Shown: positions 1 to 64,000 of the stretch, one piece after another | How the letters are laid out: each line of letters starts with the position of its first letter | How positions within the stretch are numbered: position 1 is the first letter of the stretch | From: Levilactobacillus wangkuiensis | GTDB lineage: Bacteria > Bacillota > Bacilli > Lactobacillales > Lactobacillaceae | Reading direction: 5' to 3' | Assembly: GCF_016861605.1 (NCBI RefSeq) | Contig: NZ_BOLM01000002.1 | Coordinates: 1-64,000, forward strand | DNA: 64,000 bases | The notes under the pieces: model-generated | Told to the model about the DNA's origin: nothing | The model's database searches: none | What the model saw: only the letters and a program-made list of their open reading frames with translations | Program-made: the position numbers and the translations under genes

Positions 1-170
1 CTCATCGATTGTTGTTACTTTATTTGTTATAAAAGCGAATTGACTTCGCAAATATTGTTTGGGTTTGATACCAAGTATCAAACCGCCCTACACATATTTG
101 GTTTGTCGAAACAATGTTCAGTTTTCAAAGGTCTACCAAGTTATCATAAGAAGCAAGTGCTCCGTGACAA
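1..170 (-). promoter_or_regulatory. rRNA operon leader (16S expected just beyond the left edge)
   Basis: Read on the minus strand, this stretch has the typical anatomy of a lactobacillus rRNA leader. A boxA-like antitermination signal CTTTGAAAACTGAACA lies at about 115-130. It is followed by a perfect 10-bp hairpin, GGTTTGATAC and GTATCAAACC, at 62-84, and a second short hairpin GCGAA/TTCGC at 35-49, as in RNase III processing regions. The minus strand ends in ATCGATGAG at position 1, which would run straight into a 16S start (GAGTTTGATCC-type). The rRNA gene itself is outside the window, so its presence is an inference. Confidence 0.75.
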
Positions 171-177
171 CTTTTAA

Positions 178-206
178 AGTATATCATGCTGTCAAAATCA
201 TGTCAA
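178..206 (-). promoter_or_regulatory. strong sigma-A promoter of the rRNA operon
   Basis: On the minus strand a consensus -35 TTGACA (201-206) is separated by exactly 17 bases from a -10 TATACT (178-183). It sits immediately upstream of the boxA-containing leader, which is the arrangement expected for an rRNA promoter. Confidence 0.8.
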
Positions 207-553
207 CAAGTTTTTAAACATCTTTTTGAATAAATATTGATGTTTGCTGCAACTAATTGAATAAATATTCTCAACAACGATTACTACTATATCAAGAATT
301 GCCAAGACCGTCAAGCCTTTTTTTCAATTACTTGAATCTCGTTTCATCCTTGCCGATGCAACGCTTGTTTGCGTTTCTGACAACAAAAAATAGTTTACCA
401 ATATCCACGCCATTGGTCAAGGGCAAAATGAATATTTACTGAAATTATTTTCAGCGCCGGCCACACACCCTCACCACTTCTCCTAAAACTCTCGGCCACA
501 CCTCACCGATATCACCTGAATCGGTCTACCCACGCACGACACCTCTTACACAG
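207..553. other. intergenic, no gene recognised
   Basis: AT-rich sequence upstream of the rRNA promoter, then a C-rich stretch. A 61-codon open frame at 257-442 has no ribosome binding site and no protein-like composition. Nothing else is recognisable. Confidence 0.5.
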
Positions 554-594
554 AAAAAGAGTCCCAACACACTCACTAGGAGTAGTCGGAACTC
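554..594 (-). terminator. rho-independent terminator of ltaS
   Basis: On the minus strand GAGTTCCGAC pairs with GTTGGGACTC (10 bp with wobbles) and is followed by five T residues. It lies 14 bp after the ltaS stop codon. Confidence 0.75.
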
Positions 595-607
595 TTCTAT
601 ATGAAGC

Positions 608-2665
608 TTATTTCAATTCTGGTGCGTCTGTCTTGTACGTGGTCGTCTTACCCTTGTTCTTGGCCAAGGCACTCGTCTTCTCCTGTTTTTCCGCCTCAGC
701 AAGTTTGGCCATTGCTGGTTTGTACTTATAGGTAAAGTCGGTCTTGTTGACCTTGGTAAAGTTCTTTGGCGTGTAGAAACGCAAGAGGTCTCCGTAGATG
801 ACCCGGTCGGATAAGGAAAGCTCCGTCGTCACGTGGTTCTGCATCTGATCGACGACCTTCTTCTGCGCTGCCGTCAACGTGAGGACTTTCCCCGTCTTCG
901 TATCATAGACGGTTCCCCCTATCTTGGCATACTTCGGCGAAATGAAGTTCCCATTTCTAAAGGCGACGGTCTGATTGCGATTCTTCGCTAACAGGTCCTG
1001 CCCAAACTGGATCGTATCGGTATTCTTCACCCCAAGCAGATCCAATAAGGTTGGCAAGACATCAATTTCCCCCCCATACGTGTGGTTGATGCCCCCCTTG
1101 AGTCCCGTCGCGTGAATCATGAATGGGACCTTCTGGAATTGGGCTAAGTCAAAGTTCGTGACCTTACTCTTCCCCAGTAATTGGGCAATCGCTGGCCGGT
1201 GATTGTTGGAAATTCCATAGTGATCCCCATAGGCAACGATGACACTATTCTTATACAGACCGACCTTCTTCAGGTACGTCAGGAACTCAGCAAATGACTG
1301 GTCCAAATAGTGTGCCGTCTGAACGTATGGGTCTACGGTCTTATCCCCTGTTTTGGTTGCGGGGAAATCCGTGTTCTTCTTATCTAACTCGTATGGGTAG
1401 TGGTTAGTCAGCGTGATCAGCTTGGCATAGAACGGTTGTGGTAACTGTTCGATGTACTTCGCGGACTGTTCAAAGAAGATCTTATCCTTTAACCCATAGC
1501 CGACGGAGTACCCAGGCTTCTCCGTATAGTAGCTAGAACTGAAGAAATACTGGTACCCCCAGGACTTGTACGTGTTGTCCCGGTTCCAGAAACTTGGCAC
1601 ATCCCCATGGAATGCTGCCGTACTGTACCCCGCCTCTTGACTCAGGATAGCCGGTGCCGCCTGGAACGTGTTTTGCGTCCCATAGGTGGTCATTGCCGAC
1701 CCCTGTGGTAACCCAAACAGTGAGTTTTCCAGCATCATTTCAGCATCAGAGGTCTTCCCCTGGGCCACTTGATTATAGAAGTTGTCGAATGACAGGGTGT
1801 TCTGGTTATGGTAGAACTTATTCAGTGTGGGGGTAACTTCCTTCCCATCGACCTTATAGTCGAGCAGGAACTGTTGGAAACTCTCCAAGTGAATCACAAA
1901 CACGTTCTTGCCCTTTTCCTTGCCGTAATACGACACGTTGGGACTCACGCGGTTTTGCTTCAGGTATTTCAGCACACTCTTCATGTCACTGGCATTGGCA
2001 CTCGCCCGGGTGGCACTTTCCTTCTGCGTCTGGTACCCATTAAAGGCCGCATATTCATTCAGCCCCAGGTACTTGACGATGTAGTTGTTGTCAAACGTCC
2101 GCGTCAGCAGGCCAGAACGGTCCGCGTTGGCCATGCCAAATTCGGCAAACATCAGCCCAAATGACAGTACGGTGATTGATAACGCATACCGTCGTTTGAA
2201 TGGCCGCGGGTCGATCCGAATGACGTGGGTCACCAGCAACACGATTAAAACGATAATATCGATATACACAAAGAAATCATATAGATGGGTAATTTGTGCC
2301 ATACTCTTCCCCAAGTTGTTCCCAACATCGCTCGACCCCTTCATGATCCCGAAGGAGAGGAAGTCTGAGAATTCTCGGTAATACAGCACGTTCGCAAATA
2401 TCCAGGTCGATTCCAGGACATTAATAATCACCATTAGCCAATAGGCTAACCGTCCCCGGAAATACAGGGCAATGCCGAAAATCAGTAGTGCCGCTGGAAC
2501 GGGGTTAATGAACAGCAGAAACTGTTGGACACTCCCCTTTGCCCCCAGCGTGAACTCGGTTTGATAGGCAATGTAAGTCTTTACCCAAAATAGAACGATG
2601 GTCAACAGGAAAAAGCCCATGCGGGTGTTTATCCAGTTCATCTTTCGTTTAAAAAAATTCGCCAT
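608..2665 (-). CDS. ltaS: lipoteichoic acid synthase (LtaS family)
   Basis: A 685-residue polyglycerolphosphate polymerase that transfers glycerophosphate from phosphatidylglycerol onto a glycolipid anchor outside the membrane. The N-terminal third holds about five membrane helices. The rest is an extracellular sulfatase-fold domain with the nucleophile threonine in QGKTSDAEM, a metal-binding glutamate in VIHLESFQQF and the GDHYGIS motif. A likely processing site (ASANAS) joins the two parts. The start is set by GGAGG seven bases upstream. It has its own promoter and terminator and lies downstream of the glycolipid genes lafA/lafB, which should supply the anchor. Length is normal for the family (about 650-700). 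The C-terminal tail is lysine-rich. Confidence 0.93.
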   Translation of the reverse strand: MANFFKRKMNWINTRMGFFLLTIVLFWVKTYIAYQTEFTLGAKGSVQQFLLFINPVPAALLIFGIALYFRGRLAYWLMVIINVLESTWIFANVLYYREFSDFLSFGIMKGSSDVGNNLGKSMAQITHLYDFFVYIDIIVLIVLLVTHVIRIDPRPFKRRYALSITVLSFGLMFAEFGMANADRSGLLTRTFDNNYIVKYLGLNEYAAFNGYQTQKESATRASANASDMKSVLKYLKQNRVSPNVSYYGKEKGKNVFVIHLESFQQFLLDYKVDGKEVTPTLNKFYHNQNTLSFDNFYNQVAQGKTSDAEMMLENSLFGLPQGSAMTTYGTQNTFQAAPAILSQEAGYSTAAFHGDVPSFWNRDNTYKSWGYQYFFSSSYYTEKPGYSVGYGLKDKIFFEQSAKYIEQLPQPFYAKLITLTNHYPYELDKKNTDFPATKTGDKTVDPYVQTAHYLDQSFAEFLTYLKKVGLYKNSVIVAYGDHYGISNNHRPAIAQLLGKSKVTNFDLAQFQKVPFMIHATGLKGGINHTYGGEIDVLPTLLDLLGVKNTDTIQFGQDLLAKNRNQTVAFRNGNFISPKYAKIGGTVYDTKTGKVLTLTAAQKKVVDQMQNHVTTELSLSDRVIYGDLLRFYTPKNFTKVNKTDFTYKYKPAMAKLAEAEKQEKTSALAKNKGKTTTYKTDAPELK

Positions 2666-2699
2666 GAGACAGCCTCCACAAAATAGTTAACATCACTAC

Positions 2700-2727
2700 A
2701 GTATAACGAATACTAGCGGGGTTTCAA
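2700..2727 (-). promoter_or_regulatory. promoter of ltaS
   Basis: Minus strand: -35 TTGAAA (2722-2727), 16-bp spacer, -10 TATACT (2700-2705), about 35 bp before the ltaS start. It shows ltaS can be transcribed separately from the laf operon. Confidence 0.65.
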
Positions 2728-2863
2728 TCTGATTAAGGAACCTTTGAAAAAATTCAAGTTTTGCTCACGTTTCCGTCACAACTTAACGCGATTGGCGCAC
2801 CGTTCTGGGACCAACCAGTCGGTCGCCGGCCGTGTAACCGCCACCATATTTTTATTTAAAAAA

Positions 2864-2892
2864 AACAAAACTATGATCACCATAGTTTTGTT
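2864..2892 (-). terminator. terminator after ykuJ
   Basis: Perfect 12-bp stem AACAAAACTATG/CATAGTTTTGTT with a 5-base loop, followed on the minus strand by a run of eight T. It abuts the ykuJ stop codon and ends the laf operon. Confidence 0.9.
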
Positions 2893-2893
2893 A

Positions 2894-3130
2894 TTAATTA
2901 TCCGTCAATAAATCAAATAATTCGATAGCTACTAAATCAATGTTATCAAATTCAAAAGTCGTTTCCGGATTGTGTTCGGTTAACGTGTACGTGTGGGTCA
3001 ATTGGTTAAATACGACCGTTGCCTGTTCCACGCCTTCTTTTTCAAAACGACGGGGTTGTGGCTCGTCGGTAGCATCTTCCTGCATCGCTTTTAAACGATT
3101 GATGATGCCAATCAGTTGAGATTCTTCCAT
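2894..3130 (-). CDS. ykuJ: YkuJ family small protein (DUF1797)
   Basis: A 78-residue protein matching the remembered pattern of Bacillus YkuJ: an N-terminal SQLIGIINRLKAMQE helix, a central strand region ending TYTLTEH, and a C-terminal FDNIDLVAIELFDLL motif. Molecular function is unknown. It is widely conserved in Firmicutes. It is the last gene of the laf operon, 93 bp after the membrane protein gene, and is followed at once by a strong terminator. Confidence 0.8.
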   Translation of the reverse strand: MEESQLIGIINRLKAMQEDATDEPQPRRFEKEGVEQATVVFNQLTHTYTLTEHNPETTFEFDNIDLVAIELFDLLTDN

Positions 3131-3222
3131 GGTTGGTCCCCTTTCTAGCTTTCACTATGATTTTACCAAACTTAAGCCACTATGGCACGCCCTAATCGCG
3201 AAAAACTCAGAGTTTTCACAAA

Positions 3223-4242
3223 TCAGTTCTCTTCGCGCACCTTATCCGGGCGAATCACCATCGCCACCAGACCGGCTAACATCCCCAAGTAGTAGGTCAG
3301 GAGCCGCCATAGAATCATGGCCAGCACCAATTTACTATTCGATGAAATGTAACTACGGAAAATCATTTCAAAGCTGTATTCGGCGCCCCCAGAGCCCCCT
3401 GGAATCGGGAACAGGGAAATCACCATGACAATGAGGATGTGGAGACTCGTGACCATGACGATGTTTGCCGTCGTGTAGCCCAGCGCCAGCATGATGAAAT
3501 ACGGGATTAAATAGTAGAACATCAGCTGGAAGAAGGTAATCACAAAGACGCGTAGCATGAGCTTCCACTGCCCACTGATGCGGACACTTTCGGCGTAAAA
3601 GGAATCAATCTTCCCGTTCACGTTGGTCGACATCCGCTCGAAACGTTCGGCTTTCATGAACCACCCCATGGGTTTCATAATCACGCCGACCGCCTTCTTG
3701 GTGAACGCGTGCCAGAACATGATCATCAGGAGCCCCACGATGACGGCCAGGTGAATGGAAAAGCCAAACACGACCAGCCAGACCAAAGCGTGGAGTTTGT
3801 CCTGAATGTCGTGAAACCCGATGACCAGGGCAAATAAAAAGTTGATGACAATCATGGACTGGTAGACCACGAACTTCATCAGGAGGACCGAGCTGGCCTT
3901 CCCCGCATCGACCCCCGTTTGCATTAGGGCAATCAGTTGGGCCGGTTGACCACCGGATGAGAATGGCGTGATGCCGTTAAACAGCTGTTCCACCATGGGG
4001 ATTCGGAGGGCATCCTTAAAGGTAAAGCCTTCGATACGATCGGAGATGAACACCTTGACGATCCACGCTTCCAGCCCCAGGTAGATCACCATACATAAGA
4101 TGGCGACGCCGAACCACCAGAAGTTAATATTAACAAAATCATTGATTAAAACTGAAAATTTAATGTCACGGAGAGAAAACGCAAAAATAGCAATCCCCAG
4201 GAGTAACATCAACGCTAAGACCCATTTATTTCGTCGTGACAT
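3223..4242 (-). CDS. YbhN/UPF0104-type integral membrane protein (LPG synthase-like transmembrane domain)
   Basis: A 339-residue polytopic protein with about eight membrane helices and the family signature IPGGSGGAEYSFE near residue 280. The fold is the one found as the flippase half of MprF. Here it stands alone without a lysyl-transferase domain. It starts 4 bp after lafB and is in the same operon as two glycolipid glycosyltransferases, so a role in moving or presenting glycolipid across the membrane is a reasonable inference, but nothing in the sequence proves a substrate. Confidence 0.8.
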   Translation of the reverse strand: MSRRNKWVLALMLLLGIAIFAFSLRDIKFSVLINDFVNINFWWFGVAILCMVIYLGLEAWIVKVFISDRIEGFTFKDALRIPMVEQLFNGITPFSSGGQPAQLIALMQTGVDAGKASSVLLMKFVVYQSMIVINFLFALVIGFHDIQDKLHALVWLVVFGFSIHLAVIVGLLMIMFWHAFTKKAVGVIMKPMGWFMKAERFERMSTNVNGKIDSFYAESVRISGQWKLMLRVFVITFFQLMFYYLIPYFIMLALGYTTANIVMVTSLHILIVMVISLFPIPGGSGGAEYSFEMIFRSYISSNSKLVLAMILWRLLTYYLGMLAGLVAMVIRPDKVREEN

Positions 4243-4246
4243 TCAG

Positions 4247-5269
4247 TTACCCCTCTTTTGCTTGCTGCGTATAGAACTCCCGCCAAATCTGCGCCAGATG
4301 TTCCTCGGAGTAGCGGTCAGCTGCCGCCAGGCTCCGTTGATGCCAATGTGCCAGCGCTGCTGGGTCCTGAGGTAACTTGTGTAATTGTTCGTTCATCGCG
4401 TCGTAATCGGCCGCTGGCTGATAGTCGCCCGCGATAATGGCCTGGTACAGGTCGAGATCCCGTAATAAGACTGGGGTCCCAGTACTAAAGGCCTCCAGTA
4501 CAGACATGGGAAATAGTTCATTAAAGGATGGCAATAAAAAGAGGTCCGCCAAGTTATAGTAGTCGACCAATTTATCCCGGTCAACGATCCCTGGAAAACT
4601 CAGGTTAGCCGGTGGATCATCCACGACCTTCTTGAGCGCCGCGTAGCCATCGGTCATCCGCCCGAAGGAGAAGCCCCCAGCCCAGATAAACTGCAGATCC
4701 GGATTGTTCCGGGCTAATTTAATAAAGTCAAATAGCCCCTTGCGCTCCTGAATCTGCCCAATGCCCAAGATCGTAAAACGCTGTTCATCGTAGTGGTACT
4801 TCTGGCGCAAGGCCCGTTTCTTCTCGGCATCGACCGGGTAGAATTCCTTGCGACTCACGAAGTTGGGAATGTACGTCACCTTTTCGGCCGGAATCCCCGC
4901 TGCCACTAGCTTAGGAATGAACGTCGGGTTCACCACCACGATGTGATCCATCCGCTTGTAGAAGGCAATCACGTATTTATAAAAAATGGACCGGAATGGT
5001 TGGGGAATCTTCAAACTCCCCTCCAGAGTTTCCGGCAAAAAATGAACGTAGCCGATTTTCCGGCCACGATGCGGCATAAACGTTGATAAGTAATAGGAAA
5101 AATTAATCGTGTGGTAATGGGTCAGGTCGACCCGCCGATAACTGTTTACGGACACGTCAAACTCCTGGTCCAACCGCGTCGCCAACAGATTCATGAGTTC
5201 GTTGTAAGCACTCCCCACACCCTGACCCTTCACGGAATCAGCCGCAGAAAACATGTTGATTTTTAACAT
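4247..5269 (-). CDS. lafB: GT4 glycosyltransferase, probable second glycolipid glycosyltransferase (LafB/BgsA-like)
   Basis: A 340-residue GT-B retaining glycosyltransferase. The C-terminal donor domain carries the E-x7-E region around LPSFNELFPMSVLEAF and the GIGQIQERKGLFDF linker. By family knowledge, it adds the second sugar to monoglycosyl-diacylglycerol, giving the diglycosyl lipid that anchors lipoteichoic acid. It starts 12 bp downstream of lafA and 4 bp ahead of the membrane protein gene, so the three are translationally close. The donor sugar (glucose or galactose) cannot be read from sequence. Confidence 0.82.
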   Translation of the reverse strand: MLKINMFSAADSVKGQGVGSAYNELMNLLATRLDQEFDVSVNSYRRVDLTHYHTINFSYYLSTFMPHRGRKIGYVHFLPETLEGSLKIPQPFRSIFYKYVIAFYKRMDHIVVVNPTFIPKLVAAGIPAEKVTYIPNFVSRKEFYPVDAEKKRALRQKYHYDEQRFTILGIGQIQERKGLFDFIKLARNNPDLQFIWAGGFSFGRMTDGYAALKKVVDDPPANLSFPGIVDRDKLVDYYNLADLFLLPSFNELFPMSVLEAFSTGTPVLLRDLDLYQAIIAGDYQPAADYDAMNEQLHKLPQDPAALAHWHQRSLAAADRYSEEHLAQIWREFYTQQAKEG

Positions 5270-5281
5270 CCAATAACTCCT

Positions 5282-6460
5282 CTAATCGCTAAAGTCCGGG
5301 GTATCCTCGTGAGATTGCTCGTAGCTTGCCTGGGCATCCTGATAGAATTCCAGGATGTGTTGCCCAAAAGTATCCGCAGAAATTTCCGCTAACTTCCGTG
5401 CCAGCAAGTCTGGGTCCTGCTCGTCATCCCCATGAAGCAGGTAATCAACCACGTTCTCAACTAATTCGTCTTCGGTGGTAAATGTCACCCCGAGTGTCCG
5501 ACTCGACAATAGTTCATCGGTATACGGACTCGTCATGACGACAATCTTAGTGCCCGCCGCCAGCGCCTCAATGTACGTCAGCCCCTGGGATTCAGAATCC
5601 GAGGAGGACAGGAAGACGTTCGCCATATGGTAGTAACGGAACACTTCATCGTTATTGATTTCACCAGTAAAGGTCACGTGATCGTCCAGCCCGGCATCCT
5701 TGGCCTGCGCCTCGAGGTCCGCTTTGGCTGGCCCATCACCCACAATCAGCAACTGTGCATTCGGCACCTGCGCTAAAATGCGGGGCAGCGCCGCAATACT
5801 GGCTTTGATATTCTTTTCATACGCCAACCGACTCAGCGAGAGAATCACTGGGGTGTCGGGATCATACCCCAACTGCCGCCGTAAATTAGCGGTATCCGGC
5901 TGTTCATACTGGTGCAGGTTGACCCCGGTCGGGATGACCCGAATCGGTGTCTTAACCCCATAATCTGTTAAGGTGGTCAACACCCGGTCGCTGGGCGCTA
6001 CCACGCCAGTTAAGTGATAACAAAAGGCCAGCGTCCCCTGCTTGACGTGCACGGGCTTCAGAATCTTCCCGTTCGCCACGTAGTGTAAATAATCCTCGTA
6101 CATCGTATGGTAGGTGTGTAGACACGGAATCTCGAGGTTCCGCGCCACAAACTTTCCGATCCAGCCCATGGAAAATTCCGTCTGGGTGTGGACCACGTCT
6201 AAATTTAACTCCTTGGCAATTTGGTAGGCCTGAAATAGCCCCCGCACTGCGATTCGGCGGTCAGTGAAGGAGACGAACGGAATGCTTGAGAAACGAAAGA
6301 CATTGCGTTCATACACGTTCTTCTCAACGTGCGGGTCGGTCGTCGTGAAGATGTAGACCTGGTTACCCTGTTTTTCCAACTGATCCCGCAACGTCTTGAT
6401 GGACGTCGCGACCCCACTCACTTGAGGGAAATAGGTATCCGTAAATATGCCGATGTTCAT
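5282..6460 (-). CDS. lafA: GT4 1,2-diacylglycerol glucosyltransferase (LafA/BgsB-like)
   Basis: A 392-residue GT4 enzyme beginning MNIGIFTDTYFPQVSGVATS, the classic N-terminus of alpha-monoglucosyl-diacylglycerol synthases. The donor domain includes LSRLAYEKN and SSSDSESQGLTYIEALAAG with the catalytic glutamates. The ATG at 6460 is chosen because of the GGGGG Shine-Dalgarno just upstream. The open frame extends 52 codons further without homology. It is the first gene of the laf operon and makes the first glycolipid step for the LTA anchor. Lipid specificity is inferred from family and context. Confidence 0.85.
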   Translation of the reverse strand: MNIGIFTDTYFPQVSGVATSIKTLRDQLEKQGNQVYIFTTTDPHVEKNVYERNVFRFSSIPFVSFTDRRIAVRGLFQAYQIAKELNLDVVHTQTEFSMGWIGKFVARNLEIPCLHTYHTMYEDYLHYVANGKILKPVHVKQGTLAFCYHLTGVVAPSDRVLTTLTDYGVKTPIRVIPTGVNLHQYEQPDTANLRRQLGYDPDTPVILSLSRLAYEKNIKASIAALPRILAQVPNAQLLIVGDGPAKADLEAQAKDAGLDDHVTFTGEINNDEVFRYYHMANVFLSSSDSESQGLTYIEALAAGTKIVVMTSPYTDELLSSRTLGVTFTTEDELVENVVDYLLHGDDEQDPDLLARKLAEISADTFGQHILEFYQDAQASYEQSHEDTPDFSD

Positions 6461-6587
6461 TGCCAATCCCCCTTGCGTCTTGTGTTTTGTCTTAAATAGC
6501 TCCCGGGTCCCGTTTGCCAACACCCATCCCTTAATACGAGCGGTCCAGACCGGCACCCAGTAGCCTTCATATTGTACAATCATCACA

Positions 6588-6616
6588 ATTATATGGGTTT
6601 GCCTAAGTGATTGCAA
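6588..6616 (-). promoter_or_regulatory. promoter of the laf operon
   Basis: Minus strand -35 TTGCAA (6611-6616), 17-bp spacer, perfect -10 TATAAT (6588-6593). It gives a leader of about 120 nt before lafA. Confidence 0.75.
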
Positions 6617-6703
6617 ACAACAACGGAGGTTGCTGAAAAATTAATGGTCATTCACCGTGACAACACGGGGTCACTACTGAATTTCTTTCCCCACGGTCAC
6701 ACC

Positions 6704-6744
6704 AAAAAAGCACCCGCCAGCCGATTATTGTCGGTCGCGGGTGC
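6704..6744 (-). terminator. terminator of ptsHI
   Basis: Minus-strand stem GCACCCGC/GCGGGTGC with an inner CCGA/TCGG helix, followed by TTTTTT, 19 bp after the ptsI stop. Confidence 0.88.
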
Positions 6745-6762
6745 GCACGTTTCACGTTAAAT

Positions 6763-8496
6763 TTAAGACTGTGTCAACACATTGGGAACCGCGGCCTGCA
6801 CCATGGTAATGACTTCTTGACTGGTGCCAGCCGAATTCACGGCACTTTCCGCGAGTCCTTGAAGGTCCTTGGCGTTGAGCTGACTGATCAACTGCCGCGT
6901 CTTTAAAATCGACCCGGCACCCATAGAAAACTCATCGAGGCCCATCCCCAATAACAGCGGAACCGCAATCGGATCACCCGCCATTTCGCCACACATGGCC
7001 ACGGGAATCCCCGCTGTGTGTCCGGCCGTAATGATGCGTTGCACCAACCGCAGAATCGCGGGATGGTACGGCTGATACAGGTAGGAAACATCCTGGTTGG
7101 TTCGGTCGGCCGCCATCGTGTAGCCAATCAAATCGTTGGTCCCAATGCTCATGAAGTCCACTTCCTGCGCGAAGCGGTCCGCCAACATGGCAGCTGCTGG
7201 CACCTCGACCATCATCCCCACTTTGATTTTTCCCAGGGGTACCCGGGCCGTGGTGAGCTTCGACCGCTCCTCATCGTAAATGGCCTTGGCCTGCCGAAAC
7301 TCGTCCAGCGTCGCAATCATCGGAAACATAATCCGCAAGTTACCGTAGGCCGAGGCCCGCAGCAACGCCCGCAGCTGACTCCGAAAGATATTTTGGTGGG
7401 CCAGACTCTGGCGAATCGCCCGGGCCCCCATGAATGGATTGGCTTCCTGCTTCTGATGCAGGTAAGGCAATGGCTTGTCCCCACCAATGTCCAGGGTCCG
7501 AATGACCACGGGCCGTGGTGCTAATTTTTCCAACACCTGCCGGTACGTGGCAAACTGTTCGTTCTCCGTGGGCAGCTGCTCCGAATCCATATACAAAAAT
7601 TCGGTGCGCATCAAGCCCACGGCCTCCGCGCCATTTTGCAAGACGTTCGGGATGTCACTGGCGGTCCCCATGTTGGCGGCCAACGTTACCCCCACCCCAT
7701 CGCGACTCGTCGTGGTGTGATTACGCAGCGTGGCTAACCGTTTCATATTAGTGATGCGATCCAGCATGGCCTGCTTGGCTGTATCCAATTCTGCTTGGTC
7801 GGGATCGGTCACGACGCTCCCGGTTGACCCGTTGACGATGACTGAATCGCCATCCATCAACGTTTGGGTCCCCGTCTGCGTTCCCACCACCGCGGGGATG
7901 TTCAGGGAGCGCGCCAGAATCGACGAGTGAGACGTCCGGCCACCCAGATCCGTGACGAAGCCCAAGATGTACTTGGACGCCGCCGAGACCGTATCACTGG
8001 GATTCAAATCGTGGGTCACTACTACGACCGGCTCCTTCAGCAACGCCAAATTAGGCAAGTTCACCCCAAGTAAATGGGCGGTCACCCGCTTGACCACGTC
8101 GTGAACGTCAGACGTTCGTTCCTTGGTCAGCGCATTATCCGTCGCCAGAAAGCTCTGGGCAAAGTCGTTCATCACAGTTGCGAACGCGACTTCCGCGTTG
8201 ACGTGTTCCGTTTTGATTTTGGTTTCAGTCGCCGCAATCACATCTGGGTCTTGGAGCATCGCCCTATGCGCACTAAAAACCTGGGCGCCATCAGCGCCCA
8301 GGCTTTTAGTTGCACGCGTTTCAATCGTCTCGACTTCTGAGACGGCTGCTTCAAGGGCCTGATGGAATCGATTTAATTCGTAATCAAGATTAGTGATTGT
8401 CCGCTTTTTAACGGTGAGGGTTGGCTCAACGAACCGGTAGACCCGGCCGCAAGCCACCCCATCACTGGCGGCAATTCCCTTGAGCATCGCTCTCAT
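6763..8496 (-). CDS. ptsI: phosphoenolpyruvate-protein phosphotransferase, enzyme I of the PTS
   Basis: A 577-residue enzyme I that transfers phosphate from phosphoenolpyruvate to HPr in the cytoplasm. The phosphorylated histidine is His190 in DLGGRTSHSSILAR. The C-terminal PEP-binding domain shows GLMRTEFLYMD, the conserved arginine in VIRTLDIGGDK, FMSIGTNDL and the cysteine of VAMCGEMAG. Length is standard. The start ATG overlaps the ptsH stop (TAATG), and AGAGGG lies 11 bases upstream, so the two are translationally coupled. A second in-frame ATG three codons later has worse spacing. Confidence 0.97.
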   Translation of the reverse strand: MRAMLKGIAASDGVACGRVYRFVEPTLTVKKRTITNLDYELNRFHQALEAAVSEVETIETRATKSLGADGAQVFSAHRAMLQDPDVIAATETKIKTEHVNAEVAFATVMNDFAQSFLATDNALTKERTSDVHDVVKRVTAHLLGVNLPNLALLKEPVVVVTHDLNPSDTVSAASKYILGFVTDLGGRTSHSSILARSLNIPAVVGTQTGTQTLMDGDSVIVNGSTGSVVTDPDQAELDTAKQAMLDRITNMKRLATLRNHTTTSRDGVGVTLAANMGTASDIPNVLQNGAEAVGLMRTEFLYMDSEQLPTENEQFATYRQVLEKLAPRPVVIRTLDIGGDKPLPYLHQKQEANPFMGARAIRQSLAHQNIFRSQLRALLRASAYGNLRIMFPMIATLDEFRQAKAIYDEERSKLTTARVPLGKIKVGMMVEVPAAAMLADRFAQEVDFMSIGTNDLIGYTMAADRTNQDVSYLYQPYHPAILRLVQRIITAGHTAGIPVAMCGEMAGDPIAVPLLLGMGLDEFSMGAGSILKTRQLISQLNAKDLQGLAESAVNSAGTSQEVITMVQAAVPNVLTQS

Positions 8497-8762
8497 TAGT
8501 CAGATAAACCCTCTTTTTTCAACGTTTCAGCCACTGCGTTCATGGCATCGGCTTCGTCGTCACCGTCAGTCGTGATGGTGATGCTGGCGTTTTGGCCAAC
8601 ACCTAAGGACATAACGCCCATGATAGACTTCAAGTTAACGGACTTGTCTTGGTACTGCAAGCTAACTTCAGAGTTGAACTTGCTAGCAGCCTGAACTAAT
8701 AAAGTTGCGGGACGTGCGTGGATACCAGTTTCTGCAGTGACACGAAATTCGCGTTTTTCCAT
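8496..8762 (-). CDS. ptsH: phosphocarrier protein HPr
   Basis: An 88-residue HPr with the phosphorylatable His15 in TGIHARPAT and the regulatory Ser46 in NLKSIMGV, the target of HPr kinase for carbon catabolite control through CcpA. The ATG at 8762 has AAAGGAG eight bases upstream. The longer frame upstream of it is not protein-like. It is the first gene of the ptsHI operon. HPr-Ser-P should act on the cre-like site noted near the gluconate permease at 46196. Confidence 0.97.
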
Positions 8763-8869
8763 AATTGATCGATCTCCTTTAAGCTTAGGTTGATTTCTTA
8801 CCAAACACGACTCACCCTGACCTTGCGCATTGGCCAAACAACCATTTTGTGAGTCACGCCTACCTACTA

Positions 8870-8898
8870 AGAATATCAATCTAGCAGGCAAATTACAA
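8870..8898 (-). promoter_or_regulatory. probable ptsHI promoter
   Basis: Minus strand -35 TTGTAA (8893-8898), 17-bp spacer, -10 TATTCT (8870-8875), giving a leader of about 100 nt before ptsH. Confidence 0.5.
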
Positions 8899-8929
8899 GC
8901 ATTCATGAACCGCTTACATCAAATAATCA

Positions 8930-9130
8930 CTATTCGTCGTCTTTTTTGCCACCATCATCGTAACGGTAGATTAATTTGCCACCCTTGTGGGCCTGGCCAA
9001 TCACTCGCTTCCGGGTTTCAAAGGCCATGAAGGCTTTTTGAAAGGCGGGAAATTCTTCGGGGGTGACTTCGAATTCGTCTAGTTCCTGATCTTTTAGTTG
9101 GTTCATTAGCGCGGTAAAATCTTTTGCCAA
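8930..9130 (-). CDS. small acidic protein of unknown function
   Basis: A 66-residue open frame starting with TTG at 9130, nine bases after a perfect GGAGG. Composition is protein-like and charged: an acidic helix (QLKDQELDEFEVTPEEF), then an amphipathic FPAFQKAFMAFETRKRVIGQAHKGGKLIYRY segment split here only by charge, and an acidic DDGGKKDDE tail. No family is recognised. It lies upstream of ptsH in the same direction with 167 bp between them, so it is probably a separate unit. A family A repeat begins 50 bp upstream of its start codon, antisense to it. Confidence 0.65.
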   Translation of the reverse strand: MAKDFTALMNQLKDQELDEFEVTPEEFPAFQKAFMAFETRKRVIGQAHKGGKLIYRYDDGGKKDDE

Positions 9131-9179
9131 AAGTTTTTTCCTCCTTAAACAGTTCGCTTAACGTTTCAGCGTGCTGACC

Positions 9180-9364
9180 GTTCCCGGCGGCGGGTTCAAG
9201 TTGCCCTGCTGTGGGGCCGGTTCCAGACTGAGGGGCGGTCTTCCACCTCGCTTTGAAGCCACGAAAACCCCGTGTCTTCAAAGTCGTCCCATGCTCTAAA
9301 CTGAGAAGTTCACTCAGTTAAGACCATCGACACAGCTGGTCAACTTGACCCGCCTCTGGTCACT
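9180..9364 (+). repeat. family A structured repeat, copy A1
   Basis: Complete core from GTTCCCGGCGG to CTCTGGTCAC. Arm pairs specific to this copy are GGGTTCAAGTTG with CAACTTGACCC, and the third hairpin AACTGAG/CTCAGTT. Both differ from other copies yet stay complementary. It lies 50 bp upstream of, and antisense to, the small gene at 8930-9130. Confidence 0.9.
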
Positions 9365-9697
9365 CACGTTGAAACGTTACCGCAATCATGGCTAACCTCT
9401 TACAATCACCACGATAGGTTTGCTTCAACTATTGTGACAGATACTTCGAATATTTCAATACCTTTCTACTCGCCTTTAAATTATCGCGCATCTCTAATTT
9501 AGAAGCAAACAACCTGTCGCCTCCCTTATAATGGGTCGACAACCACTATAGTAAAAATGCTGACAAATTTTAACAACTAATCGGAAACACATGACACTCT
9601 TCCTACTAATTCGATTCATACCCGCGTACACGTAAAAATTGTAACCACCGCCGACTGGCTTGAGCTTACCGCCGGGAATGTAGCCGTCGACCGTATA
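9365..9697. other. intergenic between two repeats
   Basis: AT-rich, without a credible open frame. A short stretch near 9660-9680 (CTTGAGCTTACCGCCGGGAA) looks like the remnant of a family A left arm. Nothing else was recognised. Confidence 0.4.
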
Positions 9698-9917
9698 ATT
9701 TGGTGCGTCTGTGTCAGTGACCAGAGGCGAATCAAGGTGCCCTGCTGTGTCGATGGTCTTGGCTGAGGTCCTTTCTCAGCCTAGCCCATGGGGCAACCTT
9801 TGAGACCGCCCTATGGCTCAAAGTTGAGGTGGAAGCCCGCTCTTCGGCTGGAACCGACCCCACAGCCGGGCACCTTGAATTCGCCGCCGGGAACGAAAGC
9901 CCAGCGCGCACCAAATT
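9698..9917 (-). repeat. family A structured repeat, copy A2
   Basis: Minus orientation; core 9717-9894. Outer arms AATTTGGTGCG (9698-9708) and CGCACCAAATT (9907-9917) pair perfectly and are unique to this copy. Third hairpin GGCTGAG/CTCAGCC. It lies upstream of clpE, antisense to it, ending about 40 bp before the CIRCE element. Confidence 0.9.
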
Positions 9918-9959
9918 TCACCACGGTTTGGGAAAAGTAGGAGAAATCAGGAGTCGATT

Positions 9960-9986
9960 TTAGCATTCTACTACCGAGAGTGCTAG
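9960..9986 (+). promoter_or_regulatory. CIRCE element (HrcA operator)
   Basis: TTAGCATTC, nine bases, GAGTGCTAG: the CIRCE consensus TTAGCACTC-N9-GAGTGCTAA with two mismatches. It lies 60 bp upstream of the clpE -35, so it probably acts on a second upstream promoter or by looping. Confidence 0.8.
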
Positions 9987-10046
9987 AATAAAATTGTTCG
10001 CTGGAAATGCCACGATTACCGCCGATTTTGTCGTGAAACAAATTAC

Positions 10047-10074
10047 TTGCACGGCAGGTCGAACGCGGTATAAT
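10047..10074 (+). promoter_or_regulatory. clpE promoter
   Basis: -35 TTGCAC (10047-10052), 16-bp spacer, perfect -10 TATAAT (10069-10074), directly followed by a CtsR box. Confidence 0.82.
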
Positions 10075-10083
10075 GTGGTCAAT

Positions 10084-10100
10084 GGTCAAGAAAGGTCAAA
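10084..10100 (+). promoter_or_regulatory. CtsR operator
   Basis: GGTCAAG-AAA-GGTCAAA, the direct heptad repeat with 3-base spacing bound by CtsR. One base differs from the ideal. It covers the expected transcription start of clpE, a typical repressing position. Confidence 0.88.
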
Positions 10101-10165
10101 ACTTTTCTCACACAGACCTGCGTGGGTTTCCCACGAGAATTCCAGGCAAGAAAGGAGACGACAAG

Positions 10166-12400
10166 ATGCTATGTCAAAATTGCCACCGCAATGAAGCAAC
10201 GATTCACCTTTACATGAGTGTAAATGGGCAGCGGCAACAAGTTGACCTATGCCAAAATTGTTATCAACTGCTGAAGCAGCAACAAAACGATTCTGGAAAT
10301 GGAGGTGGCCGTATGGCACAAGATCCATTCGGCTTTGGTAACCTGGATGATATTTTCCGGGCAATGCAAGGCGGCAACAACGACCAAGCTGACTACCGGC
10401 AATCCGGTGCGCAGCAACCTGGTCAACCAACCCAACCTGCTGGTAACCAAGGAAACGGCAATGGCCTACTCAGTCAGTATGGCTTGAACCTGACCAAACT
10501 AGCTAAGGACGGCAAGGTTGACCCCGTTATTGGGCGTGACAAAGAGACGGCTCAAGTCATCGAAATTCTCAATCGCCGGACCAAGAACAACCCCGTTTTA
10601 ATCGGGGAAGCCGGTGTTGGGAAGACGGCCGTCATTGAAGGCCTTGCGGAACGGATTGTTGAAGGCAACGTTCCCCAAAAATTAGCCAACAAACAAATTA
10701 TTCGATTGGACGTGGTTTCCCTGGTTCAAGGAACCGGGATCCGGGGCCAATTTGAACAACGGATGCAACAATTGATGAAGGAAGTTCAGAGTAATCCGGA
10801 CATCATCCTCTTTATTGACGAAATCCATGAAATCATGGGTGCCGGCAATGCCGAGGGTGGCATGGACGCTGGTAACGTGTTGAAGCCAGCGCTTGCTCGG
10901 GGTGACTTCCAACTCATCGGGGCCACGACTTTAAATGAATACAGAGATATTGAAAAGGACCAAGCCCTCGCACGGCGGTTCCAACCCGTTACGGTTGATG
11001 AACCGAGTGCCGATGAAGCCGTCAAAATTTTACAAGGCATCCAAAAGAAGTACGAAGATTACCACCACGTTCACTACACGGACGACGCCATTGAGGCCGC
11101 TGTTCGCCTGTCTGACCGTTACATCCAAGACCGGTTCTTACCGGACAAGGCCATTGACCTGTTGGATGAAGCCGGTTCACGGAAGAACTTAACGATCAAC
11201 GTGGCTGATCCCAAGGCTATTGATGAAAAGATCAAGAGTTCCGAGGATCAGAAGCAGGCTGCTTTGAAGCAGGAAGACTACGAAAAGGCCGCCTACTACC
11301 GTGATCAAGTCACGAAGTTAGAGAAGTCCAAGGAAAATGCCAAGACCGCTGATCAAAACCAGTCGGCCACGGTTACCGTCAAGGACATGCAGGACATCGT
11401 CGAAGAGAAGACGTCCATCCCCGTGGGTGAGTTAGCAGCCAAGGAACAACATCAACTGCAAAGCCTCTCCCCTGATTTGGAAAAGCACGTCATTGGCCAA
11501 AACGAAGCCGTCGACAAGGTTGCGCGGGCTATCCGCCGGAACCGTATCGGGTTGAACGGCACGGGCCGGCCAATCGGGTCCTTCCTCTTCGTTGGTCCGA
11601 CTGGTGTTGGGAAGACGGAATTAGCTAAACAATTAGCCAACGAACTCTTCGGCTCTCAGGAGGCCATGATTCGGTTTGACATGTCTGAGTACATGGAACC
11701 GCATTCCATTTCGAAATTGATCGGGTCCCCACCTGGCTATGTCGGCTATGAAGAAGCCGGTCAGCTGACGGAACAAGTTCGTCGGCACCCGTACACCTTG
11801 ATCTTACTGGACGAAATTGAGAAGGCCCACCCCGACGTCATGAACATGTTTTTACAAATTCTTGACGACGGCCGGTTGACCGATTCTCAAGGTCGGACCG
11901 TTTCCTTCAAGGATACGTTGATTATCATGACCAGTAACGCCGGGACCGGCGATGCTGAAGCCAACGTTGGTTTCGGTGCCGCTGCCGAGGGCACGACCCA
12001 CTCCGTTCTGGGCAATTTGACCAACTACTTCAAGCCAGAATTCTTGAACCGTTTCGACGACATCATTGAATTCAACTCTCTCAGCAAGGAAAACTTGATG
12101 CACATTGTTGACTTAATGATTGGTGACGTCAACCAGATGCTTGCCGGCCAAGGCCTCCACATCCACGTTACGGAACCCGTTGAAGAACAACTCGTGGCGA
12201 AGGGCTACAACCCAGCAATGGGCGCTCGGCCATTACGGCGAGTCATTCAAGAAGAAATCGAAGACCGGATTGCGGACTTCTACCTTGATCACGCGGACGT
12301 TAAGAACCTCGTGGCCAAGATTGAAGATGGCAAGATTGTCTTAGCCGCTGACACGGATACTGCTAAACCAGCAGCCGAACCAACGACGGATAAAAAGTAA
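10166..12400 (+). CDS. clpE: ATP-dependent Clp protease ATP-binding subunit ClpE
   Basis: A 744-residue AAA+ unfoldase that feeds ClpP. The N-terminal zinc finger (CQNC, then CQNC 23 residues on) is diagnostic of ClpE. A Gly/Gln-rich linker follows, then AAA-1 ([17 protein letters not shown]), a UVR-type coiled linker ([13 protein letters not shown]) and AAA-2 ([21 protein letters not shown]). The ATG at 10166 follows AAAGGAG; the open frame runs 31 codons further upstream through the CtsR box and is not coding. Both a CIRCE element and a CtsR box precede it, implying dual heat-shock control. A terminator follows. Confidence 0.96.
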
Positions 12401-12412
12401 AGTTCATTTTTA

Positions 12413-12445
12413 ACGGCGATTCGCAACTTGCGGGTCGCCGTTTTT
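12413..12445 (+). terminator. clpE terminator
   Basis: Stem ACGGCGA/TCGCCGT with an inner CGCAA/TTGCG helix, followed by TTTTT. Confidence 0.88.
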
Positions 12446-12564
12446 GGTTGCCTAATCAATCTCTGGAAGCGTTTTGCAAAAGGACCTGCAACGCACCACC
12501 AGAATGCGGTATACTGTAAGCTATAGACTAATATTTTAATGGAAACTTCAGGAGGTGAAAGGAC

Positions 12565-13665
12565 ATGGCTTTTTTTGACTGGTTACGACGGGTGATCGAA
12601 CCGAATCAGGTACCCAAGCGGCGGCCGCGGCACGCACAGACGCGACGGCGCCCTGAGTCCGCACCGGTTCCGCAAGAAACACCCGAACCCCGTGCCACAT
12701 CCCTGCCCTTAGCCCCAACACCCGTCTCACCGACACCGCAGGCCGCACCCCAACCGGTTGCGAAGGCTGCTCAGGTAGCGGCCACCCTGGTCGTCCGATT
12801 AGTGGATGATCAAAATCAACCGCTCCAACCTGCCTTAGTTCTTACCGGCTTCCTCAACCAGCCGGTCAACTTCCGCTTTCCTAAAATTGCGGGATACGCT
12901 CTCCGTGATGTACACGGGTTCACCCAGGATTACATTTCAGCATACGGACTGACCACCCTGGTCTACGTCCGACACTGGGGACAGCCCATCATTAGCTACC
13001 TGGTCGATTACGATACCGGCCGGTTGCTGGAGCTTCCCGGGATTCTCCGCGGACGCCTGGGAACGGCCTTCTCGTTGACCCCTCCAGCCGTTGAAAACTA
13101 CCGCATCTTTCAGGCTCAGGGTCAACAACGTGGCACGTTTAACCAGCACCCCGGCCAGGTCGTTTACTACTACCGGCGGGATTCTTGGCAAATGGTTCAG
13201 CGGGTCCATCAATTTGTCTTTCTGCAGGCCGACCATCAGGTTTTTGATGGCCCCAACGGTCAGGCTTACGGGTACCAGTTCCCCACGGATTCGCTGTGGC
13301 GGCTATTCATGATCATCACCCTGACCAACGGCGACGTTTGGTACAACCTCGGCGGTGAACAGTGGCTCTCGGCCAAGGAAACCGTACGGCGGGAGCACCA
13401 GTTCATCGACCTCGGCTTGCCCGAACCCGACCGGTGGCATCCCGAACCGTTTGAACGGATTGGCACTGTCGACTATGTACCGGGCAAGGCCGTGTCCATT
13501 TACCACGAACCCTACGGCGAAACGGCCGGTCAGCTCGACCATGGTGAGGCCCTGGATATCCGCGGCCGGGTCGTGGATGATCAGCAGCTGGTCTGGTACC
13601 AGATTGGGCCGGATGCTTACATTAACGCGCGCTACGTCCGCCTCGCCCTCGTCGCCTACGCTTAG
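12565..13665 (+). CDS. MucBP/SH3-like domain protein without signal peptide
   Basis: A 366-residue protein. Residues 1-75 are an Arg/Pro/Gln-rich tail starting MAFFDWLRR. Residues 75-205 resemble a MucBP module (TLVVRLVDD through GTFNQHPGQVVYYYRRD). The remainder looks like two SH3/SLAP-type repeats (VFDGPNGQAYGYQF and VSIYHEPYGETAGQL). Such modules normally act outside the cell on mucin or wall polymers, yet there is no hydrophobic signal segment, anchor or LPxTG motif. The start is well set by AGGAGGTG. A -10 TATACT lies at 12510-12515. Function is not known; a surface protein exported by another route or a cytoplasmic homologue are both possible. Confidence 0.75.
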   Translation: MAFFDWLRRVIEPNQVPKRRPRHAQTRRRPESAPVPQETPEPRATSLPLAPTPVSPTPQAAPQPVAKAAQVAATLVVRLVDDQNQPLQPALVLTGFLNQPVNFRFPKIAGYALRDVHGFTQDYISAYGLTTLVYVRHWGQPIISYLVDYDTGRLLELPGILRGRLGTAFSLTPPAVENYRIFQAQGQQRGTFNQHPGQVVYYYRRDSWQMVQRVHQFVFLQADHQVFDGPNGQAYGYQFPTDSLWRLFMIITLTNGDVWYNLGGEQWLSAKETVRREHQFIDLGLPEPDRWHPEPFERIGTVDYVPGKAVSIYHEPYGETAGQLDHGEALDIRGRVVDDQQLVWYQIGPDAYINARYVRLALVAYA

Positions 13666-13890
13666 AACTGGGTTGTGATTAATGTTCGTTCCCGGCGGTG
13701 GGCTCAAGACGGCCTGCTGTGGGGTCGGCTCCAGCCTGTGAAGCGGGCTTCCACCTCGACTTTGAGCCTGAGGAGCGGTCTCAAAGATCGTCCCATGGAC
13801 TAAGCTGAGTGAGAAACCTCAGCTAAGACCATCGACACAGCTGGCCATCTTGGCCCACCTCTGGTCACTGACATTGATCACACCAAGTTC
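13666..13890 (+). repeat. family A structured repeat, copy A3
   Basis: Core 13688-13869. Outer arms GTGATTAATGT (13675-13685) and ACATTGATCAC (13871-13881) extend the stem, beginning directly at the stop codon of the preceding gene. Inner arm GGTGGGC pairs with GCCCACC, where other copies have GGCGGGC/GCCCGCC. Confidence 0.9.
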
Positions 13891-13965
13891 TATTGTGCTG
13901 GTTCCTGTGGTTGATATATGGCCACCACAATTACTAATCGTTGAATTATATAAAACCAAATAAAA

Positions 13966-14006
13966 AACGGTCGCCTCTTCATTTTTTTCACGAAGAGGTG
14001 ACCGTT
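13966..14006. terminator. bidirectional terminator
   Basis: A 15-bp stem, AACGGTCGCCTCTTC with GAAGAGGTGACCGTT (one wobble), flanked by A and T runs on both sides. It separates the convergent MucBP-like gene and the ATPase gene. Confidence 0.88.
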
Positions 14007-14184
14007 ATTTTTGTGTCTAACCGATTCATACGTTGCGGCGTATGCTTGAATCTTAGCTTACTTGCCGAATGTGTCTTACCACGACCCCCACGCGCTTCCA
14101 AACGTCTCGTTTACTCCTCCAAGCAATCGTCAGTTATCGGTCGCGTGAGTGTCTTGGCTTGACCCATTCAGTTACGGTGTTGCC
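14007..14184. other. intergenic, nothing recognised
   Basis: Sequence between the terminator and the end of the ATPase gene. A weak inverted repeat GATTCA/TGAATC near 14021-14050 is the only structure seen. Confidence 0.35.
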
Positions 14185-16794
14185 CTAGTCAATTTCTGCG
14201 ACCCACGTGTTCGTGGAGCGTCGCTGCCAACGCTTGGCAATTTCTAACACAATCGTTGGGACAAACATCCCCGGAATCACGATAGCCCACGCCACTGCCG
14301 GTAAGCTTACCAGGCCGAACATGCTTTGTAGGCCCGGAATCGTGGCGATAGCGATGACCAAGGCTACGGCCAGGAGCATCGCCCCGTTTAACACAGGGTT
14401 ACGCATGAGGCTTTGCCGTGTCAGCGGCTGCCGGTCCTTGATAGCGTAGATGTCGACCATCGAACCAACCGCGAGCACCAGGAAGACCATCGTCATCCCC
14501 ATCGTGGCTTGCCCCGCGGAGAGACCGAACCGGCCAATCGCGTAGATACCTAACGTCAGGAAGGTAAACGTGACCGCCCGGATTGCCAAGCGACTGCCCA
14601 GTCCTCTAGCAAAGAGACTTTCATCGTTGGCCACCGGTGGCTGTTCCATGGCTTCCTTTTCGCCCGGTTCGCGGGAAATGTAGAACCCTGGGATACCATC
14701 GGCTAACACGTTGATCAGTAGGAGTTGTTCCGCCAAGAGCGGTGCACCCCAGCCCATCAGGACCGCGCCCACCATCAAGAAGATTTGGGCAAAGTTGACG
14801 CCCACCAGGAATTCGATGGCCTTTAAAATGTTCTGGTAGACCGTCCGACCTTCCCGGACCGCGGAGATAATCGTCGCAAAGTTGTCATCCGTCAGAACCA
14901 TGTCGGCGGCCCCCTTAGAGACTTCCGTTCCGGTAATTCCCATGGCAATTCCGACATCGGCGGCCTTCAGAGCGGGAGCATCGTTGACCCCATCACCGGT
15001 CATGGCCACGGTCTTGCCGGCATTTTGCCACGCCTGCACGATTCGAATCTTATCCGTCGGCGATACCCGCGCATAAACCGCGATATCTTGAATCTGTGCG
15101 GCGAGCTCGTCGTCCGTCAGCGTCCGGAGCTCGTCCCCTGACATCACCAGTTGTCCCGGCGTCAGCAGGCCGATTTCCTTAGCGATGGCTTCAGCCGTCA
15201 CCATGTGATCCCCGGTGATCATCACCGGCTTGATTCCCGCACGCTTGGCTTCCCGAATCGCCGGAATCACTTCTGGCCGTGGTGGGTCAATGATACCCAC
15301 CAGCCCCGCAAACGTTAAGTCCTTGGTCAGTTCCGTCCAGTCGTGCGTTGCCGTCGCTGGCATCACCTTGTAGCCCACCGACAAGACCCGTAAGGCCTGC
15401 TGGCCAAATTGGTCGTGAACGGCCTTGGCTTGATCGAGAGCTTGTGGTTGCCACGCCACTGGTAACCGGTCGAAGGCGCCTTTCACGATGACCAATTGTT
15501 GGCCATCCGCTAACCGGTGGACCGTCGCCATCGTCTTTTTCGTGGAGTCAAAAGGATCTTCCGCCAGCCGTGGTGCTTGTTTTTCAAACTGTTGCCGGCT
15601 CTTGCCGTGGCCCTTTAGCCAACGCACAATCGCCAGTTCCGTGGGGTCACCCATTGTCTGTTCCTGACCGGCGACCTCTTGAATTTCGGCGTTGGTTGCC
15701 AGGCCCAGGTAGCGCATCATCTTTTCACCAGCCGGCGTTAACGTGTCCGCCGCCATGGCGTTCTTCGTGTTGGGCGTCCAGTAACGGGTAATCGTCATCT
15801 GATTTTGCGTCAACGTCCCCGTCTTGTCGGAGGCAATCACGTCGACGCCGCCAATCGTTTCCACCGCGTTGACCCGGCGCATGATGGCGTTGCGTTTGGC
15901 CATCCGCTTCACCCCGTGCGCCAAACTAATGGTCACGATGATCGGTAGCGTTTCTGGCACGGCCGCCACGGCCAGGGAAATGCCAATCATCAGGCTGTCA
16001 GCCAGTCCCTGATTTTGCATCCAAATGCTGAGGGCGAAGATGACCATCCCGCCCATCACCGCAAAGGTCGTCAGCCACGCGGACAGTTTGTTCAACCGAC
16101 CTTGCAGTGGCGTTGCCCGCTTCTTGGTCTTGTTCAACAGACCCGCGATTTGGCCCAGTTCCGTTGCCATCCCGGTCGTCACCACCTGAACGATGGCCGT
16201 ACCTGCCGTGACGGCGGTTCCGGAAAAGACCTGTTGCGCTTCCGTTGCACCATTTGGATCCACGAGCTTTTCCTTCGTGACCGGCACGCTTTCACCGGTT
16301 AAGACGGCTTCGTCAACAGCTAAATTGGTGCTCTGGAGCACGACGCCATCGGCTGGCACCTGGTCACCGGCTTTTAGCAGGACCAGGTCCCCCGGCACCA
16401 CGTCCTTGGCCTGAATCGTCTGGGCGATGTCGTCGCGCCGAACAGTGGTCGTGGGCAGGCTCATGGACTGTAACGCTGCCAACGCCTTTTCCGCCGAGGC
16501 TTCCTGGTACAGCCCGATGATCACGTTGATCACCAGGATGGACCCGATCACAATCGTCTTCGTCCAACCGCCACCCTGAAAGAGCGCCATGTAACTGGCT
16601 AAGCCGACGGCAAATAATAGCACAAGTGAGGAAACGTCGCTCAGGTGACGCGCCACCTGTTGCCACAGCGCGGGTTTCTTTGCGGCGATTAATTCGTTCG
16701 CCCCGGTCGCAGCCAGTTGGTCTTGGGCCTGTTGCGCCGTTAACCCCTGCTGCGCCGTTAAGTTGATTTTCTTCATCTCTTTTCTCTTCATCAT
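14185..16794 (-). CDS. P-type cation-translocating ATPase (P2, calcium-pump-like)
   Basis: An 869-residue ion pump with about ten membrane helices. The phosphorylation site is ASDKTGTLTQN, the actuator loop is LTGESVPV, the hinge is MTGDGVNDAPAL and the nucleotide-binding segment is KGAFDRLP. The M4 motif reads AVPETLP where calcium pumps usually have PEGLP, and M6 reads ADGIPG, so the transported ion is uncertain (calcium is the default for this group). The start is set by GGAGG six bases upstream of ATGATG. It is a single gene, with repeats or terminators on both sides. Confidence 0.88.
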   Translation of the reverse strand: MMKRKEMKKINLTAQQGLTAQQAQDQLAATGANELIAAKKPALWQQVARHLSDVSSLVLLFAVGLASYMALFQGGGWTKTIVIGSILVINVIIGLYQEASAEKALAALQSMSLPTTTVRRDDIAQTIQAKDVVPGDLVLLKAGDQVPADGVVLQSTNLAVDEAVLTGESVPVTKEKLVDPNGATEAQQVFSGTAVTAGTAIVQVVTTGMATELGQIAGLLNKTKKRATPLQGRLNKLSAWLTTFAVMGGMVIFALSIWMQNQGLADSLMIGISLAVAAVPETLPIIVTISLAHGVKRMAKRNAIMRRVNAVETIGGVDVIASDKTGTLTQNQMTITRYWTPNTKNAMAADTLTPAGEKMMRYLGLATNAEIQEVAGQEQTMGDPTELAIVRWLKGHGKSRQQFEKQAPRLAEDPFDSTKKTMATVHRLADGQQLVIVKGAFDRLPVAWQPQALDQAKAVHDQFGQQALRVLSVGYKVMPATATHDWTELTKDLTFAGLVGIIDPPRPEVIPAIREAKRAGIKPVMITGDHMVTAEAIAKEIGLLTPGQLVMSGDELRTLTDDELAAQIQDIAVYARVSPTDKIRIVQAWQNAGKTVAMTGDGVNDAPALKAADVGIAMGITGTEVSKGAADMVLTDDNFATIISAVREGRTVYQNILKAIEFLVGVNFAQIFLMVGAVLMGWGAPLLAEQLLLINVLADGIPGFYISREPGEKEAMEQPPVANDESLFARGLGSRLAIRAVTFTFLTLGIYAIGRFGLSAGQATMGMTMVFLVLAVGSMVDIYAIKDRQPLTRQSLMRNPVLNGAMLLAVALVIAIATIPGLQSMFGLVSLPAVAWAIVIPGMFVPTIVLEIAKRWQRRSTNTWVAEID

Positions 16795-16980
16795 GAAATC
16801 CTCCGTTAACTAAATGAATCATTGCATCGATTACTATAAGCTTATTATGACGAAAAGTTTTGCGTAGACTTTGAGAGAAATGTGAAGATTTATAGAGTCT
16901 TGACGTTTTATACCGTAGACTTGTTTAAAACCCTATTCAGCGGCTGTTAACCGACTGATTTCAAGTTTGTGGGCAAATAA

Positions 16981-17027
16981 ATAGAGCGTGTCTCCCCAGA
17001 CGGATTGCCCAGGGAAATACGCTCTAT
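16981..17027 (-). terminator. hairpin upstream of the ATPase gene, possible terminator
   Basis: ATAGAGCGT at 16981 pairs perfectly with ACGCTCTAT ending at 17027, with an inner TCCC/GGGA helix. On the minus strand it is followed by TTATTT rather than a clean T run, so terminator strength is doubtful. Confidence 0.45.
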
Positions 17028-17117
17028 AGATAGTCTTTTAAATCAATCTAGCTAAACTTGCGAGACAAAATCGGACCGACTGGCAGAAGCAGTGACGACA
17101 CAGGTGCGCCCATGTCA

Positions 17118-17298
17118 GTGACCAGAGGCGGGCCAAGACGGCCAGCTGTGTCGATGGCCTTAGCTGAGGTTTCCCACTCAGCTTAGCCCATGGGACAACC
17201 TTTGAGACCGCTCCCCAGGCTCAAAGTTGAGGTGGAAGCCCGCTCTTGGGCTGGAACCGGCCCCACAGCAGGCCATCTTGAGCCCGCCGCCGGGAACG
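17118..17298 (-). repeat. family A structured repeat, copy A4
   Basis: Minus orientation, starting 28 bp after the pepD stop, so sense with pepD. Right and left arms here read GGGCCAAGACGGCC and GGCCATCTTGAGCCC. The third hairpin is AGCTGAG/CTCAGCT. Confidence 0.9.
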
Positions 17299-17326
17299 AA
17301 CTGACAAATGCAAGCCCTGAACCGTC

Positions 17327-18763
17327 TTATAGGTTCTTGTCCATGTTGAAGGTCAGGTGCGACAGCGTCAGGCCCTTTTCAATCAAGTCATTGGTCAACT
17401 GCGTCGTGACCTTCCGCATGTCGGCAACTACCTGGTGGTTTTGGTCCGTCAGGTAGGCGGTCAAGGCATCCCCCGTGAGGTCTTTGGCACCAGCTAAGGC
17501 TGTGGCCACGTGGGTCCGTAAGTCCTGCTTAGCGGCCGTCACGTAGTCCGTATCCTGTTCGATGAACTGAACGTAGTGGGATTCTACGATCATGGACATC
17601 TTGCGGTACATCCAGTAAGCACTGACGTCATCCAAGTGGACCGGCGTCTGGCTGTACGACGGATCCGTATCGGTGGCGTTAGCAAAGAATGGGACGTAAG
17701 GACTGAAGGCTGGCACCCCGAAGTTCAACCAGAAAATGGCTGAGCGGTCGGCCGGCACATCGTTTCGTAACTGGAGCACGTGCGAATTTTGCGTCCGGTT
17801 CATGGCGATTGGCCGGAACTTCAGCTTGTCCGCGCCGTCGCCAGGGCCCAGTGGATCGTATTGGGTTTCATTATAGTGGGAACTCAAAATGTATTCCACG
17901 TCTTCCACACTGATCTTGTGGCTGGTCCGGCAGATGAATGGCAGGTCGCTGGATTGGGGATCCTGTTCGATTTCAGGATTCAACACGTGTTGGCCGAACC
18001 AGACCCGTGGCGTGTTGTAGTGCCGGTCTTTTTCGGTACTGGTCCCAAAAATGTGACGGAAGTTCCAGCCGTCTTGGTCTGGATTCAAGTGGTTGGTCGT
18101 CACAAATTCTTGGATGCCCTCGGAGAACATGAAGTTGTCTGGATCATCGAAGGTCACCTGTTGAATGGCCACTTGATTCGCGGTCACCGCATAGGCGTCA
18201 TCCGGAATCCGTTGGGCAACCCAGTGATGTCCCGTGACGATTTCCATGTACCAAACTTCATCATGATCGGAGAAGAGCACGCCGTTACCTTCTGGTGAGC
18301 CGTATTCCTTGATCAGATTCCCCAGGTAGCGCACCCCGTCGCGAGCGGAGTTAATGTACGGGAGCACCATCGTTTGCAGGGAGTCTTCGGCCAGACCATT
18401 GGCCACCAGCGGATCGAAGGCTAAGGCAGCAGGATTGCCGTAAACACTTTCGGTAGCGCTCATCGCCACGTTCTTTTCGTTGAACCCACTTTCGGCGTAG
18501 ACCCCTTCTTTGTCGACTTCGACGTTAGGCGTTGCCATGTAGCGGTAACCATCGCTAGGAATTGGTGCCGTGAAGCCGTTTTGGTTGGAGACCCAGGTCC
18601 GCTTAGGTTGATCATGCTCTGCGGGATGGACATAGAACCGTTGGGGCGTTAAGGGTAAAAAGGTATCGTCGTTTCTAGCAATCAGCGTGGACCCATCGAC
18701 CGTGGCGGCTTTACCCACCAAAACGGAGGTGCAGGCTGAGAGATGCTTGGCTACTTTTGACAT
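17327..18763 (-). CDS. pepD: C69 family dipeptidase PepD
   Basis: A 478-residue Ntn-hydrolase dipeptidase of broad specificity in the proteolytic system of lactic acid bacteria. The nucleophile is Cys11 in SACTSVLVGKAATVDGSTLIARNDD (motif given in parts; the Cys precedes TSVLVGK), typical of C69. The ATG at 18763 follows GAAGGAG. The open frame upstream is not coding. Length is close to the family norm of about 470. It is monocistronic and divergent from nox. Confidence 0.93.
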   Translation of the reverse strand: MSKVAKHLSACTSVLVGKAATVDGSTLIARNDDTFLPLTPQRFYVHPAEHDQPKRTWVSNQNGFTAPIPSDGYRYMATPNVEVDKEGVYAESGFNEKNVAMSATESVYGNPAALAFDPLVANGLAEDSLQTMVLPYINSARDGVRYLGNLIKEYGSPEGNGVLFSDHDEVWYMEIVTGHHWVAQRIPDDAYAVTANQVAIQQVTFDDPDNFMFSEGIQEFVTTNHLNPDQDGWNFRHIFGTSTEKDRHYNTPRVWFGQHVLNPEIEQDPQSSDLPFICRTSHKISVEDVEYILSSHYNETQYDPLGPGDGADKLKFRPIAMNRTQNSHVLQLRNDVPADRSAIFWLNFGVPAFSPYVPFFANATDTDPSYSQTPVHLDDVSAYWMYRKMSMIVESHYVQFIEQDTDYVTAAKQDLRTHVATALAGAKDLTGDALTAYLTDQNHQVVADMRKVTTQLTNDLIEKGLTLSHLTFNMDKNL

Positions 18764-18931
18764 TAAATTAGTCACTCCTTCAAATAAGTCCTGTCCGTGA
18801 GTGGCCGACGCCGCGTGGTTCCCCATCCGTGTTCGCCACTGAACTTACAGGTAAATCTACGCTCTTTAGTTTACCGCTTTTCGCTAAGCAAGACTAGTTT
18901 CGGGTTCAATCCCCGTTGTCAACAAAATGGT

Positions 18932-18951
18932 AACACTTTCAGAAAAGTGTT
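18932..18951. promoter_or_regulatory. inverted repeat over the nox -35 region
   Basis: AACACTTT-CAGA-AAAGTGTT, a perfect 8-bp dyad whose last two bases are the first two of the nox -35 box. The position fits an operator between pepD and nox. It does not match the Rex consensus. The regulator is unknown. Confidence 0.5.
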
Positions 18952-18977
18952 GACATTCTCGATAAGTTGTCTAAAAT
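18950..18977 (+). promoter_or_regulatory. nox promoter
   Basis: -35 TTGACA (18950-18955), 16-bp spacer, -10 TAAAAT (18972-18977). Confidence 0.75.
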
Positions 18978-19061
18978 AGAGTTGTAATCAATTGAAAAGG
19001 ATTTCACATGGACGTGTTTGTGAAGGACTATTCAAAAAATCTTGTTTTGGGAGGCACCACC

Positions 19062-20417
19062 ATGAAAGTCACAGTTGTTGGTTGTACACATGCAGGAACC
19101 TTTGCCATTAAGCAAATTTTAGCGGAACACCCCGATGCAGAAGTCACCGTTTACGAAAAGAATGATAATATCTCCTTCTTATCTTGCGGAATCGCCCTGT
19201 ACCTCGGCGGCAAGGTTGCCGATCCCCAAGGCCTGTTCTACTCCAGCCCTGAGGAATTAAAGAGCTTAGGCGCGAACGTGCAAATGGGTCACAACGTTTT
19301 AGCCATCGACGCCGATCAAAAGACGGTCACGGTAGAAGATTTGGCGACCCATGCCCAGACCACTGAAAGCTATGACAAACTGGTCATGACGTCCGGTTCA
19401 TGGCCCATCATTCCCAAGATTGACGGAATCGACGGCGACCATGTGAAGCTTTGCAAGAACTGGAACCACGCCCAAACCTTAATTGAAGAAGCGAAGCACG
19501 CCAAGCACATCACGGTCATCGGTGCTGGCTACATTGGTGCCGAACTGGCCGAAGCTTACTCCACCACCGGCCACGACGTTACCCTGATCGATGCCATGGA
19601 CCGCGTCATGCCTAAGTACTTTGACCAAGAATTCACCGACGTGATCGAGCAGGACTACCGGGACAATCACGTACAATTAGCCTTGGGCGAAACGGTTCAA
19701 AGCTTTACGGATACCGGTGACGGCGTGACCATCAAGACCGACAAAGGGAGCTACGACACCAATTTAGCCATCCTCTGCATCGGCTTCCGGCCCAACACCG
19801 CCCTGCTCAAGGGTCAAGTTGACATGGCCCAAAACGGCGCGATTATCACGGATGATTACATGCGGTCATCCAACCCCGACATTTTTGCTGCCGGTGATAG
19901 TGCAGCGGTTCACTATAACCCAACGCATCAAAACGCCTACATTCCCCTGGCTACCAACGCGGTTCGTCAAGGTATCTTAGTTGGCAAGAACCTGGTTACC
20001 CCCACCGTTAAATACATGGGAACACAATCTTCCTCTGGCTTAGCCCTTTACGGTCGGACCATCGTTTCCACCGGGCTGACCTTAGCCGCTGCCAAGCAAC
20101 AAGGCATTAATGCCGAGCAAGTCATCGTCAAGGATAACTACCGGCCAGAGTTCATGCCAACGACGGAACCCGTGCTGATGTCCCTGGTTTACGATCCAGA
20201 CAGCAAGCGGATTCTCGGTGGCACTCTGATGAGCAAGTACGACGTCTCACAATCGGCGAACACCCTGTCCGTCTGCATCCAAAACGAAAACACGATTGAT
20301 GACCTGGCCATGGTCGACATGCTGTTCCAACCTAACTTTGACCGGCCATTCAACTATCTGAACATCCTGGCCCAAGCCGCTCAGGCGCAGGTAGCCACCT
20401 TAGAAACCACTAAATAA
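19062..20417 (+). CDS. nox: FAD-dependent NADH oxidase (H2O-forming type)
   Basis: A 451-residue flavoprotein reducing oxygen with NADH and regenerating NAD+ in a heterofermentative metabolism. The N-terminal FAD fold begins MKVTVVGCTHAGTFA. The redox cysteine is in SFLSCGIALYLGG near residue 42. The NADH fold is VIGAGYIGAELAEAYS, and the second FAD motif is IFAAGDSAAV. The ATG at 19062 follows GGGAGG; an upstream in-frame ATG lacks a site. Strong promoter and terminator flank it, so it is a single transcription unit. Nox versus CoA-disulfide reductase was considered; context and motifs favour Nox. Confidence 0.92.
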   Translation: MKVTVVGCTHAGTFAIKQILAEHPDAEVTVYEKNDNISFLSCGIALYLGGKVADPQGLFYSSPEELKSLGANVQMGHNVLAIDADQKTVTVEDLATHAQTTESYDKLVMTSGSWPIIPKIDGIDGDHVKLCKNWNHAQTLIEEAKHAKHITVIGAGYIGAELAEAYSTTGHDVTLIDAMDRVMPKYFDQEFTDVIEQDYRDNHVQLALGETVQSFTDTGDGVTIKTDKGSYDTNLAILCIGFRPNTALLKGQVDMAQNGAIITDDYMRSSNPDIFAAGDSAAVHYNPTHQNAYIPLATNAVRQGILVGKNLVTPTVKYMGTQSSSGLALYGRTIVSTGLTLAAAKQQGINAEQVIVKDNYRPEFMPTTEPVLMSLVYDPDSKRILGGTLMSKYDVSQSANTLSVCIQNENTIDDLAMVDMLFQPNFDRPFNYLNILAQAAQAQVATLETTK

Positions 20418-20451
20418 CCTGCATTCCCCTTTTGAAAAAAGTTGAGGAAGC

Positions 20452-20492
20452 AAAAAAGTTTCGCCATCCTAATCGATTGGCGAAACTTTTTT
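20452..20492. terminator. bidirectional terminator between nox and the zinc-ribbon gene
   Basis: Perfect 15-bp stem AAAAAAGTTTCGCCA/TGGCGAAACTTTTTT, flanked by A and T tracts that serve both convergent genes. Confidence 0.92.
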
Positions 20493-20497
20493 ATGCT

Positions 20498-21619
20498 TTA
20501 AGGCTTCCGCGGCTTAAACGCAGAAATCAGGGCGAAGATGGTCAGTACGGCACACCCACCCAGAGAGACCCAGGCGCTGAGGCCAAAGCCTGCATCGCCA
20601 AACGTCCCCGAGTAGCCGCCACTGATACCATTGTAAATGTAGCCAAAGACCGTCCCAAAGATCACATCAACCACAATGGCCACGATAACGTTGATGATTC
20701 GTGTCGTCCGGCTGGGCAACACCCCCAAGATCAGCGCGACGATTGGAGCCACCGTTAAGGCCACGAGCCATCCCGTGGCACTAGAGTCCTGTCCGAAAAA
20801 TTCCGAAGCCGAGCTCCCTAGCTTGAGCAAATTAGCCAGGGTTAACCCGGCTGAATAGTTAATAAACGAGGCAGACGCCTGCAGGTACGGACCCACGTAA
20901 ACGGCCCCCAGAGCGGCTAAGGCGCCTAAGACCACCATGACCTCGGTCACGCCCATGCCCAGGTGACCCTTGGCAACCGGCGCGGTCGTGGCCGATTGCA
21001 CCGTTGGACCAGCGGTGGGTTGTTCCGTGGCGCCCGCTGACGGTGCTTGTTGCGGCATGGCTTGCTTAATGGCCGAAGCCGTCTTGGCCTGCAGATCGCT
21101 CTGCTTGGCCTTTAGGTTTTGGTTCACGTTTGACCGGTAATCCTGATCACGGTAATATCGGTTGACCTTTCGCTCGAAGCCGGTGGCGTCGGTCCCGTAA
21201 CTGCCGGCAATCAGGTAAATCAACACCAATAATAGCAAAATCGTCCACCAGGCAACGTGGGCCGCCGCAAACGTGAAGAGCAGGAACAGGAGGAACACGC
21301 CGATCCCGGTCGTCACTAAGTTATTGCGAATCCACAGCCCGACGTGCTCCAGGTTCTCCCGGTTCAAAATCAGATTCCGGTTGCCGTTGTGGTGTGCGGT
21401 TGCCGTGGGTGCCGTCCGTTGTCCCGTCGTCGAGTCGTCATGCGTCGTGCGTGACTGACTAGTAGGCGTCACGGGTGCCTGTGGTTGGGCCGACTGCTTG
21501 GGACCAACCGGTTGCGCCGCTTGCGTGAGTGACTGCCCACACTGCGGACAGAATTTGCCGTGCTCAACATTTTCCCGACCACACTTCGGGCAAAACTGTA
21601 AAGTTTGCGTATTTTCCAT
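20498..21619 (-). CDS. zinc-ribbon multi-pass membrane protein, unknown function
   Basis: A 373-residue protein. The N-terminus is a four-cysteine zinc ribbon (CPKCGRENVEHGKFCPQCG). A polar Ala/Gln/Pro/Thr linker follows, then two close membrane helices (TTGIGVFLLFLLFTF, WWTILLLLVLIYLIAG). After a charged coil, about four more helices follow, ending in a basic FKPRKP tail. Proteins of this build are common in lactobacilli, and no function is assigned. The start has AAGGGG upstream. It is a single gene, convergent with nox. Confidence 0.75.
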   Translation of the reverse strand: MENTQTLQFCPKCGRENVEHGKFCPQCGQSLTQAAQPVGPKQSAQPQAPVTPTSQSRTTHDDSTTGQRTAPTATAHHNGNRNLILNRENLEHVGLWIRNNLVTTGIGVFLLFLLFTFAAAHVAWWTILLLLVLIYLIAGSYGTDATGFERKVNRYYRDQDYRSNVNQNLKAKQSDLQAKTASAIKQAMPQQAPSAGATEQPTAGPTVQSATTAPVAKGHLGMGVTEVMVVLGALAALGAVYVGPYLQASASFINYSAGLTLANLLKLGSSASEFFGQDSSATGWLVALTVAPIVALILGVLPSRTTRIINVIVAIVVDVIFGTVFGYIYNGISGGYSGTFGDAGFGLSAWVSLGGCAVLTIFALISAFKPRKP

Positions 21620-21795
21620 CTAACATCTACCCCTTTTATATGTATGAAATCATGGTGCCTTTCCAGTATAGACCACGCCTAGCTGGTTTAGCCACCTTTT
21701 ATTTTCCTACCGGGATATTTTGCTAAGTTAAGGGGTTTTTGACCATAAAAATAAGCGCCACGACCGCTGTCGTCACTCTTCATGTGGGTCCTTCA

Positions 21796-23925
21796 CTATT
21801 CGGGCACGTTATTCAATGACCAGGTGACCGTCGCGCTGTACTTGCCTTGCAGGGCCGCCGAGTTCACTTCGAGCAGTAACCCGTTGTCCTCGTCCCAGTC
21901 ATCAACCACGTTCGTCAGGTCATCGTTGCCGGTCGCTTCCCCCTGGCTCACCGCAATCGGCGTGTCACTGATAGGCGTGCGGTCATCCCCATCGTAGTAG
22001 CTCAGGGTGCCCGCCAGCTTCTGACCGTCTGCTCGCGTGAAGTCCGTGCTAGTCACCTGTAAGGCCCACTTGGCACCGGCTTCCCGCGTATCTAAAATTT
22101 CGACCTGCCAGTCCAGGGTCCGTTTGACCTTCTGCTGGGTCCCGGTCAGCGTCGTGTTCTCAAACGAACTCTTCTCAGCAACCGTGTTAAAGACCAGCTG
22201 CCGGTTGACGGTGATCGTATAGGTCACGGCGTTGGACACGTTGCCATAGGGGTCCTCGACCGTGGTCACCAGTGTGTTCTTGCCGCTCTGCAGGTCCGCG
22301 GCCGCCACGGTCACATCAAACCGACCGCTGGACGGGTCCGTGCCGTCCGGAATTTTAAAGTCGGCGCGCGCTTGGCCGTTGAGCGTCGAATGAATCGTCA
22401 TGTCCCGGTTGGCCAAGTCGACGCCCTCCGGTACCACCACGAGTCCCTTCATGGTCGCATCTTCACCGGGATCCACTTGACCGCTACTGCCGGACAAAGA
22501 GGCTGCCATCAGTTCCAGCGTCGGGTTCAGCATAAAGACCGGGGTCTCCGCTGTGACCACCCCGTTGACGGCACTGAAGCCACTCGCTGCAGCGTCCACG
22601 GTGACCGGTGCCGTTAAATTGGCCGCCTTCCCCGTCAAGGTCACGTGGGCCGTTTGATTGCTGGCCGACAGGGCCTGAGTCAATTTGACTGTTAACTGGT
22701 TTTCCGTTAATTGGCTAACATCCACCACCGTTGACGTGCCATCGGCGTAAGTGACCTTCCCGGCCGTCACGTCCAGGTATTCGGGCACCTGTAAATGGGC
22801 CTGCACGTCTTGCCAGGACTGCTTACCCGTCAGGTAGTCCAGTTGGTAATCCAACTTAAAACTATCCTGCCCCTTCATCACGTCGCCGTCACCAATTTCT
22901 TTGCCGGTGGTCATGTCCGTCAGGGTCGCCGTTGCCTGCGCATCGACCAGTCCGGGCACCTCTTCCATCACGACGAGGTTGTTTTCGTAACTATCCCCCG
23001 TCGCTCCGGTAAAACCCCACCGCACCTGGCCCGTTCCCTTGGGGTCGATTTCAGTCAGGTCGAGCTTGGCCGACTCGCTGACGCCACTTTGGCCCTTTCC
23101 GGTGACCGGGTCTTTGTCATTAAAGGTGTAGGTCATCTGCTGCGACTTGGCCTGCCAGTCCAACGTCAAATGGTGCCACGAGCCGTTGGACAGTAGCGTG
23201 TAATCCCCCTTCAACACGCCGGCGTGGTCTTGGGTCGCATAGTAGCCGACGCTGTAGATGGGCAGCAACGTGGACGTCCGCACCATTTGGTAGCTGTCCA
23301 CGGCCGCCGGATAGTTGTTGGCAATGTGGGGACCAGCAATCCCGACGTCAAAGGAATCCGCATCCCCGGTGTTGCCGTAATTGGTGGACGTGTTTAAATG
23401 CGTGTCGAACTCCAGCGCCCAACTATTTTGAATCGCCGTCGCTGCGAGCTTGTCCGGCGTGGTCTGCTTCTTATCGGTATCCACGCCCCACACACCCAGC
23501 GTTTCGCCGGAGATATTCTTCCCAAACGTTGGCGTGGCCGCTAAGCCCTTGTCATCGTTCTGGAGTACAAAGGCCATCCCATCGGCGGCCTTCTTGCCGG
23601 TGTTCCCAAAGTACAGCCACATGGACGCGGATTGATTGCGCGTCAAATCAAAGACGTTGTCCGTCGTGGACCAGAGCGCGCCAAATTGCTTCTTGCCGTT
23701 ATTGATCTTCGCCGCCTGCGTCCCCGTCACAGTCGGATTCGTTGCGGTCACCACGGATGCCTGATTATTACTCGTCGTCCCCGGTGTAAAAATGTTATCA
23801 AGCGAAATTCCCTGCGGTGCCGTCTTCAAAGCCTGGTCATAATCCGCATCGGCACAACCGGTAACCCCACCCACGCCGAGCAAACTCAGCCCTAAGAAAA
23901 ACCCAAACCAACTTCTGAACTTCAT
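21796..23925 (-). CDS. surface lipoprotein with L-type lectin and WxL domains
   Basis: A 709-residue extracellular protein. The signal segment ends in the lipobox VTGC (cysteine near residue 25). Residues 80-310 form a legume-type (L-type) lectin fold (ASMWLYFGNTGKKAADGMAF, ALEFDTHLN, GSWHHLTLDW). Ig-like repeats follow, and the last 110 residues are a WxL domain with its two motifs, KWALQV and VTWSLNN. WxL domains bind peptidoglycan, so the protein probably displays a carbohydrate-binding lectin on the wall. The ATG at 23925 has AGGAG seven bases upstream. A lipobox together with a WxL domain is unusual. No other WxL operon genes (DUF916 or small WxL) adjoin it. Confidence 0.85.
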   Translation of the reverse strand: MKFRSWFGFFLGLSLLGVGGVTGCADADYDQALKTAPQGISLDNIFTPGTTSNNQASVVTATNPTVTGTQAAKINNGKKQFGALWSTTDNVFDLTRNQSASMWLYFGNTGKKAADGMAFVLQNDDKGLAATPTFGKNISGETLGVWGVDTDKKQTTPDKLAATAIQNSWALEFDTHLNTSTNYGNTGDADSFDVGIAGPHIANNYPAAVDSYQMVRTSTLLPIYSVGYYATQDHAGVLKGDYTLLSNGSWHHLTLDWQAKSQQMTYTFNDKDPVTGKGQSGVSESAKLDLTEIDPKGTGQVRWGFTGATGDSYENNLVVMEEVPGLVDAQATATLTDMTTGKEIGDGDVMKGQDSFKLDYQLDYLTGKQSWQDVQAHLQVPEYLDVTAGKVTYADGTSTVVDVSQLTENQLTVKLTQALSASNQTAHVTLTGKAANLTAPVTVDAAASGFSAVNGVVTAETPVFMLNPTLELMAASLSGSSGQVDPGEDATMKGLVVVPEGVDLANRDMTIHSTLNGQARADFKIPDGTDPSSGRFDVTVAAADLQSGKNTLVTTVEDPYGNVSNAVTYTITVNRQLVFNTVAEKSSFENTTLTGTQQKVKRTLDWQVEILDTREAGAKWALQVTSTDFTRADGQKLAGTLSYYDGDDRTPISDTPIAVSQGEATGNDDLTNVVDDWDEDNGLLLEVNSAALQGKYSATVTWSLNNVPE

Positions 23926-24260
23926 CGCAATCGCTCCTCTCCATCCCCCAAAACGATTATGGGGCACCATCAATTTTCAAGATTATTATTTCGTTTATAG
24001 TGTAACAGAACTGAATTTATGACGGGGCTTTCACGCAAAATCCGAAGGGAAGCCTTCGAAAAATGACGGGATAGTGACGAAAGTGTTGATTTACTGGGAA
24101 TTGTAGCGGATTTAGACTAGACCAATTGGGCGAGTCACTGGCGGTGAACTGACCGTTAAAAAGTACAAAAAAATCCCCACCACTTCAAATGAAGAAATGG
24201 CAGAGATTCGCTAGTATTTAGAGTTAATTAACACAAGTCACCGTTTGACCACTACCGAAC

Positions 24261-24547
24261 GGGCTAAACCCGTGTCAGCCGCAAGGCTGGGAAAACTGGG
24301 CCAGTCGTGGGAGTGACCAGAGGCGAGCCAAGGTGCCCGGCCGTGTCGGTGGTCTTGGCTGGGGTATTTTCCCAGCCTAGCCCACGGGGCAACCTTTGAG
24401 ACCGCTCTTTGGCTCAAAGTTGAGGTGGAAGCCCGCTTCTCAGGCTGGAACCGACCCCACAGCAGGGCGCCTTGAGCTCGACGTCGGGAACGGACGCGAC
24501 CAGGCCCAGTTTTCACCAGCCCGGAGGCGCTGACAACGACCAGTTTA
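24261..24547 (-). repeat. family A structured repeat, copy A5
   Basis: Minus orientation, core 24313-24492. The outer arm GGCTGGGAAAACTGGGCC pairs with GGCCCAGTTTTCACCAGCC further out, and GGCTAAAC with GTTTAGAGC, which reaches the prfC stop codon. It is sense with prfC. Confidence 0.9.
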
Positions 24548-26122
24548 GAGCTTAGAGGTCAGTTCGACGTCAGGGTACTTGTCCTTAAACCAACGTTCAG
24601 CGAAGTGGTTTTCAAACAAGAACAGTGGCTCGCCATGATTGTCCTTGACCAGCAGGTTTCGGGATGAAGACATCCGTTCGTCCAATTGGTCAGGGTTGAT
24701 CCAGCGCGCAGTCTTCTTGCCCATCGGTTCCATGATAACTTCAGAATTATATTCATTTTGCATCCGGAATTGGAAGACTTCAAACTGCAGTTGCCCCACG
24801 GCACCCAGGATGTAATCCCCGGTAGAGTAAGACGTGTACAGTTGAACGGCCCCTTCTTGAACCAGTTGGTTGATTCCCTTGTGGAAGGACTTTTGCTTCA
24901 TCACGTTCTTCGCAGATACACGGACGAACAATTCCGGCGTAAATTGTGGCAGCTTTTCAAATTTAATCTTGTTCTTCCCGGTGTAAATGGCATCACCGAT
25001 TTGGAAGTTCCCAGTATCGTACAGCCCGATAATGTCCCCAGCCACGGCCGTTTCCACGTTCTCACGCGTATCAGCCATGAACTCGGTCACGTTGGACAGC
25101 CGTAATTTTTTCCCGGTCCGTTCCTGAATGACGTCCATGCCCCGGTCAAATTCACCCGAGCAGATTCGCACGAAGGCAATCCGGTCCCGGTGATGCGGGT
25201 TCATGTTGGCTTGAATTTTAAAGACAAAGCCAGAGAATTCAGGGTCGGTCGGCGCCACGTCGATATCCTGTTCGGTATGGTGACTGGCAGGCTTCGGCGC
25301 GTACTCCAGGTACGTTTCCAGGAACGTTTTAACCCCAAAGTCGGCTAGGGCAGACCCAAAGAACACGGGCGTTTGGTCCCCACTGGCGATTTTGGCTTCG
25401 TCAAATTGGTTCCCGGCTTCGCCAATCAGCTCCATGTTATCACGAGCATCCTGGTACCAGCCGTCTTCTTCCAAGTCGTTGTGTTCGGCCAACTCACCAT
25501 TGGCCTGCAGCGGCAGGTATTGGTGCGCTTCGTCATCGGGCCGGAACAGGGCAACGCGGTTGTGATACCGGTCGTATAACCCCTTGAGTTCCTTCCCCAT
25601 CCCGATTGGCCAGTTCATCGGGTAGCCTTCGATGCCCAAGACATCTTCCAGTTCGGCGATGAGGTCCATTGGATCCCGACCATCCCGGTCAAGCTTGTTC
25701 ATAAAGGTAAAAATCGGAATACCTCGCATCTTACAAATTTGGAACAGCTTCTTGGTTTGGGGTTCGATCCCTTTGGCAGAGTCGATCACCATGACGGCAG
25801 AGTCGACGGCCATCAGGGTCCGGTAGGTATCTTCAGAGAAGTCCTCATGCCCAGGAGTATCCAAAATGTTGATCCGCTTGCCTTGGTAATCAAATTGCAT
25901 GACGGAACTCGTTACGGAGATCCCCCGCTTTTGTTCAATTTCCATCCAGTCGGACTTAGCAAAGTTGCCACTCTTCCGGGCCTTAACGGTACCGGCCTCA
26001 CGCACGACGCCCCCAAACAGCAGTAACTGTTCAGTAATCGTCGTCTTCCCGGCATCGGGGTGAGAGATGATGGCAAACGTCCGGCGCTTATCAACCGCTG
26101 ACGCTAAAGTTTTTTCACTCAT
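24545..26122 (-). CDS. prfC: peptide chain release factor 3
   Basis: A 525-residue translational GTPase that recycles class-I release factors. G1 is HPDAGKTT, the switch II motif is DTPGHEDF and G4 is NKLD. The C-terminal RF3 domain contains [18 protein letters not shown]. Full normal length. It is a single gene; the last codons overlap the outermost arm of repeat A5. Confidence 0.96.
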
Positions 26123-26225
26123 TAGTTTTCCTCACAAAAGTTATTTTATATTTTAAGTTATCGTTTTTAAATTAAACGTCACAGCTAGTAATTTTAACAC
26201 ATTTAGGCCGACAATTCACGGTTTG

Positions 26226-26450
26226 TTAGTCGGCTGCGCGAAACCACAGCGCTACCTGCCGCTCCCGGCGGTGGGCTCAAGATGCCCTGCTGTGGGGAAC
26301 GGCTCCAGCCTGGGAAGCGGTCTTCCACCTCGCCTTTGAGCCCCAAGACCGGTCTCAAAGGTCGTCCCATGCTCTAGGCTGAGAAAGTCCCTCAGCCAAG
26401 ACCATCGACACAGCTGGCCATCTTGGCCCACCTCTGGTCACTCAGACTAA
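26226..26450 (+). repeat. family A structured repeat, copy A6
   Basis: Core 26261-26442, beginning GCTCCC instead of GTTCCC. GGTGGGCTCAAGATG pairs with the CATCTTGGCCCACC arm. A short outer TTAGTC/GACTAA pair flanks it. It lies between divergent prfC and the gene at 26735, its left arm nearer prfC and antisense to it. Confidence 0.88.
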
Positions 26451-26734
26451 TTCATAATATCCCTTTTTTCCTACTTAAGGCTAAAGCCTAGTCGATGATT
26501 CCAACCAACATCCCCAACTACCAATACAAACAACTCACTTAATCACTCACTATCAGGAACACCTACCGCAACACCCATGCCCGATGATTTGTCGTCTAAA
26601 ATAATCACGCTTTAACTTAACTCCCCCTTAGCGTGTGGTATCATAGAAGATATGCCATTAATGTTTTAACGGACGACTTGTTTAATCGTCCTTAACTAAT
26701 TTTAGAACGAACTTATTTAGAAATGGGTGAAACT

Positions 26735-27289
26735 ATGTCGGCGTCTACTGAAGCCATGCTTATTAAAATTGTCTTTGCCGTGGGGGCCCTGGTGGTTCTG
26801 GGTGGTTTGGTCGGCTTATTAGTCGCGCGAAACAAACACCAACCGCTGCGGCCGACCATGTCCGTCATCCTCTGTGGGGCCGGACTAGCCGTGATTGCCC
26901 TGCTCTTAAACAATCTGTTGTTTTTGAGCTACGACCACGTGCAATTAAAGAAAAATCAATATTACGAGGTCACCAGCCTGACCGCCAACATGAAACAGTC
27001 GTTGGCCAGCAGTCGGACGGCCAATCAGCCGGTCAGTCCGCAATCCAAGAAGGCCAGCAAGAACGTGACCTACCTGGTTAAAAATTTAAAACAACCCCAA
27101 TCTGCACAAAAAGCGGCCCAAAGTGCCCAACAACAATTGGTTCACACGAAGCGGCCCGATTTAAAGTTGGTTCACCGCCAGTACCGGATCATCTTGCAGC
27201 ACTACTTTGATGGCACGGGCATCACGGCGGAACAGGCCAATCGCCTAACCGCCCACGCCTACCGTCAAGCCACCAGCTACGACAAATAA
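26735..27289 (+). CDS. small bitopic membrane protein, unknown function
   Basis: A 184-residue protein with two N-terminal membrane helices (IVFAVGALVVLGGLVGLLVA; SVILCGAGLAVIALLLNNLL). A Ser/Gln/Lys-rich segment follows (residues 75-135), and a folded-looking C-terminal part LKLVHRQYRIILQHYFDGTGITAEQANRL, here only described. GGTG precedes the ATG at 26735 better than any site precedes the in-frame ATG at 26723. No family recognised. Its stop codon lies within the outer arm of repeat B1. Confidence 0.6.
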   Translation: MSASTEAMLIKIVFAVGALVVLGGLVGLLVARNKHQPLRPTMSVILCGAGLAVIALLLNNLLFLSYDHVQLKKNQYYEVTSLTANMKQSLASSRTANQPVSPQSKKASKNVTYLVKNLKQPQSAQKAAQSAQQQLVHTKRPDLKLVHRQYRIILQHYFDGTGITAEQANRLTAHAYRQATSYDK

Positions 27290-27488
27290 GGCGATAACAG
27301 CGCCTACCGGGTGGTCAAAAATAGACCGGAACGCGGTGGGCAGGACGCCCAGAGCCAAAGAGCGGTCTCTGCGCTCGCTTTGAACCTCTGAGAATCGAGT
27401 TTCAAAGTCGCCATTTTAGTAGCGAACCGCTACTAAAATCCCACGGCTGAGTCTATTTTTGACCACCCTCTCGGCTCCTATCGTCTTA
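27287..27488 (+). repeat. family B structured repeat, copy B1
   Basis: Family B core 27309-27468. Outer arms GGTGGTCAAAAATAGAC and GTCTATTTTTGACCACC pair perfectly. First hairpin CAGAG/CTCTG around the conserved loop CCAAAGAGCGGT. Second hairpin CTTTGAA/TTTCAAAG. Third hairpin ATTTTAGTAGCG/CGCTACTAAAAT. It is directly downstream of and sense with the gene ending at 27289. Confidence 0.9.
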
Positions 27489-27581
27489 CCCCGTACCCGT
27501 ATAGCTCTTTGTACTCACTCATTCTAATCCACATGACACATATCCCAATTTCCCAATATGATTTTTGCGTATAATTCTAAG

Positions 27582-27624
27582 CTGAATGCCCTCACCTGAC
27601 ATGGTGACCGCATCCAGTTTTTTT
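27582..27624 (+). terminator. terminator upstream of the hydrolase gene
   Basis: CTGAATGC and GCATCCAG, with TCACC/GGTGA inside, followed by seven T. The 5' strand is nearly identical to the terminator at 28623, so the hydrolase gene is bracketed by similar hairpins. Confidence 0.78.
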
Positions 27625-27664
27625 AATTCACACAATTTCAAAAGTAACAATTGTTGATTTTTGT

Positions 27665-27678
27665 TACCGCATGCGGTA
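27665..27678. promoter_or_regulatory. 14-bp perfect palindrome in the hydrolase promoter region
   Basis: TACCGCATGCGGTA overlaps a probable -10 (TACACT at 27677-27682). This is the position of a repressor operator. No regulator gene is adjacent. Confidence 0.55.
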
Positions 27679-27738
27679 CACTCACCTTAATCACCAATCG
27701 AAAATCTGTTACTAAACCAAACGGGGGACCTGCTCATT

Positions 27739-28575
27739 ATGACTGCATACATTGACACACCAACGAAAACACTCGTCACACCGGAAAATAAAACCTTTGC
27801 GTACCGTGAAATTGGCACGCCCGCTACCGTCCCGGTCATCGGTCTGATTCACCTGTCAGGTAATCTCGACAACTGGGATCCGACTGTCGTGGACGGCCTG
27901 GCCCAGGAACATCAACTGATTCTCCCCGACTATCAAGGCGTTGGCGGTTCCGGCGGTAAAGCTGCCCTGACCATCCAAGGCATGGCCCAGGAGATTCGCG
28001 AATTTATCCACGCTCTGGGCCTCAAGCAAGTCGACCTATTTGGCTTTTCAATGGGTGGTTTCGTAGCCCAAGAAGTCATCAACCAGGAACCGACCCTGAT
28101 TCGGCGGGCCCTGTTAACGGGAACGGGTCCCCGTGGTGGGCAAGGTATTGGCGATGTGACCAAGATTTCTGACCGCTCTTTAGCCAAGGCCATTTTCACC
28201 TTCAAGGATGTGAAAACCTGCCTCTTCTTCACCCGGACGGCCAACGGCAAGCAACAAGCTGCCAAATTTCTAAAGCGGATCAAGGCTCGCCAAACCGGCC
28301 GCGACCGTTCAATCGGCTGGAGCGCCTACCGAACCCAACTAAAGGCCATCAACAAATGGAGTACAGAGTCAGCCATTGATTTCTCCCAGCTGGACTTGCC
28401 AGTGCTGGTTGCGAACGGTGATCACGATGCCATGGTGCCCACTAAGCCCAACAGCTACAACCTAGCTAAGGCCTTCAAAAATAGCGAACTCGTCATCTAC
28501 CCAGACGCAGGCCACGCCGGTGTCTTCCAATTCAACGAAGAATTTGTCAAAAAGGCCAACGACTTTCTACGTTAA
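27739..28575 (+). CDS. alpha/beta hydrolase
   Basis: A 278-residue alpha/beta-hydrolase fold enzyme. The nucleophile is the serine of FGFSMGGF near residue 100. The acid is probably the aspartate in ANGDHDAMVP, and the histidine is in DAGHAGVFQF. The oxyanion region is GLIHLSGNLDNW. It resembles the broad group of esterase/haloperoxidase-like hydrolases, and the substrate is unknown. A GGGG-type site precedes the ATG. It is a lone gene with its own terminator and a perfect palindrome over the promoter, so it is probably controlled by a dedicated regulator encoded elsewhere. Confidence 0.85.
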   Translation: MTAYIDTPTKTLVTPENKTFAYREIGTPATVPVIGLIHLSGNLDNWDPTVVDGLAQEHQLILPDYQGVGGSGGKAALTIQGMAQEIREFIHALGLKQVDLFGFSMGGFVAQEVINQEPTLIRRALLTGTGPRGGQGIGDVTKISDRSLAKAIFTFKDVKTCLFFTRTANGKQQAAKFLKRIKARQTGRDRSIGWSAYRTQLKAINKWSTESAIDFSQLDLPVLVANGDHDAMVPTKPNSYNLAKAFKNSELVIYPDAGHAGVFQFNEEFVKKANDFLR

Positions 28576-28622
28576 TCAATTGCTTAGCTAGCAAATCAAT
28601 TAAAAAACTTCAACCAAACAAA

Positions 28623-28667
28623 AAAGCTGAATGCCCTCAACCATAATTGGTGAGTGCATTCAGCTTT
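28623..28667. terminator. bidirectional terminator after the hydrolase gene
   Basis: AAAGCTGAATGC/GCATTCAGCTTT, 12 bp perfect, extended by CTCA/TGAG, with A and T flanks. Confidence 0.9.
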
Positions 28668-28780
28668 ATTTGTTTCATTTTTAAAATTCACAGCCGGTTA
28701 ACCCGACCACTTAGTCATGACCACAAGAAGCCAGTCAAAACTAGTCACCATAACTATCGCAAAAGAACCGCCAGCTGGTA

Positions 28781-29068
28781 GGTTAAAACCGTGTCAGCCG
28801 TAGGGCTGGGAAAACTGGGCCGGTCGTGGAAGTGACCAGAGGCAGATCAAAGTGACCGGCTGTGTCGGTGGTCTTGGCTGGAGTTTTGTTCCAGCCTAGC
28901 CCACGGGGCGACTTTTGAGACCGCTTTTCGGCTCAAAATCGAGGTGGAAGCCCGCCCTTTGGCTGTAACCGACCCCATAGCCGGGCACTTTGAATCTGCC
29001 GCCGGGAACGGACGCGACCAGGCCCAGTTTTCACCAGCCTGGAGGCGCGAACAACGACAGGTTTAACC
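28781..29068 (-). repeat. family A structured repeat, copy A7
   Basis: Minus orientation, core 28832-29010, sense with tagF. This copy is informative: GGCAGATCAAAGTG pairs with CACTTTGAATCTGCC, where most copies have GGCGGGCTCAAGGTG/CACCTTGGCCCGCC. Outer pairs are GGCTGGGAAAACTGGGCC with GGCCCAGTTTTCACCAGCC, and GGTTAAA with TTTAACC. Confidence 0.92.
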
Positions 29069-29076
29069 CGCCAAAG

Positions 29077-31101
29077 CTAGACGTTCTTTTCGATTTGTTG
29101 AACGACGTAGTTGACGATCTTCAGGGAACTGAGCCCATCATCAATCGCACAGAACCGCCGGTAGAAGTCCATAAACTTCTGATTGCCGCTCATATCTGGC
29201 GTCTTCAGTTTGTCGGAAACCAAGTCCAACAGCTGATGCTCGTTATGGGCAATTTCACCCGGCAAGTCCTTTTCGTAGTCGAGGTAGAAGCCCCGCAATT
29301 CGTCCTTGTACATGTGGTAATCGTACGGGTAGAACAGGATTGGTCGCTTGAGGTAAGCGAAGTCGAAGAAGACGGACGAGTAATCGGTGATCAACATATC
29401 TGAGATCAGGTACAGCTCGGAAATGTCTGGGTGGTTGGAGAGGTCAAAGACAACGCCCTCGTAACCACTGATATCCAGGGCATTTGAAATCAAATAATGC
29501 ATCCGCAGAACCAGAACGGCATCCTGGCCGAAGCGCTTGCGGAAGTCATCCAGGGAGAATGGCAGCTCGAAGGTATACTTCCCCTTCTCAGCAAACTGGT
29601 TGTCTCGGTAAGTTGGCGCGTAGAGTACGACCTTCTTATCGAGCGGAATCCCCAGCCGTTGCTTCAGCGCAGTCACGTCTTCAGGCGTACTGTTGATCAG
29701 TTCGTCGTTTCGCGGATAACCGACCTTTAAGATTTGATTGTTAAACCCAAAGGCTGACCGGAAGATCCGCGTCGAGTAATCGTTAGGTGAGACCAATGCA
29801 TCCCAGCGGTTGGCTTCACGGACGAAGTTGGCGTGGTACTTAGCCGTCGTTGTGCCGGGCATGGAAACATTTTCAATGTCCAGTCCCAACTTCTTCAACG
29901 GCGTCCCATGCCAGGTTTGGATGTAGGTCACATAGTTTGGCTTGCGCACCCATGACGGGAACCGCGCGTTACTGATCCAGAAGCTGGCCTTTTCTAGCGT
30001 CCGCACCCACTTGGACGTCCGCCGAATGACAAACGGAATCCCATTTTCCTTACAGAACTTCTTCTGTTCCCGGTCGATCGACCAGACAAAGTTGAAGCCA
30101 GGATAGAGTTGGACGAACAGCCGGTAAATGGCGTATGGCGAGTCACTGACCTGCCGCCCACCAAAACTTTCGAAGATGATGGTGGGTTGCTCAAATGCCC
30201 GGTGACCGCGCTTGAATAACCGGCGCATGTAAGCCAGGTTGACCTTGTCCATTAACATGGAGAACAGCTTGGTGACGCCACCGACTTTGCTAGAGGCATT
30301 CGCCACGCGTTGTGGCAACGTTGGCGCGGCCATTTCCCGCACACGGATTCCATTGTCAAAGCGTTTTTCAACGACGACCAAGCGATGCCCTGGCGTCACC
30401 GCCTGGGTCACTTGCCCGGCTAACGATTTGGCCAATACGACCCGTTGTTCCAGGTCCTGACCGGCCACCGTTGAGCGGATGAACAGCTGTTGCTTGGTGT
30501 CTTTAGCCAAGTCCGACAGCGGAATCGACGCCGTAAAGAGCCCATGCAGGCTCATGTGGGCAATTGGCCATTCCGCAGAACTATCCTGTTGCTCATTCTT
30601 TAAGACCAAGCGTTGGTTCTCGATTGGCTGCCCGTTGATGCGGCTTTGCCCAATAACCTGTAACTGGTCATCCTGCAAGTTAATCGCACTGATGGTGAAT
30701 TCCGTTTCCGCCTGTTGGGTGTGCATGTTAAACAGCGCCATCCCCTCGGCATCACTATTCACTTGGTAATAACTGGTCAGGGTAAATTGGTGCCGGTCAC
30801 TCAGGTATTCACTTTCGACCTGGACCAGGCCCCGCGTATTCTGCTGGCGAATGTTTAAGTACAGTTCCCAGCTAAATTCACTTTGGCCCTCTGCCGCAAA
30901 TTGCAGCGCATTGGCGTCCACCCGGATCTGCACGACCTCAGCGCTGACCACCTTACTGATGGGTACGGTGATTGACGCCTGGGTGTTCTTTTCCAGGAAG
31001 GTGACCGCCAGATCATCGAAGGGTTCCGGCACGTCGATCAATTCAAGTTCCAGTTCTTGTAAATTCTTTTTATGATGTAATCCAGATAAAATCGCACGCA
31101 C
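29077..31101 (-). CDS. tagF: CDP-glycerol:poly(glycerophosphate) glycerophosphotransferase (TagF-like)
   Basis: A 674-residue polymerase of wall teichoic acid. It should extend a glycerol phosphate chain on the undecaprenyl-linked primer at the inner membrane face, using CDP-glycerol. The N-terminal 250 residues are a beta-rich accessory region. The C-terminal GT-B-like domain contains YIQTWHGTPLKKLG (substrate histidine), YAPTYRDNQF and ITDYSSVFFDFAYLKRP, all diagnostic of the family. It lies 15 bp after the gene at 31116 and in line with tagD. Polymerase versus primase cannot be decided, but the length suits the polymerase. Confidence 0.9.
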   Translation of the reverse strand: MRAILSGLHHKKNLQELELELIDVPEPFDDLAVTFLEKNTQASITVPISKVVSAEVVQIRVDANALQFAAEGQSEFSWELYLNIRQQNTRGLVQVESEYLSDRHQFTLTSYYQVNSDAEGMALFNMHTQQAETEFTISAINLQDDQLQVIGQSRINGQPIENQRLVLKNEQQDSSAEWPIAHMSLHGLFTASIPLSDLAKDTKQQLFIRSTVAGQDLEQRVVLAKSLAGQVTQAVTPGHRLVVVEKRFDNGIRVREMAAPTLPQRVANASSKVGGVTKLFSMLMDKVNLAYMRRLFKRGHRAFEQPTIIFESFGGRQVSDSPYAIYRLFVQLYPGFNFVWSIDREQKKFCKENGIPFVIRRTSKWVRTLEKASFWISNARFPSWVRKPNYVTYIQTWHGTPLKKLGLDIENVSMPGTTTAKYHANFVREANRWDALVSPNDYSTRIFRSAFGFNNQILKVGYPRNDELINSTPEDVTALKQRLGIPLDKKVVLYAPTYRDNQFAEKGKYTFELPFSLDDFRKRFGQDAVLVLRMHYLISNALDISGYEGVVFDLSNHPDISELYLISDMLITDYSSVFFDFAYLKRPILFYPYDYHMYKDELRGFYLDYEKDLPGEIAHNEHQLLDLVSDKLKTPDMSGNQKFMDFYRRFCAIDDGLSSLKIVNYVVQQIEKNV

Positions 31102-31115
31102 GATGGAAAAACTCC

Positions 31116-32000
31116 TTAGTAATTAAAAATCAGCTGGTTCGGCATCTGTGGGGATAACTCGGCGTTAACGGCCAAGTCCACGTATAGCTGGGTGTCCGGC
31201 GTCAACAGGTGACTCAGCACGGCTTGATAAAAGGTGTACAAATTATCAAAGCGCCGGTAGTTTGAGTACGCCAGCACCCCATAATAGGTTTCGGTCGTCG
31301 ACACGATTGAGGTGTGGTCAATCGTTGCGGCTTCTGCCTTACTCCGTTGCCGCTTGGTCATGTTGGCCGTCGCCGCGTTTTGCTTGGCATCCGCAAATTC
31401 CGTGGCTAACATCGCTGACGAATTGCTCAGATTAAAGACCTGATCAACTGGCCGTTCATGCCGGACGAACCGCAGGACAGCTTCTCCCTTGGCGTTTAAG
31501 ATGTAACTGGTCTGGGCAACCTCATCGGCAATCTTTTCGATGCCCACGACGTTCCCGTCCAATCCATAAGTATCGATTTGTTTCAATTGGTCTGCTTGAT
31601 ATTGCCGCAAGACCATTGGCGTTTCGTCGTTCAATTGGCGTAATTCCGCCACCAAATGGCCAGCGTCTAAGTAGCGTTTCACTTGTTCTTCATTGTCGGC
31701 AAAGAGTCGTTCGTCAAAGTCCGTCAGTACCGGCTCGTTGCGTTCCCCACTGGTCAGCTTCAGCCCCTGTTCGTCCTGGTACAGGTCGGCCAACGTGATC
31801 AAGTTCACGTTTTGCACGTCGGGGTTCTTTTGGGCCAAGCGATTCAGGTAGTCGCGGACCTGCCAAGTCGCTTCAAAATCAACTAGCGCGACCAAGACAC
31901 TGACCGGCACCCCTTTCCGCACGGCCTGTAGCAACTGCTGTGAGAAGTTTGGTTTGTGCATCCCGTTTAAGGACGTCACTAGAAAAATAATCTGTTGCAT
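31116..32000 (-). CDS. unknown protein in the teichoic acid operon, resembling the non-catalytic N-terminal part of TagE/Gtf enzymes
   Basis: A 294-residue protein starting MQQIIFLVTSLNGMHKPN after ACGGAGG; an earlier in-frame codon is unsupported. Residues 1-95 look Rossmann-like (SVLVALVDFEATWQVRDYL). Residues 130-190 have short alternating strand repeats (QIDTYGLDGNVVGIEK, TSYILNAKGEAVLRFVRHE) like the beta-meander of poly(glycerol-phosphate) glucosyltransferases. The C-terminal GT-B catalytic domain of those enzymes is absent. Located between tagD and tagF, it probably assists teichoic acid synthesis or glycosylation. That role is inference. Confidence 0.6.
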   Translation of the reverse strand: MQQIIFLVTSLNGMHKPNFSQQLLQAVRKGVPVSVLVALVDFEATWQVRDYLNRLAQKNPDVQNVNLITLADLYQDEQGLKLTSGERNEPVLTDFDERLFADNEEQVKRYLDAGHLVAELRQLNDETPMVLRQYQADQLKQIDTYGLDGNVVGIEKIADEVAQTSYILNAKGEAVLRFVRHERPVDQVFNLSNSSAMLATEFADAKQNAATANMTKRQRSKAEAATIDHTSIVSTTETYYGVLAYSNYRRFDNLYTFYQAVLSHLLTPDTQLYVDLAVNAELSPQMPNQLIFNY

Positions 32001-32067
32001 TCGTTTGCCTCCGTCTACGCTCTCTAAGAAAAAATCCCTAGTCAACGACTAAGGATTATCACCAACA

Positions 32068-32484
32068 CTACTCTTTTTCCTGCCAGTCTTTTTCGTCTGA
32101 AAGGCCTAAGTCGTGCTTAATTTTAGTCGTGGAGATGCCTTCCGTCCGTGGTAAGTAAATAACTTCACAGTAATCCTTCAAGAAGTCAAACTTCCCCTTC
32201 CAGTCATCACCCATGACGAAGATATCGATGTCATTTTCTTGAACGTCGCGAATCTTTTGGTCCCAAGTGGTTTCAGGAATCACGTGGTCCACGTACTTAA
32301 TGGCTTCCAAGATGTACTTACGGTCTTCGTATGACGTGTAAGCCCGCTTGCCCTTTTCGGCGTTAAATTCGTCGGAGGACACGCAAACCGTTAAGTCATC
32401 GCCTAAGGCCTTAGCCCGCTTCAATAACCGAATGTGACCCTTGTGCAACAGATCAAACGTTCCGTACGTAATTACTTTTTTCAT
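32068..32484 (-). CDS. tagD: glycerol-3-phosphate cytidylyltransferase
   Basis: A 138-residue nucleotidyltransferase making CDP-glycerol from CTP and sn-glycerol 3-phosphate, the donor used by TagF. The HxGH motif is HKGHIRLL, and the second signature is RTEGISTTKI. Length is typical (about 130). It is the first gene of a tagD-unknown-tagF unit with a promoter upstream at 32565-32592. Confidence 0.95.
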   Translation of the reverse strand: MKKVITYGTFDLLHKGHIRLLKRAKALGDDLTVCVSSDEFNAEKGKRAYTSYEDRKYILEAIKYVDHVIPETTWDQKIRDVQENDIDIFVMGDDWKGKFDFLKDYCEVIYLPRTEGISTTKIKHDLGLSDEKDWQEKE

Positions 32485-32564
32485 GTAGATTCTCCTACTT
32501 TATCTGGTTAATTTCCCTCGATAGTCCCTGAGGGGGTCGCTAAAAAATTCCAATAACAATCTAA

Positions 32565-32592
32565 ATAGTAGCATATTCAGCGGTGACGTCAA
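32565..32592 (-). promoter_or_regulatory. probable tagD promoter
   Basis: Minus strand -35 TTGACG (32587-32592), 16-bp spacer, -10 TACTAT (32565-32570). Confidence 0.6.
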
Positions 32593-32637
32593 CTTCAAAC
32601 CGCAAACGTTACGCTTTTCTTGAGAAATTTTGCCCCG

Positions 32638-33750
32638 CTAAAGGGCTTTGCGCTCGGAATGTTCCAGGCGCCAAATACTGTAAAGATACTGAACAATCGT
32701 CTTCACCACGGCATAGAATGGGATGGCTAAGATCATGCCCAGCAATCCGGCAATATTTCCCGCGGCCAACAAAATAATAATGATGGTCAACGGATGAATT
32801 TGTAAACTCTTGCCAATAATGTTGGGGTAAACCAGGTTGCCATCGATCTGTTGCACGACAACTACCACGATGATCACGTAGATCACCAGACTGGTGCTAC
32901 TGGTAAATGCCACGATCAGTGCTGGTAAAATCCCAATGTAGGGTCCCACGTAAGGAATCAAGTTGCACAAACCGGCGAAGAATCCCAGCAACAGCGCATA
33001 TTTTTCACCCACGAAGAAGTACCCAATGGCCGTGAAGCTCCCGACGAAAACACACTCAATGATTTGACCACCCACGTACCGCGCAATCGTGGTGTTCATC
33101 CGGCTCAGCAGCTCCGCGGTCTGGTCGCCGTGCTTGGTGGGCAGCCACTTGCGAATGGCCGGCATCAGCTTGTCCCCATCCTTCAGCATGTAGAACAGCA
33201 TGACAGGCACTGTAACGGCCGTGACGGTCACCGTGGTCACTGTTCCAATAATGGAGCCAATCCCGCTGGTAAGGCCGCTCATGAAGCTCTGAGCGTATTT
33301 AGAGAGGGCCGACTGTAGCTGACTCAGGTATTTGGAGAAATCAATGTTCTTAAACGCCGGATGATCAATCAGCTTGCGCAAAACACCCTCGGTCGACTTA
33401 GCAAAGTCGGGGATATTACCAACCAGTGTGGTCACCTGGGTCACGAGCCGTGGAATCAGCCACATACCGCCCGCAACCAGAATCAGGACCAGGAGTAAGA
33501 ACACCAGCGCGACGGCTCCGGTCCGGTTAATGTGAAATTTCTTCCACCGGACCTTTTCGAGAATCTTGACTAGTGGGTTCAATAAGTAAAAGAGAATCCC
33601 CGATATTAGTAGTGGTGCAAAGATGGTTGAGAGAAAAATGCCAATTGGTGAAAACAAAAAACTAATCTGCGTGCAGACCCAAATCAGTGCCGCCACAATC
33701 AACAGCTCTAACGACCAAAACATGATTTTTGAATTCGCGACCCATTTCAT
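32638..33750 (-). CDS. AI-2E family transporter (PerM/YtvI-like membrane protein)
   Basis: A 370-residue membrane protein with about eight helices. Family features are the central soluble region with KDGDKLMPAIRKWLP, the conserved VPYVGPYIGILPA stretch and the C-terminal QQIDGNLVYPNIIGKSLQIHP motif shown here in shortened form. The name comes from one proposed autoinducer exporter; other members exchange cations, so the substrate is open. The ATG at 33750 has AGGAAGGGG upstream. The longer TTG start at 33774 would begin inside the outer arm of repeat A8 and is rejected. Confidence 0.85.
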   Translation of the reverse strand: MKWVANSKIMFWSLELLIVAALIWVCTQISFLFSPIGIFLSTIFAPLLISGILFYLLNPLVKILEKVRWKKFHINRTGAVALVFLLLVLILVAGGMWLIPRLVTQVTTLVGNIPDFAKSTEGVLRKLIDHPAFKNIDFSKYLSQLQSALSKYAQSFMSGLTSGIGSIIGTVTTVTVTAVTVPVMLFYMLKDGDKLMPAIRKWLPTKHGDQTAELLSRMNTTIARYVGGQIIECVFVGSFTAIGYFFVGEKYALLLGFFAGLCNLIPYVGPYIGILPALIVAFTSSTSLVIYVIIVVVVVQQIDGNLVYPNIIGKSLQIHPLTIIIILLAAGNIAGLLGMILAIPFYAVVKTIVQYLYSIWRLEHSERKAL

Positions 33751-33772
33751 CCCGGTTGCCCCTTCCTGGTTC

Positions 33773-34054
33773 AAACTAGTGTTCTATCAGTGCCTCCGGG
33801 CTGGTGAAAATGGCCTTCGTCGCGTCCGTTCCCGGCGGTGAGCTCAAGCGGCCCTGCTGTGGGGCCGGTTCCAGCCTAAGAAGCGGGCTTCCACCTCACC
33901 TTTGCGCCTGAAAACCGGTCGCAAAGGTTGTCCCATGGGCTAGGCTGGGAAAATACCCCAGCCAAGGCCACCGACACAGCTGGTCGGCTTGGCTCACCTC
34001 TGGTCACTGCCACGACTGGCCCATTTTCACCAGCCCTGCGGCTCACACTAGTTT
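33773..34054 (+). repeat. family A structured repeat, copy A8
   Basis: Core 33838-34017. Outermost arms AAACTAGTGT (33773-33782) and ACACTAGTTT (34045-34054) pair perfectly. Then GGCTGGTGAAAATGGCC pairs with the GGCCCATTTTCACCAGCC arm. Third hairpin GGCTGGG/CCCAGCC. Left arm 23 bp from the transporter start codon, antisense to that gene. Confidence 0.92.
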
Positions 34055-34272
34055 AAGCCGCAGTTATTATGTACTTTTTTCTTTTTGTTGTTACTGTTTA
34101 TGTCTAGGCATCGATGACTCTGACCATGTGCGGTCAATTAATTGAGAAAACAGCGTCGGAACCAAACACTGTGTTTCGTTCCTTTGCTATGCTCACTGAT
34201 ACAATTGTATTCGTTTAACACAAATTTAGCCTACGGACTAGAAACACACTATCCTGAACACATTCGGATAAG

Positions 34273-34485
34273 GGGCTAAATCCATGCCAGCCGGAGGGTC
34301 GGTGTAAATAGGCTCAGCCGTGGGAGTTGCCTTAGCGGGTTCCCCACTTAGGCAACTGCTATCTTTGAGACGCGACCTTCGGCTCAAAGTAAGTCCGGAG
34401 ACCGCCCTTCGGCTCCGGGCGGCGCCCACAGCGTCCCGGCCTATTTTCACCGACCCGGAGGCGAAAACAACGCGTAATTCACCCC
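34273..34485 (-). repeat. family B structured repeat, copy B4
   Basis: Minus orientation. Arms GGTCGGTGTAAATAGG (34297-34312) and CCTATTTTCACCGACC (34440-34455) pair over 16 bases with one mismatch. Third hairpin AGTTGCC/GGCAACT, first hairpin CCGGAG/CTCCGG. It lies downstream of and sense with the DUF402 gene. Confidence 0.9.
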
Positions 34486-34499
34486 GTATCCCAATTTAG

Positions 34500-34534
34500 A
34501 AAAAAAGGAGCGAGCCACGAATGGACTTGCTCCT
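34500..34534 (-). terminator. terminator of the DUF402 gene
   Basis: Minus-strand stem AGGAGC..CC with GG..GCTCCT, followed by seven T, 24 bp after the stop codon. Confidence 0.8.
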
Positions 34535-34557
34535 GGTGGTACGGAAGACAACTCTTA

Positions 34558-35112
34558 CTAATCATTCGAGCGCCGCAGCAGCTCCTGATACCGTTGATAC
34601 CAGAGATCGACATAGGCTTGGGAAAAGGGGCCCTTATGATGATTAATCCAATCGACTAAGGTCAACACGTTGGCCTTTAAAATGCGGTCAGTCTCTTCGC
34701 CGTAATGCCACCGTTGGCTGAAATCCTCATACTCGTCAACGTCGAGCAGGCGTTTTTCACCATCCGGAAAGACCTTCACGTCGAGATCATAATCAATGTA
34801 TTTGAGCGCTTCTTTGTCCATCACATACGGGGAAGCCAAATTACAGTAATACGACACCCCGTTGTCCCGAATCATCGCAACAATGTTAAACCAATAATGC
34901 TTGTGAAAATAAACGATTGCGGGCTCTCGTGTCACCCACCGCCGCCCATCGTCTTCGGTGACCAATGTATGATCATTGACGCCGATGAGGGCGTTCTCGC
35001 TTGTTTTGAGTACCATAGTGTCGCGCCAAGTTCGATGCAAACTTCCGTCGTGCTTGTAGCTTTTGATCGTAATGAAGTCGCCTTCCTTAGGTCCTCTAGC
35101 TTCGCGCGTCAT
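34558..35112 (-). CDS. DUF402 protein, probable nucleoside tri-/diphosphate phosphatase
   Basis: A 184-residue YgaC/Ntdp-type protein. Family features seen are [14 protein letters not shown] at the N-terminus, a central YFHKHYWFN, and the metal-binding block [15 protein letters not shown] with LDVDEYEDF. Described members hydrolyse nucleoside tri- and diphosphates with a divalent metal. Length is typical. It is a single gene between repeats A9 and B4 with a strong terminator. Confidence 0.85.
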
Positions 35113-35270
35113 GTATAAACCCTACTTTCCAAAAGTAACGGGTAACTATAAAAATTCACTCAACATTATACCAGATTTGGCGCGTCTTGAATAGGTTCAG
35201 ACCGATTATGCGCGACAAAACCTGTGGAATGGCAACTATCCCCAGTAAAATTAACTTAATCAACTGCGTT

Positions 35271-35553
35271 TGGGTTAACCGCACCGCCTCCGGGCTGGTG
35301 AAAATTGGGCCTGGTCGCGTCCGTTCCCGACGGCGCGCTCAAGGTGCCCTGCTGTGGGGCCGGTTCCAGCCAAAGGACGGGCTTCCACCTCGACTTTGAG
35401 CCAAAAATCGGTCTCAAAGGTCGTCCCATGGGCTAGGCTGGAAAAAGACTCCAGCCAAGACCATCGACACAGCTGGGCACCTTGGCGCGCCTCTGGTCAC
35501 TTCCACGACCGTCCCAGTTTTCCCAGCCCTGCGGCTAACATTGGTTTAACCCA
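35271..35553 (+). repeat. family A structured repeat, copy A9
   Basis: Core 35323-35500. Outermost TGGGTTAA (35271-35278) pairs with TTAACCCA (35546-35553). The core arm GGCGCGCTCAAGGTG pairs with CACCTTGGCGCGCC, a compensated GC inversion against the usual GGCGGGC/GCCCGCC. It lies between divergent genes, left arm nearer the DUF402 start. Confidence 0.92.
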
Positions 35554-35785
35554 GCTACATTTTTCTCACAGCGGCTGTGATTCTGGCTTATGGCTCAACC
35601 TAACAATCAGTTGCGTCATGGGAACGCCGATTACGATACGCATTTTCTACTCACTGACACCGATTTTTCCCTCCTCGCCAGCTCACCTCGACCACTGCCG
35701 CCAATCATCCCCTCACCAAACCGTGTTATACTAATGCCAATCAGAAACTCGCACCACCCAACTTACTTGAACGAGGTGAACACTT

Positions 35786-36031
35786 TTGGCTCAAGCTCCC
35801 CTTGGTACCTTTGAACCGATGATTCCGCAAGTCGCTGAACTGCTGGCCGATGATGCCCAGTTAACTGACTTCTTTCAGTCGTTGACCGTGGGGTATCAGC
35901 GCGAGTGGGCGCGTTACATCTTCGGTGCCAAAGCCGAGGATACCAAGCAACGCCACATCGCGGACATGCGCAAGATTCTTGCCGCTGGCTACAAATCCAA
36001 GCGGGCGTATGGCAGCCGGCCTAAAGCTTAA
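35786..36031 (+). CDS. small YdeI/OmpD-associated (OmdA) family protein
   Basis: An 81-residue protein. The segment LTDFFQSLTVGYQREWARYIFGAKAEDTKQRHIADM contains the hallmark of the OmdA family (shown for description; key residues are the REWARYI and TKQRHI helices). It is shorter than full members, holding only the C-terminal module. It starts with TTG at 35786, eight bases after GAGGTG. Function in Gram-positives is unknown; distant members are linked to antimicrobial peptide resistance. A strong terminator follows. Confidence 0.72.
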   Translation: MAQAPLGTFEPMIPQVAELLADDAQLTDFFQSLTVGYQREWARYIFGAKAEDTKQRHIADMRKILAAGYKSKRAYGSRPKA

Positions 36032-36050
36032 CGGTTACCGACGCAACGTC

Positions 36051-36091
36051 AAAGGACCTGACTCCCACTTCTGGGCAGTCAGGTCCTTTTT
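36051..36091. terminator. bidirectional terminator
   Basis: 13-bp stem AAAGGACCTGACT/AGTCAGGTCCTTT followed by T residues, between the OmdA-like gene and the convergent serine hydrolase gene. Confidence 0.9.
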
Positions 36092-36103
36092 GCTTGCGTT
36101 CAG

Positions 36104-37285
36104 TTAATGATTCAATTGACCCGCCTCTAAGAGATTCCAGATTTGAATGGCTGGCGTTTGAGACAGTTGGTTCGCCCGGTAGTAGTTACTCAGGAGAATC
36201 ACCCCGTCCTCGCCGTCCTTGCTGACGAGGGCCGTCGCCTCGTACCCGTAGGCTAGACCGTGGACCCGGATGTAGCCGGGGTAAACGTAGGCACCGCCAC
36301 CGTACATCGAGGCCGTTCCCGGTGCCAGCAGGACGTTGACGTCGCTGGCTGGGTACAGCTTACCCAGTAACATGTTTCGCTCACCAATGAAGAGGTCGTG
36401 GGCCGACATGTAGACCTGGCCCGTCCCAAATTGATAGAACATGGATGCCCGGGACTCAGGGTACTTGGCGTCGTAATTGGTATCAACGTCCGCCTGGTTA
36501 TTGTTTTGATACCCCTGAGAAAAGGCCCGGCGATGCGCCATCTTGAACACGAAACCCGTGTGATTCAGGTTCCACGGTTCAATAATGTTTTCCGTGAAGT
36601 ATTGGCGGTAGCTTTCCCCACTGACCTGCTGAATGATTCCCGCCAGTAGCATAAAGTTGACCGGTGAATAGTTCCACCTACCAATATCTCGCGGTTGACT
36701 AATGATGTTGGACAAAATGAATTTGATCATGCCATTTTCCGAATTTAAAGTGTCCGGAAAGGCCTCCAGCGTCAGCCCGCTCTTCATATCCAGCATGTCA
36801 CGCAATGTGATGCGCTTGGCCCCCTTGATCTGCGGGTAGTATTTGGACAGCGGATCCGTCAGTGAAAGTCTCTGCGCTGCGGCTAATTTCATGATCAGAC
36901 CGGCCGTAAACGACTTCTGCACGGACGCCAACTGGTACACGCTGTTGACGCCGTTCTTTTTCTGCTCGCCGGCATCCGCGTAGCCCATCCCCTGCTGGTA
37001 GATGACCTTGTCCCCGTGCATGACCAGTGCGGTCCCCACGAACCGGTTGGCCCGTAAAATGGCATCGATTTCTCGGGAGGCCGCTGTTTGCTTGGGTGCC
37101 GTCTTTTTCTTGGCCGGCTTCTTTGGTTGCGGCTTGGGCTTCGGCTTAACCACCGAAGAGCTACTGCTAACGGCTGCGGGCTGCGGATGCGTCTCCGCCA
37201 GCCCGTTGAACCACCACGCGAGGCCACCCCCGATTCCCAAAACCATGCCAAATGCCACCAAGGCCCCTAAAGTCTTCTTGTGCAT
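36104..37285 (-). CDS. secreted or membrane-anchored serine hydrolase (beta-lactamase/class C PBP family)
   Basis: A 393-residue protein. An N-terminal membrane anchor (residues 5-28) and a Ser/Lys/Pro-rich linker (residues 38-68) precede a beta-lactamase-type serine hydrolase domain. The nucleophile is in ASVQKSF (SxxK). The second motif reads YSPVNF instead of the common YSN. The third region reads HGLAYGYE. It probably acts on D-Ala or ester bonds in the wall; it is not evidence of drug resistance. It lies 43 bp downstream of recX on the same strand. Confidence 0.82.
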   Translation of the reverse strand: MHKKTLGALVAFGMVLGIGGGLAWWFNGLAETHPQPAAVSSSSSVVKPKPKPQPKKPAKKKTAPKQTAASREIDAILRANRFVGTALVMHGDKVIYQQGMGYADAGEQKKNGVNSVYQLASVQKSFTAGLIMKLAAAQRLSLTDPLSKYYPQIKGAKRITLRDMLDMKSGLTLEAFPDTLNSENGMIKFILSNIISQPRDIGRWNYSPVNFMLLAGIIQQVSGESYRQYFTENIIEPWNLNHTGFVFKMAHRRAFSQGYQNNNQADVDTNYDAKYPESRASMFYQFGTGQVYMSAHDLFIGERNMLLGKLYPASDVNVLLAPGTASMYGGGAYVYPGYIRVHGLAYGYEATALVSKDGEDGVILLSNYYRANQLSQTPAIQIWNLLEAGQLNH

Positions 37286-37328
37286 CTCAACATCCCCTTA
37301 CTCCTAGTGCTTGGTTGTTGCCTAAAAA

Positions 37329-38129
37329 CTACTCAGCCGATTCCCCTAAATCAGCCAGCCACTGACTAATGTCGTCGAGCTGAAAGCCCTTGCGATACAG
37401 GACCTGTTTCGTTTTATACTTGCGTTCCGATGGGCTGAGCGTCCGGTAACGGTGCCAGACCTTTTCACCCTGTTTGACCAACAACTCGTGCTGCTGGTCA
37501 ACGTCTGGCGTTAGGTCCAGCGACTCCAGCATTTGACCAATCTCATCGTTGTTAAAGCCGCGGCTCATCAGTCCCTGGCGAATCTTCTGTTGCTGGGTGC
37601 CAAAGGCCTGGCGGTGATACCGTTTCGCCAGCTTCTGGGCCACGGCCGTCCCCACGGTCAAGCGGTCTTCTGGTGTATACAGTAACAACGCATCGTCAAT
37701 CAGCTTTTCGCCGACCCCTTTTTGCCGTAAATGTTGGCGAATCACGCGGGGCCCCTTGTCACCCGTGTGCATCATGGTCCGCACGTAGCTCGCCGCGTAA
37801 TGGGCATCGTCTAGTAAATGCAACTCGCGTAATTTTTTAAACGTCGCGTCAATCGTGGGTTCCGGAATCTCCAAGGTGACCAGCTTGTCGTGCACTTCTT
37901 TTTCCGTGCGCAGCTGATTCGACAGATAATCCAGTGCCCGGTTGTAGGCCTTGGACACGTTATCGGCATCCACCAGTTGAGATTTTAACTGCTGGTCAAC
38001 TTCCATGCCCTTGAATAGACGAAAGTCGATCAACACGCCCTCACTCACCGGAAACGCGTAAGCGCCGTCAATATAAATATTATACCGGCCACTACGTTTT
38101 TGGGCCTCAATCATGGTAATGACGGCCAT
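37329..38129 (-). CDS. recX: recombination regulator RecX
   Basis: A 266-residue RecX, the modulator of RecA filaments. It shows the three-helix repeats typical of the family (ALDYLSNQLRTEKEVHDKL, DDAHYAASYVRT, QGLMSRGFNNDEIGQML). The long form, about 260 residues, is usual in lactobacilli. Its start is supported by GAGG just upstream. RecA is not in the window. Confidence 0.92.
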   Translation of the reverse strand: MAVITMIEAQKRSGRYNIYIDGAYAFPVSEGVLIDFRLFKGMEVDQQLKSQLVDADNVSKAYNRALDYLSNQLRTEKEVHDKLVTLEIPEPTIDATFKKLRELHLLDDAHYAASYVRTMMHTGDKGPRVIRQHLRQKGVGEKLIDDALLLYTPEDRLTVGTAVAQKLAKRYHRQAFGTQQQKIRQGLMSRGFNNDEIGQMLESLDLTPDVDQQHELLVKQGEKVWHRYRTLSPSERKYKTKQVLYRKGFQLDDISQWLADLGESAE

Positions 38130-38373
38130 TAACCCTCACATCCTTTTCTCAATTTCAGAAACATTTTGCTGTTCTTGGCATTATTTTACCAGTTCGCCGG
38201 GGGGTGTGGGAAGCAGAGCGACAGATTTGTTAGTCAATCATCTTTTCGCGGCAATCACGGTTGGCCGCCACAACGATTCCTAGTCACCATCGCAGTGACC
38301 TGCTATAATTGGGACAACTTGCTGGCGGTCCCAACCGACTGACCAGTCGATCTAAAAATAAGGAGTGAGCGCT

Positions 38374-38832
38374 TTGGTAACAGCACAAGTGGTCTTTGCC
38401 ACCATCACCGGCAATAACGAAGACGTTGCGGACATCGTCACGGAAAAATTGGAAGACCTGGGATGTCAGGTCACCGAGACAGAAATTTCACAGACGGACG
38501 CCGCCGAGTTTGAAAACGTCGACATCTGTGTGGTCTGTGCCTACACCTACGACGAAGGCTCCCTTCCCGACGAAGGCATGGACTTCTACGAGGACCTCCA
38601 GTCCATCGACCTGACCGATAAAATTTACGGCGTGGCCGGTTCCGGCGATACCTTCTATGGCGAATACTACAACACCACGGTGGATCACTTTGACGCCACC
38701 TTCCAGAAGACTGGTGCCATTCGCGGTGCAGCTCCCGTTAAAATTAACTTGGCACCGGATCAGGCCGCCATCGACCAGCTCGACGCCATGGTCCAACAGC
38801 TCGTGGACACCTACCACGCTAAACACAGCTAA
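38374..38832 (+). CDS. short-chain flavodoxin
   Basis: A 152-residue flavodoxin. The FMN phosphate loop is ATITGNNEDVA near the N-terminus, and the isoalloxazine loops are YTYDEGSLPDE and GSGDTFYGEYYN. Highly acidic, as expected for an electron carrier. AAGGAG is eight bases from the TTG at 38374; the GTG at 38365 overlaps that site and is rejected. It is a single gene; repeat A10 starts within a few bases of the stop codon. Confidence 0.88.
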   Translation: MVTAQVVFATITGNNEDVADIVTEKLEDLGCQVTETEISQTDAAEFENVDICVVCAYTYDEGSLPDEGMDFYEDLQSIDLTDKIYGVAGSGDTFYGEYYNTTVDHFDATFQKTGAIRGAAPVKINLAPDQAAIDQLDAMVQQLVDTYHAKHS

Positions 38833-38837
38833 CTCTT

Positions 38838-39020
38838 TCGTTCCCGGCGGCGGGCTCAAGGTGCCCTGCTGTGGGGCCGGTTCCAGCCAAAGGGCGGGCT
38901 TCCACCTCAACTTTGAGCCTGAGAATCGGTCTCAAAGGTTGTCCCATGCTCTAAGCTGAGAAAAATCACTCAGCTAAGACCATCGACACAGCTGGTCACC
39001 TTGGCCCACCTCTGGTCACT
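38838..39020 (+). repeat. family A structured repeat, copy A10
   Basis: Core begins at 38840, seven bases after the flavodoxin stop, in sense orientation. CTCAAGGTGCC pairs with the GGTCACCTTGG arm. The first hairpin has loop CCAAAGGGC, the form shared with family B. Confidence 0.9.
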
Positions 39021-39129
39021 GACGTTTGTGGTCTTTAGGCGGCTTTGGTGGCTATCCACGAATTGCTGGTCTTTGTTTTACTTTCTATCCGTATTTGATT
39101 CTATGTCTCACAATTATATTAATACGCAC

Positions 39130-39169
39130 AAATAAAGCCTCCCACCGACAAACTTGTTGGTAGGAGGCT
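39130..39169 (-). terminator. terminator of the YihY gene
   Basis: Minus-strand stem AGCCTCCTACC with GGTGGGAGGCT, followed by TTTATTTG, seven bases after the stop codon. Confidence 0.82.
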
Positions 39170-39175
39170 CTTTGC

Positions 39176-40096
39176 TTATTTCTCTTTATTTTTTAAATGA
39201 TATTTGCGATACCTTAACAGGTTGGGGATGGCCAACGCCTTTTGTTCCTCGATGGCCCCCACGATTAACTCCTGGATGGCCGCGTTCAACACGGCCCCAA
39301 ACATCAGGATCAATCCGGTGAAGTCCAACCAGAACATTAAGAAGATGAACGTTCCAATCGTTTTATAGCTATCGATGTTGTGCACGAAGTATTTCACGTA
39401 GATGGAAAACGCCTGCGAGAGGAGCAACCAACCCACCGTGGCGACCAGGGCCCCGGGCCACACGAACCGCCATTTTAACTTAGCGTTGGGCACGAAGTAA
39501 AAGAGAATCATCAACACGACGAAGACCACGAAAAACGTAAACGGCCATTTCAACGCGTTAACGTACCCCAGAATCGCCCGTGGCAGGTGTAGCAAAGGGG
39601 TCAGCTTTTCCAACACGATTTGCCCGAAACTAAAAAAGATCATGAGGGCAAACAGGAAGGCAATCAGCACGACCATCCAGAAAAATGCTACGACCCGATT
39701 GACGAACGCATTTTGATTCTTCGCGACGCCATAGGCCCGGTTGACGGTTCGTTGGAACGCCGCAACCGCCCGGGAGGATGACCAGATGGACACGATAACC
39801 CCAATGGACAGCACGCCCCCGCTCCGATTATTCAGGAACGAGTGAATGATGGGCTCCAACATGTCAAAAATACTTTCGGGCACCATTGGCTCAATGCTAT
39901 CCAGCACCGTCGACGTTTGAATATTTAAATAAGGTAAGATACTGGCTAGCACCAGCAGGGCTGGGAATAGCGACAGCAACGTATAATAGGCCAAAACGAC
40001 GGCGGAATCGGACACGTTGGCCATCGTGTAGTGCTTCATGATGGTTCCGTAAACGTGCTTGAGTTGCGCGCCCCGTTTGCGCCACTGAGTGGTCAA
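39176..40096 (-). CDS. YihY/UPF0761 (RNase BN/BrkB-like) membrane protein
   Basis: A 306-residue membrane protein with about six helices. Family motifs seen are VLAYYTLLSLFPALLVL at the first helix, IWSSSRAVAAFQRTVNRAYG in the middle and GALVATVGWLLLSQAFSIYV later. The family was once named RNase BN in error; function is unknown. The start is the TTG at 40096, ten bases after GGAGG. The open frame continues 52 codons upstream, but that stretch is translated repeat A11, so the longer protein is an artefact. Confidence 0.85.
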   Translation of the reverse strand: MTTQWRKRGAQLKHVYGTIMKHYTMANVSDSAVVLAYYTLLSLFPALLVLASILPYLNIQTSTVLDSIEPMVPESIFDMLEPIIHSFLNNRSGGVLSIGVIVSIWSSSRAVAAFQRTVNRAYGVAKNQNAFVNRVVAFFWMVVLIAFLFALMIFFSFGQIVLEKLTPLLHLPRAILGYVNALKWPFTFFVVFVVLMILFYFVPNAKLKWRFVWPGALVATVGWLLLSQAFSIYVKYFVHNIDSYKTIGTFIFLMFWLDFTGLILMFGAVLNAAIQELIVGAIEEQKALAIPNLLRYRKYHLKNKEK

Positions 40097-40121
40097 GGTG
40101 TTCGAACCTCCTTTTTCTAGA

Positions 40122-40344
40122 AGATGGGTTGGTCGGTATCTTACGTTCCCGGCGGCGGGCTCAAGGAGTCCTGCTGTGGGGCCGGTTTCAGCCAAAGAGC
40201 GGGCTTCCACCTCAACTTTGAGCCTGGGGTGCGGTCTCAAAGGTTGTCCCATGCTCTAAGCTGAGAAAAATCACTCAGCTAAGACCATCGACACAGCTGG
40301 TCACCTTGGCCCGCCTCTGGTCACTGACACTGACCAAACCATCT
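40122..40344 (+). repeat. family A structured repeat, copy A11
   Basis: Core 40145-40325. Outer arms AGATGGGTTGGTCGGTATC (40122-40140) and GACACTGACCAAACCATCT (40326-40344) pair over 19 bases with wobbles, sequences not shared with other copies. It begins 26 bp from the YihY start codon, antisense to it, leaving no room for a normal promoter in between. Confidence 0.93.
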
Positions 40345-40531
40345 TCTATTTGTGTCTCGAATTGTTTTCTGTTGGTAATCTATTTATCGTCAACTTGATT
40401 GTCCACAAAATCAATCACTATACCCAATCGTAACTTGTCCTAGTAATTGTGACCGCGATTTATTAGTTTACCAATTCTCCAACTATCTCGCAATAGCCTA
40501 TTCGTCTTACTCTAACTAAACGCCATCGCTA

Positions 40532-41389
40532 TTAGAATGATCCGTAATCCTCAGCGAACTTCAGCGTGCCAATCATCTTTTCCAGCGTCTTGCGGCTGAA
40601 GCGCACCCGCTTGGCCTGACGGAAGGATTCGATGAACGTGGCTAAGTCGTCATAGTTGGCGACCGCCGTACAATTATACGCGTCGTGGGCGTTCAGCTTG
40701 GTCTTATTCCCCACGACCAACGAATTGGTACGGTCGTAACGATCGTAGTAATTATAATAGACCAACGGTTTCACAAAGTCGATGATCCGGTCGTTTTTGT
40801 TCTCCAATTGCTTGTGCATCGTAATTTCACTATTGATGTAGCGCACCAACAATTTCGACGAGAGTTCCGCCTGAGTGGCGGGGTTACTGATACCCGTGTG
40901 TAGCGTGATTGAACGTTGCCCGCGGCCCTCTTGTTCCAGGCTCATGGTGTAGCCCTGCGTCAGCGACTCGTTTTCTTCCGATAAATTTGGCAGGAAGAAT
41001 CGGTCTAAGCGGTTAGTCAGTGCCGCAGCGGTATCCTGGTCCTTCTCGCGGTTCTTGAGATTGACCGCCGAGAAGTCGTCCAGACTAGACGAAAAAATTT
41101 CTTCGGAGAGGTCATGAAAAATCATCCCCCGCCAATACTTACTCTCCACGTTAATGACACCAAACGAGGTCACCAGTAAATTATCAATTTGCATGACCCG
41201 CCAGGAATCACCCTCGTTCATTTCCTGAGTCACGGGATTCTTGACCTTGTTGGCAAAGTGCACGTTGCGCAAGATTTTATAATCAAATCGTTCGTTGTGC
41301 TTCTTCGCGGCCTGGTGAATATCCCGCATAATTTCTGACAACTGTTCCGTGGTCTTGATTTCGGCCCGGTCATAAGCCGTCTCAGCCAT
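40532..41389 (-). CDS. NERD-domain protein
   Basis: A 285-residue protein with a nuclease-related (NERD) domain, seen as QIDNLLVTSFGVINVESKYWRG, the counterpart of the usual ID-H-L-V and V-E-x-K core. The C-terminal half is unassigned. The ATG at 41389 has GGAGG eight bases upstream and overlaps the wecB stop codon (ATGGCTGA), so the two are translationally coupled. An earlier in-frame start inside wecB is less likely. Nuclease activity is not certain because the first catalytic positions are diverged. Confidence 0.7.
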   Translation of the reverse strand: MAETAYDRAEIKTTEQLSEIMRDIHQAAKKHNERFDYKILRNVHFANKVKNPVTQEMNEGDSWRVMQIDNLLVTSFGVINVESKYWRGMIFHDLSEEIFSSSLDDFSAVNLKNREKDQDTAAALTNRLDRFFLPNLSEENESLTQGYTMSLEQEGRGQRSITLHTGISNPATQAELSSKLLVRYINSEITMHKQLENKNDRIIDFVKPLVYYNYYDRYDRTNSLVVGNKTKLNAHDAYNCTAVANYDDLATFIESFRQAKRVRFSRKTLEKMIGTLKFAEDYGSF

Positions 41390-42521
41390 TTGCATTTCCT
41401 CCATTGATGGTCGTTTCGATTGCGGCCAAAATTCTTTCTGACGCGTGGCCATCGCCGTATGGGTTCTTGGCCTGCGCCATTTGATCGTACGCCGCCTGGT
41501 CAGATAGCAAGTTTTCCATCGCTGCCGTGACCTTAGCTGGATCGGTGCCGACCAACTTCAACGTTCCGTTCGTGACCCCTTCCGGCCGTTCCGTGGTGTC
41601 CCGCAAAACTAGGACCGGCTTGTTCAATGAGGGGGCTTCTTCCTGCACGCCACCGGAGTCCGTCATGATAAAGTAGCTCCGCGCCGCCATGTTATGGAAA
41701 TCCACGACATCCAGGGGATCAATCAGATGAATCCGATTCATGCCACCCAGCTCTTCGTGAGCAGCCGCCTGAACGACCGGGCTCAAATGAACCGGATAAA
41801 CGACTTCCACGTCCGGATGGGCTTCAACGACCCGCCGCACGGCCTTGAAGACGGCGTGCATAGGCGCACCCTGATTTTCCCGCCGATGCATCGTCAGTAA
41901 GATCATCCGATGATCCGGGGCAACCTGAGTCAGGACGTCATGCTGGTAATTGGCATCCACCGTCTGCTTGAGCGCATCAATGGCCGTGTTCCCGGTCACA
42001 TAGATGTGGTCATCCGGATGGGCCTGCTTCAACAGATTCTGCCGGGATAATTCCGTGGGCGCAAAGTAGAGGTCACTTAAAATATCCGTCAGCTGTCGGT
42101 TCATTTCCTCGGGATACGGAGAGTACTTGTCCCAGGTCCGCAAGCCGGCCTCCACGTGGCCCAGTAGCGTCTGGTGATAAAAGGCACTCACACTGGCAGC
42201 GAAGGTCGTGGTCGTGTCCCCGTGAACCAGCACGATATCTGGCTGGGCCTCGGTCATGACATGATCCAAATGGGTCAAGACCCGCGTGGTGATGTCACTG
42301 AGCGTCTGCTTGGGCTTCATGATATTTAAATCATAATCAGGTTTAATTTTAAAAATTTCAAGCACTTGATCCAGCATTTCCCGGTGTTGGGCCGTGACCA
42401 CGGTAATCGGCGTAAATTCTGCCGGCCGTTGCTGCATCGCTAAAATAATTGGGGCCATCTTAATGGCTTCTGGACGGGTACCAAACACCGTCATAACTTT
42501 AATCGGTTTTGTCACAAACAT
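41382..42521 (-). CDS. wecB: UDP-N-acetylglucosamine 2-epimerase (non-hydrolysing)
   Basis: A 379-residue enzyme interconverting UDP-GlcNAc and UDP-ManNAc, the donor for the ManNAc in teichoic acid linkage units (symbol mnaA in Bacillus). Motifs: VFGTRPEAIKMAPI, VHGDTTTTFAAS, HVEAGLRTWDKYSPYPEEMNR and TDSGGVQEEAPSL. Full length. It is first in a two-gene unit with the NERD gene. Repeat B2 lies upstream. Confidence 0.95.
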   Translation of the reverse strand: MFVTKPIKVMTVFGTRPEAIKMAPIILAMQQRPAEFTPITVVTAQHREMLDQVLEIFKIKPDYDLNIMKPKQTLSDITTRVLTHLDHVMTEAQPDIVLVHGDTTTTFAASVSAFYHQTLLGHVEAGLRTWDKYSPYPEEMNRQLTDILSDLYFAPTELSRQNLLKQAHPDDHIYVTGNTAIDALKQTVDANYQHDVLTQVAPDHRMILLTMHRRENQGAPMHAVFKAVRRVVEAHPDVEVVYPVHLSPVVQAAAHEELGGMNRIHLIDPLDVVDFHNMAARSYFIMTDSGGVQEEAPSLNKPVLVLRDTTERPEGVTNGTLKLVGTDPAKVTAAMENLLSDQAAYDQMAQAKNPYGDGHASERILAAIETTINGGNANG

Positions 42522-42610
42522 TTCCCTCCAAAGTGGTGTTGATTAGGTCAATTATAGCAGAAGCGTGTCGGGCATGTTATTAATTCCGGTTTTTCCTCCC
42601 AAATGCTACA

Positions 42611-42842
42611 CTGAGCGAGAACTGGTTCTTGCACTCGCCTTACCGGGCGGGAAAAATGGACCGGAACGCTGGGGCGGCCGTCCGAAGCCAAAGAGCGGTC
42701 TTCGGACTTGCTTTGAACCTCAAAGAGCGAGTTTCAAAGACACCAGTTCTCTAAGCAACACGGCCCGTTGCTAAGAGAACTCCCACGGCTGAGTCCATTT
42801 TTCCCACCCTCACGGCTGACTGTAAAGCCAGTTCTCACTCAC
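42611..42842 (+). repeat. family B structured repeat, copy B2
   Basis: Core 42645-42810. Outer GGCGGGAAAAATGGACC pairs with the GAGTCCATTTTTCCCACC arm, and further out CTGAGCGAGAACTGG with CCAGTTCTCACTCAC. Third hairpin AGTTCTCTAAGCAAC/GTTGCTAAGAGAACT is perfect. First hairpin CCGAAG/CTTCGG. It lies between divergent wecB and the glycosyltransferase gene, left arm towards wecB. Confidence 0.92.
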
Positions 42843-43143
42843 CGCTCACGTCTGTCTCTACTCCCCCCCGCAATTCTCTTCTCTACTTACGTTCCCAATT
42901 TCCCCTTCAATTTCGTCTAACCAATTCAAATCCCCACTAATTTACGCATCCGAAAGATTGTTTTCAATGCCACTTAATTTGCCCACTGACCATTAAACTC
43001 AATTCACTTCACAACTGTAAGCGGATTCACCCAACTCTTGCTCGTGTCGTTGTAGCGTTGTCACCCACTTTTAAGCGAATTGTCATGGTCAGTCCCGGCC
43101 TTTTGAGGTAAGATAGTAACGTTGTGTGAAAGGAATGTCTACG
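42843..43143. other. intergenic, nothing recognised
   Basis: Pyrimidine-rich sequence upstream of the glycosyltransferase gene. A -10-like TAAGAT near 43110 is the only promoter hint. Confidence 0.35.
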
Positions 43144-44085
43144 ATGAAAAAGTTAAGTCTGGTCGTTCCTTGCTATAACGAGGAGGAGTCTATTCCCTTA
43201 TTTTACCGAACCGTTAGCAAGGTGATCGATTCAATGAACACCCCTACCCCGACGGTTGAGCCGGAGTACATTTTTGTGGATGATGGGTCAAGTGACCACA
43301 CCCTTAAGGAAATGAAAGAATTACACCAAAACCATCCCGAAACGGTCCATTACCGGTCGTTCTCACGGAACTTTGGGAAGGAGTCAGCCCTCGCAGCCGG
43401 GCTACAAGCCACCACTGGGGACATGGTCGCTGTGATGGACGTTGACTTACAAGATCCACCCGAATTATTACCGCAAATGGTCGACCTCATTGAAAATGAC
43501 GACTACGACTGTGTCGGGACAATTCAAAAGGAACGCCGCGGTCAAAGCAAGTTACGGGCCTTTCTGTCCAGCAGCTTTTACCGCGTGATCAATAAGATTT
43601 CGGACGTCCGCATCGAACCCAACGCCCGGGATTACCGGTTAATGACCCGGCAGTTCGTGGATACGGTCACGTCATTGCCCGAATTCAACCGGTTCTCCAA
43701 GGGCATCTTCAGTTGGGTCGGTTTCAAGACGACCTACCTGACCTACGAGAGTCAACCCCGCGCGGCTGGCACCACGCACTGGAACTTACGCCAACTGTTT
43801 GCCTACTCCATTGAAGGCATCATTGACTTCTCCAATGCCCCGTTGCGCCTGGCTACCTGGGTCGGCAGTATTTCTTTTTTTCTGTCGATCATTGGGATAA
43901 TCTTCGTCATCGTTCGCGCGTTAACCGTGGGCGGCGCCGTTGCCGGCTGGCCATCCCTGGTCGCTATCATGCTGTTTATTGGTGGGATTCAATTATTCTG
44001 CCTCGGCATTTTAGGCCAATACATCAATAAAATTTACCTTGAAACGAAACACCGGCCAAAGTACATTGTCCGGGAAGAAGAGTAA
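43144..44085 (+). CDS. GT2 polyprenyl-phosphate glycosyltransferase
   Basis: A 313-residue inverting GT2 enzyme of the bactoprenol/dolichol-phosphate sugar transferase type (GtrB/CsbB-like). The nucleotide-binding start is LSLVVPCYNEEESI, the metal motif is VDDGSSDHT, then VAVMDVDLQDPPE and the catalytic loop FSRNFGKESALAAGL. Two C-terminal membrane helices (residues about 232-300) are typical. It would attach a sugar to undecaprenyl phosphate for decoration of surface polymers. The ATG at 43144 follows AAAGGA by ten bases; earlier starts lack a site. The acceptor polymer is not known. Confidence 0.87.
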   Translation: MKKLSLVVPCYNEEESIPLFYRTVSKVIDSMNTPTPTVEPEYIFVDDGSSDHTLKEMKELHQNHPETVHYRSFSRNFGKESALAAGLQATTGDMVAVMDVDLQDPPELLPQMVDLIENDDYDCVGTIQKERRGQSKLRAFLSSSFYRVINKISDVRIEPNARDYRLMTRQFVDTVTSLPEFNRFSKGIFSWVGFKTTYLTYESQPRAAGTTHWNLRQLFAYSIEGIIDFSNAPLRLATWVGSISFFLSIIGIIFVIVRALTVGGAVAGWPSLVAIMLFIGGIQLFCLGILGQYINKIYLETKHRPKYIVREEE

Positions 44086-44092
44086 GCCTAGG

Positions 44093-44120
44093 GGCTCGGC
44101 ACACGTTGTCGGGCCTTTTT
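44093..44120 (+). terminator. terminator after the GT2 gene
   Basis: GGCTCGGCA with TGTCGGGCC (9 bp with wobbles) followed by TTTTT. Confidence 0.75.
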
Positions 44121-44148
44121 GTCATCCCAGAAAGGTGGTAACTCCCCC

Positions 44149-44613
44149 ATGCTGATTCGTCCATATCGCGCCACAGATTTCGCGGAAATTCGCCAGTTAT
44201 TCAAACAAACCATTCAAACGGTCAATGCGAAAGACTACACGCCGGCACAGCTAGCCGTTTGGATTGGTTCCGACGATGCCCCGACTCGAGCGCGCTGGCA
44301 AACGTCTCTGGCGGCCCACACAACCCGTGTCGCCTGTCAGTCGGGACAAGTGGTGGGCTTTGCCGACATGACCGCCACAGGATATTTAGATCGATTATAC
44401 GTTCATGTCCAGTACCAACACCAAGGCGTTGCCCACGCCTTAATCACCGCCCTGGAACATGCGGTTTCCGCTGACCGGTACACCACTGCCGCATCCATCA
44501 CCGCCCGCCCCTTCTTTGAACACGAAGGTTATCGCGTTATCCGCCTGCAACAGGTGGAACGGGCCGGCATTCACCTAATCAATTACATTATGGAAAAAGC
44601 CAGTAAAAGTTAA
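44149..44613 (+). CDS. GNAT family N-acetyltransferase
   Basis: A 154-residue acetyltransferase. Strand/helix order is normal, with the acetyl-CoA loop in LDRLYVHVQYQHQGVAHALI (Q/R-x-x-G-x-A form). The ATG at 44149 follows AAAGGTGG. It resembles the YafP-type group. Substrate unknown. It lies just after the GT2 terminator and before a bidirectional terminator. Confidence 0.85.
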   Translation: MLIRPYRATDFAEIRQLFKQTIQTVNAKDYTPAQLAVWIGSDDAPTRARWQTSLAAHTTRVACQSGQVVGFADMTATGYLDRLYVHVQYQHQGVAHALITALEHAVSADRYTTAASITARPFFEHEGYRVIRLQQVERAGIHLINYIMEKASKS

Positions 44614-44623
44614 AAATGCGCGT

Positions 44624-44666
44624 AAAAAATCCCCGTAGCCACGTTAACCATGGCTACAGGGATTTT
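44624..44666. terminator. bidirectional terminator
   Basis: AAAATCCCCGTAGCCA pairs with TGGCTACAGGGATTTT, flanked by A and T, between the convergent GNAT and gntP genes. Confidence 0.88.
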
Positions 44667-44687
44667 AATCAATAGCAATAACTTGTA

Positions 44688-46043
44688 TTAGTGAATAATC
44701 ATGTTCATTAAGAGCACCATTAACAACCCAACCACGGAGATAACCGTTTCCAGGGTCGTCCAGACTTGGAACGTTTGCTTAACGCTCAGGTCAAAGTACT
44801 CGGAGAACATCCAGAAACCGGCATCGTTCACGTGAGAAGCCGCTAAGGAACCGGCCCCGATGGCTAAGGCAATCATGACCGGATCAGCACCCAGTGAGTG
44901 CATCAATGGCATAATCAGCCCGGAAGCCGTCATCCCGGAAACCGTGGCGGAGCCCAGGGAAATCCGTAAGATAACGGTAATCAGCCAAGCCAACAGGATT
45001 GGTGAGAACGTGGAGTTCATCATCAACTGTTGCACGGCCTTACCGACCCCACCATCAATCAGAACTTGCTTGAAGGCAGAACCCCCAGCAATCACCATCA
45101 GTAACATGGCAATTGACTTGATGGCGTCTTCCAGCGTGCCACTGATTTCCTTCATGGAACGACCCCGATGGAAACCCATGGACCAGATGGCAAAGAGTAA
45201 GGCGACGACCATGGCGATGACGGGGTTCCCCAGCATCGTGATGACCGCATCCAAACCGTGCGGATTCTTCGGCGCCGTTCCGCCATTGACCGCCATTTGA
45301 TAAATCGTTGCCAAAATCATGAAGACAACTGGGAATAAGGAGGTGAAGACGGACAGACCGAAGCCTGGCGTTTCATCCAAATCGAATTCCTTTACTTCAC
45401 CAAAGGCCGGTAAAGACTTCTTAACGACAAACAATTCTGGATTAAACCGACGGATCACGCGGGTCCAAACTGGCCCAGCAATGATCACACAGGGAATGGC
45501 CACAATGATTCCGACCATTAACATTTCCCCCACGTTAGCCCCTAAAGCCGTCGCAACAGCGGTTGGGGATGGTTGTGGTGGTAAGAATCCTTGGGTCGCA
45601 GACAGTGCGGCTGCCATGGAGATCCCCAGATAGAGGAATGGGACGTCGGCTTCCAACGCAACCGCAAAGACGATTGGCGTTACCAGAACCAGCCCAACTT
45701 CAAATAACAGGGAAATCCCAATCAGGAAGGACGCCACCACAATGGCAACTTGAAGGCGTTTCTTCCCAAAAATCTTGATCAACGTCCGGGCAATTCGGTA
45801 AGAACCCCCAGCGTCAGACACCAACCGACCAATCATGGCCCCGAACCCAAAAACGATAATCAGTTCGCCCATTGAGCTGCCAATACCGTTTTTGATGGAA
45901 TCCGCAATATTTGCGGGGTTCATGCCTAAGCCAAGCGCTACCAAAATAGACGTAGCGATTAATGAAACGAAGGTGTTTAACTTTACTCGAATGATTAAAA
46001 AGAGTAACAGTAAAATACCCAATAATAAAATCACGAACTGCAT
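44688..46043 (-). CDS. gluconate:H+ symporter (GntP family), unlinked copy
   Basis: A 451-residue permease of about 12-14 helices with the GntP signature GAGSLAASHVNDAGFWMFSEYF and the conserved FGFGAMIGRLVSDAGG. It is close in sequence to the permease at 56242 in the gluconate operon, so the window carries two paralogues. It has its own promoter (46122-46150) with a cre-like site upstream, suggesting separate, catabolite-controlled expression. Gluconate or a related sugar acid is the likely substrate. Confidence 0.9.
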   Translation of the reverse strand: MQFVILLLGILLLLFLIIRVKLNTFVSLIATSILVALGLGMNPANIADSIKNGIGSSMGELIIVFGFGAMIGRLVSDAGGSYRIARTLIKIFGKKRLQVAIVVASFLIGISLLFEVGLVLVTPIVFAVALEADVPFLYLGISMAAALSATQGFLPPQPSPTAVATALGANVGEMLMVGIIVAIPCVIIAGPVWTRVIRRFNPELFVVKKSLPAFGEVKEFDLDETPGFGLSVFTSLFPVVFMILATIYQMAVNGGTAPKNPHGLDAVITMLGNPVIAMVVALLFAIWSMGFHRGRSMKEISGTLEDAIKSIAMLLMVIAGGSAFKQVLIDGGVGKAVQQLMMNSTFSPILLAWLITVILRISLGSATVSGMTASGLIMPLMHSLGADPVMIALAIGAGSLAASHVNDAGFWMFSEYFDLSVKQTFQVWTTLETVISVVGLLMVLLMNMIIH

Positions 46044-46121
46044 ATTTCTCTCTCTTTTCTTATGCTCGATTCTGATAAAACCAGCCTGCCGCAGCCAGAA
46101 TTATCTTGTCGCATAAGAACC

Positions 46122-46150
46122 ATTGTATGAAAAATATTTTCAAGTTGCAA
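46122..46150 (-). promoter_or_regulatory. promoter of the unlinked gntP
   Basis: Minus strand -35 TTGCAA (46145-46150), 17-bp spacer, -10 TACAAT (46122-46127). Confidence 0.7.
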
Positions 46151-46195
46151 GGGGGTAACTGAATATTATTTACAGTTTGCTTGTGAAAACAGTCA

Positions 46196-46209
46196 TGAAA
46201 ACGCTATCT
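46196..46209. promoter_or_regulatory. cre-like site (CcpA)
   Basis: TGAAAACGCTATCT matches the cre pattern TGWAANCGNTNWCA except at the last base. It lies about 46 bp upstream of the gntP -35 and overlaps the 3' end of the neighbouring stress-protein gene. Confidence 0.5.
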
Positions 46210-46656
46210 GACAATCATTACGGAAACTGGAGAATATTTTGCCATGTAGGCCGCTTGACTCCCAAAGTATTTCCGCACGCCAGATTGTGAAAGTGACCCC
46301 ACAACTAGCAGGTCTGGTTCAACCTCGGGGATAATCTTTTTCACAATCGTTTCTCCGGGGTCCCCCTCACCGATGATAATTTTCACCTTGGTGATGCCAA
46401 ACCGCCGCGCTAATTTTTCATATTCCTGTAAATGCGCTTGTAAATCACTGCGTTGACCATGCACGTAATCCTTGCTGAGAGCTTGGTAGATATTCATGTT
46501 GTCAGATTCCAGTACGGAACAAATCACTAACTCAGCGTCGTCAAACTTCGCCCGGTTCATCGCGTAACGAAAGGCCAGTTGCGCGTCCGGTGAGTCATCC
46601 ACCCCAACTAAAATTCGGGTAAACTTCTTTGGGTCCATTGATCCGGTAGTGTCCAT
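46204..46656 (-). CDS. universal stress protein (UspA family)
   Basis: A 150-residue single-domain Usp. Start MDTTGSMDPKKFTRILVGVD (ATG at 46656 after GGAGGAG). The nucleotide-binding region reads GEGDPGETIVKKI, then LLVVGSLSQSGVRKYFGSQA, an ATP-loop-like form. A -10 TATAAT lies at 46691-46696, directly next to the left arm of repeat A12. Role: general stress tolerance, mechanism unknown. Confidence 0.9.
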   Translation of the reverse strand: MDTTGSMDPKKFTRILVGVDDSPDAQLAFRYAMNRAKFDDAELVICSVLESDNMNIYQALSKDYVHGQRSDLQAHLQEYEKLARRFGITKVKIIIGEGDPGETIVKKIIPEVEPDLLVVGSLSQSGVRKYFGSQAAYMAKYSPVSVMIVR

Positions 46657-46731
46657 TGAAAACTCCTCCTCACTTTTCTTAGCTACGTCCATTATAGCGG
46701 AAAACGGTTCCATTGGGGAGCCCTTAGGTTA

Positions 46732-46969
46732 GTGAAAATAGGTGGACTAAACTTACCGTTCCCGACGGCAGATTCAAGGTGCCCTGCTGTGGGGAACGGC
46801 TCCAGCCTGAGAAGCGGTCTGGAGCCTCGCCTTGAAACCTCGCTGAGTATCGCGAGTTTCCAAGGTCGTCCCCTGCTGTAGGCCGGGAAGGAACCCCGAC
46901 CAACACCAGCGACACAGCTGGTCACCTTGATCCGCCTCTGGTCACTCACGTTGGTTCAACCATTTTCAC
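46732..46969 (+). repeat. family A structured repeat, copy A12
   Basis: Core 46758-46946. Outer GTGAAAATAGGTGGA pairs with the CAACCATTTTCAC arm. It is a divergent copy: core GGCAGATTCAAGGTG with CACCTTGATCCGCC, third hairpin GGCCGGG with CCCGACC, and a longer second hairpin. Left arm near the Usp promoter, antisense to the gene. Confidence 0.88.
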
Positions 46970-47010
46970 CAGCTGTGTTCCCCCCTCCCCGTTATATCAT
47001 CCATAACTAT

Positions 47011-47042
47011 AAAAAATGGGCACCACCAGTCAGTAGTACCCA
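47011..47042 (-). terminator. terminator of the small membrane protein gene
   Basis: Minus-strand TGGGTACTAC/GTGGTGCCCA (10 bp with wobbles), followed by six T. Confidence 0.8.
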
Positions 47043-47071
47043 CTCAAAACTAATTTTTCATTTTTTCTCAG

Positions 47072-47344
47072 TTACTTAACCCGATCCCGCTTTCGCAACC
47101 AATTGTTTAACCGCAAGAAGAAATAGATAATTGCAACCAACAGACTCCACGCGATCAGTGCCGTGACGACCATGATGCCTAGAGTCGACAGCGAATGGCC
47201 CGTCTGCCACCAATCTTCGACGAGCTCCCAGATTCTGATGCCTGAATGGTGGTGTAGCAAGAAGCTCAGTGGTGCGAATATCAAATCTAAGACGACGCCC
47301 AGTGCAATGAACCCCCAGGCCTCTTTCATGGCTCGCTTGAACAT
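47072..47344 (-). CDS. small two-helix membrane protein, unknown
   Basis: A 90-residue protein: an amphipathic N-terminus, helix one FIALGVVLDLIFAPLSFLL, an extracellular loop with a HHHSGIRIWE stretch, helix two LGIMVVTALIAWSLLVAIIYFF, and a basic C-terminus LRKRDRVK. The ATG at 47344 follows GGAGGAGGGG, a very strong site. It is a lone gene. No family recognised. Confidence 0.65.
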   Translation of the reverse strand: MFKRAMKEAWGFIALGVVLDLIFAPLSFLLHHHSGIRIWELVEDWWQTGHSLSTLGIMVVTALIAWSLLVAIIYFFLRLNNWLRKRDRVK

Positions 47345-47441
47345 GTGACCCCTCCTCCAGGTTTGTGTGAGCATCCAGCATCCCCATAGCTTGACCCACG
47401 CTTAATCCCTCTTTTAGTTTAGCATATCCCTCACTGTAAAC

Positions 47442-47473
47442 AAAAAGCGCGCCGGATTGGTTTCCGGAACGCT
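47442..47473 (-). terminator. terminator of tRNA-Arg
   Basis: Minus-strand AGCGTTCCGGA pairs with TCCGGCGCGCT (CCGGA/TCCGG plus AGCG/CGCT), followed by TTTTTG, about 20 bp after the tRNA. Confidence 0.75.
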
Positions 47474-47493
47474 CTCGATTGATTCATTTTTGA

Positions 47494-47566
47494 TGGCCCC
47501 ACCCGGACTCGAACCGGGATCATTCGCTTAGGAGGCGAGTGCCCTATCCAGTTGTGCTATAGGGCC
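47494..47566 (-). tRNA. tRNA-Arg, anticodon CCU
   Basis: A 73-nt cloverleaf on the minus strand: acceptor GGCCCTA/TGGGGCC, discriminator A, T arm CCCGG-TTCGAGT-CCGGG and anticodon loop CTCCTAA with CCT at 34-36, which reads the rare AGG codon. The CCA end is not encoded (TCA follows). The D stem (GCAC/GGGC) and the first anticodon-stem pair show a mismatch each, within normal tolerance. Confidence 0.93.
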
Positions 47567-47571
47567 ATATT

Positions 47572-47605
47572 AAAAGATCCGTTATTAATTTTCACACGGA
47601 TCTTT
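47572..47605 (-). terminator. terminator of the DEAD-box helicase gene
   Basis: AAAGATCCGT (47573-47582) pairs perfectly with ACGGATCTTT (47596-47605). On the minus strand it runs into TTTTAAT. Confidence 0.82.
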
Positions 47606-47619
47606 GTAATTGTAAAGCG

Positions 47620-48969
47620 TTACTTCGCTTCGTCGTGGTCACGCCACTTCTTGCGCATCCCTTTATTCTTGGTGTGCCGGTTCTTGTGCTTCTTTTTCTT
47701 GCTAGGGTTAGGCGTCTCCGCCTTGACCGTTGGCTTCGCACCGCCACTGGTTTTTACCTTGGCGCTGACCTTAGTACCGTCCTTGGCTTTGGCCGTAGCG
47801 GTTGGTTTTGCCGTGGCTTGACGTTCGGCCTTGGCCGTTTCGTTGGCCTGTACGGCGGCAGCGGTTGGCCGTTCCGTCCCTAAGGCTCGTCCGTTAAAGT
47901 AGAGTGGAACCAACTCGTAGTCGGTCTCCTTCAGCAGGCGTTTCAAATCACGTAAATCGTGGTCGTCCCCTAAACTGATCACCTGACCCGGTTCGCCCAT
48001 TCGGCCGGTCCGACCGACCCGGTGCACGTATTCGTTGACCTTATCTGGCAAATCGTAATTGATCACGGCTGGCAGCTTGGGAATGTCTAATCCCCGGGCC
48101 GCAACGTCCGTCGTCAATAACAACCGAATCCGTCCCTGACGGAAATCCTGTAAGGCCTTTTCCCGTTGGACCTGTCGCAGATCACTGGTCAACCCCGCTG
48201 CGGAAACGTGGTCATGGTAGAAACGCGTTGCCGTCTTGCGGAGCGTACTGGACTGCTTGAAGAAAACCAGTGCCCGGAAATTCGGGATGGCCAGCAGCCG
48301 CTTCAGCATTTGGTCACGCTTGTTCATGCCGACCTGTAACAACCCGTGGCGAACTTCCCCCTGCGTGTTGTCTTGGTCCCGGACGTCCACCCGTTCAACG
48401 GCTTGGCCGAACCACTTGTCCAGCTCATGTAAAATTGGCGTGTCGGTAGCGGAGAAGAAGCCTAACTGCACATCAGCCGGCATCGACTGGGCAATTTCAC
48501 GGACAGTGTCTAACGTGTCCCCTGTTAACAGGTCATCGGCTTCATCGACGATCATCAGAGAAATCAAATGCAGCTTGAGCTTACGGTCATTGACCAGGTT
48601 CAAGACCCGACCTGGGGTGCCGACGATAATTTCTGGCCGCTTCTTCAAGCGCTCCGTTTGGCGTTTGACGTTGGCCCCACCGGTTAAGGCGGCGACCTTT
48701 AAGTCGAGTAACTTGGCCCAGTCACGCATGACCCGGCTGGTCTGAATGGCCAACTCTTGGGAGGGTTCCAGAACAATCAGTTGAATCCCATCCCCTGGCA
48801 ACAGGTTCGCCAGTGCGGGCAGCGTGAAGGCGACCGTCTTACCGGACCCCGTGGGTGCTAGTCCCAGGACGTTTTGGTCCCCGACCATTTTGTCATAAAC
48901 GGCCGTTTGAATCGCGGTTGGCGCCTCGTAACCTAAATCTTTAAAATGTTGTTCAAATTGTTTTAACAT
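47620..48969 (-). CDS. DEAD-box RNA helicase (CshB-like)
   Basis: A 449-residue ATP-dependent RNA helicase. Motif I APTGSGKT, Ib PGRV, II VDEADDLL, III SATD, and in the C-terminal RecA domain ARGLDIPKLP and HRVGRTGRMG. The last 80 residues are a low-complexity Ala/Lys/Thr tail ending in KKKKHKNRHTKNKG, suited to RNA binding. Length and tail resemble the cold-shock helicase CshB. It lies 12 bp downstream of the oxidoreductase gene, so they may share a transcript. Confidence 0.92.
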   Translation of the reverse strand: MLKQFEQHFKDLGYEAPTAIQTAVYDKMVGDQNVLGLAPTGSGKTVAFTLPALANLLPGDGIQLIVLEPSQELAIQTSRVMRDWAKLLDLKVAALTGGANVKRQTERLKKRPEIIVGTPGRVLNLVNDRKLKLHLISLMIVDEADDLLTGDTLDTVREIAQSMPADVQLGFFSATDTPILHELDKWFGQAVERVDVRDQDNTQGEVRHGLLQVGMNKRDQMLKRLLAIPNFRALVFFKQSSTLRKTATRFYHDHVSAAGLTSDLRQVQREKALQDFRQGRIRLLLTTDVAARGLDIPKLPAVINYDLPDKVNEYVHRVGRTGRMGEPGQVISLGDDHDLRDLKRLLKETDYELVPLYFNGRALGTERPTAAAVQANETAKAERQATAKPTATAKAKDGTKVSAKVKTSGGAKPTVKAETPNPSKKKKHKNRHTKNKGMRKKWRDHDEAK

Positions 48970-48981
48970 GCTGTTTCCTTT

Positions 48982-49986
48982 CTAGTCGTTCTCATCAGCT
49001 GGGAAACGCAGGTTGGCGCTGACCCGTAAGCTGTAAAGCACCTGGTTCACGGTCGTGCTCCACTGTAACCAGCGACGATAATCCGCTTGGTTCTGGGAAT
49101 CAGTTGGGGCATCGAGCACCCGGGCAAAATCAGTCACTTCTGGCAGCATGGGATTGGCCAAGGCTGGTTGGCTGAGGTCCGTGACGTTCCCCGCTGCATC
49201 GCGTTCGGACACGTGCGTCAGCTCACCCGCACTGTCCAGTGAAACTGTTTCTTTCAAACCATAAATTTCGGATGGCGCGTAGGAATTGCTGGTCTTCCCA
49301 AACGAAACGGTGATGTCAAAGCCGACATAGCGCAGGACTGCCAGCCCCTTGCCATCGGCCCCGGTCGCAATCAACGTTGGGTAATATTGGACATGCTCCG
49401 GCTGACCGAAGAGTGCCACGGCAAGATAAATGGGATAAACCCCCAAGTCCTGCAGCGCCCCGGCAGAAAATTGGCGGCTGAACACGTTGGGTACGTCACC
49501 ATCCAACACCAGGTCGTAACGTGACGAGTATTTCATGTAAGTCAGCGCGGCCCCTTGAATCGTCGGCAAGCCCAGTAAAGCCTTCGACAACGCGTGGAAA
49601 TTAGGGGTGTGCACGTGCCGGGCCGCCTCAAAGAATTTCACATCTGGATGTTGGGCCAAAGCCGCCTGAATCGCCACCATTTCCTGACGATTACTGAAGG
49701 CCGGCTTCTCCACCACGATGGAAATATCATGGGCAATCGCGGCCATGGCCTGGTCAAAGTGCAGGCTGTTAGGTGAGGCAATGTAGACGGCGTCCAAATC
49801 GGCCTGCGTCAGCATCTCCTCGTAATCCGTGTAACTGGTCTGCGCCTGGTTCTTGGCTGCGAACGCATCGGCGGTGTCCTGGTGCCGAGAGTAAATCCCA
49901 GCCAGTTCATACCGGCCGCTCAGCGCCAACGCCTCTACGAATTGTTGCGTAATCCAATTGGTCCCTACCGTCCCCATACGAATCAT
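48982..49986 (-). CDS. Gfo/Idh/MocA family oxidoreductase
   Basis: A 334-residue NAD(P)-dependent oxidoreductase. The N-terminal nucleotide fold begins MIRMGTVGTNWITQQF, and the conserved lysine is in VVEKPAFSNRQEM. The C-terminal alpha/beta domain contains LGVYPIYLAVALFG. The ATG at 49986 follows TGGAGGG. Substrate, likely a sugar or inositol derivative, cannot be told. Upstream frame extension into repeat A13 is rejected. Confidence 0.88.
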   Translation of the reverse strand: MIRMGTVGTNWITQQFVEALALSGRYELAGIYSRHQDTADAFAAKNQAQTSYTDYEEMLTQADLDAVYIASPNSLHFDQAMAAIAHDISIVVEKPAFSNRQEMVAIQAALAQHPDVKFFEAARHVHTPNFHALSKALLGLPTIQGAALTYMKYSSRYDLVLDGDVPNVFSRQFSAGALQDLGVYPIYLAVALFGQPEHVQYYPTLIATGADGKGLAVLRYVGFDITVSFGKTSNSYAPSEIYGLKETVSLDSAGELTHVSERDAAGNVTDLSQPALANPMLPEVTDFARVLDAPTDSQNQADYRRWLQWSTTVNQVLYSLRVSANLRFPADEND

Positions 49987-50047
49987 GCGAATCCCTCCAA
50001 AATTGTTTGAATTGTTTTTGATTTTTGTTAAATTGTGATTAATTGCC

Positions 50048-50229
50048 GTTCCCGGCGGCGGGCTCAAACCGACCCGCTATGGGGCCCGGTTCCAGCCTAT
50101 GGAGCGGGCTTCCACCTCGACTTTGAGCCTGAGAAACGGTCTCAAAGGTCGGCCCATGGTCTAACCTGAGAAAATCACTCAGCTAAGACCATCGACACAG
50201 CTGGCCGGTTTGGCCCGCCTCTGGTCACT
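50048..50229 (+). repeat. family A structured repeat, copy A13
   Basis: Complete core. The arm reads CTCAAACCGACC and its partner GGCCGGTTTGG, so AAACCG/CGGTTT replaces the usual AAGGTG/CACCTT with pairing kept. The GCTGTG motif has become GCTATG on one side. Left arm 62 bp from the oxidoreductase start, antisense. Confidence 0.9.
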
Positions 50230-50654
50230 GACACTGATGACTGACTATACCATTTCTGTAATTGAAACACGGATGTCGTGCCAACTATTTGTTCACTTTG
50301 GTTGTAGCTGACCACAATTCGAGAACAAACCTCATTCCGAACATTTCTTTCAAATGACATCAGGCGATTCTCAATCGATAGTCATGATGACATCTGTCCA
50401 ATCACCACAAAACACGCTTACCTTCAAGTTTACCATGCCAGTGCGTGAAAACCCGTGACCAACACTCGGTGATTACTGAGCGTGACGCTGGTATTTGCTC
50501 TGCCCAGCTAAGCGCTAATCCCATTTTAACAGTCCCTGTGTTCCGGCGATAGCTTTCGGATTAATTTTCTAAAATCTGAGGGAAATAGTACAGGTTTCCC
50601 GGTCAAAAATGTTATATTGTAGAAAGAAACTTAAATTCAAGGGAGGGATTACCG
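50230..50654. other. intergenic, nothing recognised
   Basis: About 420 bp upstream of the DUF4828-like gene, without a credible open frame. A TATATT near 50612 could be a -10 for that gene. No clear operator or RNA structure was seen. Confidence 0.35.
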
Positions 50655-51032
50655 GTGAAAGGTCGAGACATTGCCTTATTTGGAATTTCACTGGTTGCCG
50701 GATTGACTGGCGGCTTTTCGTTGCGCAAGAAGAAAGACCCACAACCAAGCACATCGCCACTCTTTTACGTTGGCACGTGGCAGTTTATTGACCCCCACAA
50801 CCAGCGTCGCCACCGGCTCGAAATTAGTCCTAATCTTGACGTGCAGATTGATGATCACCAGCTTCAAGTCCGGGTTCAGGACCTCAATGAACAGCAATTG
50901 ACGTTCCAGGATAAATTCGGTTATCACTTAACCATTCACGCCAACGAACGCCAACCAATTTCGTTTTTCGATGAAGCTGATGATTGTACTTACACGATGA
51001 AACCTATTTCGCCAACCAAAGATGACGCCTAA
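50655..51032 (+). CDS. DUF4828-like protein
   Basis: A 125-residue protein starting with GTG at 50655 after GGGAGGG. A short hydrophobic N-terminus (ALFGISLVAGLTGGF) may be an anchor. The rest, YVGTWQFIDPHNQRRHRLEI then LTFQDKFGYHLTI, fits the small beta-rich DUF4828 family of lactobacilli (assignment from memory of its YVGTW and DxFGYHL patterns). Function unknown. A bidirectional terminator follows. Confidence 0.68.
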   Translation: MKGRDIALFGISLVAGLTGGFSLRKKKDPQPSTSPLFYVGTWQFIDPHNQRRHRLEISPNLDVQIDDHQLQVRVQDLNEQQLTFQDKFGYHLTIHANERQPISFFDEADDCTYTMKPISPTKDDA

Positions 51033-51040
51033 TCATAACT

Positions 51041-51073
51041 AAGGACCTGGGATACTTGACCCCAGGTCCTTTT
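51041..51073. terminator. bidirectional terminator
   Basis: AAGGACCTGGG/CCCAGGTCCTT (11 bp, perfect) followed by T residues, between convergent genes. Confidence 0.88.
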
Positions 51074-51086
51074 AATTTGCCTAAAT

Positions 51087-51842
51087 TTATGGTGCATACT
51101 TCGCCCACACCCGCCGGTTCCCATTGAACACGGACCGAGCCACGGGCTGATCCTGGCCATTCTGGGTCACACTGCCATCCGCATCATATTCGATCAATTT
51201 GACCTGCGAATCGTGCCCCGCCAGCTTGCCCCCAGCAATCCAATAATCCTCACTGGGTAAGACTGGCCGAACGAATTGGGTCAACACCTGTTTGTTAGCG
51301 AAAATAATGACCCCCTGATGGTACCATTTCAGGCGACTGACCAGCGTTTTGAGCTTCTGACCCTGTGCCGCCATATCCGTATTACTACTATTATATTTAC
51401 CGTAATAACTGACCGCCACCATAATTGGTAAGGTCCCGGTATCCTGACCGACCGTTTCGTGGAAGTGGCGGTACTGTCGCGCAGCCGAGCTGGTAAAGCT
51501 GAATGTATGCGCAACCCCCACCTTGAGGTCTGCCCCCTGGGACCGCGAATAGTTATCGCTGAAATCGTCATCGGTATAGGTCGCCCCAGACGTCGCCTGC
51601 AGGTAAACGAAGTCAGTATGCTTGGCGAGTTGTTGGAAGTCCAGGTAGCCACTGTCCTGGTTAATCGTCATCCCCCGTACTGGGTAGTTCTCCAACTGCC
51701 GCTTCTGGTGGGCCTGCCACTGACTCCAGCCCACAACAGCGATGACCACCACCAGCAGGAGGCCGAGGCTCCACCACCAACGCCGATGATGCCGACGGCG
51801 GTACGTATTTTCATAAATTGGCTTGTACTCAGTTCGTTTCAC
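51087..51842 (-). CDS. GH25-type lysozyme-like membrane protein, probably inactive
   Basis: A 251-residue protein with a basic N-terminus, one membrane helix (WWWSLGLLLVVVIAVVGW) and an extracellular GH25-like domain. The fold markers are FVYLQATSGATYTDDDFSDN and GVAHTFSF. The catalytic residues of GH25 are missing: the DxE strand reads PIMVAVSYYGKY, and the first Asp position reads RGMTINQDSG. It is probably a binding protein rather than a muramidase, a pattern known among small lactobacillus homologues. The ATG at 51842 is the usable start. Single gene. Confidence 0.78.
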   Translation of the reverse strand: MKRTEYKPIYENTYRRRHHRRWWWSLGLLLVVVIAVVGWSQWQAHQKRQLENYPVRGMTINQDSGYLDFQQLAKHTDFVYLQATSGATYTDDDFSDNYSRSQGADLKVGVAHTFSFTSSAARQYRHFHETVGQDTGTLPIMVAVSYYGKYNSSNTDMAAQGQKLKTLVSRLKWYHQGVIIFANKQVLTQFVRPVLPSEDYWIAGGKLAGHDSQVKLIEYDADGSVTQNGQDQPVARSVFNGNRRVWAKYAP

Positions 51843-52000
51843 CGTCAGTCACCGTTTCTCCTTTAGCCGTCGCACCATCTGCTTGGCGCTAGTAGCCACT
51901 AAATTTATCTTTTATTATACCATGCCGGCCGCCAGAACCTAACCCGCGGCGCGATTGTCCCTGGTTTTAATTTGGTCGTTGTTGGCGCCTTACCGGTCGT

Positions 52001-52221
52001 CACTGGGTTAACGGGATGTGAGCCGCAGGGAGAGTGAGAATGGGCTTAGCCGTGGGAATGTTCTTAGCGGCGCTTTTTGCCGGTTAGAACATTGATATCT
52101 TTGAGACACCTGGGTGGCTCAAAGTAAGCCCGGAGACCGCTCTTTGGCTCCGGGCGTTCGCCCACAGCGTTCCGGTCCCATTCTCACTCTCCCGGAGGCG
52201 CCGGTTCCCCTTAACCCAGTT
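52001..52221 (-). repeat. family B structured repeat, copy B5
   Basis: Minus orientation. GGGAGAGTGAGAATGGG (52028-52044) and CCCATTCTCACTCTCCC (52177-52193) are perfect 17-bp complements unique to this copy. Outermost CACTGGGTTAACGGG pairs with CCCCTTAACCCAGTTG. Third hairpin AATGTTCT/AGAACATT, first hairpin CCCGGAG/CTCCGGG. Downstream of and sense with the RpiR gene. Confidence 0.95.
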
Positions 52222-52239
52222 GACTGCGTGGACGTCAAA

Positions 52240-52264
52240 GGAGCCGGGAAAATGATCCCGGCCC
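52240..52264 (-). terminator. weak terminator after the RpiR gene
   Basis: GCCGGGA/TCCCGGC stem with a 6-base loop; only three T follow on the minus strand. Confidence 0.5.
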
Positions 52265-52280
52265 CTCTGCATTTAGCTAA

Positions 52281-53105
52281 TTAATCTTCATGCCGGGTCT
52301 GTTCGATGACATCGCGGACCTTGGTCAACGTTTGATCGGTTCGTGAAGAGATTCGCAACACGGTCATCATAAACAGGCTGTCAAGAATCGCCAGCTGGGA
52401 AAGTAACGAGTACATGCCCTCCGACCGGTAGTTCACTTCATCCGTTAGTGATAGGAAGGAAACGTCCGCGGCCTGGGCCAATGGTGACCCACTATAACTG
52501 GTGATGGCAATCATCGTGACGTCATTGCGCTCTAGCTCTTCCGCGATTTTCAACGTCTCATGATTCCGACCAGAGTGGGAGATGATAATGGCCACGTCAT
52601 CCTTCCCCAACTTAGCGGCCTGCATCAACTGAATATCATAGTCCGGATAGTACGCCACGTTCAGTGAGGTCCGCAAAAATTTGTGAAAACCATCTAATGC
52701 GGCGATTGAGGACCCGCCGAGGCCGAAGAACGTGACCGACTTGGCGTGAATCAATTTGAGCACCGCCCGGGCCAGCTCGTGTTCACTCAGCGCCTCGTTC
52801 GTGGCTTCTAATGAGTGAATCGTGTAGTGGAAGGTTTTATTCGCAATGGTCGACAGGGAATCCCCCTCGCCCAGTTCTGGAAAGGAACTGATTTGGGGCG
52901 TGTCTTCAATGGCCAAATGAGCCAAGGCCATGGTGAACTCCCGGTAGTTCGCGTAGTCCATGCGTTTCACAAATCGTGAAATGGTGGCCGTGGAAACCCC
53001 GGTGGCGCTGGCCAACTCCTTGATGGTCATTTCACTCACAACGCTGGCGTTGTCCAGTGCCAGTGTCGCCACCTTCTTTTCCGTTGGAGATAGTTGATCG
53101 TACAT
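52281..53105 (-). CDS. gntR: RpiR family transcriptional regulator of gluconate genes
   Basis: A 274-residue regulator with an N-terminal helix-turn-helix (TIKELASATGVSTATISRFVKRM) whose key elements are VSTATISRF, and a C-terminal SIS domain for a phosphosugar (FFGLGGSSIAALDGFHKFL; IIISHSGRNHETL). It is divergent from gnd-gntK-gntP, so it probably senses 6-phosphogluconate and controls that operon. The symbol follows this role, though the protein is RpiR-type, not GntR-type. The start at 53105 (ATG) lacks a strong site, and a slightly longer N-terminus is possible. Confidence 0.82.
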   Translation of the reverse strand: MYDQLSPTEKKVATLALDNASVVSEMTIKELASATGVSTATISRFVKRMDYANYREFTMALAHLAIEDTPQISSFPELGEGDSLSTIANKTFHYTIHSLEATNEALSEHELARAVLKLIHAKSVTFFGLGGSSIAALDGFHKFLRTSLNVAYYPDYDIQLMQAAKLGKDDVAIIISHSGRNHETLKIAEELERNDVTMIAITSYSGSPLAQAADVSFLSLTDEVNYRSEGMYSLLSQLAILDSLFMMTVLRISSRTDQTLTKVRDVIEQTRHED

Positions 53106-53475
53106 TCCCCGAATCTTACCAATGGTTGAGCGCGCGATGATCGCCGACCCCTTTCTTCGATACCCTTATTTTAAAACTTGTTTTATCTATCAATAGACGG
53201 TCTAATCTATAAGCCGGTTACCCACTTAGGTATCCAGCACCCGGACGATTGAATCACATCGACAAGTAAGGTCAGTCACCCAACCAGGAATCCCCATCCC
53301 CTGCCGGTTGCCAATCTGTGTCTTACCCCGGTATGCTGACAGCGACGTTGAACTTTTTAGCCAATTTTGCGAATCACAAAATTTTTTGGTAAAAAAGTTT
53401 CACTGTCGTAAATCGCCGAAATCCCGCGGTGTAAAGCGATTACCATTTTAAAATCTGCCGCGCGGCGATAACTTA

Positions 53476-53532
53476 TTTCACTTTTTGTAAACATTTTACA
53501 TCAAAAGCCTTGAAATGTGAAACTTTTTTACA
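53476..53532. promoter_or_regulatory. candidate operator region for the gluconate operon
   Basis: Just upstream of and within the gnd promoter spacer are repeated palindromic motifs: TTTCACTTTTTGTAAA, TGTAAACATTTTACA (an imperfect 15-bp dyad) and TGTGAAACTTTTTTACA. Their position over the promoter of a gene divergent from an RpiR regulator suggests operator sites. The real binding motif is unknown. Confidence 0.5.
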
Positions 53533-53538
53533 TATAAT
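53510..53538 (+). promoter_or_regulatory. gnd-gntK-gntP promoter
   Basis: -35 TTGAAA (53510-53515), 17-bp spacer, perfect -10 TATAAT (53533-53538), 44 bp before the gnd start. Confidence 0.82.
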
Positions 53539-53582
53539 AGCGTTGTCAGAAAAATTTCGCATCATGCAAAGGAGATTATTTC

Positions 53583-54488
53583 ATGAAACTCGGATTAATT
53601 GGTTTAGGTAAAATGGGTCTTAGCCTCGCAGAAAACGCTATGGATCACAACCACGAAATCGTTGGTTTTGATTTAAACAAGGATTTTGTCGACAAGGCAG
53701 TTGCTGCAGGTGCTGAAGGCGCCGACAGCTTAGAAGACATGGTTTCCAAGTTACCTTCACCTAAGATTGTTTGGGTTATGGTTCCAGCCGGCAAGCCAAC
53801 TGACTCCACGATTGAATCATTAAGCACGTTGCTCAGCAAGGGCGACATCTTGATTGATGGTGGGAACTCTTACTACAAGGATTCTCTTCGTCACAATGAA
53901 ATCTTGAAGGCCAAAGGCATTGACTTCTTTGACTGTGGGACTTCAGGTGGTATGGAAGGTGCACGTTCACACGGTAACTTCATGATTGGTGGGGACAACA
54001 AGGCTGCTTTCGAAACGATCCGTCCATTATACGACGACATTGCTGAAAAAGACGGTTACCTTTACACCGGTCCAGCTGCTTCAGGTCACTACTTGAAGAT
54101 GGTCCACAATGGTATCGAATACGGCCAAATGCAAGCCATCGCTGAAGGTTTCGAAGTTCTCGAAGCTTCCAAGTTCGACTACGACAACGAAGCCGTTGCT
54201 AAGGTTTGGAGCCATGGTTCTGTTATCCGGGGCTGGCTCATGGAATTGGCTGAAGAACAATTCGCCAAGGATCCTGAACTTAAGAATATCGCCGGCCGCA
54301 TGCATGCTTCTGGTGAAGGCCAATGGACTGTTCAAGAAGGTTTGGACAGCCATGTACCTACGCCAGTTATCGCTTTGTCATTAATGATGCGTTACCGTTC
54401 TATGCAAGATGACACCTTCACTGGTAAAGTTGTTTCAGCTTTACGTAACGGTTTTGGTGGCCACGCCATGGACAAGGCTGGCAAATAA
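53583..54488 (+). CDS. gnd: 6-phosphogluconate dehydrogenase, decarboxylating (short GntZ type)
   Basis: A 301-residue enzyme giving ribulose 5-phosphate, CO2 and NAD(P)H from 6-phosphogluconate. N-terminal nucleotide motif GLGKMG, substrate region DCGTSGGMEGARSHGNFMIGG given here in abbreviated form as GTSGGMEGA, and HYLKMVHNGIEYG near residue 180. The roughly 300-residue length is that of the GntZ/YqeC class rather than the 470-residue class. AAAGGAG precedes the ATG. It is first of an operon and codon choice looks biased as in well-expressed genes. Confidence 0.95.
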   Translation: MKLGLIGLGKMGLSLAENAMDHNHEIVGFDLNKDFVDKAVAAGAEGADSLEDMVSKLPSPKIVWVMVPAGKPTDSTIESLSTLLSKGDILIDGGNSYYKDSLRHNEILKAKGIDFFDCGTSGGMEGARSHGNFMIGGDNKAAFETIRPLYDDIAEKDGYLYTGPAASGHYLKMVHNGIEYGQMQAIAEGFEVLEASKFDYDNEAVAKVWSHGSVIRGWLMELAEEQFAKDPELKNIAGRMHASGEGQWTVQEGLDSHVPTPVIALSLMMRYRSMQDDTFTGKVVSALRNGFGGHAMDKAGK

Positions 54489-54520
54489 TTTTTAATTAGC
54501 GACACGAAAGGAAGAGCTCT

Positions 54521-56077
54521 ATGGACTACATGATTGGGGTCGATATTGGTACGACCAGTGTCAAGACCGTATTATATGATACTGCGGGTAAGATGCAAGG
54601 TTATTCAAACAACCTGTATCCCCTCTATCAAGATGTGCCCGATATGGCTGAAGAAGATCCAGATGAGATCTTCTCTGCGATGATCGATGGGTTAACCACT
54701 GTTATGCGGAAGGCAGATTTGAAGGATGGCAAGTTACAAGGTGTCTCCTTCTCCGCTGCTATGCACAGTCTGATTCTCTTAGATGAAGACCACAAGCCGC
54801 TGACTCGGGCAATTACCTGGGCTGATAACCGGGCAGTTAAGTATGCAGATGAATTACGCGAAAACGGTGTGGGTAAGCAACTTTACGAAAAGACCGGGAC
54901 GCCAATTCACCCTATGACACCGCTCAGTAAATTAATTTGGTTGCGCAATGACCAACCGGACTTGTTTAACCAAGCCCGTTGGTTCGTCGGTATCAAGGAA
55001 TACGTCTTATACAAGTTATTCGGCGTGCTCCAAGAAGACTACTCTATTGCCAATGCCACTGGTCTCTTTAACATCTTTAAGATGGACTGGGACGACCAAG
55101 CCTTGGAAGTTGCTGGGATTACCCGTGACCAATTACCTAAATTGGTCGACACAACTGACCAAATCACTGGCATGAAAGCTGATTACGCTGGTGTTATTGG
55201 TATGGACCCACAAACTCCCTTTATCATGGGTGCTTCCGATGGTCCCCTCGCCAACTTAGGCGTTAACGCCATCAAGCCTGGTGTTGTGGCTGTTACCATC
55301 GGGACGTCCGGTGCCGTTCGGGTCGTCACTGATAAGCCGAAGATTGACCCTAAGGGCCGGGTCTTCTGCTACTACCTTTCTAAGGATCACTGGGTTGTCG
55401 GTGGACCAGTCAACAACGGGGGGATTGTCTTCCGTTGGGTCCGTGACCAACTCTTTGCTCCAGAAAAGTTGACCGCTGAACAAATGCACGTTGACTCCTA
55501 CGATCTCTTAACTGAAATCGCATCGAAGGTCCCTGCTGGTTCCGATGGTCTGATTTTCCATCCATTCTTGGGTGGCGAACGGGCCCCTATCTGGGACGCT
55601 AACGCACGTGGCTCCTTCTTCGGTTTAACACGGACCCACTCACGGGCTCACATGGTTCGGGCAGCCCTCGAAGGGATTGTCTACAACCTGTACACCGTGA
55701 TGTTGGCCCTCGAAGAAGTTGTTGGCAAGCCATCTAGCATTCAAGCTACTGGTGGTTTCGCCCGTTCAGCTCTCTGGCGGCAAATGCTCGCTGATATTTT
55801 TGAACAAGACGTTACCATCCCAGAAAGTCCTGAAGGGACTGCCCTGGGTGCCGCAACGCTTGGGATGTATGCCTTAGGAATGATCGATGACCTCTCCGCT
55901 GTGAAGAACTTCATCGGTGTTTCTAACGTGCACCACCCTAACCCAGAAACGTATGACGCTTACCGGGCCTTGGTTCCGATTTACATTCGCCTTAGTCGGC
56001 AATTACAATCAGAATACAAGAATATCGCTGAGTACCAACGGACTCACGTTCACCAACAAGACACCAAGAAAAAGTAA
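54521..56077 (+). CDS. gntK: gluconokinase (FGGY family)
   Basis: A 518-residue sugar kinase phosphorylating gluconate to 6-phosphogluconate. N-terminal GVDIGTTSVKTVLYD, substrate region SFSAAMHSLILLD, the ATPase signature VTIGTSGAVR and the C-terminal QATGGFARSALWRQMLAD are seen. It lies 32 bp after gnd with AAAGGAAG upstream, and feeds its product to Gnd. Length is standard. Confidence 0.95.
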   Translation: MDYMIGVDIGTTSVKTVLYDTAGKMQGYSNNLYPLYQDVPDMAEEDPDEIFSAMIDGLTTVMRKADLKDGKLQGVSFSAAMHSLILLDEDHKPLTRAITWADNRAVKYADELRENGVGKQLYEKTGTPIHPMTPLSKLIWLRNDQPDLFNQARWFVGIKEYVLYKLFGVLQEDYSIANATGLFNIFKMDWDDQALEVAGITRDQLPKLVDTTDQITGMKADYAGVIGMDPQTPFIMGASDGPLANLGVNAIKPGVVAVTIGTSGAVRVVTDKPKIDPKGRVFCYYLSKDHWVVGGPVNNGGIVFRWVRDQLFAPEKLTAEQMHVDSYDLLTEIASKVPAGSDGLIFHPFLGGERAPIWDANARGSFFGLTRTHSRAHMVRAALEGIVYNLYTVMLALEEVVGKPSSIQATGGFARSALWRQMLADIFEQDVTIPESPEGTALGAATLGMYALGMIDDLSAVKNFIGVSNVHHPNPETYDAYRALVPIYIRLSRQLQSEYKNIAEYQRTHVHQQDTKKK

Positions 56078-56177
56078 TTGGTCTAGTCTTTTCAGAAAAC
56101 TAGCCAACGAAATTTAAATTTTTGAAACTTTATGGTATACAAATTGGGTTTTATAACGTACAATGTGTGTACTTACA

Positions 56178-56212
56178 TTGAAAAGCCAACGGATCATGCG
56201 TTGGCTTTTCAA
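56178..56212 (+). terminator. strong hairpin between gntK and gntP
   Basis: Perfect 14-bp stem TTGAAAAGCCAACG/CGTTGGCTTTTCAA with a 7-base loop. There is no run of T after it, only TTTT within the stem, and gntP starts 29 bp later with no clear own promoter. It may be a partial terminator or an RNA-processing/stability structure that tunes gntP. Confidence 0.6.
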
Positions 56213-56241
56213 AATTCAATCAATGAAAGGGCTTACTTCCT

Positions 56242-57600
56242 ATGGAACTACTAGCTTTGCTTATCGGGGTCATCTTCTTATTGGTCCTCATTATTCGTTT
56301 CAAGATCAACACCTTTGTTTCCCTGATTTTAACTTCTGTCTTAACAGCCATTCTGTTAGGCATGAACCTCACGACAATCGCCACGACGATTGAATCCGGG
56401 ATTGGGAGCCAACTTGGCGAACTCTCCTTGGTCTTTGGTTTCGGGGCCATGCTGGGTCGGTTAGTTGCCGACGCCGGTGGGGCTTACGTGATTGCCACGA
56501 CACTGATTGACAAATTCGGTAAGAAGCGCCTCCAATTAGCTATTATGCTTGCTTCATTTATTTTAGGTATCGCGCTATTCTTCGAAGTTGGGATGGTTCT
56601 GTTAATTCCTATCGTCTTTGCCATTGCCGTTGAAGCTGATGTGCCAATCCTTTACTTAGGGATTTCCATGGCAGCCGCTTTGTCCGTTACCCACGGGTTC
56701 TTACCTCCTCACCCAGCACCAGTTGCCATTGCGCAAGTCTTGGGTGCCAATGATGGTAAGGTCCTCCTGTTCGGTTTAGTTGTTGCGATTCCTGCAGCCG
56801 TTATTGCCGGGCCAATGTTCACCAAGTTAGCTCAGAAATTTGCACCAGAAGCCTTTGCTCGTAAAGGGAACTTGTCTTCCTTGGGTGAAGTTAAGACCTT
56901 CAAACCTTCCGAAGCACCTAGCTTTGGTCTGTCCGTTCTGACTTCCCTCTTCCCAGTTATCCTGATGGCCATCACGACCATCTACAAGATGACGGTCGAT
57001 GGTGGGGCAACCCCCACCAAGAACGCCTCCATGTTGGACCAAATCGTTGCCTTGATTGGTGACCCAGCCATCGCGATGTTAATTTCTCTGATGGTTGCAA
57101 TGTTCACCATGGGCTGGGGTCGGAAACGTAAGACCTCAGACATCATGGCAACCTTGGAAAACGCTGTTAAGTCCATCGCTATGCTGCTGTTAGTTATCGG
57201 TGGTGGTGGGGCCTTCAAGCAAGTCCTCATCGACGGTGGTGTTGGTAAAGAAGTTGCCAAACTCTTCATCGACTCTAACATGTCCCCACTGATCTTAGGT
57301 TGGTTAGTCGCCGTTGTCCTCCGTGTGGCTTTAGGTTCCGCGACGGTTTCTGCTTTGACCGCCGCTGGTATCGTTGCCCCATTGATGGCCCAATCCGGTG
57401 TTGACCCTGCCCTCATGGTTCTGGCCATTGGTGCTGGTTCCTTAGCTGCTTCTCACGTGAACGATGCCGGGTTCTGGATGTTCCGTGAATACTTCGATTT
57501 GACTGTTAAGCAAACGCTGAGCATTTGGACCGTGCTGGAAACTGTGATTTCCATCGTGGGTATCCTGATTGTTCTGTTGCTGAATATGGCGTTCCACTAG
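56242..57600 (+). CDS. gntP: gluconate:H+ symporter (GntP family)
   Basis: A 452-residue permease of about 12-14 helices, with LVFGFGAMLGRLVADAGG near residue 65 and GAGSLAASHVNDAGFWMFREYF near residue 400. It imports gluconate for GntK. It is third in the gnd-gntK-gntP operon, 164 bp after gntK with a hairpin in the gap. A strong terminator follows. Closely related to the permease at 44688. Confidence 0.93.
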   Translation: MELLALLIGVIFLLVLIIRFKINTFVSLILTSVLTAILLGMNLTTIATTIESGIGSQLGELSLVFGFGAMLGRLVADAGGAYVIATTLIDKFGKKRLQLAIMLASFILGIALFFEVGMVLLIPIVFAIAVEADVPILYLGISMAAALSVTHGFLPPHPAPVAIAQVLGANDGKVLLFGLVVAIPAAVIAGPMFTKLAQKFAPEAFARKGNLSSLGEVKTFKPSEAPSFGLSVLTSLFPVILMAITTIYKMTVDGGATPTKNASMLDQIVALIGDPAIAMLISLMVAMFTMGWGRKRKTSDIMATLENAVKSIAMLLLVIGGGGAFKQVLIDGGVGKEVAKLFIDSNMSPLILGWLVAVVLRVALGSATVSALTAAGIVAPLMAQSGVDPALMVLAIGAGSLAASHVNDAGFWMFREYFDLTVKQTLSIWTVLETVISIVGILIVLLLNMAFH

Positions 57601-57632
57601 AATTTTTCTGACAATTAATTCGAGCGTCACTT

Positions 57633-57665
57633 GGTCCGCTGCCCCCTGGGGTGGCGGACCTTTTT
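57633..57665 (+). terminator. terminator of the gluconate operon
   Basis: GGTCCGC/GCGGACC with an inner CCCC/GGGG helix, then TTTTT. The outer arm of repeat B3 starts at the next base. Confidence 0.92.
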
Positions 57666-57880
57666 GTCTGGGCTAAAGCATTCGCCTCCGGGATGGTGAA
57701 AATATACCGGAACGCGGTGGGCGCCGTCTGGAGCCAAAGTACGGTCTCCAGACTTACTTTGAGCCGCTGAGAACCGCGTCTCAAAGATAGCAGTTGCCTA
57801 AGCGGTAAAACCGCTAAGGCAACTCCCACTGCTGAGTATATTTTCACCATCCCTGCGGCTGACACGCGTTTAGCCCGGAC
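57666..57880 (+). repeat. family B structured repeat, copy B3
   Basis: Outermost GTCTGGGCTAAA (57666-57677) pairs with TTTAGCCCGGAC (57869-57880). Next, GGGATGGTGAAAATATA pairs with TATATTTTCACCATCCC. First hairpin CTGGAG/CTCCAG, second TTTGAG/CTCAAA, third AGTTGCC/GGCAACT. Sense with gntP, directly after its terminator. Confidence 0.95.
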
Positions 57881-57957
57881 AAATAGTATTGGTGTTCGGT
57901 TATTTTCTACTAGTTCAAATATGAATGTAACCCAACAAGATTTATATGACAGTTAAA

Positions 57958-58119
57958 TTAAGCCTGAGGAGCGGTCTCAAAGGTTGTCCCGTGGGCTAGG
58001 CTGAGAAAAAACCTCAGCCAAGACCACCAACACAGCTGGGCACCTTGGCGCACCTCTGGTCACTACTATAACAGGTGGATTTTCACCATCCCTGCGGCTG
58101 ACACGTGTTTAGCCCCGTA
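57958..58119 (+). repeat. family A structured repeat, truncated copy A14
   Basis: Only the right half of family A remains, from GCCTGAGGAGCGGTCTCAAA through CTCTGGTCAC (58063). It is followed by an outer arm TTTTCACCATCCCTGCGGCT that duplicates the outer right arm of B3 (57841-57860) almost exactly. The left half is absent. Confidence 0.85.
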
Positions 58120-58431
58120 CAAACGGTGTTGTGGCTGGGTAACGTGTTGCACTCACCTGAAGCCTGGCCCACTTGCTTTCAACATGACTGCAAAAAACTC
58201 AACCCTAGCCCAAAACATATCCGCCTAATCATGTTGCTCATCACAACGACTTATCCCTTAAATATTCCCATAAAAGTATAACTGCTTAAATACCCCCTCC
58301 CTGCTCGTCTAATCGCTTTCTCACCGTCGTGACATCCTTTCACATATCTCTGCTTCAACTGCACACAACGCTAAATTTAAGTGCTATAATGGTAAAATCA
58401 GTCATTTGAGAGAAGAGAGGAGTCTAAGACT
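58120..58431. other. intergenic, only a -10 seen
   Basis: Region upstream of the amino-acid permease. A TATAAT at about 58384 may be its -10; no good -35 or other structure recognised. Confidence 0.4.
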
Positions 58432-59754
58432 TTGGCAAAAGAACTACGTCGAGAAATCGGCACGTTTACTGCCCTGGCAACCGTGATGGGAACCGTGATC
58501 GGTGGTGGGGTATTCTTCAAGACCGCTAGCGTGGTGGCTGCCAACCACTCCGCTAACATGACGCTGGCTGCTTGGATTTTGGGTGGGATTTTGACCATCT
58601 GCGCGGGCCTGACGAGTGCCGAACTCGCTGCCGCAATTCCCCGCACCGGGGGCGCCATGCGTTACCTGGAGTACGCCTACGGCAAGCCCGTGGGTTTCTT
58701 AATGGGTTGGGCGCAGCTATTGGTCTATTACCCGGCAAACATCGCGGCCCTCTCGATTATTTTTGGGACGCAATGGGTCGCCCTATTTCATCTGAGTAGC
58801 GCCTGGCAGTTACCGGTCGCCATTCTGTGTGGTCTGAGCATCACTGGCTTAAACTTTTTAGGCGCTAAGGTCGGCGGGTCCGTTCAGTCGATTGCCCTAA
58901 TTTTTAAATTGATTCCTATTATCGTCATCGTCGGGATTGGCCTGTTTGCGCCGGCCAATGCCACGATTCACCTCTGGCCAATTACCACCGGTGACCACCT
59001 CAACTGGGGCAGCGCCTTCAGCTCCAGCCTGTTGGCGACGATGTTTGCCTATGACGGCTGGATCAGCATTGGGAACATCGCCGGAGAAATGAAGCATCCC
59101 GAGCGCGACCTGCCCCGGGCCATCATCATTGGCCTAGCCGGTATCACCCTAATCTATACGCTGGTCAACCTGGTGTTCTTAAAGACGTTGCCCATCGATC
59201 TGATTGCGGGTAATCAAAACGCTGCGGCCGATGCATCCATGAAACTGTTCGGCCAATTTGGCGGCAAGCTGGTCACGATTGGCATCTTGATTTCCGTCTA
59301 CGGCGCCATCAACGGCTACACGCTGACGGGGATGCGAGTACCCTTCGCCATGGCCGAAGAGGACAGCCTGCCCTTTTCTAAATACTTCCGCCAGCTGTCT
59401 CGCCGGACTTATGTGCCCTACTTTGCGGGGAGCGTGCAGTTCGTCATTGCCCTAGTGATGATGTTCATGGGAAGCTTTGATCTCTTAACGGATATGCTGG
59501 TGTTCGTGATGTGGGTCTTCAACTGCCTCATCTTCATCGCCGTCTTCAAGTTACGACGGACGGAACCTGAGCTCAACCGGCCTTACCGGGTCCCAGGTTA
59601 TCCCGTGATTCCGTTGATTGCGCTGGTAGGTGGGATCTTCATCCTGGCAACCACGCTGATCACCGAAACAGGCCTCGCCGTCACCGGGCTGCTCCTCACC
59701 CTGATTGGCCTGCCAATTTACTTCTGGCACCAACGCCATCAAACCACTAATTAA
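58432..59754 (+). CDS. APC superfamily amino-acid permease
   Basis: A 440-residue permease with 12 helices. The first unwound helix reads TVMGTVIGGGVFF, then LTSAELAAAIPRTGGAMRYLEYAYG in helix 2-3 and ALFAY-like LATMFAYDGWISIGNIAGEM in helix 6, typical of the serine/threonine-exchanger (SteT-like) LAT branch. It starts with TTG at 58432 after AGGAG. A terminator follows. The exact amino acid is unknown. Confidence 0.88.
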   Translation: MAKELRREIGTFTALATVMGTVIGGGVFFKTASVVAANHSANMTLAAWILGGILTICAGLTSAELAAAIPRTGGAMRYLEYAYGKPVGFLMGWAQLLVYYPANIAALSIIFGTQWVALFHLSSAWQLPVAILCGLSITGLNFLGAKVGGSVQSIALIFKLIPIIVIVGIGLFAPANATIHLWPITTGDHLNWGSAFSSSLLATMFAYDGWISIGNIAGEMKHPERDLPRAIIIGLAGITLIYTLVNLVFLKTLPIDLIAGNQNAAADASMKLFGQFGGKLVTIGILISVYGAINGYTLTGMRVPFAMAEEDSLPFSKYFRQLSRRTYVPYFAGSVQFVIALVMMFMGSFDLLTDMLVFVMWVFNCLIFIAVFKLRRTEPELNRPYRVPGYPVIPLIALVGGIFILATTLITETGLAVTGLLLTLIGLPIYFWHQRHQTTN

Positions 59755-59756
59755 AC

Positions 59757-59798
59757 AAAATGGCTCACGCAAGCGCTAAACTTGTGTGAGCCATTTTT
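59757..59798. terminator. bidirectional terminator
   Basis: AAAATGGCTCAC with GTGAGCCATTTTT plus an inner CAAG/CTTG, between the convergent permease and gshA. Confidence 0.9.
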
Positions 59799-59800
59799 CG

Positions 59801-61324
59801 TTAGTTTTCGTAATGTAAGGGCGCTGGTAACGCCGGTAAATCAGGGAACAGTTGTCGCAAGCGGGCGTCGGCATCGGGCACGCGGGTGTCGCGGTCCTCC
59901 AACACCTGGGTGATGCCATCGAAGGTAAACATCAGGAGGTCGGCGCCGTTCTCGTCCCGTACCTGGTAGAAGCGGATGCCGGCTTGTAAGGCGGTCATCA
60001 CAAATCGTTGCGCGTGATCAGAGAGTTGCTGAAGCTGTGGCAACAAGGCTGGCGTGTTGATACGGTCGTGATACCATTTTCGTGCCACGGCCTGCCCAAA
60101 TTTCATCAGGCTACCATTCTCCACGTGGGTCAACAACTTCGCTGCCGGCGTTAACTCGGGATGCGTCAGGACTTCCTCCAGGTCGTCGATGATGTCCCAC
60201 TGCTCAATGTGCGTCTGTAGGGACTGGGCCATCTCCCGCATTTCATGGAAGATCTGCTCCCCCTCCAGCTGATACTGCGTGGCCGTCAGGGGATTCTCCA
60301 ACGCGACCGTCTGATTCTTGGTCCGCGCGGCCGTCAGCGTTTCTGCTAGATTTTCCGGCTCCGGTTGAGTCAGCAGGTACAGCATGAAAATTTTCAGGAA
60401 GTACATGGCGTGGCGACTGACCCCGTTGGGTGTGAACGGCGTGTTGTCAAAGTCTCTGAGTTCCAGGTATTGGATGCCCCCGGTCAGGAAGTCACGCGCG
60501 TTGGCCCGTCCCTTGAGCCGCACCGGCCCGTAAAATTCGTGGGCTGAGAAATAGGTTCCCTCGTCGATACGGTCCTGAAGCTGCGTTAAATGCGCCGTCA
60601 GTGAGGCATAGGTCACCTGTTCTTGTGGAAAATTGACGAAACCGTAAGGACTGTTACGAATACTACGCACGGGTTCCTGTAGATCCGCCGGCACAGTCTC
60701 GAAGAAGCCCTTCTCCGCGATGGGACTGGCCCCGAACAGGTACGTCAACAACCACTGGTAGCGCACAAAGTTTTGGGCCACCCGGAAGTACAAGGCATTT
60801 TTAAAGGCAACCAGCGAACTAAATTCGGTGGTGTAATGACTATACAGCCGATGAATGACGGGGTCCGGCAAGCTGTAGTTGACGTGCACGCCGGTCAGAC
60901 AGCCGTGCTGCAGGCCGTACTTCTTGACCAAATACTCCCGGTATGGGCGAATCGCTGGCCGGTCAAAATGGTCCGCAATAAACTGCAGATCCGTGTCGTC
61001 TACCACTGGTGGCATGCTCAGCGGCCAGATGCGGTCGTCGCCCTCCAGTGAGCGGTACGCCACCGTTTGTAACGTATCGAGTTGGTCCAACGTTCCCCCA
61101 ATATTGGGGTTGGGGTCGGTAATGACCTCCAACTGACTTTCGGTGAAGTCCGTTTGAAAATACGGATGGAAAGTCCGGGACCCAAGTTGGCTGGGGTGTG
61201 GGCGGCGGCTCAACCGGCCATGCTGGTCGATTCGCTGCTCTTCAATCTCTAGCCCCACTAGACTGTGATAAAGCTGTTCTGATAAGTTTTCTTCGCGAAT
61301 AACTGCTAATAGGTTGTCCAGCAT
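59801..61324 (-). CDS. gshA: glutamate-cysteine ligase (GshA part only)
   Basis: A 507-residue gamma-glutamylcysteine synthetase of the type that forms the N-terminal half of bifunctional GshF. Seen are GLEIEEQRID, DFTESQLEVITDPN, LTGVHVNYSLPD and QYLELRDFDNTPF. The ATP-grasp glutathione synthetase half (about 250 residues) is absent, and the frame ends cleanly with a terminator, so it should make only gamma-glutamylcysteine. AGGGG precedes the ATG. It is a single gene. Confidence 0.88.
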   Translation of the reverse strand: MLDNLLAVIREENLSEQLYHSLVGLEIEEQRIDQHGRLSRRPHPSQLGSRTFHPYFQTDFTESQLEVITDPNPNIGGTLDQLDTLQTVAYRSLEGDDRIWPLSMPPVVDDTDLQFIADHFDRPAIRPYREYLVKKYGLQHGCLTGVHVNYSLPDPVIHRLYSHYTTEFSSLVAFKNALYFRVAQNFVRYQWLLTYLFGASPIAEKGFFETVPADLQEPVRSIRNSPYGFVNFPQEQVTYASLTAHLTQLQDRIDEGTYFSAHEFYGPVRLKGRANARDFLTGGIQYLELRDFDNTPFTPNGVSRHAMYFLKIFMLYLLTQPEPENLAETLTAARTKNQTVALENPLTATQYQLEGEQIFHEMREMAQSLQTHIEQWDIIDDLEEVLTHPELTPAAKLLTHVENGSLMKFGQAVARKWYHDRINTPALLPQLQQLSDHAQRFVMTALQAGIRFYQVRDENGADLLMFTFDGITQVLEDRDTRVPDADARLRQLFPDLPALPAPLHYEN

Positions 61325-61440
61325 GGCGGTAACATCCCCTAACCTTAAGATGACTGATTTAACCTAAAGTGTAAACAAAAAAGGGGCCCGTGTCACTGAT
61401 ATTGGCTAACTTTTTTCAAAAAAATTTAGTGAGTAACCCA

Positions 61441-61630
61441 TCCACCGGGCTGATGAAAATACGTGTTGTCCTTTCGTTCCCGGCGGTGGGCTCAAGGAGC
61501 CCTGCTGTGGGGCCGGTTCCAGCCTGTGGGGCGGGCTTCCACCTCAACTTTGAGCCTGGGGGACGGTCTCAAAGGTTGTCCCATGCTCTAAACTGAGAAA
61601 ACCACTCAGTTAAGACCATCGACACAGCTG
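61441..61630 (+). repeat. family A structured repeat, truncated copy A15
   Basis: Core from 61476; left outer arm GGGCTGATGAAAAT at 61448. The copy stops abruptly after GACACAGCTG at 61630, so the last 30-40 bases of the right arm and the outer right arm are missing. Third hairpin AACTGAG/CTCAGTT. Left arm towards the gshA start, antisense. Confidence 0.88.
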
Positions 61631-61639
61631 TGAAACGGA

Positions 61640-62000
61640 AAGCCACAATCATTCCACAATTATTCGCGTAAAGAATCGACACTAATTCAACCACGGCCGT
61701 CAGTACCTGAATCATCGCCCACCAGCCACGACGACCCTTACCAGCCGGCTCTTTTAGCCGTTGTTAGCGACCAGAGGCGATTCAAGGTGACCTGCTGTGT
61801 CGATGGCGTTAGCTGAGGTTCCTCACTCAGCTTAGGCCATAGGGCGAGCTTTGAGACCGCCCCTCAGGCTCAAACCGCGTTCCCCACAATCACTCAAGCA
61901 AAGAACCGATACTAGCCCAAGGACGTCAGTACCCACACATCAACCTCCACCAGCCACGGCACCCCTTGCCAGCCGGCTCTTTCAGCCGTTGTTAGCGACC
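61640..62000. repeat. imperfect tandem duplication
   Basis: The stretch of about 130 bp leading into A16 (61640-61774) is repeated with divergence before A17 (about 61870-62002). Shared segments include GTCAGTACC, CACCAGCCACG, CCAGCCGGCTCTTT, then AGCCGTTGTTAGCGACCAGA, which begins the core of each repeat. It suggests duplication of a repeat with its flank. Confidence 0.75.
61767..61877 (-). repeat. family A structured repeat, truncated copy A16
   Basis: Minus orientation. Right arm, third hairpin (AGCTGAG/CTCAGCT) and second hairpin are present. The copy ends at GGCTCAAA where the second tandem unit begins, so the left arm is lost. Confidence 0.82.
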
Positions 62001-62186
62001 AGAGGCGGTTTCGCGGACGCAGCTGTGTCGGTGGTGTTAGACCGAGTGCTTTTCTCGGCCTTACACCACGGGACGACCTGGGAAACTCGCGCCCCTTGGC
62101 GAGGTTTCTAGGCGAGACGGAGGACCGCATCTCAGGCCGCAGTCGTTCCCCACAGCAGCGGTAGCGAAGACCGCCGCCGGGAGCGG
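61995..62186 (-). repeat. family A structured repeat, divergent copy A17
   Basis: Minus orientation, sense with deoA. The most diverged copy, yet paired: GGCGGTTTCGCGGAC with the GTAGCGAAGACCGCC arm, second hairpin rebuilt as GGGAAACTCGC and GCGAGGTTTCT, third hairpin GACCGAG/CTCGGCC. GCTGTG/CACAGC is kept. Confidence 0.82.
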
Positions 62187-62197
62187 ACCCCAACGAC

Positions 62198-62234
62198 AAA
62201 AAAGAGCCAGCCGGCAAGGAACGCCGACTGGCTC
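62198..62234 (-). terminator. terminator of deoA
   Basis: Minus-strand GAGCCAGTCGGC pairs with GCCGGCTGGCTC, followed by six T, 25 bp after the stop codon. Confidence 0.9.
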
Positions 62235-62258
62235 GTAGGAGATGAAGCGCGGTTCTGA

Positions 62259-63557
62259 CTACCGAACCGTTTCGTGAATCAGCGTAATTGGTTCCGCTGA
62301 ATCGCTAATTTCAATGTTCTTGTAAAGCATGTCCTTGATGTCATCAACATCTTCACGGTTACTGTAGATGGTCAAGAGCGTGTCACCAGTCTTAACGGCG
62401 TCACCGATCTTCTTGTTCATCATGAGTCCAACCGCGTAGTCCAGCTTGTCGTCAGCCTTTTGCCGGCCACCACCGAGTAACATCCCGGCGATACCCATTT
62501 CATCGGCTTCAACCTTGCTGACAACCCCGTCAGACTTGGCTGGCAAGTCAATCTTGTATTTGGCTTGTGGCATAATTTCTGGGTGTTCGATGACACTCCG
62601 GTCGCCGCCTTGGGCTTCGATCATGTCGCCGAACTTCTTCAATGCGGAGCCGTCTTCAATGGTCTTTTCACACATGGCCCGGGCCGTCTTCAAGTCGTCA
62701 GCCTTTCCAGACATGACAACCATGTGAGAGCCTAACGTCAAGACTAAGTCGGTAATGTCGGCTGGTGCTTGCCCCTTTAAGAGGTCGATGGATTCCTTGA
62801 TTTCCAAGGCATTCCCAATGGCGTTCCCCAAAGGTTGATTCATATCGGAAATGATGGCCATGCAGTTCATGCCGACCCCTTTACCGATACCCACTAAGGC
62901 TTTGGCCAATTCACGTGAGTCGTCCAAGGTCTTCATGAAGGCACCCGCACCGGTCTTAACGTCGATAACTAAGGCGTCGGTCCCAGAAGCAATCTTCTTG
63001 CTCATGATGGAACTAGCAATCAACGGAATGGAGTCAACCGTGTCGGTGACGTCCCGCAGTGCATAGATCTTCTTGTCAGCGGGGGCAATGTTTCCAGTAG
63101 CCCCAACGATGGCCAAGCCTTGATCCTTCACTTGCTTCTTAAATTCATCTTCACTGATTTCAACTTTGTATCCTGGAATCGCTTCCAATTTATCCAAAGT
63201 GCCACCCGTGTGACCCAGGCCACGGCCAGAGATCATGGGTACGGGAATGCCCAATGCGGCAACGATTGGGGCCAATGGAATACTGGTCTTGTCACCCACA
63301 CCACCGGTCGAGTGCTTGTCGACTTTAATGCCAGGGATGCTGGATAAGTCCAAATGGTCCCCAGACTTCATCATGGCCATGGTCAGCTCTGAGCGTTCAG
63401 CATCGGTCATGTCGTTGAAGTACGTTGCCATCAAGAAGGCACTGGTTTGGTAATCTGGAATTTCACCGGAAACTACCCCATCAACGAAGGTTTGGATTTC
63501 TTCCTTAGTTAATTCGCCACCGTTACGTTTCTTATCAATAATATCTACCATTCTCAT
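62259..63557 (-). CDS. pdp: pyrimidine-nucleoside phosphorylase
   Basis: A 432-residue phosphorylase of the thymidine/pyrimidine nucleoside type, cleaving nucleosides to base and (deoxy)ribose 1-phosphate. Signatures: N-terminal [17 protein letters not shown], the phosphate loop [29 protein letters not shown] and [12 protein letters not shown]. Length fits the Firmicute Pdp class (433). It lies 37 bp after the regulator gene and in line with it. No deoC or transporter is visible within the window. Confidence 0.94.
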
Positions 63558-63594
63558 GTTTCAGCCACTCCATTTCTAATTGGGATAAACGTCG

Positions 63595-64000
63595 TTACTG
63601 TTTCGGCGTGTCCTTAAGTAGTTGTGCTGCTGCGTGTTGATCAATAATGAGGCAATTCGGGTAACCGCCCAGTAAGGCTGCTTTCACGGCGGGAACTTTG
63701 GCATCCCCTGCCGCCACCAGAATTGAGTGTTCCTTTTGCTTTAAGCTTTCTAAATTAATGCCGATGGTCCGTTCATTCAGCTGTGGATTAACGATTTCAC
63801 CATTTTCATCAATGTAGCGCGAGAAGATATCCCCCACCGCATGGGCCTGTAAGGATTCCTTTTCAGGTTCCTGCAGGTACCCCAGCTGAAAGACCAACGC
63901 ATTGTTGCGGACCGTCCCGACAGAATAAATCGCGATATTGGCTTTCTCGCCCAACTCAAGCAGATACTGAATGTGCCGTTCCTTCTCCACCAATTCCTTA
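63595..64000 (-). CDS. SorC/DeoR-type transcriptional regulator, 3' part (5' end outside the window)
   Basis: The last 135 or so residues of a SorC-family effector domain: NIAIYSVGTVRNNALVFQLG, AVGDIFSRYIDENGEIV, LNERTIGINLESLKQKEHSILVAAG in shortened form, and LIIDQHAAAQLL. This is the sugar-phosphate-binding domain seen in Bacillus DeoR, which controls dra-nupC-pdp in response to deoxyribose 5-phosphate. The reading frame stays open to the window edge, so the DNA-binding end lies to the right. Directly upstream of pdp, it probably regulates it. Confidence 0.85.
   Translation of the reverse strand, partial: KELVEKERHIQYLLELGEKANIAIYSVGTVRNNALVFQLGYLQEPEKESLQAHAVGDIFSRYIDENGEIVNPQLNERTIGINLESLKQKEHSILVAAGDAKVPAVKAALLGGYPNCLIIDQHAAAQLLKDTPKQ

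Follow-up and report, generated by a model that had tools for sequence, protein, structure and literature searches.

A branched foldback repeat of Levilactobacillus wangkuiensis lies with one polarity at gene margins and keeps its fold across five genera of Lactobacillaceae

Introduction

The first 64,000 nucleotides of contig NZ_BOLM01000002.1 of Levilactobacillus wangkuiensis (assembly GCF_016861605.1), hereafter the window, carry between their genes many copies of a long repeat that can be folded into a branched rod. What kind of element this is, and how its copies came to lie where they do, are the questions that this locus raises. A sequence-only reading of the window had described the repeat as a family, A, of 17 structured, non-coding copies. 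Here, we describe the copies of this repeat, its fold, its placement at genes and its turnover between species, and we weigh the explanations that can be given for it.

Results

Each of the 17 family A copies previously listed was located at or within its reported position. Fourteen are complete cores of 180-192 nt, which run from CGTTCCC or CGCTCCC to CCTCTGGTC(A/G)CT, and the others are half copies at about 57958 and 61767 and a copy without its right arm, 61475-61653 (Table 1). The arm 20-mer GTTCCCGGCGGCGGGCTCAA, with at most 3 mismatches, occurs 13 times in the window, compared with 0.00 times in 100 dinucleotide shuffles. The complete A cores of the window have a G+C content of 58-66%, against 51.7% for the window itself, and the content of A cores above 100 bits is 53-69%. 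Five weaker matches in the window, designated family B (27310, 34289, 42636, 52021 and 57683), have an architecture in common with family A. The two families are one superfamily, which corrects the original listing of family A.

Table 1 Copies of the repeat in the window.
Feature	Coordinates	Strand	Remark
Family A core, complete	9179..9364	+	Best-paired outer arms ~9159-9379
Family A core, complete	9716..9895	-	
Family A core, complete	13687..13869	+	5' outer arm starts at stop codon of upstream ORF 12565-13665
Family A core, complete	17117..17298	-	
Family A core, complete, long-arm type	24312..24492	-	
Family A core, complete	26260..26442	+	
Family B copy	27310..27467	+	Divergent sequence, same architecture
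Family A core, complete, long-arm type	28831..29010	-	
Family A core, complete, long-arm type	33827..34008	+	
Family B copy	34289..34463	-	
Family A core, complete, long-arm type	35322..35501	+	
Family A core, complete	38839..39020	+	Stop codon of ORF 38365-38832 lies 6 nt before
Family A core, complete	40144..40325	+	
Family B copy	42636..42817	+	
Family A core, complete	46757..46946	+	Variant, second hairpin extended
Family A core, complete	50047..50229	+	
Family B copy	52021..52200	-	At the same site in G309, the copy (95% identical) has the opposite orientation
Family B copy	57683..57860	+	G309 and G310 have 5' half of a family A copy there
Family A copy, 3' half	57958..58064	+	Start approximate
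Family A copy without right arm	61475..61653	+	
Family A copy, 3' half	61766..61870	-	Ends approximate
Family A core, complete	61994..62185	-	Variant, second hairpin extended

The further copies that had been anticipated elsewhere in the same genome do exist. The genome, of 3.14 Mb, has at least 150 of them, and the sampled density of 0.21 copies per kb corresponds to roughly 650 per genome; by arithmetic from these sampled counts (650 copies of about 250 nt), the repeat may occupy about 5% of the genome. It is present in only part of the Lactobacillaceae, namely in 60 of 301 genomes and 9 of 40 genera, its own included, a restriction that had also been foreseen. The R2 search was positive in 30 of 395 genomes, and 8 of these 30 lie outside the family, each with 1-3 weak matches that may be unrelated foldbacks. 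The copy set analysed below has 105 copies from 111 matches: five omitted matches were the same sites on the other strand, and the sixth was L108:18522-18699 + (27.9 bits). Carriage on plasmids or phages was rejected, one copy having given 0 blastn matches in 72,556 plasmid and 50,697 phage records, a search that detects close sequence only and from which records of its own or a near genome may be missing.

The fold of the repeat comprises a long interrupted stem, a clamp and three hairpins, two of which have a recurring AGCC/GGTCT motif. In a structure-blind MAFFT alignment of 38 copies, two-sided changes were found in 29 of the 55 pairs, compared with 9.8 in shuffled data, and 0 of 500 shuffles scored as high; the within-genome covariation score, also from structure-blind MAFFT alignment, was 0.198 against 0.092 shuffled and at most 0.050 for slides. 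The two core arms and the three hairpins that had been proposed are borne out by these two-sided changes. The proposed GCTGTG/CACAGC clamp is near-invariant in the 38 copies, and changes on both of its sides are seen across genera (helix 5, alignment fitted to the model). The predicted helix formed by GTGGGG and its partner had zero two-sided changes in the 38-copy alignment, and folding of the reverse strand replaces it with another pairing. Longer outer arms, described at the outset for many copies, are real in many copies and not in all, since 26 of 68 A-type copies exceed the 95th percentile of the null; the mean flank pairing score of these 68 is 22.0, compared with 15.1 for flanks taken from different copies.

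The fold is conserved where the sequence is not, between five genera of one family. In 29 loci of 29 other genomes from five genera (g1, g4, g20, g24 and g38), ten of them from its own genus, the mean identity is 56%, two-sided changes are found in 48 of the 55 pairs, and the covariation score is 0.565 against 0.163 shuffled in an alignment fitted to the model. Alignment A4, which was so fitted, leans towards the model structure, while A3 was not fitted. Across genera, both sides of pairs are altered in every helix with the shape retained, and internal mismatches and loop motifs are recurrent.

The better folding strand is probably not the one first described but its reverse complement. The ratio of G-U to A-C cells in the 68 A copies is 139:38 on the reverse strand and 38:139 on the forward strand, and in 21 B copies it is 29:11 and 12:32, respectively; an RNase P control gave 54:1 on the true strand and 11:51 on the wrong one. 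In the A copies, six columns supply 97 of the 139 G-U cells, and the remainder is split 42:38. On alignment A3 with the first structure the ratio was 16:16, and the model's structure gave a forward split of 35:63, weaker than that of RNase P. A choice of strand that depends on transcription was rejected, as the ratio is 13:16 for copies with same-strand neighbours and 22:21 for those with opposite-strand neighbours (Fisher p 0.64, one column left out).

The copies have a positional polarity, a new observation that the sequence-only reading had missed. In its own genome, 94 of 100 copies turn their CGTTCCC end towards the nearer gene, with median distances of 66 and 378 nt on the two sides (p 2e-21; 0.50 for random placement), and in other genomes 35 of 40 do so. 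These counts cover 100 of the 105 own copies, five having no called gene on one side, and 40 of 42 copies elsewhere. Genes were called simply as the longest ORFs; when neighbours had to be at least 450 nt long the count is 91 of 98, and a limit of 600 nt lowers it to 76 of 97. Polarity is alike at gene starts and gene stops. The near-side gene is on the same strand in 50 copies and on the opposite strand in 50, so that there is no orientation preference of the kind by which a cis-regulatory RNA would be recognised. The exceptions are 6 of the 100 copies. Among them is window copy 40144, which was counted as an exception and as same-strand because ORF 39176-40252, overlapping its core, was skipped; the G303 alignment ends at 40099, and this copy therefore probably obeys the rule.

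That no copy interrupts a gene, as had been stated, holds in the larger set: with naive gene calls, from which ORFs shorter than 600 nt had been removed beforehand if they covered more than 40 nt of a core, 0 of 105 copies lie wholly inside a called gene. In six of the 105, 21-109 nt of the copy lie over the 5' end of an ORF whose start codon is uncertain. In 26 single stop-side copies, a terminator-like hairpin is found between the stop codon and the core in 6 and beyond the element in 16. The 3' flanks gave 468 blast hits and the 5' flanks 58, partner copies in the same region being mixed in. The extra length of single-copy regions over G303 is mostly about that of the element, and a long 3' extension is therefore an unlikely cause of the polarity.

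Comparison with relatives reveals turnover. Ten of 11 compared intergenic regions are shorter in G303, by 220-697 nt; G303 has four weak R1 matches in 60 kb, so an empty region there is one without a strong match. Alignment with G310 revealed chimaeric copies, tandem copies and deletions. A clean insertion with an empty site and a target duplication was not found in about 170 kb aligned with G310, and we thus infer mobility from turnover rather than from insertions seen. Copy 52021, inverted in place, is 95% identical to its G309 counterpart, compared with 83% for the closest among 20 further B copies of its own genome. Copies are more alike within species than between species: mean identity is 83% among 12 window copies and 81% among 8 copies of G316, compared with 67% between the two sets, and it is also 67% at the one shared site measured. 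In 8 of 11 comparisons with G310, a near relative, the orthologue resembles the copy more closely than the other 11 window copies do. By inspection, G316 also has copies in several of the intergenic regions.

Searches gave no name, and none of the Y1 transposases, integron integrases and reverse transcriptases looked for could be made its partner enzyme. The sole Rfam match in the window at the gathering threshold is a tRNA, and seven weak matches in six loci of relatives (E up to 5) all lie away from the element, as the earlier suggestion of novelty had required. No name for the repeat was found in open-access papers at the level of titles and abstract openings. The Y1 transposase PF01797 has 0 matches in this genome (a draft, 99.99% complete), and it is matched in 23 of 35 genomes of the genus. 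For the integron integrase TIGR02249 there were 11 matches, of which the best reached 90 bits against a cut-off of 265 and none exceeded it. The genome has two reverse transcriptases, and either was rejected as a partner because no copy of the repeat lies in their loci of about 3.5 kb. One of them seems to belong to a prophage diversity-generating element. A promoter of its own for the folded strand was rejected, since in convergent regions the best sigma-70-like scores before the favoured strand equal those of shuffles.

Discussion

RUP, ERIC and Correia elements are often classed as MITEs, and our repeat resembles MITEs as a non-autonomous, highly base-paired foldback dispersed in intergenic DNA. 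MITEs are described in PMC3049150 as rich in AT, bounded by terminal inverted repeats and accompanied by target duplications, whereas the A cores are richer in G+C than the window. The comparison with G310, which gave no clean empty site, showed no target duplication. The BOX element of Streptococcus pneumoniae consists of boxA, tandem boxB units in variable number, and boxC; no tandem unit is evident in the alignments of our core. It is likewise a composite structured intergenic repeat of a low-GC Gram-positive, one that may influence the genes transcribed with it and that moves slowly at present (PMC3049150). REPs are stem-loops of 20-40 bp, most of them tagged GTAG or CGTC (PMC3733652). The repeat shares with REPs and REPINs the high-copy extragenic palindromes, often in facing pairs, and the species-specific versions, but it differs in length, with a core of 180-192 nt and three hairpins. 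A REPIN/RAYT system was rejected on that length and on the lack of a Y1 transposase in the genome. The first likening to BOX, ERIC and REP in kind is borne out. The best reading is that it is REP-, BOX- or MITE-like in lifestyle and, by the tests run, not a REP.

We give a probability of roughly 0.5 to the explanation that the repeat is a foldback element that is neither coding nor autonomous. Inside each genome it would multiply and be homogenised, and it would settle in the untranslated margin of a gene, tight against the coding sequence, with the same end nearly always inward. What a trans-acting factor, or selection, recognises would be the folded form of a single strand, probably the reverse complement of that first described, and the spread would proceed by a process that treats the edges of coding sequences asymmetrically. 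Many copies would be co-transcribed and, as part of a 3' or 5' untranslated region, would fold into a rod of 180-300 nt; transcripts may be affected in the ways that PMC3049150 describes for BIME, ERIC and BOX. It is also possible, and we put it forward tentatively, that the repeat represents a shape-recognised class of mobile elements, in which a host or element-borne enzyme would read the branched rod of one strand and place it with fixed polarity at coding edges.

Selection by the host is a somewhat unlikely alternative, in which the repeat acts in untranslated regions as a structured cap, shielding or insulating transcripts at the edge of coding sequence, and is kept for its function while spreading slowly, with the E strand used after stops and the reverse strand before starts. 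It agrees with the proximity of copies to coding sequence at both gene ends, with the absence of a terminator-like hairpin before the core in 20 of the 26 single stop-side copies, with the regions occupied in G316 too, and with changes being less frequent at paired than at unpaired positions (9.6% and 17.7%). However, 10 of the 11 regions compared are much shorter in G303, and the same-strand and opposite-strand classes are equal in size, although opposite strands would be transcribed, and equal in wobble counts. Pairing could also be maintained with no selection for function if template switching during replication copied one arm from the other, which would in addition invert cores and create arms that are unrelated but paired. 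Inversion in place is seen, the outer arms are paired yet unrelated between copies, and the 3' arm of the B copy at 57683 complements the 5' arm that it has in common with the A copy of G310 and G309. Orthologues, moreover, have 155 double changes, compared with an expected total of 32.5 if the sides changed independently; 100 of the 155 replace one Watson-Crick pair by another, and G-U is about equal to A-C outside the six columns. Such correction would erase mismatches, yet mismatches and loop motifs recur across genera, and on the reverse strand a few columns have 7-23 G-U cells while A-C never exceeds 3 per column; we therefore regard this self-correction as improbable.

Integron attC sites are known by their fold more than by their sequence, and unpaired bases matter in them. 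A comparable single-stranded-DNA recombination site, recognised by its fold and used by a host tyrosine recombinase or another enzyme, would explain why the fold is kept with recurring mismatches as the sequence drifts, and why one strand is favoured. We consider it very unlikely, because the repeat has a three-hairpin branch and sits at both gene ends and no integron integrase exceeded the curated cut-off, on which ground an integron attC site proper was rejected. The RNA-like strand preference and the two reverse transcriptases would suit a structured RNA mobilised by reverse transcription, in the manner of a SINE; this has very little probability, given that neither reverse transcriptase locus holds a copy, that one looks like a prophage diversity-generating element, and that no promoter signal precedes the favoured strand in convergent regions. 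Equally disfavoured is an ordinary cis-regulatory RNA or independent structured RNA gene, for which the strong covariation would speak, as the repeat has hundreds of copies, turnover between species, no promoter signal and no orientation preference to the near gene.

Both the polarity rule and the folding of one strand are well-defined, testable features that bear on the placement of repeats, which is an open question for REP, BOX and ERIC. The Lactobacillaceae are heavily used in food and as probiotics. Many copies probably lie in transcribed gene margins, and the repeat may therefore affect expression data, repeat-PCR typing and genome engineering in this family.

Copies in the window and their fold

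All 17 family A copies listed in the sequence-only reading are present in the window at the positions it gave. Fourteen have complete cores of 180-192 nt; of the other three, one is missing its right arm and two are half copies. Allowing up to three mismatches, 13 matches to the left-arm 20-mer are found in the window and none in 100 shuffles. A covariance model, R1, was trained on an alignment, A3, of 14 window copies and 24 copies from the rest of the genome of L. wangkuiensis. In the window, R1 finds the family A copies again, together with five weaker matches, named family B. These five copies adopt the plan of family A, with an outer arm, a clamp and then three hairpins; families A and B are a single superfamily. 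The family B outer arm GCCTCCGGG..GGTGAAAA pairs with TTTTCACC..CCCTGCGGC. A 72-nt stretch around CCGGCTCTTT, which has terminator-stem-like pairing within outer arms, occurs twice (61711-61782 and 61939-62010, 88% identity), adjoining the last two copies.

Family B copies in the window.
Position	Family	Found with
27310	B	R1
34289	B	R1
42636	B	R1
52021	B	R1
57683	B	R1

Alignment A3 was made blind to structure. In it, pairing holds in 97.8% of cells, and two-sided changes are found in 29 of 55 pairs, compared with 9.8 in shuffles; when the partner was slid by 1 to 3 columns, only 3-7 pairs had them. The clamp is nearly invariant in A3, and one predicted helix has no two-sided change. In a cross-genus alignment, A4 (42 matches in 29 loci from as many genomes and five genera, 56% identical on average), two-sided changes occur in 48 of 55 pairs (517 cells vs 146 shuffled) and each of ten helices has at least two such pairs, a result biased towards this structure by the fitting of A4 to the model. 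Between orthologues there are 155 double changes, 100 of them Watson-Crick to Watson-Crick, while 32.5 of any kind are expected under independent sides. Alignment rows read by eye show an AGCC..GGTCT motif with one unpaired base common to two hairpins, and an A.A mismatch retained in the third.

RNA selected for folding is expected to have G-U in excess of A-C. As a control, RNase P RNA from the genus was put through the same count: its G-U:A-C ratio is 54:1 for the true strand and 11:51 for the opposite one. On the strand described in the sequence-only reading, the ratio is 38:139 for 68 A copies and 12:32 for 21 B copies; on the reverse strand it is 139:38 and 29:11, respectively. Of the 139 reverse-strand G-U cells of the A copies, 97 sit in six columns, and the ratio over the remaining columns is 42:38. 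For A3 and its first structure the ratio is 16:16; under the model's own structure, the forward ratios are 35:63 (A copies) and 34:58 (across genera). The consensus energy is lower on the reverse strand in all three repeat sets examined. The reverse strand is favoured as the folding strand, with a signal below that of RNase P; this is what decay of many copies, or folding as single-stranded DNA, would be expected to produce.

Polarity towards genes

The CGTTCCC end is the gene-proximal end in 94 of 100 own-genome copies (median 66 vs 378 nt, p 2e-21); as a consequence, two copies that share a region are often in facing orientation. One of the six exceptions is probably a gene-calling error. 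Among the 54 copies with no second copy in their intergenic region, 50 show this polarity, which is independent of the direction of the near gene (47/50 running with the element, 47/50 against). When copies are placed at random within their regions, the fraction is 0.50, with a maximum of 0.64 over 200 trials. With only long genes as neighbours the polarity is weaker yet still present (76/97), and in loci of other genomes it is found in 35 of 40 copies (median 78 vs 363 nt). Among 26 single stop-side copies, a terminator-like hairpin is absent between the stop codon and the core in 20 and present beyond the element in 16; the copies with this arrangement probably lie inside the transcript.

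Copy number and distribution

In the own genome, all 150 scored candidates match R1 (best E 2.6e-55); since there are 1,534 candidates in total, 150 is a floor of the copy number. Twenty 20-kb stretches at fixed positions hold 83 copies (0 to 10 per stretch), a density of 0.21 per kb, which scales to about 650 copies in the whole genome. Across the family, where up to eight matches were scored in each genome, R1 has matches in 60 of 301 genomes (own included) and in 9 of 40 genera. Of the 395 genomes searched in the order, 30 are positive for a second model, R2, made from the cross-genus alignment: 22 in the same family and eight outside it, each of these with one to three weak matches. An exact 20-letter pattern was found in at least 106 stretches; among the 80 matches listed, 52 are from Levilactobacillus, 2 from uncultured Lactobacillus, and 26, which look like chance, are spread across unrelated phyla. 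Tandem copies that repeat about every 240 nt in a single orientation were seen at L100:14036-14704 and L097:436-867, two of the loci examined.

Turnover between species

A 2.5-kb stretch of the window has 99% identity to two related genomes, G310 and G309; the source of the window is a Levilactobacillus, a near relative of both. Compared with another relative, G303, 10 of 11 intergenic regions with copies are shorter in G303, by 220-697 nt, and the remaining one is longer and contains other repeat pieces. In 60 kb of each, G303 has four R1 matches, all weak, and a further relative, G316, has fifteen. The 12 window copies compared share 83% mean identity and 8 copies of G316 share 81%, against 67% between the two sets and 67% at the single shared site measured: each species has made its own copy set uniform.

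Alignment blocks with G310 mostly have 91-96% identity, and in 8 of 11 cases the G310 orthologue is nearer to a window copy than the 11 other window copies are. The copy differences examined against G310 are deletions, tandem copies and A/B chimaeras, with no clean insertions among them. The copy at 52021 has 95% identity to the G309 copy at the same place, in opposite orientation, compared with 83% at best to 20 other own B copies. About 52 kb of own contig C2 (about 92600-145240) has no R1 match; most of it (96499-146006) has 97.4% identity to G310, while most repeat-rich blocks have 91-96%. About 290 nt of G310 (contig C33, about 96814-97117), also lacking an R1 match, is missing from the own genome (C2, 96489-96499).

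Comparison with known repeats

The repeat matches no Rfam family in searches of the window and of loci of relatives. REP/REPIN elements are ruled out by the size of the core and by their partner, the RAYT (Y1) transposase, which is lacking in the own genome. No integron integrase above the cut-off was found there either. The base composition differs from that of a typical MITE. The own genome has a 349-aa reverse transcriptase (contig C22, L299:178-3536) whose neighbours are a tail-fibre-like protein and a short reading frame rich in repeats; judging from translations read by eye, this locus resembles a prophage diversity-generating retroelement. Another reverse transcriptase (about 320-340 aa; contig C11, L300:1243-2208) stands alone and is retron- or defence-like in appearance.

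In lifestyle the repeat is a non-autonomous interspersed repeat: multicopy, intergenic, homogenised and modular. No placement rule like its polarity was found in the portions of the open-access literature searched. We take the repeat to be a new variant among structured interspersed repeats, with an unusually large architecture and a placement rule.
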